A stretch of DNA of 21,449 nucleotides from contig URWR01000010.1 in NCBI GenBank assembly GCA_900551595.1, positions 1 to 21,449 of the forward strand, written 5' to 3'. Origin of the DNA: an uncultured Coriobacteriaceae bacterium. GTDB taxonomy: Bacteria; Actinomycetota; Coriobacteriia; Coriobacteriales; Atopobiaceae. How positions within the stretch are numbered: the first letter of the stretch is position 1; the number at the start of each line of letters is the position of its first letter. Positions 1 through 21,449 of this stretch are shown piece by piece. The position numbers and the translations under genes were made by a program. Below the pieces are notes generated by a model. It saw nothing but the letters and a program-made list of their open reading frames with translations, was not told the DNA's origin and made no database searches.

Positions 1-1
1 C

Positions 2-232
2 GATACTCTACTCTGCGATGAGCCAACAGGAGCGCTTGATTATAAAACGGGCAAACAGATACTCCAGCTGCTTCAAGATACCTGCCGAAAAGATGGCATA
101 ACGGTTGTTCTTATCACCCATAATTCAGCGCTTGCTCCTATGGCGGATCGCCTGATTCGGTTTAAGAGCGGGCGCGTTACCAGCATGGAAACTAACGCAA
201 ATCCAACACCGATAGCAGAGATTGAATGGTAG
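2..232 (+). CDS. ABC transporter ATP-binding protein, C-terminal 76 residues (5' end outside window)
   Basis: This is the end of an ATP-hydrolysing subunit that would power the permease encoded next to it. The visible part opens with the Walker B and D-loop region (LLCDEPTGALD), followed by the H-loop histidine in LITHN and a short variable tail ending in TAG. The DEPTGALD form is typical of the LolD/MacB/FtsE type of ATPase, which pairs with FtsX-fold permeases. The permease start overlaps this stop codon, so the two are very probably translationally coupled partners in one complex. The Walker A and signature motifs lie upstream of the window and cannot be checked. Confidence 0.93.
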   Translation, partial: DTLLCDEPTGALDYKTGKQILQLLQDTCRKDGITVVLITHNSALAPMADRLIRFKSGRVTSMETNANPTPIAEIEW

Positions 233-3200
233 CAACGTGAGAAGTGCATTCACAAAGGACGTGTTGCGGACACTGTGGCATAGCCGCGGTCGTTTTATCC
301 TTGTGGCTGCAATTTGCATGTTGGGCGTAACGATGTTTGTCGGTATACGTGCGGCTTGCGAGAATCTCAGGCTTTCTGCTGATCAGTTCTTCGATGAGCA
401 ACAACTATATGATGTGAGCGTGCAGTCTACGCTTGGTCTGACGCAGGACGACGTGGATGCCCTTGCGCAAATACCAGACGTTTTGGCAGCGGAGGGCTCG
501 TGGACAGAGACTGCCTATACAACCGTTGATGGGGTAAATGCTGCGGTTAGTGTACGCGTGTGGTCGGATGGTGGTATGAATGAGCCTTATCTTGAAGAGG
601 GGCGTTTGCCACAATCGGGTAACGAAGTTGCAGTTACTCCTGAATTTTTAGATGATACGGGCCTTTCTATTGGGGATCGAATTACCTTCTCTGCCGATAC
701 CAGTTCTTCTGAGAGTGATGATGTATCTGAAGATGATTCTTCAGATACAAATACAGACGACATTTCTTTTGATGAAGACATTTCGGTTGATTCTGAACAA
801 ACGTCAGAGCAATTTATTCAACAGGAATACATCATCGTTGGTGTGGTGTTAGATCCTTTAAGTGTTAACGCAAAACAGGGGACATCTTCATTCCGTGCAA
901 CGGGTCCTAAGTATTCGTTTTTTGTCACCCCGGAAGCAGTCGATCCTTCTGTTGCAGATGTGTATTCAATCGTGTATTTGCAGGTGGAAGGCGCTTCCGA
1001 GCTGTTGGGTTTTTCTCAGGCGTATGAAGATAAGGTCGCAGCAGTTACAAAAGAAGCTGAAGCAATTAAAACTGAGCGAGAAGAAGCTCGAACTCTTGCA
1101 ATAAAAGCTGATGCTCAGAGCCAGGTAGACGAGGCGGAGCGCGAGCTGTACGAGCAGCTTGAAGATGCACAAGATCAGATTGATGACGCACAAGAGCAGA
1201 TAAACGATGCTCTTGCACAGATAGAAGAAGGACGAGAAGAGCTGCGCGTGCAGCGTGAAAACCTGGTGGCAGCACAGCAAGAGCTTGATGATGGAGCAAA
1301 ACAGCTCGAAAGTGCGCGTTCGGACTTAGACGATCTCTCTGCACAGCTTGATAGTGCTGCATCGCAGCTTCCAGGTGGTCAAGCTGAGCTTGATGCTGCG
1401 AGAGAAGAATTGGCAAGTGCTCAAAAACAGGCAGAGGATGGTTTGGCCGCGCTTCTGTCTGCGCGCGAACAGCTCGCACAAGCACGAGAGAAATACGAAC
1501 AACAGGCAGCTGCATGGCCGGCACAGCGCGAAGAGCTTGCAGGAAAGCTTTCTGCTCTGCAAGAGCCGATTTCAAATACCGAACAAGAGATTGATGCTTT
1601 AGAAGAAGAGATTGCTCGCTTAGAGACAATAGAGAATCCGACAGATGAACAGCTAGAGCAGCTTGAAGCAGCGAAGAATCAACTCACAGAGACCAAGAAG
1701 ACACTTGAGAATCTGCGCATGCAACAAAGCAAGCTACAAGATGCGATTGATCAGGGGGAGCAATCGCTCAAAGACGCTGCAAGCTATCTTACTTCTCAGG
1801 AAGAAACACTCGATGCTACTGAAGCACAACTTACGGCTGCTCTTAAAGAAATGCAGACCCGGGAAAAGAAATTGAATGAATGGCAGTCCGGTCTTGAGAT
1901 GATTGCCAAAGGCAGAAAAGGTGTTGCACAAGGTCGTGCGCAGATCAGTACAAAACAAGCGACCTTAGAAGCGGCACAGGCAGAAATAGACGCTGCGTGG
2001 CCTCTTATTGAGAATGGCGAAGCGGAGCTTGACGAGGGAGCGCAAGAGGCAGCCGAAGGTCAGGCAGAGCTGGATGATCAGGTTGCCGAGTTCGAGCAAA
2101 GTAAACGAGAAGCACTTGAGAAAATAGAAGAGGCAAGAGCAGAAATTGATGACATTGAAAAAGCAACGTGGTACGTGCAAGATCGAGGTGCAATTTCAAG
2201 CTATGCAAGCATAGATTCCGATGCGGGCTCTATTGAAGTTATTGGCACGGTTTTCCCGGCTATTTTTCTTACAGTTGCCATTCTCGTTTCGCTTACAACA
2301 GCATCCCGCATGGTGGAGGAAGATCGCGTTCTTATCGGCTTGTATAAGGCGCTTGGTTATTCTCGCCGTGTTGTCATGAGTAAGTACATTATCTATATGC
2401 TCGGGGCAAGCCTTGTGGGCGGGGCTGTTGGAGCTGTGTTGGGATTTGTGGCTCTGCCATCGTTTCTCTCCACGGTATTTGCGGTCATGTATACCCTGCC
2501 TACTTTCTCGCTTTTCTTTGATGTGCCACTGTGCATACTGGCAATAGGTATGTTTGCTGTTGCACTGCCGGTCGCAACGGTTATTACGTGCAGAAGTGAG
2601 CTTGCTGAGCAGCCGGCATCTCTCATGCGGCCAAAAGCTCCAAAGGCCGGGTCACATATATTGCTCGAGCGTATTCGTCCGCTGTGGAAGCGCTTGTCGT
2701 TCTTGAACAAAGTGACCGCGCGAAATCTTCTCCGTTATAAACGGCGTTTCGCGATGACGGTATTTGGAGTTGCTGGATGCACGGCACTTATGATTGTTGG
2801 TTTTGCAATTTCAGACTCGGTGAATGCTCTGTCGCCCAACCAATATGGTGATGCAAGTCGCTTGGGTGTATATGACTACGATCTTATGGCAGTTGCTAAC
2901 CAAGCAGACGATCTGCCTGAGCTGGCTGAACAGTTTACTGAGGATACAGAAGTTTCGAACTATATACCTGTTATTACCGATAGTTTGACACTCGAATATG
3001 AGGGGAGAAAAGAGACTGTTCAGCTCATGGTTATCCCTGATGGATTTGAGCTTGATGATTATATTGAGCTGAGGGATATGAATGGAAACTCAGTAGACAT
3101 TGTTCAAGCAACGCTTGGTCCTGATGGAATTGCAGGAACAGATGATGATGGAGTGCTTGTCACCAATAATGCGAGTGATGTTCTGAACTTTTCAGTTGGC

Positions 3201-3878
3201 GATGAGGTGCAGATGCAAGATTCTGCTCTGCGCGAGGCAACGGCACCCGTCGATGGCATTGTCGTCAACTATTTGGGCAATGTTGTCTATATGACTCAGC
3301 CAACCTACGAGCAGCTCTTTGGTGTAACAGGGGAGTCAAATGCGCTGCTTGCTCACCTTTCGGGGGACTCGGCTGAACAGATTGCGTTTACTGATGAGCT
3401 TGAGCACAATTCCTTAGTGCGACAAGTAACAGGCGTTGAGCGCTCAGTTCGCGATTTCGAATCTAACTTCATGCTTATCAATTACGTTGTTGTGTTGCTG
3501 GTTATTTTGGCTGCTGGCCTCTCGTTTGTAGTCCTCTTTACCTTAGCAACAACCAATATTTCTGAGCGTGAGCGTGAACTTGCAACCATTAAGGTGTTGG
3601 GTTTCAGACGAAAAGAAGTTCATACCTATGTGAACAAAGAGACAATCGTTCTTACGCTCATTGGTACGCTTGCTGGTATTCCTTTGGGAGCATTCCTTTC
3701 ACACATGTTGACGTATGTGCTGGTAATGCCTTCTATGTATTTTGCCGTGGAAATTCATCCTGTGAGCTTTGTAATCTCGTGTGCTTTCTCACTGCTGTTT
3801 GCGTTTGTGGTGAATCTCATTTGCAACAAGAGTTTGGACCGGGTGGATATGGTTTCGGCACTGAAGAGTCCGGAATAA
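222..3878 (+). CDS. Giant FtsX/MacB-type ABC permease with long extracytoplasmic coiled coil
   Basis: The protein has 1218 residues, far longer than a usual FtsX-fold permease of about 400-800. One membrane helix lies at about 25-45. A large external region at about 46-670 follows, then an FtsX block of three helices (about 674-795), another helix (about 842-862), a second external domain (about 865-1083) and a second FtsX block (about 1085-1205). Residues about 270-650 are an almost unbroken Glu/Gln/Ala/Leu-rich coiled coil. Residues about 159-197 are a Ser/Asp-rich acidic stretch. The start is uncertain: TTG at 222 overlaps the upstream ATPase by 11 bases, but GTG at 237 is also in frame and neither has a strong ribosome binding site. 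Such permeases usually act in lipid or lipoprotein handling or peptide export by mechanotransmission; the substrate here is unknown. Confidence 0.93.
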   Translation: MNGSNVRSAFTKDVLRTLWHSRGRFILVAAICMLGVTMFVGIRAACENLRLSADQFFDEQQLYDVSVQSTLGLTQDDVDALAQIPDVLAAEGSWTETAYTTVDGVNAAVSVRVWSDGGMNEPYLEEGRLPQSGNEVAVTPEFLDDTGLSIGDRITFSADTSSSESDDVSEDDSSDTNTDDISFDEDISVDSEQTSEQFIQQEYIIVGVVLDPLSVNAKQGTSSFRATGPKYSFFVTPEAVDPSVADVYSIVYLQVEGASELLGFSQAYEDKVAAVTKEAEAIKTEREEARTLAIKADAQSQVDEAERELYEQLEDAQDQIDDAQEQINDALAQIEEGREELRVQRENLVAAQQELDDGAKQLESARSDLDDLSAQLDSAASQLPGGQAELDAAREELASAQKQAEDGLAALLSAREQLAQAREKYEQQAAAWPAQREELAGKLSALQEPISNTEQEIDALEEEIARLETIENPTDEQLEQLEAAKNQLTETKKTLENLRMQQSKLQDAIDQGEQSLKDAASYLTSQEETLDATEAQLTAALKEMQTREKKLNEWQSGLEMIAKGRKGVAQGRAQISTKQATLEAAQAEIDAAWPLIENGEAELDEGAQEAAEGQAELDDQVAEFEQSKREALEKIEEARAEIDDIEKATWYVQDRGAISSYASIDSDAGSIEVIGTVFPAIFLTVAILVSLTTASRMVEEDRVLIGLYKALGYSRRVVMSKYIIYMLGASLVGGAVGAVLGFVALPSFLSTVFAVMYTLPTFSLFFDVPLCILAIGMFAVALPVATVITCRSELAEQPASLMRPKAPKAGSHILLERIRPLWKRLSFLNKVTARNLLRYKRRFAMTVFGVAGCTALMIVGFAISDSVNALSPNQYGDASRLGVYDYDLMAVANQADDLPELAEQFTEDTEVSNYIPVITDSLTLEYEGRKETVQLMVIPDGFELDDYIELRDMNGNSVDIVQATLGPDGIAGTDDDGVLVTNNASDVLNFSVGDEVQMQDSALREATAPVDGIVVNYLGNVVYMTQPTYEQLFGVTGESNALLAHLSGDSAEQIAFTDELEHNSLVRQVTGVERSVRDFESNFMLINYVVVLLVILAAGLSFVVLFTLATTNISERERELATIKVLGFRRKEVHTYVNKETIVLTLIGTLAGIPLGAFLSHMLTYVLVMPSMYFAVEIHPVSFVISCAFSLLFAFVVNLICNKSLDRVDMVSALKSPE

Positions 3879-4009
3879 AAGCTGCACGTTTCTCTCAAGG
3901 CAGACAAACACGGTGTTGGATATTATCGGTCTGACATGCATCGATCTTCTGTGCGCACTCAATTTATGGCCTTGCTGCCCGAGACTCATAAAAAAAGATG
4001 AGAAAGCAC

Positions 4010-4037
4010 TTGACCAATTTCTGATGTTTGGTATATT
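4010..4037 (+). promoter_or_regulatory. Promoter of the tRNA-Phe gene
   Basis: A TTGACC -35 box (4010-4015) and a TATATT -10 box (4032-4037) are separated by 16 bases. Transcription would begin near 4044, about 20 bases before the mature tRNA. The leader has a small GCGCG/CGCGC hairpin (4044-4058). Confidence 0.7.
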
Positions 4038-4062
4038 GATTGAGCGCGAAATACGCGCCTTC

Positions 4063-4138
4063 GGCTGGGTAGCTCAGTTGGTAGAGCAGGGGACTGAAAA
4101 TCCCCGTGTCAGGGGTTCGATTCCCTTCCCCGCCACCA
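4063..4138 (+). tRNA. tRNA-Phe (anticodon GAA)
   Basis: This 76-base gene folds as a standard cloverleaf with the CCA end encoded. The D arm is GCTC-AGTTGGTA-GAGC. The anticodon stem GGGGA/TCCCC holds loop CTGAAAA, giving anticodon GAA for phenylalanine. The T arm is AGGGG-TTCGATT-CCCTT with one G-U pair. The acceptor stem GGCTGGG/CCCCGCC pairs at six of seven positions, with a U-C mismatch at position 4:69. It has its own promoter and a strong terminator, so it is a single-gene unit. Confidence 0.97.
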
Positions 4139-4145
4139 GAATTGT

Positions 4146-4183
4146 ACAGGCCAGAGGGCATTTGCTCTCTGGCCTGTTTTCTT
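4146..4183 (+). terminator. Rho-independent terminator of tRNA-Phe
   Basis: A 14-bp stem (4146-4159 with 4164-4177, one G-U pair) closed by the loop ATTT is followed by a T-rich run (TTTCTT). It lies eight bases after the tRNA CCA end. The ABC-F gene ends nearby on the other strand, but the T run faces only rightward transcription. Confidence 0.9.
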
Positions 4184-4228
4184 ATCATGAAACCCCAAAT
4201 ATCTCAGGATAAATCAGTCAAGACGGCT

Positions 4229-5707
4229 CTACATCTCCTCATGTACCCTTCCTTCTTTTACGATCCATGTGCGCGATGTACAAGCATGCAAAAAGGCATG
4301 ATCATGGCTTACGAGTAGAAGCGCGCCAGGGTACGACGAGAGCATGTGTTCAAGCGCTTCGATTGAATGAAGATCAAGGTGGTTGGTCGGCTCATCCATG
4401 ATGATAAGATCGGGATCCTCCAACATTCCGAGTGCCAACATGAGTTTTCGAAGCTCACCGGGGCTCACACGGTCACCTTCAAGAATGCGTTTGGGCTGGG
4501 AGTTAAGCTGTGCCACGATGGAGAGCACCTGTCCACGCTTACTGGGGGATAGTGTTTGTGTTTGATGCACAATCTGTGCGCGTTTGTCCGCAGCCACTTC
4601 CTGAGGAATGGTAAGGACTGTTAAGTCATCTGCAATGAGTGAACGTATATACGTGAGTAAGGTTGATTTCCCAGCACCATTAGGACCGGCAATTCCTACA
4701 TGGTCGGTATTGCCCACAAAGAGTTGAGGGATTGCCAACGTGTCGGATCCACAGGGAATAGTGGTCGGTTCAATAGTTACGAGCGTTTTTCGTTCACTCG
4801 GATGCATTTCAAACCACAATTCGCCGTCATAGCGTTTTGCAATGCGGGCTTGCTCTACGCGGTTTTGAGCAGCGGTTAGTCGGGCATCAAGCTGAGCGGA
4901 AAGCTTGCCTCGCGCGCCATCTTGTCCAGTAAAAATGGCGAGGTCAATTTTTGCCTTCGCGGAGCGATCTTTAGGATCGATATGCCGTTTTGATCGGCGG
5001 GCCTGTGCGCGGTCTGCTTCATGTGCTCGTGCGTCTTTTTCTTCAGATAGTCGGGCAAGTTGTTTGCGTGCGGTATAAGCTTCACGGCGCGTTGTTTCAC
5101 GTTCGAGCATTTCTTGTGTATGAGCGGCTGTATATCCACCTGGCCGCACAATAATCTTTCCATCCTCAAACGAGACACATCGAGTTACCACAGCATCTAG
5201 AAGCTCACGATCGTGGCTTACTAAGATTCCAATGCCTCGATATGTTTGCATTGCCTGTATGAGCTGCATGCGCGATTCGTGGTCTATATGGTTAGTTGGC
5301 TCGTCGAGCACAAGCACATCAGGTCTCTGCCAAAGAGCCACGGCAATCTGTATCTTTTTACGCTCGCCATGAGAGAGCGTGTCAAAGCGCCAGAACATGT
5401 CATCGTCAAGACAAAAAATGGTGCGTAGATGTCGCGCTTCACGCCCATAGTCGAGGGCAAAATCGACAAGTGCATCGGGTGGTGTATCAGTTTCTTGTGT
5501 GCACAGAGCACAGAAGTGGCCGGTAGAAACGCTGCCGGTTTGTGGTGTGAGTTGTCCCACGGCGATGTGAGCTAAGGTGGTTTTGCCGCAGCCATTGTCA
5601 CCCAAAAGGCCACTCCAGCCTTGGGGAAATGTAATGGTGACATGAGAAAAGAGAGGCTCGACAGCATCGGGATAGGTGTATCCCACGTCGGAGAGGGTAA
5701 TCTGCAT
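4229..5707 (-). CDS. ABC-F family ATPase (duplicated ABC domains, no membrane domain)
   Basis: The protein has 492 residues and two ABC ATPase domains without membrane helices. ABC-F proteins of this kind act on the ribosome during translation. The first domain shows Walker A GDNGCGKTT (36-44), signature LSHGE (111-115) and Walker B with LDEPTNHID (134-142). The second shows GPNGAGKST (341-349), the atypical signature SPGE (415-418) and MDEPTNHLD (437-445). A charged linker of about 115 residues (186-300) carries the usual Lys/Arg-rich helices. ATG at 5707 is preferred because GGAG lies six bases upstream; an in-frame TTG at 5719 would place that site inside the coding region. It could be a housekeeping translation factor or an antibiotic-protection protein; the linker does not decide this by eye. 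Confidence 0.93.
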   Translation of the reverse strand: MQITLSDVGYTYPDAVEPLFSHVTITFPQGWSGLLGDNGCGKTTLAHIAVGQLTPQTGSVSTGHFCALCTQETDTPPDALVDFALDYGREARHLRTIFCLDDDMFWRFDTLSHGERKKIQIAVALWQRPDVLVLDEPTNHIDHESRMQLIQAMQTYRGIGILVSHDRELLDAVVTRCVSFEDGKIIVRPGGYTAAHTQEMLERETTRREAYTARKQLARLSEEKDARAHEADRAQARRSKRHIDPKDRSAKAKIDLAIFTGQDGARGKLSAQLDARLTAAQNRVEQARIAKRYDGELWFEMHPSERKTLVTIEPTTIPCGSDTLAIPQLFVGNTDHVGIAGPNGAGKSTLLTYIRSLIADDLTVLTIPQEVAADKRAQIVHQTQTLSPSKRGQVLSIVAQLNSQPKRILEGDRVSPGELRKLMLALGMLEDPDLIIMDEPTNHLDLHSIEALEHMLSSYPGALLLVSHDHAFLHACTSRTWIVKEGRVHEEM

Positions 5708-5752
5708 GACATGCTCCAAAGACGAGACGCTGTTTTCGGAAGCCGAAGGAAC

Positions 5753-5781
5753 CGAATAGTTACTGGCGGGATGTATGCCAA
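5753..5781 (-). promoter_or_regulatory. Putative promoter of the ABC-F gene
   Basis: Read leftward, TTGGCA (5781-5776) and TATTCG (5758-5753) are 17 bases apart, about 46 bases upstream of the chosen start. The -10 box is only a partial match. Confidence 0.4.
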
Positions 5782-6204
5782 AGCGTCTAAGAATTACGTA
5801 CTGTGAGAATGTCTAGCAGATGCGCATCGTACCTCGTTCCTCCTTTGTGGTCGATGGCGCCGCCACACGCACTGTAAAACCCTTTGTTTCACTCGACCGG
5901 CCTGTAGTATACACAAAGCCCTGCTTTCTTCCATCAACATCAAAGAGCGATCTAACAAATTGGTATGAAATCATCTTTCTGTTGTTATCAATTATTTTGC
6001 TATTAAGGGCATTAAATAACTGTCATGATTCACGTACCACTCGACCCGCGTAACCTACCGCTTGCGGACGAATATGAACATCTGCGATTGTTCAATCTAA
6101 TTTCGAATAATTGGACTATATTAACTATTGACTTGTACGTTGTGCAGAGGTGATCAAACATCCTTGCAAAACGTTAGATGCGGTTGAGAAGGAAAGGAAC
6201 GTAC
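5782..6204. other. Intergenic region between divergent ABC-F and frlB genes
   Basis: No convincing gene lies here. An open frame at 5820-6053 has no ribosome binding site and no recognisable protein features beyond one hydrophobic run. The stretch from about 5935 to 6135 is clearly AT-rich and fits a promoter/regulatory region for frlB. Candidate rightward promoters are TTGGAC (6111-6116) with TGTACG (6134-6139), or TTGACT (6128-6133) with TGATCA (6151-6156), each with a 17-base spacer. GTATACAC at 5907-5914 fits the GTnTAnAC half-site pattern of HutC-type GntR operators, the regulator class that controls frl in Escherichia coli, but it lies far from the promoters. Confidence 0.4.
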
Positions 6205-7200
6205 ATGATTAAGTTTGACGAGCAGAAGCTTCTTGCCGGCTTCCAGGGTGGCATTGATCTGCGCCCGCAGATTGAGGAGATCGTTGACGAAATTTGCGAG
6301 CAGGGATACGACCAGATCTGCTACATGGGCGTTGGCGGTACATGGGCTTCTTCGCTTCAGGCAGAGTCTCACATCCGCGAGTTCTCTGATCTTCCTGTTA
6401 TTGTTGAGCAGGCCGGTCAGTACAATGTAATGCCCAACAAGCGCATTACGAAGGATACCGTCATCGTTATCTCTTCCGTTTCAGGCAACACCGCTGAGAT
6501 GGTCACCGCAATGAAGACCATCAACGAGATCGGTTGCCGTGTCATTGGCTTTATTGACGTTCCTGGTTCTCCTCTCGCTGAGGCTTCCACCTATTGCATT
6601 AGCTATCCTGAGAACGAGCAGCTCAAGTTCTTCATCGTGGGCGATCGCTTCATGAAGAACGCAGGTCAGTTCCCCCAGTATGATGACTTCTATGCTCAGA
6701 TGGATGAGTACTATGCCAAGGACCTCGTAGCTGTCCAGAAGCAGGCTGACGAGTGGGCAAAGGGATATGCTGAGCGTCATCATGACGATCCGATTCATTA
6801 CTTCGTTGCTGCTGGCGAGCAGTGGGGCTCCACGTACTCCTATGCTATGTGCTACTGGGAGGAGCAGCACTGGATCCGCACCAAGTCCATCCATGCTGCC
6901 GAGTTCTTCCACGGCATGTTCGAGGTTGTTGACCGCGACACCAACGTTACCCTGTTCATGGGCGAAGACGCCGAGCGTCCTCTCGCTGAGCGTGTAGCTA
7001 ACTTCCTTCCCAAGATTTGCGGTCGCTACGAGATCATCGACTCCAAGGACTATGACCTTCCTGGCATTAGCTCCGAGTATCGTGGCTATCTGTCCCACCT
7101 CGTCACCCACATGGTAACCGAGCGCATTGACGCACATATCGAGCACATTAACCGTCACCCGATGGATATCCGCCGTTATTATCGTCAGCTCGATTACTAA
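6205..7200 (+). CDS. frlB: FrlB-like SIS-domain deglycase (fructosamine 6-phosphate cleaving)
   Basis: The 331-residue protein has two SIS (sugar isomerase) domains, as in FrlB and GlmS. FrlB cleaves fructoselysine 6-phosphate to glucose 6-phosphate and lysine in the cytoplasm. The sugar-phosphate loops are visible as GVGGTWASS (42-50) and SSVSGNTAE (90-98), and the second domain has HGMFEVV, matching the HGPLEIV segment of FrlB. The C-terminal tail DIRRYYRQLDY closely resembles FrlB's ERRYYGGLVEY and is a good family marker. ATG at 6205 is preferred over 6178 because AAGGAAAGGA lies just upstream. The FrlC-like gene follows and a FrlA-like gene is in the same island, which supports the assignment. 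The amine released may not be lysine. Confidence 0.87.
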   Translation: MIKFDEQKLLAGFQGGIDLRPQIEEIVDEICEQGYDQICYMGVGGTWASSLQAESHIREFSDLPVIVEQAGQYNVMPNKRITKDTVIVISSVSGNTAEMVTAMKTINEIGCRVIGFIDVPGSPLAEASTYCISYPENEQLKFFIVGDRFMKNAGQFPQYDDFYAQMDEYYAKDLVAVQKQADEWAKGYAERHHDDPIHYFVAAGEQWGSTYSYAMCYWEEQHWIRTKSIHAAEFFHGMFEVVDRDTNVTLFMGEDAERPLAERVANFLPKICGRYEIIDSKDYDLPGISSEYRGYLSHLVTHMVTERIDAHIEHINRHPMDIRRYYRQLDY

Positions 7201-7215
7201 GCCATTCCTTCTCCA

Positions 7216-7248
7216 ACGGCCCCGTCAGAGGCGGGGCCGTCCGTATTT
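7216..7248 (+). terminator. Rho-independent terminator after frlB
   Basis: A perfect 9-bp stem ACGGCCCCG/CGGGGCCGT (7216-7224 with 7232-7240) is followed by CCGTATTTT. It begins 16 bases after the frlB stop, so frlB may be transcribed apart from frlC. Confidence 0.8.
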
Positions 7249-7281
7249 TCGTCATACGTTCTGTTTCAGATTGTGTGATAT

Positions 7282-7316
7282 GCACCACTGATTGGTGCAA
7301 GCTTCGCAGATATACG
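7282..7316 (+). promoter_or_regulatory. Putative operator and -10 box upstream of frlC
   Basis: The inverted repeat GCACCA-CTGAT-TGGTGC (7282-7298) overlaps the place where a -35 box would sit for the -10 candidate TATACG (7311-7316). This is the layout of a repressor or activator site. No recognisable -35 box is present, which would fit an activator-dependent promoter. The operator role is inferred only from symmetry and position. Confidence 0.35.
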
Positions 7317-7379
7317 TAGGCTGCCAACTATTTGCCGTGCGGATGACGCGGCACATCATCAGAAAGGATGTGTTGTATC

Positions 7380-8237
7380 GTGTCCAAAATTACTATGCGT
7401 GACGTTTCTGTAATGGGCCCATCCTATGTCCATTTCCCCTTCGAGTACTTCCTCGATTCCCTTCAGGAATGCGGTATTCATAAGGTAGACCTCTGGGGTG
7501 CTGAGCCTTTTTACTATCGTCCGGACTATGCATCGGCAGCTGAGGCAGCAGTTGAGCTCAAGCGCATGAAGGCAGAGATGGAAGCGCGCGATCAGAAGTG
7601 CGTTATCTATACCCCGGAAACCCTTGGGTATCCGTACAATTTCTCCGATCCTCTGCCTCGTTTGACAGATCGTACCGTTGAGTATTTCCGTATGGCAATG
7701 GAAGATGCTCACGTCCTCGATTGCCCGCGCGTTTTCTTGAATTCTGGCTGTGGCCCGCGCAATCAGCCCAAGGAAGAATCCATGAAGCGTCTCGTCGAGA
7801 CCTTCCGTCGCATCGCAGATCTTGCTGAGGATGCAGATATTCTCCTTACGCTTGAGCAGCTCCAGCCCTACGAGAGCAATTTGGTTCTCACCATTGATGA
7901 TGTGAAGCATGTGCTTGACGAGGTTGACTCTCCTAACCTGCGTGTGTGCGTTGACCTTGTCGCTATGGAAGTACAGGGAGAAACACTCGAGCAGTACTTT
8001 GACACCTTTGGTGATAAGGTCGAGTGGATTCACTACTCTGATGCACATCATGAGGTAGTGGGCTCAAGCACCTTTGGTAAGGAGAAGCTTGCTCACTGGA
8101 TTCAGCTTCTGGAGGAGAAAGACTTCCAGAACGGTATTGATCTTGAAGTTAATGACTCAATTTATTGGGAGGATCCGCATACGCCGCATATGGAATCCTG
8201 CCGTTATCTGCGTGAGGAGCTTGGTCTGGAAGATTAA
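7380..8237 (+). CDS. frlC: FrlC-like fructoselysine 3-epimerase (AP-endonuclease-2 TIM barrel)
   Basis: This 285-residue TIM-barrel protein closely resembles E. coli FrlC, which interconverts fructoselysine and psicoselysine. Shared blocks include YTPETLGYPYN (77-87; FrlC has YTPETNGYPYN) and LQPYESN (161-167; FrlC has LTPYESN). The expected metal ligands are E159, D192, H218 and E256. GTG at 7380 is the preferred start because AAAGGA ends 11 bases before it; the in-frame ATG at 7368 overlaps that site and leaves no spacer. The gene lies behind the frlB terminator and an inverted repeat, so it probably has its own promoter. The precise sugar-amine substrate is not determined by the sequence. 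Confidence 0.88.
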   Translation: MSKITMRDVSVMGPSYVHFPFEYFLDSLQECGIHKVDLWGAEPFYYRPDYASAAEAAVELKRMKAEMEARDQKCVIYTPETLGYPYNFSDPLPRLTDRTVEYFRMAMEDAHVLDCPRVFLNSGCGPRNQPKEESMKRLVETFRRIADLAEDADILLTLEQLQPYESNLVLTIDDVKHVLDEVDSPNLRVCVDLVAMEVQGETLEQYFDTFGDKVEWIHYSDAHHEVVGSSTFGKEKLAHWIQLLEEKDFQNGIDLEVNDSIYWEDPHTPHMESCRYLREELGLED

Positions 8238-8327
8238 GACACTTCATCACATCGTACCGTTGATGGGTTGGGCAGGGTGGCCCCCGTCCTAATCTGCACG
8301 ATACAAAGAATTGCCGTTAGGTGGGCC

Positions 8328-8353
8328 GCATGACACAACTCATGGTGTCATGC
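8328..8353 (+). repeat. Perfect 9-bp inverted repeat between frlC and the dehydrogenase gene
   Basis: GCATGACAC (8328-8336) and GTGTCATGC (8345-8353) are exact complements with an 8-base loop. No T run follows, and the SDR ribosome binding site begins about 12 bases later. It may be an operator or an mRNA structure that tunes translation; it is not a convincing terminator. Confidence 0.6.
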
Positions 8354-8378
8354 AGCTCTTTGTTAGGGAGGTATTTTT

Positions 8379-9140
8379 ATGGCACGGACAGCACTGGTAA
8401 CTGGTTATTTGAACGGAATGGGAAAGGGAACGTACGAATCACTTAAAGCACGTGGTTATGACGTTATCGGCTGGGATTACGCTGACGATCCCGCGGTGGC
8501 AGTAGACGTCAGTTCTGTTGAGAGTGTTCGGGCTGGTATTGAGCGCTTTCCTGAGGGCACCAAGCTCGATGCAGTAGCTTTGTGCGCAGGTGTTTGGAGC
8601 GAGGCTCCGTTCATGCAGACGAGCTTTGAAGAGTTCCATCGCCTGGTTGAGATCGATCTTTTCGGCATGTTCAATTGTGTACAGCAGCTCGTTCCTCATA
8701 TGAATGAGCACGGAGCTTTCTGCTGCATTTCGAGCGCTTCTGGCCAGCGCGGTGTGGCCTTTGAGAGCGCCTACAGCGCAGCCAAGTTTGGCATTTGCGG
8801 CTTTGTTGAGGCAGTCGCACGTGAGATCGCAGCAGCCCCCAGGCGCCTGCGCATCAACGCTGTTTGCCCGTTCTATGTAAAGAGCAAGATGACCACCGAT
8901 GCTCTTATCGAGAAGGAGCGCCTGACCGGTATTACGGTTGAGGAAAGCTATGCTCTCGAAGCTCGCGACGTGCCTCTGGGCTATGTAGCAGATCCTTCCG
9001 ATATCGGTGACTTTATCGCCGCTCTGCTCGGACCTGAGAGCCGCTATGTGACCGGTGCTTGCATTCCTATTTCCGGTGGTACGCACTGCGGTTATGGCAA
9101 CCCGCTGTCTTCGTATGACACCGAAGAGTCTTACGATTAA
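8379..9140 (+). CDS. Short-chain dehydrogenase/reductase (SDR)
   Basis: The 253-residue protein is a classical-length SDR with a Rossmann fold that uses NAD(P)H to interconvert a hydroxyl and a carbonyl. The nucleotide loop is TGYLNGMG (8-15), the CAG block is at 69-71, serines are at 118-121 and the catalytic YSAAK is at 132-136. D34 after the second strand (WDYAD) suggests a preference for NAD(H). The C-terminal block GACIPISGG is typical of the family. AGGGAGG upstream supports ATG at 8379. Its place just after frlC suggests that it acts on the sugar part of an Amadori compound or on a breakdown product, but the substrate is unknown. SDR genes are not part of the classical frl operon. Confidence 0.9.
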   Translation: MARTALVTGYLNGMGKGTYESLKARGYDVIGWDYADDPAVAVDVSSVESVRAGIERFPEGTKLDAVALCAGVWSEAPFMQTSFEEFHRLVEIDLFGMFNCVQQLVPHMNEHGAFCCISSASGQRGVAFESAYSAAKFGICGFVEAVAREIAAAPRRLRINAVCPFYVKSKMTTDALIEKERLTGITVEESYALEARDVPLGYVADPSDIGDFIAALLGPESRYVTGACIPISGGTHCGYGNPLSSYDTEESYD

Positions 9141-9182
9141 TTACTAGGTGGTAAGACCACTTCGTTTGTTGTTCAACTTTTG

Positions 9183-9223
9183 AGACTGGCCAAGAACATC
9201 GAGATTCTCGGTCAGTCTTTTTT
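9183..9223 (+). terminator. Rho-independent terminator after the SDR gene
   Basis: GACTGGCCAAGAA pairs with TTCTCGGTCAGTC (one mismatch, one G-U) and is followed by six T residues. It lies between the convergent SDR and APC permease genes and works for the rightward transcript. Confidence 0.85.
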
Positions 9224-9260
9224 ATGAGAACAGCTTAAAGAGCTTAAGCATCCAATAGCA

Positions 9261-10712
9261 TTATGCGCGCGTGCTCCGCGCGTGATTGTGCCAGAGATAT
9301 AGCGCTGCGAGTATCACAAAATACAGCACTATGAAGGGCCATCTGCCAGGCTGCAGAAGTGAAGACCCTCCAACGAATAGCGAACCAAGTATTGCAAGCG
9401 CAGGCGCTATCCATCCACGGAAAACGCCTGCGCTTCCAGAGCGCCCAAAACTAAAGGCTCTTATGTAGAGCAGAATAAGCGCAAGCATATTGAAGGCAAC
9501 AGCTATTTCTGAAACATCTCCGTTTGGCAAAAGGTTGAGCATCTGAGTGATGCAGTGAAGCAATGATGCAGCTAACAACAGAATGAGAGCTACGGCGCTG
9601 CTTGCAAGAGAGATGGACTTTCCAGAGGTTGCAGCATGGGCAGCTGAAGAGCGAAGCAATGCCTGAGAAAAAGGAATGTCATCTTTGAGTGCAAGAGCGT
9701 GGGGCATGCGCAACAAGGCAAGCAAAACGCCGTTTGCAGAGCCCATAACAGAGACAAGAGCCACTGCATTTGGAATGGTGGCTGCCTGTTTACCAAACAG
9801 CCGGACAAACACTAACGAAAGCGATTCATCGCCGGCAGCAATAACCTGTTGAGGTCCGAGAAAAGCAGAGATACCAACAAAATATGCCAGATAAAGAACG
9901 AGTATAAGAAGTGGTGCTACGGTGAGCGCAAGAGGAAGATTGCGCTTAGAATTACGCAGTTCAGGGGCGATGGATGCTGCTGGGGACCAGCCGTCAAAAG
10001 AGAAGGCAATAGGGGCAGCAGCAGCAAGCCAAGCAAAACTGCTTCCTTGCTCTGCGATAGTGCTTCCTTCTCCCTGAAGCACTGCAGGATTGCCAAAAAC
10101 AATGCCAAGAATGCCTACGGCAATGAGCGGTGTTACTTTGAGAAGGGTTGAGGCGTTTTGGAGCCAGCCAGAAAAACGTGGCCATGCCATATTCCAACCT
10201 ATGCAGAGCACCATAAAAATGATGCCAACAAGTTCTTGGGTGATGAAATCATTACCCCAACCAAAGGTCATGCAAGCATATACGCCAACAACCCAACAGA
10301 GGATAGCACCAATAGATGGCAAATAAATAATTGAGAAAGCCCAGGAAAACAGACGTGCAATAGGAGAGGGAAGAAAGTCTCTCGCATAGGCAATAACACC
10401 ACCTGCTGCATCGCCGCGCTCAGCATAAAGCGATAGGCTCAGTCCACCAAAAATAATGGTGACAGAAGCGATGCAGAACATAGCAACGCCTAATGGCACA
10501 CTACCATGTGTAGCAACAAGCACATTGTCGGCTTTGAAATAAATGCCTGAACCAATGCAGATGCCCATAATCATGCAAAGTGCAGTGAGAAGTGAGTAAC
10601 GCTTAGGTGGATTTGCGGGTGTTTGCAATGTGGTTGGATGTGATTCCGTAGATGTGCATGCAAACTCAACACGATCGTCGCGAGAGGAACGGTCGTTATT
10701 TGCATGGGTCAT
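9261..10712 (-). CDS. APC-superfamily amino acid/amine permease
   Basis: This is a 483-residue integral membrane transporter with about 12 hydrophobic helices after a polar N-terminal tail of about 37 residues. The first helix contains the APC signature GICIGSGIYF, with the small-residue GSG break used for substrate binding. Later blocks such as SFDGWSPAASIAPEL are also typical of the family. ATG at 10712 is chosen because GGAGG lies six bases upstream; an in-frame GTG at 10754 has no such site. It stands alone, converging with the SDR gene and separated from the amidohydrolase by a terminator. It probably imports an amino acid, an amine or a glycated amine. It is clearly different in sequence from the FrlA-like permease in the same island. 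Confidence 0.9.
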   Translation of the reverse strand: MTHANNDRSSRDDRVEFACTSTESHPTTLQTPANPPKRYSLLTALCMIMGICIGSGIYFKADNVLVATHGSVPLGVAMFCIASVTIIFGGLSLSLYAERGDAAGGVIAYARDFLPSPIARLFSWAFSIIYLPSIGAILCWVVGVYACMTFGWGNDFITQELVGIIFMVLCIGWNMAWPRFSGWLQNASTLLKVTPLIAVGILGIVFGNPAVLQGEGSTIAEQGSSFAWLAAAAPIAFSFDGWSPAASIAPELRNSKRNLPLALTVAPLLILVLYLAYFVGISAFLGPQQVIAAGDESLSLVFVRLFGKQAATIPNAVALVSVMGSANGVLLALLRMPHALALKDDIPFSQALLRSSAAHAATSGKSISLASSAVALILLLAASLLHCITQMLNLLPNGDVSEIAVAFNMLALILLYIRAFSFGRSGSAGVFRGWIAPALAILGSLFVGGSSLLQPGRWPFIVLYFVILAALYLWHNHARSTRA

Positions 10713-10727
10713 AAAAAACCTCCGAGC

Positions 10728-10746
10728 GGGGGGGGGATAACGTATA
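10728..10746 (-). promoter_or_regulatory. Nine-G tract and -10 box in front of the APC permease gene
   Basis: Positions 10728-10736 are nine consecutive G on the given strand (C in the mRNA sense). A leftward -10 candidate TATACG lies at 10746-10741 without a good -35 box, which would put the transcription start inside or next to the tract. The ribosome binding site and ATG follow 5-16 bases later. A tract of this length is prone to slippage and could alter transcription start or level. Confidence 0.5.
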
Positions 10747-10842
10747 AGAAGCACTAAACTTTCAGTTTACCGGTATCTTACGTGTTCCATACAAAAGCGC
10801 TGAGCAATACACAAACATGACGTTTTACATGCCGCGTTAGAC

Positions 10843-10874
10843 AAAAAAGCGAGGTCCCTTGCGAGACCTCGCTT
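10843..10874 (-). terminator. Rho-independent terminator after the amidohydrolase gene
   Basis: Read leftward, a perfect 10-bp stem AAGCGAGGTC/GACCTCGCTT with an 8-base loop runs straight into T residues. A second small dyad, ATCACA-GAC-TGTGAT (10876-10890), sits between it and the stop codon. This marks the end of the three-gene leftward operon. Confidence 0.9.
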
Positions 10875-10894
10875 GATCACAGACTGTGATTTTT

Positions 10895-12433
10895 TTACTT
10901 TGTGGCGTCAAATACGATCTTGCCATCAATCATGGTAAGAACGCACTTGCCATCGCGTGCATCCTTGGGATCAATTGCGAGGAAGTTGGTATCAAAGACG
11001 GCAATATCAGCAAGTTTGCCGGCTTCCAAGGTACCAAGAACATCGCACTGCTCGAGGTCATAGGCGCCACCTGCGCACCAAGCGCGAATGAGCTCGCCCG
11101 GTGTAATCATGTTCTGTGTATTCCAGGGTTCTCCACCCTCGGGGAAATAGCCACCGCATGCGCTGTAAACGCCGGTGCCAAGGTCATCGACGGTCATGGG
11201 GAGGTCGGTGCCACAGCCAACGACAACACCGCTATCGATCATCTTGCGACGATTCCAGTAGTGCGTGCCGCGCTCAGCACCAATTTTCTCGTTGACCATT
11301 GCAATCTTGCCTTCACGATCGGCAATAGATTGAATGAGCGGGTATACCTCAGCGACAACGCCAAGCTTGCCCATGCGCTCAAGATCAACGGGGTCTGCGC
11401 CCTCAAGGTCGGTCATTGCTTGACGCAGAACAACCTTGCCGTCCTCGTCGCGCTGGCACTTCTCAAAGATGTCGAGGGCATGTGCGACTGCGCCGTCGCC
11501 CTGGCAGTGCAGAGAGAAGCGCAGACCGGCAGCATCAGCTTCAAGAACCTGGCGCTCATGCTCTGCCCAGTCAATATCCATAGTGCAGCATGTATCTGCA
11601 TCCAGATAGGGCTCCTTCATTTCACCTTCATGCTGTGAAATGGAGCCATCGGTCATCTGGTTAAAGCCAGAGAAGCTAATAAAGGGATCGTCAGCAAAAC
11701 GATCGCGTGTGGCGGTGCCATATGCGATATTGGCGGGCTCTCCAACAGGCTGGCTCATAAGGTTAACGCGCAGGGTAAGCTCGCCAGCATCCTCGAGTTC
11801 CTTTACGGCATCGACAAACCAATAATCGTCGTAGCCCATCTCCTTGGTGGAAGTGACGCCATAGGAGTTCATCATTGCTTCGTACTCGCGATACATGGGT
11901 ACGGAGAACTCGGTATCGGTGATAACTGCTTTGAGGAGCTTATAAGCCTTCTCGCTCCAGCAAGCTGCAGGCGTAAAGCCAAACTTTGTTTCGGCAGCGG
12001 TGTTCATAGCCATGCCATCAGCACACTGACCAACAAAAACAGCCGGAACGTCGCCAAATGCTTCGTCAAGAATCGCTTCGTCTACAGGAAGCATCTCGAG
12101 GGGGAAGTCGTGACCAATTGCAAGTTCGGGCTTAGCGGTGGCGCGAACGCGCTCGATAGCCTCATCTACGCTTGTGACACCAGACAGGTCGGTACCAGCG
12201 CGCTGGAGCAACCAGCCATTAAAGAAGCAGTGAACATCGGTGAGACCTGGTGTTACGAGCTTATCACCAAGTTCCAGTACGCGAGTATTGTCGCCTACAT
12301 ACTCAGCGCCATCGCCTTCGCCTACAGCAATGATCTTGTTACCAGCAACGGCAACAAAACCTGGATGAGCCTCTGTTGTAGTTGCATCAAAGATGTTTTC
12401 CGAGCGAAGAATGTAATCTGCCATCTCTGCCAT
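10895..12433 (-). CDS. YtcJ-like metal-dependent amidohydrolase with altered HxH motif
   Basis: The 512-residue protein has the amidohydrolase layout: a small N-terminal beta domain, a TIM barrel starting at VTPGLTDVHCF (60-70), and a C-terminal return to the beta domain (KLADIAVFD). Such enzymes hydrolyse C-N bonds in amides, N-acyl groups or related compounds. Other family blocks are LHCQGDGAVAHALD in the barrel and GTDLPM near its end, which bring the later His and Asp. The usual HxH pair at the first strand reads H68-C-F70, so the second metal ligand is missing. The ATG at 12433 has a weak GGA eight bases upstream. It is the last gene of an operon with the PfkB kinase and NagB-like genes. 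It might free an amine from an N-acyl or N-glycosyl compound before or after phosphorylation; the substrate is unknown. Confidence 0.85.
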   Translation of the reverse strand: MAEMADYILRSENIFDATTTEAHPGFVAVAGNKIIAVGEGDGAEYVGDNTRVLELGDKLVTPGLTDVHCFFNGWLLQRAGTDLSGVTSVDEAIERVRATAKPELAIGHDFPLEMLPVDEAILDEAFGDVPAVFVGQCADGMAMNTAAETKFGFTPAACWSEKAYKLLKAVITDTEFSVPMYREYEAMMNSYGVTSTKEMGYDDYWFVDAVKELEDAGELTLRVNLMSQPVGEPANIAYGTATRDRFADDPFISFSGFNQMTDGSISQHEGEMKEPYLDADTCCTMDIDWAEHERQVLEADAAGLRFSLHCQGDGAVAHALDIFEKCQRDEDGKVVLRQAMTDLEGADPVDLERMGKLGVVAEVYPLIQSIADREGKIAMVNEKIGAERGTHYWNRRKMIDSGVVVGCGTDLPMTVDDLGTGVYSACGGYFPEGGEPWNTQNMITPGELIRAWCAGGAYDLEQCDVLGTLEAGKLADIAVFDTNFLAIDPKDARDGKCVLTMIDGKIVFDATK

Positions 12434-12475
12434 GTTGATTCCAATCTCTTGCCCTTTGATACGCCTGACTACTAC

Positions 12476-13417
12476 TTATTCATCAAGCGTGCTGATAAAT
12501 GCCTCAACCTCTTCACGCGGACGATAGGCCGGAATGGTCCCATCGATGGTGACTGAGAGAGCGGCATACTTGCTTGCCCAGGTCATAGCCTCTTCAAGGG
12601 ATTTGCCCCAGACGAGACCTGCAACGGTGGAAGCCATGAAGCCGTCACCAGCGCCAGCAGTGTTTACAACCTTGTCCACGTGGGTGGGGGCTACCGTAAT
12701 AAATTCTCCGTCGGCAGTGAGTGCGCAGGAGCCCTCATCGCCGAGTGTCATAACAACACAGCCAACGTGATAAGTATCAATAACGCGCTGTGCAAGGGCC
12801 TTATGGTCAATCTCTGCGTCGGGATCAACGCCCTCGATATAGCGGCCCTCAACCTCGTTGATGAAGAGGTAATCCACATAGGAAAGGTCTCCCATAGGCT
12901 CTTCAGGCAGCGGGCTCGGATTGAGTGCGACCGTCATGCCAAGCTCTTTAGCGTGACGTGCTCCTGCCAGCGAAACTGCCATGGGTACCTCAAAGCCGGT
13001 TACAAAGTAACAGCTGCCTGCCATAGCGTCGAGAGCGTCAATAACTTCCTGCTCAGTGAGCATGACGCTGGAAGAATCGCCATCGATAATGGTGTTCTGG
13101 CCATCTGGGCCAATAAGGATAAGGCCGGTGCCAGTGGCAACTTCATCAGTGCGATACAGATAGGTGGTATCTGCTCCAGCCTCGCGCATCCAGCGCTCTC
13201 CGAGGTCGCCCCAAGGGTCATTGCCGACCTTGCCGATATAGGCAACATCAAGTCCCAAACGTCCCAGAGCAACAGCAACATTGGAACCCTTGCCGCCGTC
13301 TTCGGCGATATGCCATTTCTTTACAGGAAGCGTTTCTCCCCAAACAGGCATATGGTCACAGTAGGCATACTGGCCTACGCCGTGGCTGTTCAGTACGATG
13401 ACGTCCTTTGCCGACAT
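12476..13417 (-). CDS. PfkB/ribokinase-family sugar kinase
   Basis: The 313-residue protein phosphorylates a sugar or sugar conjugate with ATP. Family marks are GGKGSNVAVALGRLG (41-55) in the sugar-binding region and NTAGAGDGF (252-260) in the C-terminal anion-hole motif; D258 is the expected catalytic base. The usual DTxGAGD begins with Asn here (N252), a mild oddity. In frl operons the kinase FrlD belongs to this family, so this is the best candidate for phosphorylating the glycated amine. However, the sequence looks more like ribokinase than FrlD, which has a shorter N-terminal region. It begins three bases after the NagB-like stop codon and 42 bases separate it from the amidohydrolase, so the three are co-transcribed. 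Confidence 0.9.
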   Translation of the reverse strand: MSAKDVIVLNSHGVGQYAYCDHMPVWGETLPVKKWHIAEDGGKGSNVAVALGRLGLDVAYIGKVGNDPWGDLGERWMREAGADTTYLYRTDEVATGTGLILIGPDGQNTIIDGDSSSVMLTEQEVIDALDAMAGSCYFVTGFEVPMAVSLAGARHAKELGMTVALNPSPLPEEPMGDLSYVDYLFINEVEGRYIEGVDPDAEIDHKALAQRVIDTYHVGCVVMTLGDEGSCALTADGEFITVAPTHVDKVVNTAGAGDGFMASTVAGLVWGKSLEEAMTWASKYAALSVTIDGTIPAYRPREEVEAFISTLDE

Positions 13418-13420
13418 GGT

Positions 13421-14317
13421 TTACCAGCCCTTCTGATCGTGAGACATCGGATGATCGATGGTGTATTCAGTGGTGTAAAGCGTTACATCGGGGATGTACT
13501 TCGGAAGAATGGTAACGGGGTACTCTGTGGTGGGATCGCTGAAGAGAAGAACGCGGCAAACAGTCTTCTTCCAGTCGCCGGTAGCTACCATGTAGACGGC
13601 ACGCTTAGCGGAGCAAATAATATGGAAACCAATGGTCAGACCCATAGGAGGAACGCGGTCAAGGCAGGTGCCAAATGAGCGCTCAGCCATGGCAACCATG
13701 GTGTCAGAGTTGATAACAACAACGCGCGTGCGAGAATCGGCATACTCTTCAACGGTGGGACGATAGCAGAAGTTGCGCGGCTCTTCATCAAAAGCAACGA
13801 GGCCAGTGGCGCCAATGCCTGCCCAGACCGTGTCAACGCCGCCCAGCTCGTCGCACATGCGATCGGCGTAGTCCAGATCGGACATACGAGGCCAAATACG
13901 ATGATCCTCAGGAGGACGAAGCTCCTCATCAATGCGGTTGTAGAAGCAAGCGAGCATGGTGCCCTCAAGGCTCTCATAGGTATCGGCTACCGGGTAAGGG
14001 CGGCTCTGCCAATCGAGGAATTCGTCCATGTGGAAGACCCAGAGGTTCTTGCAGTCAATGCGCTCCTCATTAACGCGACGAATGAAGGTGTCGTACTCAT
14101 CGCATGGTCCAGCAGGGAGAACCCACTTTGTGGGAAGGCCCTGAGCGTTGTGCTCCTTAACCTCATCGGCCATAAGATTGCCGATTTCTTCCATCATTGT
14201 TGCGCGGTCCTTGCGCACAGCAAGCTTGCACTTAAGATCGTCGCGATCCTCAAGCTCCTGCCAGGGGATAGAGCACCACTCATAAATCTCTGAGGTGGTA
14301 AGTCGGTTCATTAACAT
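13421..14317 (-). CDS. NagB-family (glucosamine-6-phosphate deaminase-like) protein lacking two catalytic residues
   Basis: The 298-residue protein has the NagB/6-phosphogluconolactonase fold. NagB turns glucosamine 6-phosphate into fructose 6-phosphate and ammonia. Recognisable blocks are LPAGPCDEYDTF (67-78, phosphate loop), FHMDEF (95-100, with the enolization Asp at D98), GIGATGLVAFDE (167-178) and PPMGLTIG (223-230). In E. coli NagB the third block reads GVGNDGHIAFNE, where D141 and H143 open the ring. Here these positions are T171 and L173; the E148 equivalent (E178) remains. Normal NagB chemistry on a closed-ring substrate is therefore doubtful. ATG at 14317 is preferred over 14335 because AGAAGG precedes it by seven bases. 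It is the first gene of the operon with the PfkB kinase and the amidohydrolase. It may act on an open-chain or Amadori-type substrate. Confidence 0.85.
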   Translation of the reverse strand: MLMNRLTTSEIYEWCSIPWQELEDRDDLKCKLAVRKDRATMMEEIGNLMADEVKEHNAQGLPTKWVLPAGPCDEYDTFIRRVNEERIDCKNLWVFHMDEFLDWQSRPYPVADTYESLEGTMLACFYNRIDEELRPPEDHRIWPRMSDLDYADRMCDELGGVDTVWAGIGATGLVAFDEEPRNFCYRPTVEEYADSRTRVVVINSDTMVAMAERSFGTCLDRVPPMGLTIGFHIICSAKRAVYMVATGDWKKTVCRVLLFSDPTTEYPVTILPKYIPDVTLYTTEYTIDHPMSHDQKGW

Positions 14318-14392
14318 TGCAATACCTTCTTTCATGGTTGATGAAACGGCATCGTACGACCAGAGAAGAAACTAAAAGTTGGCAACATGCCA

Positions 14393-14419
14393 TGATCAAA
14401 TACATGTGAAGGATGTCAA
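14393..14419 (-). promoter_or_regulatory. Putative promoter of the NagB-like/PfkB/amidohydrolase operon
   Basis: Read leftward, a perfect TTGACA (14419-14414) is followed after 15-17 bases by the weak -10 region TGATCATG. The dyad TTGGC-AACAT-GCCAT (14379-14393) overlaps the downstream edge and may be an operator. The transcript would have a leader of about 65 bases. Confidence 0.45.
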
Positions 14420-14440
14420 AAGCACTCAATCAATCATAAG

Positions 14441-14479
14441 AAAACCGCCCGACGTCGAAAGCTATACGACGCCGGGCGG
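14441..14479 (-). terminator. Rho-independent terminator after frlA
   Basis: A 13-bp GC-rich stem (14479-14467 with 14457-14445, one G-U pair) is followed leftward by TTTTC. It separates frlA from the NagB-like operon that continues on the same strand. Confidence 0.9.
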
Positions 14480-14522
14480 CACGTGACGGGCAGGACGCTA
14501 GAAGCCGTCGTGCGTGAGGTTT

Positions 14523-15958
14523 TTAGCTAGCCACACGCTCGCTGATCTCGGCGTTACGGCGCTCCTCAGCTGCCTGGATGATGTCAGCGTTGACCTTCCT
14601 CCAGTGGAAGAAGAACGGTACAGCGGAGACGACGATGAGGATGCCGGCCGTGATCGGGTTGAAGCTGAACAGCGGGGTCTCGCCGGAGATGAGGCCAGAG
14701 AGGCTGTCAGACATGAGGATCAGGGACGGAACGATGGCGAGAACTGCCATGACCGGGCCACCAGGAGCCTTGAAGGTCGGATGGTAGTTGGCCTTCTTCT
14801 GCAGTGGGAACCAAGCGCAGAACAGGAGCGCATTGCGGAGCAGGCAGATGAAGGTGAACAGGCTCAGCAGGTCCTGAATGGAGGAAGCCCAAACGAGGAT
14901 GAGAGCGAAGCCGGACTGCCAAAGCATCGAAATGACAGGAGAGTCATACTTGGGGTCAATCTTGCCCCAGGAACGCCACCAGTAGCCTTCCTGAGCAGCC
15001 TTCATCTCGCCGCGTGCCTGGAACATGATGAGCGAGGAGAGAGAGCCGGTTACGACGATAACGGCAAGAACAGCAGCGATGTTGCCAGCCATGGTGCCAA
15101 GGCCAGGAATGTGGGAGAAGGCCTCAGCGACGGAAGCATCGGAAGCTGCGAGGGTGGAGATATCAACCAAACCAACGGAAGCGGTGGAAAGGCCGGTGTA
15201 GAGCAGCGTTACAACGAGAACGCAGCCGATAAGAGCAATGGGCATGTTCTTCTCGGGGTTCTTGATTTCGCCGCCCATGGTGACGGAGGTCTGCATGCCG
15301 TCGTAGCTCCAGGTGGTGGCAGCAATGCCAGCAATAAGAGCGGTTACGGGGCTTGCAGCAGAGCCCTCAACAGCAGGGGCAGAGAAGTTGGCACCATTGA
15401 CGAAGAACAGACCAACAAGAACCAGGATCAGGAACGGTGCGATCTTAACGGCAGTAATGAACGACTGCCACTTGGCGCCTGCGTGCTTGTGGCACATGTG
15501 CAGCCAGGTGAAGAAGACGATCAGGATGCAGCCAACAATGTGAACCGTAAGATCGGTCCAGCCAGTGAAGTAGGCAAGATAGTTGGCAAGCGTAAGAGTC
15601 ATCGTGGCGATGCCGACGGGGTCAGTTGCCCACCAGCATGACCAGATGAAGAACATTGCCATGAATGGCCAGCCGGCCTCACGGAAGTAAACGAACTGTC
15701 CGCCGTCCTCAGAATATGCTGTGGAATACTCAGCATAAATAAGGTTCTGCGGAATCATAATGAGACCACCGATGAGGAACGCCAAGATGGTAAAGAGTGG
15801 CGTTCCGGCGGCTGCGGCTACACCTCCCGACCGGGGGAATAAGTTAAGTTGCCGGAACCGACGGTGGTTCCGACGCCGAGTGCGATGGCGGTGCCAAGAC
15901 CAAGGTGGCGTTCAAGTTGGCCTTCCTGCGGCGCCGTCGTTGCCGGAGTATCGGACAT
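14523..15958 (-). pseudogene. frlA: FrlA-like APC permease, frameshifted near the N-terminus
   Basis: The gene would encode a 12-helix importer of fructoselysine/psicoselysine type, like E. coli FrlA. The long frame reads AFLIGGLIMIPQNLIYAEYS, close to FrlA's AFVIGGLIVIPQMCVYAELS, and resemblance continues for most of its length. The true start is ATG at 15958, with GGGGAG just upstream. This first frame runs 46 codons (including GVGTTVGSG of the first helix) to an in-frame TAG at 15820-15818. The conserved sequence then resumes two bases out of frame as AAAAGTPLFTILAFLIGG. The break falls after SPGREV, where FrlA-type proteins read GEVAKAAGTP, as if TA had been added. A GGGGG run lies at 15833-15837, so a sequencing or assembly error is possible. 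If real, the first helix and the rest are not made as one protein unless frameshifting or a restart rescues them. Confidence 0.82.
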
Positions 15959-16303
15959 GTTCTCCCCTTTCCATACAACGTGTGGTTCTGCTTGCGTGGT
16001 GCCCCGCGGACGTGGTCCCCTGCCTGGAATACGTGTTCGAGTGGCACCAAAACCAATGAAACTGAAGATTACAGTAATGGATTAAAACACCACTTAACTT
16101 ATCTAATCGGTGAAAGGTATCCTGTGGAAACCTGAAAATTGGTATACATTTATGTGAAAAGAACGTGTAACTGCTGTTAAGAATATGTGGAGACTACAAA
16201 ACTTCTTTGTCAACGTAGTTTTCACTCTTTCCGCTCAGCGCAGCATCAAACTTTGCGACAAGTGGATGTTTGTGCCAGAGGTGTTTATCTTCCGTCAGTT
16301 GCC
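15959..16303. other. Intergenic region upstream of frlA with possible regulatory sites
   Basis: No gene is supported here. The frlA ribosome binding site GGGGAG lies at 15962-15967 on the minus strand. A separated inverted repeat TGGTGCC (15997-16003) and GGCACCA (16043-16049) could fold or bind a regulator. AAATTGGTAT at 16136-16145 also occurs at 5957-5966 upstream of frlB. The stretch from about 16060 is AT-rich, unlike the flanking genes. Confidence 0.4.
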
Positions 16304-16429
16304 ATGCGCTTATTTGGAAAAATGGCAGCAGATACATTAGGATTATCAGATATAGGAAAAATAATATCACCTAAGGATTTTGATAAAGTTGATGGTGATG
16401 ATTACATAATGAAAACACGCGATCGGTAA
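16304..16429 (+). pseudogene. Remnant of a YvbH-like bacterial PH-domain gene (N-terminal 36 codons)
   Basis: From ATG at 16304 the frame reads MRLFGKMAADTLGLSDIG and then KIISPKDFDKVDGDDYIM. This is very close to the N-terminal pattern of small bacterial PH-domain proteins (Pfam bPH_1, YvbH type), which normally run about 120 residues or more. The match ends at KT, and three unrelated codons lead to a TAA at 16427-16429. There is no good ribosome binding site. The DNA is AT-rich compared with its neighbours, which suggests transfer from a low-GC source. The frame extends open upstream to a GTG at 16187, but that part has no family resemblance. Its 3' end overlaps the end of the opposite SIS gene, placing the breakpoint at about 16411-16421. 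Confidence 0.7.
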
Positions 16430-17285
16430 CGAGTCGAGTTGCATCAACCAATTGACGGCACCTTTCGTGGTCGCGTATGCCTATCGACATAAAGAAGATG
16501 GTGTATTCGGGAGAAATTTGCAGATTGGGCCCATGGAGATATTCCTCGAGCTCAAAGCCAACTGCCGGGATTTGGAGCGTTTCTCCGTATTTAAGAGCGC
16601 CTTCACAGGCAACACCATAGTTTGCCCCGGCGCCTACCAACATCACACGCTCCATTGAGGAGAGTTCCTTATAACGCGCGTCAATGATGGCGGGAACTTG
16701 TATAGTGGCTTGTTCAAAACGGGTGATAATTTGCTCTAGCTTGGCATACTCGGCTTCAACACCGGCCTCATCCAGACGTCCTTCTCGCTGTGCAACGCCA
16801 ATGCCAAAGAGTGCCAAGAAAAAGGCAAATGAGGTAACGCCTTTTGTGACGTAACCAACAAGCTCTTCACCTACGCCGTAATCAACGAGAATGTCTGCGG
16901 CATCTTTGAAGTCACTTGAAGGATCGCCGGTGAGTCCAATAGCTGGACGCCCGGCAGCACGAATGGTCTCTAAGGCAGCTAGTGCATTGGTTGAATAGCC
17001 ACTCTGCGAAACAACAAAGCAGAACTCATCGTCGGGAAGTTCATGCTCATAGGCGCAAAACGTATAGGGCTCGGTGATAATAACTTCTCGCTGGAGCATA
17101 TGGCGCAGATAATGACGGCCAACGAGCGATCCATTGCGGGAGCTTCCGCAGGCCACAATGCGTACACGGCGGTATGAACCAGCGCAAAATGCCTCTACAA
17201 GTGGAGCGGCAACATCGTTGGCAATTTGCGAGCGCAATACTTCGGGGGTTTGTTTAACGTAGTCGACCATGGTTGGACGAGACAT
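16371..17285 (-). CDS. SIS-domain sugar isomerase/deglycase, C-terminally truncated
   Basis: The 304-residue protein belongs to the GlmS-type two-SIS-domain group that includes FrlB, FraB and the Gfr deglycases. Sugar-phosphate loops are ACGSSRNGS (45-53) and SQSGYST (93-99), and the second domain has FELEEYLHGP (HGP at 251-253). After TDRV (287-290) the resemblance stops. The last 14 residues are encoded on the reverse of the PH-domain remnant and look accidental. The intact neighbouring SIS protein (19572-20675) continues about 60 residues beyond this point, covering the last helices and the C-terminal tail that closes the active site in GlmS-type enzymes. Function is therefore probably lost or impaired. 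The start at 17285 is strong, with AAGGAGC six bases upstream. It is the last gene of the leftward SIS-ROK-SIS operon, 44 bases after the ROK gene. Confidence 0.85.
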   Translation of the reverse strand: MSRPTMVDYVKQTPEVLRSQIANDVAAPLVEAFCAGSYRRVRIVACGSSRNGSLVGRHYLRHMLQREVIITEPYTFCAYEHELPDDEFCFVVSQSGYSTNALAALETIRAAGRPAIGLTGDPSSDFKDAADILVDYGVGEELVGYVTKGVTSFAFFLALFGIGVAQREGRLDEAGVEAEYAKLEQIITRFEQATIQVPAIIDARYKELSSMERVMLVGAGANYGVACEGALKYGETLQIPAVGFELEEYLHGPNLQISPEYTIFFMSIGIRDHERCRQLVDATRLVTDRVFSLCNHHHQLYQNP

Positions 17286-17329
17286 AGAGCTCCTTCCATT
17301 GTGGAATAAAACCGTGCCTAAAATGTGTA

Positions 17330-18256
17330 TTAGCTTGCGAAGAGTGAAGCAGCGCCAATAATGCCGGAGTCCTCTTTAAGCGTGGTGAGCAATACGTCGG
17401 TGTGTTGACCTTCGTATACCTCTGCAACCAATGCCTTCTGTATGTGCTCAATCCAAGGCCCAAGGGCGTGAGCTACGCCGCCTGCCAACACGATGGCGTC
17501 GGGACAATAGATGTAGACGTAGCTATTAAGGGCTCGACAAAGCATGGAGATATACCACTGCACGATCTCTTGAGCTTGTTTATCACCAGCTTGAGCACGC
17601 TGGAACAGCACTTCATTGGTGGCATTTTCTCCCAGCTTGTCATGCACCAGCTTGGCAAGTGAGGTGCCAGAGCAAGTGGATTCAAAGCAGCCTGTTTGTC
17701 CGCAATAGCAGGGCTCACTATCCAAGCAGGCAAACTCGTTGCCAGTTCGGACTAAGATATGGCCAGCTAAATGCATGGATGAGTCGGCACCAACAGGGCG
17801 TTTGTCTTCAACCAATCCAACACCAATGCCTGTGCCGAGGGTAAGAACAAGCACGCGGTGGTAAGGCGCTCCCACACCCGAAACTGCCTCTGCCAGGGCG
17901 ATGAGTCGAGCATCGTTGTCTACACGGGCAGGCAGCTTGAGGCATTCGGATATTTTTGCCCCAAGTGGATAGCCATGCGTGAGGAACGGCACAAATGAAG
18001 ACATGCCATCTATGGAGCCATCGGCAAACACATAGCTGCCAATAGAAACACCGACAGCATGAGGTTGGCCAACCTGTGCCGCCTGTTTTGATACGAGATC
18101 GGAAATAGTGGCGAAAAAGGCGGCTTCCTCACGGGGCGTGGGCGCGACATCCGAAGAAAGAACTTCATGGGTGGCTACGTTATATATTCCGCATTTAATG
18201 CGCGTACCACCAATATCGAGACCTACCACAAGGTTTTGATCTGTGGGTGTACTCAT
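17330..18256 (-). CDS. ROK-family sugar kinase with intact zinc motif
   Basis: The 308-residue protein is a ROK kinase that phosphorylates a hexose, amino sugar or related compound with ATP. It shows DIGGTRIK (14-21) for phosphate binding, VDNDA (112-116) with catalytic D115, GTGIGVGLV (141-149), zinc ligand H166 and the cysteine motif CYCGQTGCFE (183-192). No DNA-binding domain precedes the kinase, so it is an enzyme rather than a NagC/Mlc-type repressor. The ATG at 18256 overlaps the upstream SIS stop codon as ATGA, which argues for this start over an in-frame GTG at 18268 and indicates translational coupling. With SIS partners on both sides, it probably supplies the 6-phosphorylated substrate that the deglycases need; the substrate is not known. 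Confidence 0.93.
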   Translation of the reverse strand: MSTPTDQNLVVGLDIGGTRIKCGIYNVATHEVLSSDVAPTPREEAAFFATISDLVSKQAAQVGQPHAVGVSIGSYVFADGSIDGMSSFVPFLTHGYPLGAKISECLKLPARVDNDARLIALAEAVSGVGAPYHRVLVLTLGTGIGVGLVEDKRPVGADSSMHLAGHILVRTGNEFACLDSEPCYCGQTGCFESTCSGTSLAKLVHDKLGENATNEVLFQRAQAGDKQAQEIVQWYISMLCRALNSYVYIYCPDAIVLAGGVAHALGPWIEHIQKALVAEVYEGQHTDVLLTTLKEDSGIIGAASLFAS

Positions 18257-19338
18257 TGTACGATCCACCCCTCTTCAAAGAACATGCCGGGCTCAATGTT
18301 GTTGGCGATGGCACATTGATATGAGAGAAGCTGGAAGTACAGTGCCTGTACAAGCATCATATGTGCGCCATCAAGCTCCAAATCTGGAAGCTCAACATAT
18401 ACCGTGGCATCCATATCTGAGCCAGCGGGACCGATGTAGATGTTTTCGGGCTGTGCCTGTGTGATGTAGTTCCAGATCATGCGAGAACGGTCGTCTCCCA
18501 AAACATCAAGCAGCACGGGTACCGTCTTTGATTTTGTAATCTTTTGAGCGCGAATGAGCTCCATGGGACCGTGATAGAAATTATCGAGTGACATAACATT
18601 TGCTGGCACTTTGGCAGTTTCTTCCAGCCACAGCGATGCGCTGCGCATCATGTTGATGCCCTGTGCACGAGAGAGCATGTAGAAGCTATCGGCGCTGTCA
18701 AGGAAAGGAATCTGTTCTATAGCGCACAGCCAGTTCTTCTTGTTCTCTTCCATCCAATCAAAAGCAGCATGGAGGCGTGCAACGTAGGTGGGATCTGGCT
18801 CATCATGATCCATCATGTGAGCAACAAAAAGTCCGCAAAGTGCCATTGAGCTGTAGGCTTTGATGCAAACGATTTTGTCGTAGCTTGCTATGTCGTGCAG
18901 CATGACGGTGCAGTGCTGGCCCATGGTTGAGGTGGGGGTCATGGTAATAGCTACCGAGGTGTAACCATGCTCGGTGAGCCATACAGAAAAGTCAGCAACC
19001 TCACGACTTTCTCCAGAGCGCGACATCAGAATATAGAGTGCATGTTTGCTTACGCGCTCGGGATGGTGGATAAGCTCGGCGGTTTCTACCAGCGTGACAT
19101 TGCGCATGCCGCGGTCGAGAAGTGCCTCGTACATAGGCATAAGCGAGTAGAGTGCACTGCCCATAGAAGTGAGAACAATCTCACTGGCCAAATTTGCAAG
19201 GCGTGCAACCTCTTTTACCGTTTCCAGGCGATCTGTCGTGAGATCGTTGAGTACACGATGAAGTTCCTCGGGTTGCTGATAGATGTTTTCCAAAATGGGA
19301 TTTATGGTTGCGCTGTCTTGTGTGGTTTCTTCTGCCAT
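18253..19338 (-). CDS. SIS-domain sugar isomerase/deglycase
   Basis: The 361-residue protein is a full-length GlmS-like double SIS protein without the glutaminase domain. Sugar-phosphate binding is seen in LTSMGSALYS and in MSRSGESREVA of the first domain, and the second domain carries YHGPMEL. The C-terminus ends in a helix and a short tail, as expected for a complete enzyme. It is the first gene of the leftward operon, with GGAGG seven bases ahead of the ATG, and its stop overlaps the ROK kinase start. Members of this group cleave phosphorylated Amadori products (FrlB, FraB, GfrE/GfrF) or isomerize amino-sugar phosphates (AgaS, GlmS). The neighbourhood favours a deglycase. Confidence 0.88.
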   Translation of the reverse strand: MAEETTQDSATINPILENIYQQPEELHRVLNDLTTDRLETVKEVARLANLASEIVLTSMGSALYSLMPMYEALLDRGMRNVTLVETAELIHHPERVSKHALYILMSRSGESREVADFSVWLTEHGYTSVAITMTPTSTMGQHCTVMLHDIASYDKIVCIKAYSSMALCGLFVAHMMDHDEPDPTYVARLHAAFDWMEENKKNWLCAIEQIPFLDSADSFYMLSRAQGINMMRSASLWLEETAKVPANVMSLDNFYHGPMELIRAQKITKSKTVPVLLDVLGDDRSRMIWNYITQAQPENIYIGPAGSDMDATVYVELPDLELDGAHMMLVQALYFQLLSYQCAIANNIEPGMFFEEGWIVQ

Positions 19339-19400
19339 GGTGCCTCCGTTTGTCGTGGCCGTTATGCGTCTACGGGTATCCCTGAAACGCTCATCGGATT

Positions 19401-19420
19401 AACAATGGACATAACTTGTT
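19401..19420. promoter_or_regulatory. Possible operator in the divergent SIS promoter region
   Basis: AACAA (19401-19405) and TTGTT (19416-19420) form an inverted repeat with a 10-base spacer. It lies around the predicted start point of the leftward promoter, a usual place for a repressor site. Evidence is symmetry and position only. Confidence 0.3.
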
Positions 19421-19423
19421 TGG

Positions 19424-19453
19424 AAAGTACCATCAGTTCTGTGTCTCTGTCAA
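19424..19453 (-). promoter_or_regulatory. Putative promoter of the SIS-ROK-SIS operon
   Basis: Read leftward, a perfect TTGACA (19453-19448) is followed after 18 bases by TACTTT (19429-19424). The leader would be about 80 bases. No clear rightward promoter for the gene at 19572 could be picked out by eye. Confidence 0.55.
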
Positions 19454-19571
19454 AAGAGCAAGCTGAGCAAAATAGTGCCTTTGAAGTGCGCAAATGCTGT
19501 TTATGAGGCGTTTTTACTTAGCGGTATGGTAGGAGGCTTTCGCCGAACGGCAAGGCAAGAAAGGAAGGGTT

Positions 19572-20675
19572 ATGTCTTATCCGGAAGCAATGGCACGTGA
19601 GATTGATCAGCAGTCTGAACTGCTACAAGAGCTTTGGGATACCGAGGAAGAGTGGACTAAACCGTTTGTAGAGTTGTGCAAAACGCATAACTTCAAGCGC
19701 CTGCTGTTTGTAGGTAATGGCTCACCATACTATGCCGGGTGTGCACTTCGTTTTGCAGCTGAGCACCTCTTGAAGGTAAATGCAGAATCTGTTCCAGCTG
19801 CTATTTTCAACAATCATGCAACTTTCGATGCTTCGGGCTCGATTGATCCATCCGAAATGCTGCTGGTATGTCCCGCAGAGACTGGCCATTCAAAAGGCCA
19901 GGTTGATGCAGCGCGCAAAGCACGGGCACTGGGCATTCCCGTGGTATGCACCACGCTTAACCCCACCGGCGTACTCGCCCGTGAGTGCGATGTAGTCTTA
20001 GCGAAGCCAGGTGGCCCAGAATATGCCGTTGCATCCACAAAGAATCAGACCATGGCGTTGTTCTTGGTGCTGTGCTGCTTTGTTGAGGGCGGCTATGCAC
20101 AGGGCAACATCACCGAGGAAGAATATAAATCCCTGCGAGAGGCGCTTGCTGCAGTACCACAAAATGTTGGTCGTACCGTAGAGCTCTCCCGTGCATGGTT
20201 TGAGGCAAATGAGCAGCGTCTGATGAATGCGCCGGCTTTCTTCCTTATTGGCTATGGTTCAAACTATGGCACCGTCCAGGAAGGTGCGCTCAAGTTTTAC
20301 GAGACGCACGAGCGTCCGACCTATGCGTTTGAGCTCGAAGAGACACTGCATGGTCCCTTCCGTGCGCTTCACAGCGATGACGTCTGCCTCTTCTTGGCGG
20401 CAGAAGCTGGCGAGGAGCGCGATCGTATGCTGCGTCTGGCAGAGGCTGCAGAGCCTTACTGCAAGAATCGCGTGCTCATTCAGAATGAGAAGCTCGATGC
20501 TGTAGGGGATGCCCTGCCCATCGCAACAAGCGACGTTCCGTATGTCGACGTTATCGAGTACCTGATTCCGATGCAGGTTATTGCTGAGCGCATGAGCGAC
20601 CGTTTGGGAATTGACCTTTCAGAGCCCAAGGTTGCTTCGCTTGATCCGGTTATGCTTCCGGCTTACGAGGATTAG
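19572..20675 (+). CDS. SIS-domain sugar isomerase/deglycase
   Basis: The 367-residue protein is a complete double-SIS enzyme of the GlmS/FrlB group. The first phosphate loop reads GNGSPYYAG (49-57), close to the GSGSSYYA type, and the second reads PAETGHS instead of the usual SxSGxT. EYAVASTKNQT resembles the GlmS block EIGVASTKAYT, and the second domain has FELEETLHGP. GGAAGGG before the ATG supports the start. It is divergent from the leftward SIS operon across a 233-base control region and is followed nine bases later by a second ROK kinase. It likely cleaves a phosphorylated glycated amine. Confidence 0.9.
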   Translation: MSYPEAMAREIDQQSELLQELWDTEEEWTKPFVELCKTHNFKRLLFVGNGSPYYAGCALRFAAEHLLKVNAESVPAAIFNNHATFDASGSIDPSEMLLVCPAETGHSKGQVDAARKARALGIPVVCTTLNPTGVLARECDVVLAKPGGPEYAVASTKNQTMALFLVLCCFVEGGYAQGNITEEEYKSLREALAAVPQNVGRTVELSRAWFEANEQRLMNAPAFFLIGYGSNYGTVQEGALKFYETHERPTYAFELEETLHGPFRALHSDDVCLFLAAEAGEERDRMLRLAEAAEPYCKNRVLIQNEKLDAVGDALPIATSDVPYVDVIEYLIPMQVIAERMSDRLGIDLSEPKVASLDPVMLPAYED

Positions 20676-20684
20676 GGGGTTGCT

Positions 20685-21449
20685 ATGGCCGAAAAAAGTG
20701 TGGTTGCTGCAGAGCAAGAAATTCCTGCTGATGCAACGATTCTTACGGCCGATATTGGCGGCTCAAAGTTCATGGTTGGCTTTGTTTCAGCTGCTGGAGA
20801 AGTGCTCTGTGTTGAGCGCTATGAATGGCTCAATCCTACCGCCGAAGAAATTCTCGATAAGGTGGAATCGGCCCTCCGAGCTCAACTTGAAGCCCACCCC
20901 GATTTGGCAGCTCGCGTTATTGCGGGAGGCCTCACAATTCCGGGTCTTGCTGAGCCAGTAAAAGGTGTATGGCTAGATTCAGATTTCCCACCCATTCGTG
21001 ACCTGCATATTTGCGAGGAACTTTCTGAGCGACTTGGCATTCCATTTTATGGCGACAACGATGGAAACGCTTGTGTGTTGGCCGAGGGCTATTTTGGAAG
21101 TGCCCGCGGAGCAAGCGATTTTATCTATATAACCGTAAGCTCTGGTGTAGGTGGCGGCGCTTGTGTAGGTGGAGAGCTTTTCTATGGAGCTCACTGTGAA
21201 TCGGGCGAGATTGGTCTGACCATCTGCGAGCAGGGTGGACGTCCTTCTCGCTCTGGAAAACAGCACGGACCACTCGAGATGTATTGCTGCACAGAGGGTA
21301 TGTCTCAAACATTCATAGAGCTTGGCGGTCCCAGCGAGGTTGATGGGCACACGCCTGGCGGAAAAGAAATTGCTGCCTGTGCAGAAAAGGGCAATGAGGC
21401 TGCTTTGCGCACAATTGAGCTGGAAGGCAAGCGTTTAGGCCGTGCCATT
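20685..21449 (+). CDS. ROK-family kinase lacking the zinc motif (3' end outside window)
   Basis: The first 255 residues are visible. After a 16-residue polar extension, TADIGGSKFMVGFV (21-34) matches the ROK phosphate loop, GDNDGNA (123-129) holds catalytic D126, and SSGVGGGACVGGELFYG (152-168) and ESGEIG (172-177) are typical ROK blocks. The zinc site is gone: the His normally after GEIG is L178, and the CxCGxxGCxE region is replaced by SRSGKQHGPLEMYCC. This makes the protein unlike its partner at 17330-18256, although fold and catalytic residue remain. GGGGG lies five bases before the ATG, and the gene starts nine bases after the SIS stop, so the two are an operon. It is probably a kinase; a sugar-sensing role without a DNA-binding domain seems less likely. 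Confidence 0.88.
   Translation, partial: MAEKSVVAAEQEIPADATILTADIGGSKFMVGFVSAAGEVLCVERYEWLNPTAEEILDKVESALRAQLEAHPDLAARVIAGGLTIPGLAEPVKGVWLDSDFPPIRDLHICEELSERLGIPFYGDNDGNACVLAEGYFGSARGASDFIYITVSSGVGGGACVGGELFYGAHCESGEIGLTICEQGGRPSRSGKQHGPLEMYCCTEGMSQTFIELGGPSEVDGHTPGGKEIAACAEKGNEAALRTIELEGKRLGRAI

Follow-up and report, generated by a model that had tools for sequence, protein, structure and literature searches.

Glycated amino acids form when food is heated and reach the gut, and knowledge of the bacteria that consume them, and of the enzymes involved, is still partial. The question raised by the present stretch of DNA, 21,449 nucleotides from an uncultured Coriobacteriaceae bacterium (hereafter the window), is whether it encodes a catabolic system for such compounds that extends beyond the known frl, fra and gfr operons. 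A sequence-only reading had proposed an island of this kind, handling several different sugar-amine conjugates and perhaps N-acyl or oxidised ones among them. Each of the gene classes it had named was found in the window, all in their expected places, along with one that it had left out, a PfkB sugar kinase (12476-13417, reverse strand). The sole Rfam match at the gathering threshold was a tRNA.

The genes most reminiscent of the frl operon of E. coli K-12 (frlABCDR) encode a FrlA-type permease, a FrlC-type epimerase, a PfkB kinase and a SIS deglycase. The FrlA-like APC permease (14523-15958, reverse strand) shares 37% identity with E. coli FrlA across 408 aa; a two-frame match places a frameshift near 15842, with 14523-15785 in one frame and the 5' part in another, and the open frame scores 287 bits on NF008466 (cut-off 800). 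An intact relative of 475 aa (P0241) is 99% identical to it. The FrlC-like sugar-amine 3-epimerase, a TIM barrel (7368-8237, forward strand; Pfam AP_endonuc_2), scores 116.5 bits on NF007360 (cut-off 305) and retains in alignment the residues that we take to be metal ligands. The PfkB protein (Pfam PfkB), with 25% identity to E. coli FrlD, reaches 61 bits on the FrlD model (cut-off 247) and 176 bits on the ribokinase model (cut-off 300), while FrlB1 (6205-7200, forward strand; Pfam SIS) attains 59 bits on the FrlB model (cut-off 430). As all four fall below the NCBIfam frl cut-offs, the window is not an E. coli-type frl operon. The FrlA-, FrlB- and FrlC-like genes recognised from the sequence are indeed present, but their likeness to the E. 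coli proteins is weak in the case of FrlB (22% identity) and FrlC (28%), as it is for PfkB and FrlD. The window further differs from that operon in the affiliation of FrlB1 with the GfrF branch and in its additional SIS, ROK, NagB-like and YtcJ genes, and no FrlR relative was found in it at 1e-8.

The affinities of the deglycase-type SIS proteins lie rather with the gfr systems of Salmonella and the gfr-like operons of Enterococcus, the latter being identified by a sigma-54 regulator, PTS IIB/IIC/IID and two SIS genes. FrlB1 is 54-60% identical to PTS-adjacent SIS proteins from Enterococcus and Liquorilactobacillus plasmids, and in the SIS tree it forms one clade with GfrF-position proteins (support 100/100; 54% identity to that of E. 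raffinosus), where the gfrE and gfrF labels on the Enterococcus proteins denote operon position. SIS2 (16197-17285, reverse strand) groups with the GfrE-position proteins (support 95/90), being 31% identical to the E. raffinosus representative and 44% to the second SIS protein of an E. faecium PTS operon. Hence, FrlB1 appears to be a relative of the GfrF-branch (fructoselysine-6-P) deglycases and SIS2 of the GfrE-branch (glucoselysine-6-P) deglycases, as judged from their tree placement, and the proposal that the island lies beyond gfr is only half right, two of its SIS proteins being related to gfr-type deglycases. Unlike gfr, the window combines ROK and PfkB kinases with an APC permease instead of a PTS. 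Neither a mannose-family PTS nor a sigma-54 regulator was detected among the scanned window proteins, or among the labelled genes of the corresponding Olsenella porci block, the display of which omits unmatched frames of <150 aa.

The short open frame of SIS2 (16371-17285) ends at an in-frame stop (16371-16373), beyond which tblastn homology runs on in the same frame to 16197; a frameshift is ruled out by this single-frame match. Interruption of both FrlA and SIS2 in the contig may reflect either decay of the locus in this genome or an assembly error.

Two further SIS proteins are encoded nearby, SIS3 (18253-19338, reverse strand; Pfam SIS) and the GlmS-like SIS4 (19572-20675, forward strand; Pfam SIS and tree). 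Equivalents of GlmS E488 and H504, presumably the catalytic Glu/His pair, are kept in all four window SIS proteins and the 8 comparison rows of the alignment. SIS4 also retains the GlmS K485 equivalent, and a K603 equivalent is absent from every aligned SIS row. The clades of SIS3 and SIS4 hold no characterised member among the sequences of the tree, which makes them candidates for new biochemistry. Likewise candidates are the ROK kinases paired with SIS genes. ROK1 (17330-18268, reverse strand; Pfam ROK), whose gene overlaps that of SIS3 by 16 bp, displays DND and CxCGxxGCxE motifs. ROK2 (20685-21449, forward strand; Pfam ROK) is cut by the window end; the part inside the window contains no CxCGxxGC motif, and its relatives (n=7) are proteins of 443-466 aa with a C-terminal extension.

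The sequence-only reading had named a failure of these genes to be conserved together as grounds against it; in relatives, the island genes recur together. In 140 genomes of the family of O. porci, FrlB1 orthologues, defined by at least 60% identity, were present in 12. All 11 SIS3 orthologues (at least 60% identity), all 10 NagB-like orthologues and all 7 YtcJ orthologues fell within these 12 (hypergeometric p 1.8e-15, 1.2e-13 and 4e-9, respectively, values that ignore kinship), the other 5 having no YtcJ orthologue. Among 398 genomes sampled from the phylum of genome G006, a SIS3 relative of at least 60% identity was found in one, namely G006 itself. The set is modular, with the SIS/ROK part missing from one genome (G045) and the NagB-like gene from two others (G053 and G055), and part of it also occurs in Lachnospiraceae. 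The block is conserved in O. porci, Olegusella massiliensis and Coriobacteriales OH1046. In O. porci (L063) it continues into one FrlC protein (474 bits, cut-off 305) and two FrlD proteins (388 and 394 bits, cut-off 247), both kinds being shared with the E. coli frl operon, and into two GntR/UTRA regulators. These equivalog-level FrlC and FrlD proteins lie outside the window, in relatives. Hence, the Amadori reading derives from the relatives and not from the window alone, the proteins of which miss the frl cut-offs.

The YtcJ-type amidohydrolase (10895-12433, reverse strand; Pfam Amidohydro_3, E 3.7e-42) belongs to a subfamily that recurs in Amadori-type loci. In 13 of 13 aligned YtcJ-type proteins, that of the window included, H-x-F replaces H-x-H near the N-terminus, which we take to be the typical metal motif of YtcJ/Amidohydro_3 proteins; the structure 3icj has H-L-H at the same position. 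This altered motif marks the subfamily as a candidate for new biochemistry. In loci of a second type, YtcJ occurs together with FrlB-, FrlD- and GntR-like genes (6/6). The one such locus that was scanned stayed below the frl cut-offs (FrlB-like 87 of 430 bits, FrlC-like 114 of 305, FrlD-like 175 and 234 of 247), and its DcuC-family carrier and GntR gene recall the fra locus of Salmonella. The fra locus, which serves fructose-asparagine use, is described as setting an amide-hydrolysing enzyme with a kinase and a deglycase (PMC4072780). By that description the island is alike in placing an amide-hydrolysing enzyme beside kinase and deglycase, and differs in having a YtcJ-type amidohydrolase in place of the asparaginase.

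A further parallel in composition is a fructoselysine-type operon of about 8 kb on a plasmid of E. faecium DO (L100). As in the island or its relatives, it brings together a FrlA-like permease (54% identical to E. coli FrlA; 532 bits, below the cut-off of 800), FrlD (296 bits, above the cut-off of 247), a FrlB1-type SIS protein (51% identity; 43 bits on the FrlB model, below the cut-off of 430) and a YtcJ-like protein, which also carries H-x-F and is 39% identical to that of the window. Alongside these is an Amidohydro_2 protein 62% identical to one in the O. porci block. The plasmid operon differs in its single SIS gene, and no NagB-like or ROK gene is annotated within the 17 kb seen.

The NagB-like phosphosugar enzyme (13421-14335, reverse strand; start likely 14317, judging from starts in relatives) has no Pfam match. 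Its AlphaFold model (pLDDT 87.1) finds NagB structures as best PDB matches (TMq 0.70). Across 30 of 30 aligned NagB-like sequences the positions of NagB Asp72, Glu148, Arg172 and Lys208 are kept, whereas Asp141 is replaced by Thr, Lys or Asn and His143 by Leu. We take Asp141 and His143 to be the ring-opening dyad, Asp72 the base, and Arg172 and Lys208 the phosphate-binding residues. This replacement rules out an ordinary glucosamine-6-phosphate deaminase. With the dyad lost and the base and phosphate clamp retained, the protein is a further candidate for new biochemistry. In further distinction from NagB, a PfkB-type kinase gene is found in 24 of the 25 NagB-like loci counted (L026-L028, at <=28% identity, being excluded) and immediately follows the NagB-like gene in 21; in the window the two genes lie 3 bp apart. 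That the protein is a NagB-fold fructosamine-6-phosphate deglycase, operating alongside a PTS-free ROK kinase/SIS route for Heyns products, is a tentative proposal that we hold to be rather unlikely as a whole. In that case the neighbouring kinase would phosphorylate an Amadori compound at C6, and the enzyme, lacking the ring-opening dyad, would act on the product in its open-chain keto form.

Taken with its relatives, the island (FrlB1, FrlC, YtcJ, PfkB, NagB-like, FrlA, SIS2, ROK1, SIS3, SIS4 and ROK2) is, on its sequence features, a real and expanded variant of known glycated-amine pathways with predicted substrates, and we consider it quite probable that it serves to break down several glycated amino compounds. 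In the order of steps that we envisage, a FrlA-type permease would import glycated amino compounds, YtcJ would hydrolyse the amide that some of these carry, cytoplasmic kinases would phosphorylate the sugar at C6, and deglycases would then release hexose phosphate and the free amine. The pairing of kinases with deglycases is predicted to define two branches. In that for fructosamines (Amadori compounds), PfkB, predicted to phosphorylate the sugar-amine at C6 after import, would act with FrlC and FrlB1 of the GfrF type, the NagB-like protein contributing a further step. In that for 2-amino-aldoses (Heyns products, such as glucoselysine), ROK1 would act with SIS2 of the GfrE type, the ROK kinase taking the role that the PTS has in gfr. 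Further substrates would fall to SIS3 and to SIS4 with ROK2.

The relatives also contain genes that are at odds with a simple kinase-deglycase scheme: the 25 NagB-like loci include DHDPS (18), DUF4432 (15), FGGY (7) and BtpA (5) genes. The DHDPS proteins (n=9) keep the Schiff-base Lys in 9/9 and Tyr133 in 8/9 and lack the Thr44/Thr45 pair in 9/9, these residue roles being as we presume them. Such genes would fit a locus for other imported sugar conjugates (opine-like compounds or N-glycosides, for example) in which FrlC and FrlD relatives were recruited for sugar phosphate chemistry and the true pathway is an aldolase route, as the DHDPS, DUF4432, PfkB2, FGGY and BtpA genes of relatives might indicate; however, FrlA-type genes (16/25) and FrlC-type genes (17/25) occur in the same loci, including those of Chloroflexi (FrlC relatives 60-61% and FrlA relatives 52% identical to the E. 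coli proteins), the window contains no genes of such an aldolase route, and we regard this reading as improbable. Nor do we find it likely that the island serves mainly the catabolism of amino sugars (glucosamine, N-acetyl-hexosamines, mannosamine), with ROK phosphorylating, YtcJ deacylating and the GlmS/NagB-like proteins deaminating. Hits below cut-off link SIS2 and SIS4 to GlmS and NagB-II models, and ROK1 to those of fructokinase and N-acetylglucosamine kinase, and the fold of the NagB-like protein is that of NagB, but the scanned window proteins include neither a NagA-type deacetylase nor an amino-sugar PTS, H143 is missing throughout the NagB-like family, the O. porci block has FrlC and FrlD at equivalog level, and SIS2 clusters with the GfrE-position protein and not with GlmS, itself a long branch in the tree.

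Use of fructoselysine by Collinsella intestinalis has reportedly been described (Wolf et al. 2019). Furthermore, Collinsella spp. are named among the genera with frlD hits (PMC9749803), so that the occurrence of frl genes in this bacterial class is no novelty. Among the entries listed by searches of open-licence PMC papers, none described the island's gene combination. Were the glycated-amine reading to hold, the deglycase set would widen from one or two per operon to four SIS proteins and a NagB-fold candidate, a kinase-based route for Heyns products would emerge, and a YtcJ subfamily would join glycated-amine catabolism, so that the YtcJ and NagB-like families could serve as metagenome markers for such pathways.

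Two genes that had been counted as parts of the island are dropped from its core for lack of conservation: the SDR oxidoreductase (8379-9140, forward strand; Pfam adh_short_C2), probably an accessory neighbour, and the second APC amino-acid permease, APC2 (9261-10754, reverse strand; Pfam AA_permease_2). In the 140 family genomes APC2 has no relative above 53%, its best ones (49-53%) lying in 10 genomes, none of which carries FrlB1, and for the SDR the matches listed, best first, reach 37% at most; neither gene is labelled in any of the 25 related loci. Another SDR, 24% identical to that of the window, adjoins FrlB1 in six loci of relatives (L001-L003, L060-L062), and an oxidoreductase role may hence still belong to the pathway.

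Open frames and family scans bore out every gene class that the sequence-only reading had named within 6205-21449, from the FrlA-, FrlB- and FrlC-like genes to the YtcJ-like amidohydrolase, SDR, NagB-like protein, second APC permease, additional SIS proteins and ROK kinases. They also added a PfkB kinase (12476-13417), which lies 3 bp from the NagB-like gene. The gaps between the open frames are 42, 3 and 187 bp in the series YtcJ-PfkB-NagB-like-FrlA; SIS2 and ROK1 are separated by 44 bp, ROK1 and SIS3 overlap by 16 bp, and SIS4 and ROK2 lie 9 bp apart. This spacing suggests that the three series are operons.

The left neighbours of the island are an FtsX-like permease, tRNA-Phe and an ABC-F protein, which we take as background of the host, whose closest named relatives are Olsenella-like. 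In the permease (222-3878, + strand; 1218 aa) an extended segment matches coiled-coil (SMC-like) models. The tRNA-Phe gene (4063-4138) adjoins the ABC-F gene (4229-5719, - strand), whose best match, at 296 bits against a cut-off of 380, is the ribosomal-protection-like ABC-F model. Alignment of intact relatives to the window showed that FrlA is divided between two frames near 15842, and that the match to SIS2 keeps a single frame between 17285 and 16197, reading through a stop at 16371-16373. Either interruption may be of biological or sequencing origin. FrlA does exist in intact copies, because a 475-aa protein (P0241) is 99% identical to the window's fragment.

On the window alone, an Amadori assignment would be a guess. 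Identity to the E. coli K-12 proteins (locus L029) is 37% for FrlA (over 408 aa), 28% for FrlC, 25% for PfkB (to FrlD) and 22% for FrlB1, and all four miss the NCBIfam frl cut-offs (287/800, 116/305, 61/247 and 59/430 bits, respectively). The functions proposed for the island are those suggested by context, trees and conserved residues. An anchor to frl is provided by the Olsenella porci block (L063), where SIS3 is followed by genes for DHDPS, DUF4432, FrlC2, PfkB2, two FrlD (388 and 394 bits, above the cut-off of 247), FrlC (474 bits, above 305), Amidohydro_2, two GntR/UTRA regulators, an FGGY kinase and a BtpA protein.

A profile built from 30 NagB-like proteins (A1) and run on the genome collection recovered 28 loci, of which 25 (at least 49% identical) were kept and three (at most 28%) left out. 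About 14 kb in O. porci, Olegusella massiliensis and Coriobacteriales OH1046 holds FrlB1, FrlC, FrlA, NagB-like, PfkB, YtcJ, SIS4, ROK2, SIS2, ROK1 and SIS3; for OH1046 the frame caller overlooked ROK1, but tblastn counts two ROK genes. Related loci L001-L003 and L060-L062 have a different SDR, 24% identical to the window's, upstream of FrlB1, and an esterase gene between FrlB1/FrlC and FrlA. The Lachnospiraceae and Oscillospiraceae loci (L010-L012) carry FrlA, NagB-like, PfkB, SIS4, ROK2, SIS3 and ROK1, then DHDPS, DUF4432, FrlC2 and PfkB2. Of the 25 loci, some of which are short contigs, 24 have a PfkB-type gene, and in 21 it comes immediately after the NagB-like gene; DHDPS occurs in 18, FrlC-type in 17, FrlA-type in 16, DUF4432 in 15, any SIS in 12, ROK in 10, YtcJ in 4, and APC2 and the window's SDR in none.

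Among 140 genomes of the family of O. porci (G001), orthologues at 60% identity or more were found in 12 for FrlB1, 11 for SIS3 (one a contig-edge fragment), 10 for the NagB-like protein and 7 for YtcJ. The FrlB1 genomes include every genome with any of the other three, SIS3 and NagB-like share 9, and hypergeometric p-values for co-occurrence, which ignore kinship, range from 1.8e-15 to 1.2e-5. The gene set is modular: G053 and G055 have FrlB1, SIS3, YtcJ and FrlA without the NagB-like gene, G045 has no SIS/ROK part but carries NagB-like, PfkB, FrlA and FrlB1, and a YtcJ orthologue is absent from 5 of the 12 FrlB1 genomes. SIS3 is rare in the phylum of the Lachnospiraceae genome G006, since at least 60% identity was reached in just 1 of 398 genomes drawn from it, namely G006 itself. 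APC2 relatives (49-53%) occur in 10 of the 140 family genomes, with no FrlB1 carrier among them, and the window's SDR has no relative above 37% among the best matches listed for those genomes. A second NagB-like group (L040-L053; 30-35% identical) was seen in 14 of the 140; its short flanks gave no match to the reference genes.

FrlB1 is up to 60% identical to SIS proteins in plasmid records. In four of the records inspected the matching SIS gene (54-60%) stands beside PTS genes, and two of these four have a sigma-54 regulator, annotated PTS IIB, IIC and IID, and two SIS genes in the would-be gfrE-gfrF order, with a hypothetical protein where IIA would be expected. A text passage of PMC12675984 has gfrE cleaving glucoselysine-6-P and gfrF fructoselysine-6-P, a figure legend of the same paper assigns them the other way round, and a passage of PMC12136445 assigns glucoselysine-6-P to gfrE. 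A 26-protein SIS tree, in which GlmS and E. coli FrlB are on long branches, groups FrlB1 with the Enterococcus protein in GfrF position (support 100/100) and SIS2 with that in GfrE position (95/90); SIS3 and SIS4 stand alone. Equivalents of GlmS E488 and H504 are retained in all four window SIS proteins and K603 in no protein of the alignment. K485 is shared by SIS2, SIS4 and the protein in GfrE position and absent from FrlB1, GfrF, FrlB and SIS3, a pattern that fits, though it does not prove, a division of substrates into 2-amino-aldoses and fructosamines. As to the kinases, the window portion of ROK2 (20685-21449) lacks the CxCGxxGC zinc motif, and its relatives (L002:14585-15922, L010:13022-14422) have well over 100 additional C-terminal residues, which by eye resemble an incomplete second copy of the ROK C-terminal part.

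The NagB-like protein has no Pfam match. The PDB entries that its AlphaFold model (pLDDT 87.1, pTM 0.87) matches best are NagB structures, the first of them with a TMq of 0.70 and 20% identity. Of the residues that we take to have roles in E. coli NagB, D72, E148, R172 and K208 are kept in 30 of 30 family members, while D141 is replaced by T, K or N and H143 by L, again in 30 of 30. On the simplest reading, the protein would be a phosphosugar enzyme needing no ring opening; a bold reading would make it a NagB-fold deglycase.

A 39% relative of YtcJ is encoded on plasmid 2 of Enterococcus faecium DO (L100). The same stretch holds genes for an FrlA-like permease (54% identical to E. coli FrlA; 532 of the 800 bits required), FrlD (296 bits, above the cut-off of 247), two GntR proteins, an FrlB1-type SIS (51% identical; 43 bits, where the FrlB cut-off is 430) and an Amidohydro_2 protein that shares 62% identity with its O. 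porci counterpart. This plasmid-borne operon is of fructoselysine type, and its table gives an frl name to frlD only. Eight family genomes have YtcJ paralogues (44-47%) no more than about 2 kb from FrlB-like genes, and all six loci fetched have YtcJ, FrlB-like, FrlD-like and GntR-like genes. One of these loci (L073) was scanned: its FrlB-, FrlC- and FrlD-like proteins do not reach the frl cut-offs, and its DcuC-type carrier and Amidohydro_2 gene are reminiscent of fra, for which PMC4072780 describes a C4-dicarboxylate transporter and an asparaginase. In the window's YtcJ, as in 12 relatives aligned with it, the usual H-x-H (H-L-H in 3icj) is replaced by H-x-F. We infer that YtcJ opens an amide.

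The DHDPS, DUF4432, FGGY and BtpA genes of the relatives' loci are not accounted for by the island scheme. FGGY kinase and BtpA-family genes recur near island relatives (L063:17190-19606, L011, L019, L020, L022, L023, L060, L061 and L065). Among the DHDPS-family proteins whose genes accompany the NagB-like gene, all nine compared (L009:2208-3113 and eight relatives) retain the Schiff-base Lys161 and none has the Thr44/Thr45 pair, so that they are perhaps not pyruvate-dependent aldolases. In Neobacillus bataviensis (L018:5421-6578), a saccharopine-dehydrogenase-like gene adjoins the NagB-like and PfkB genes.
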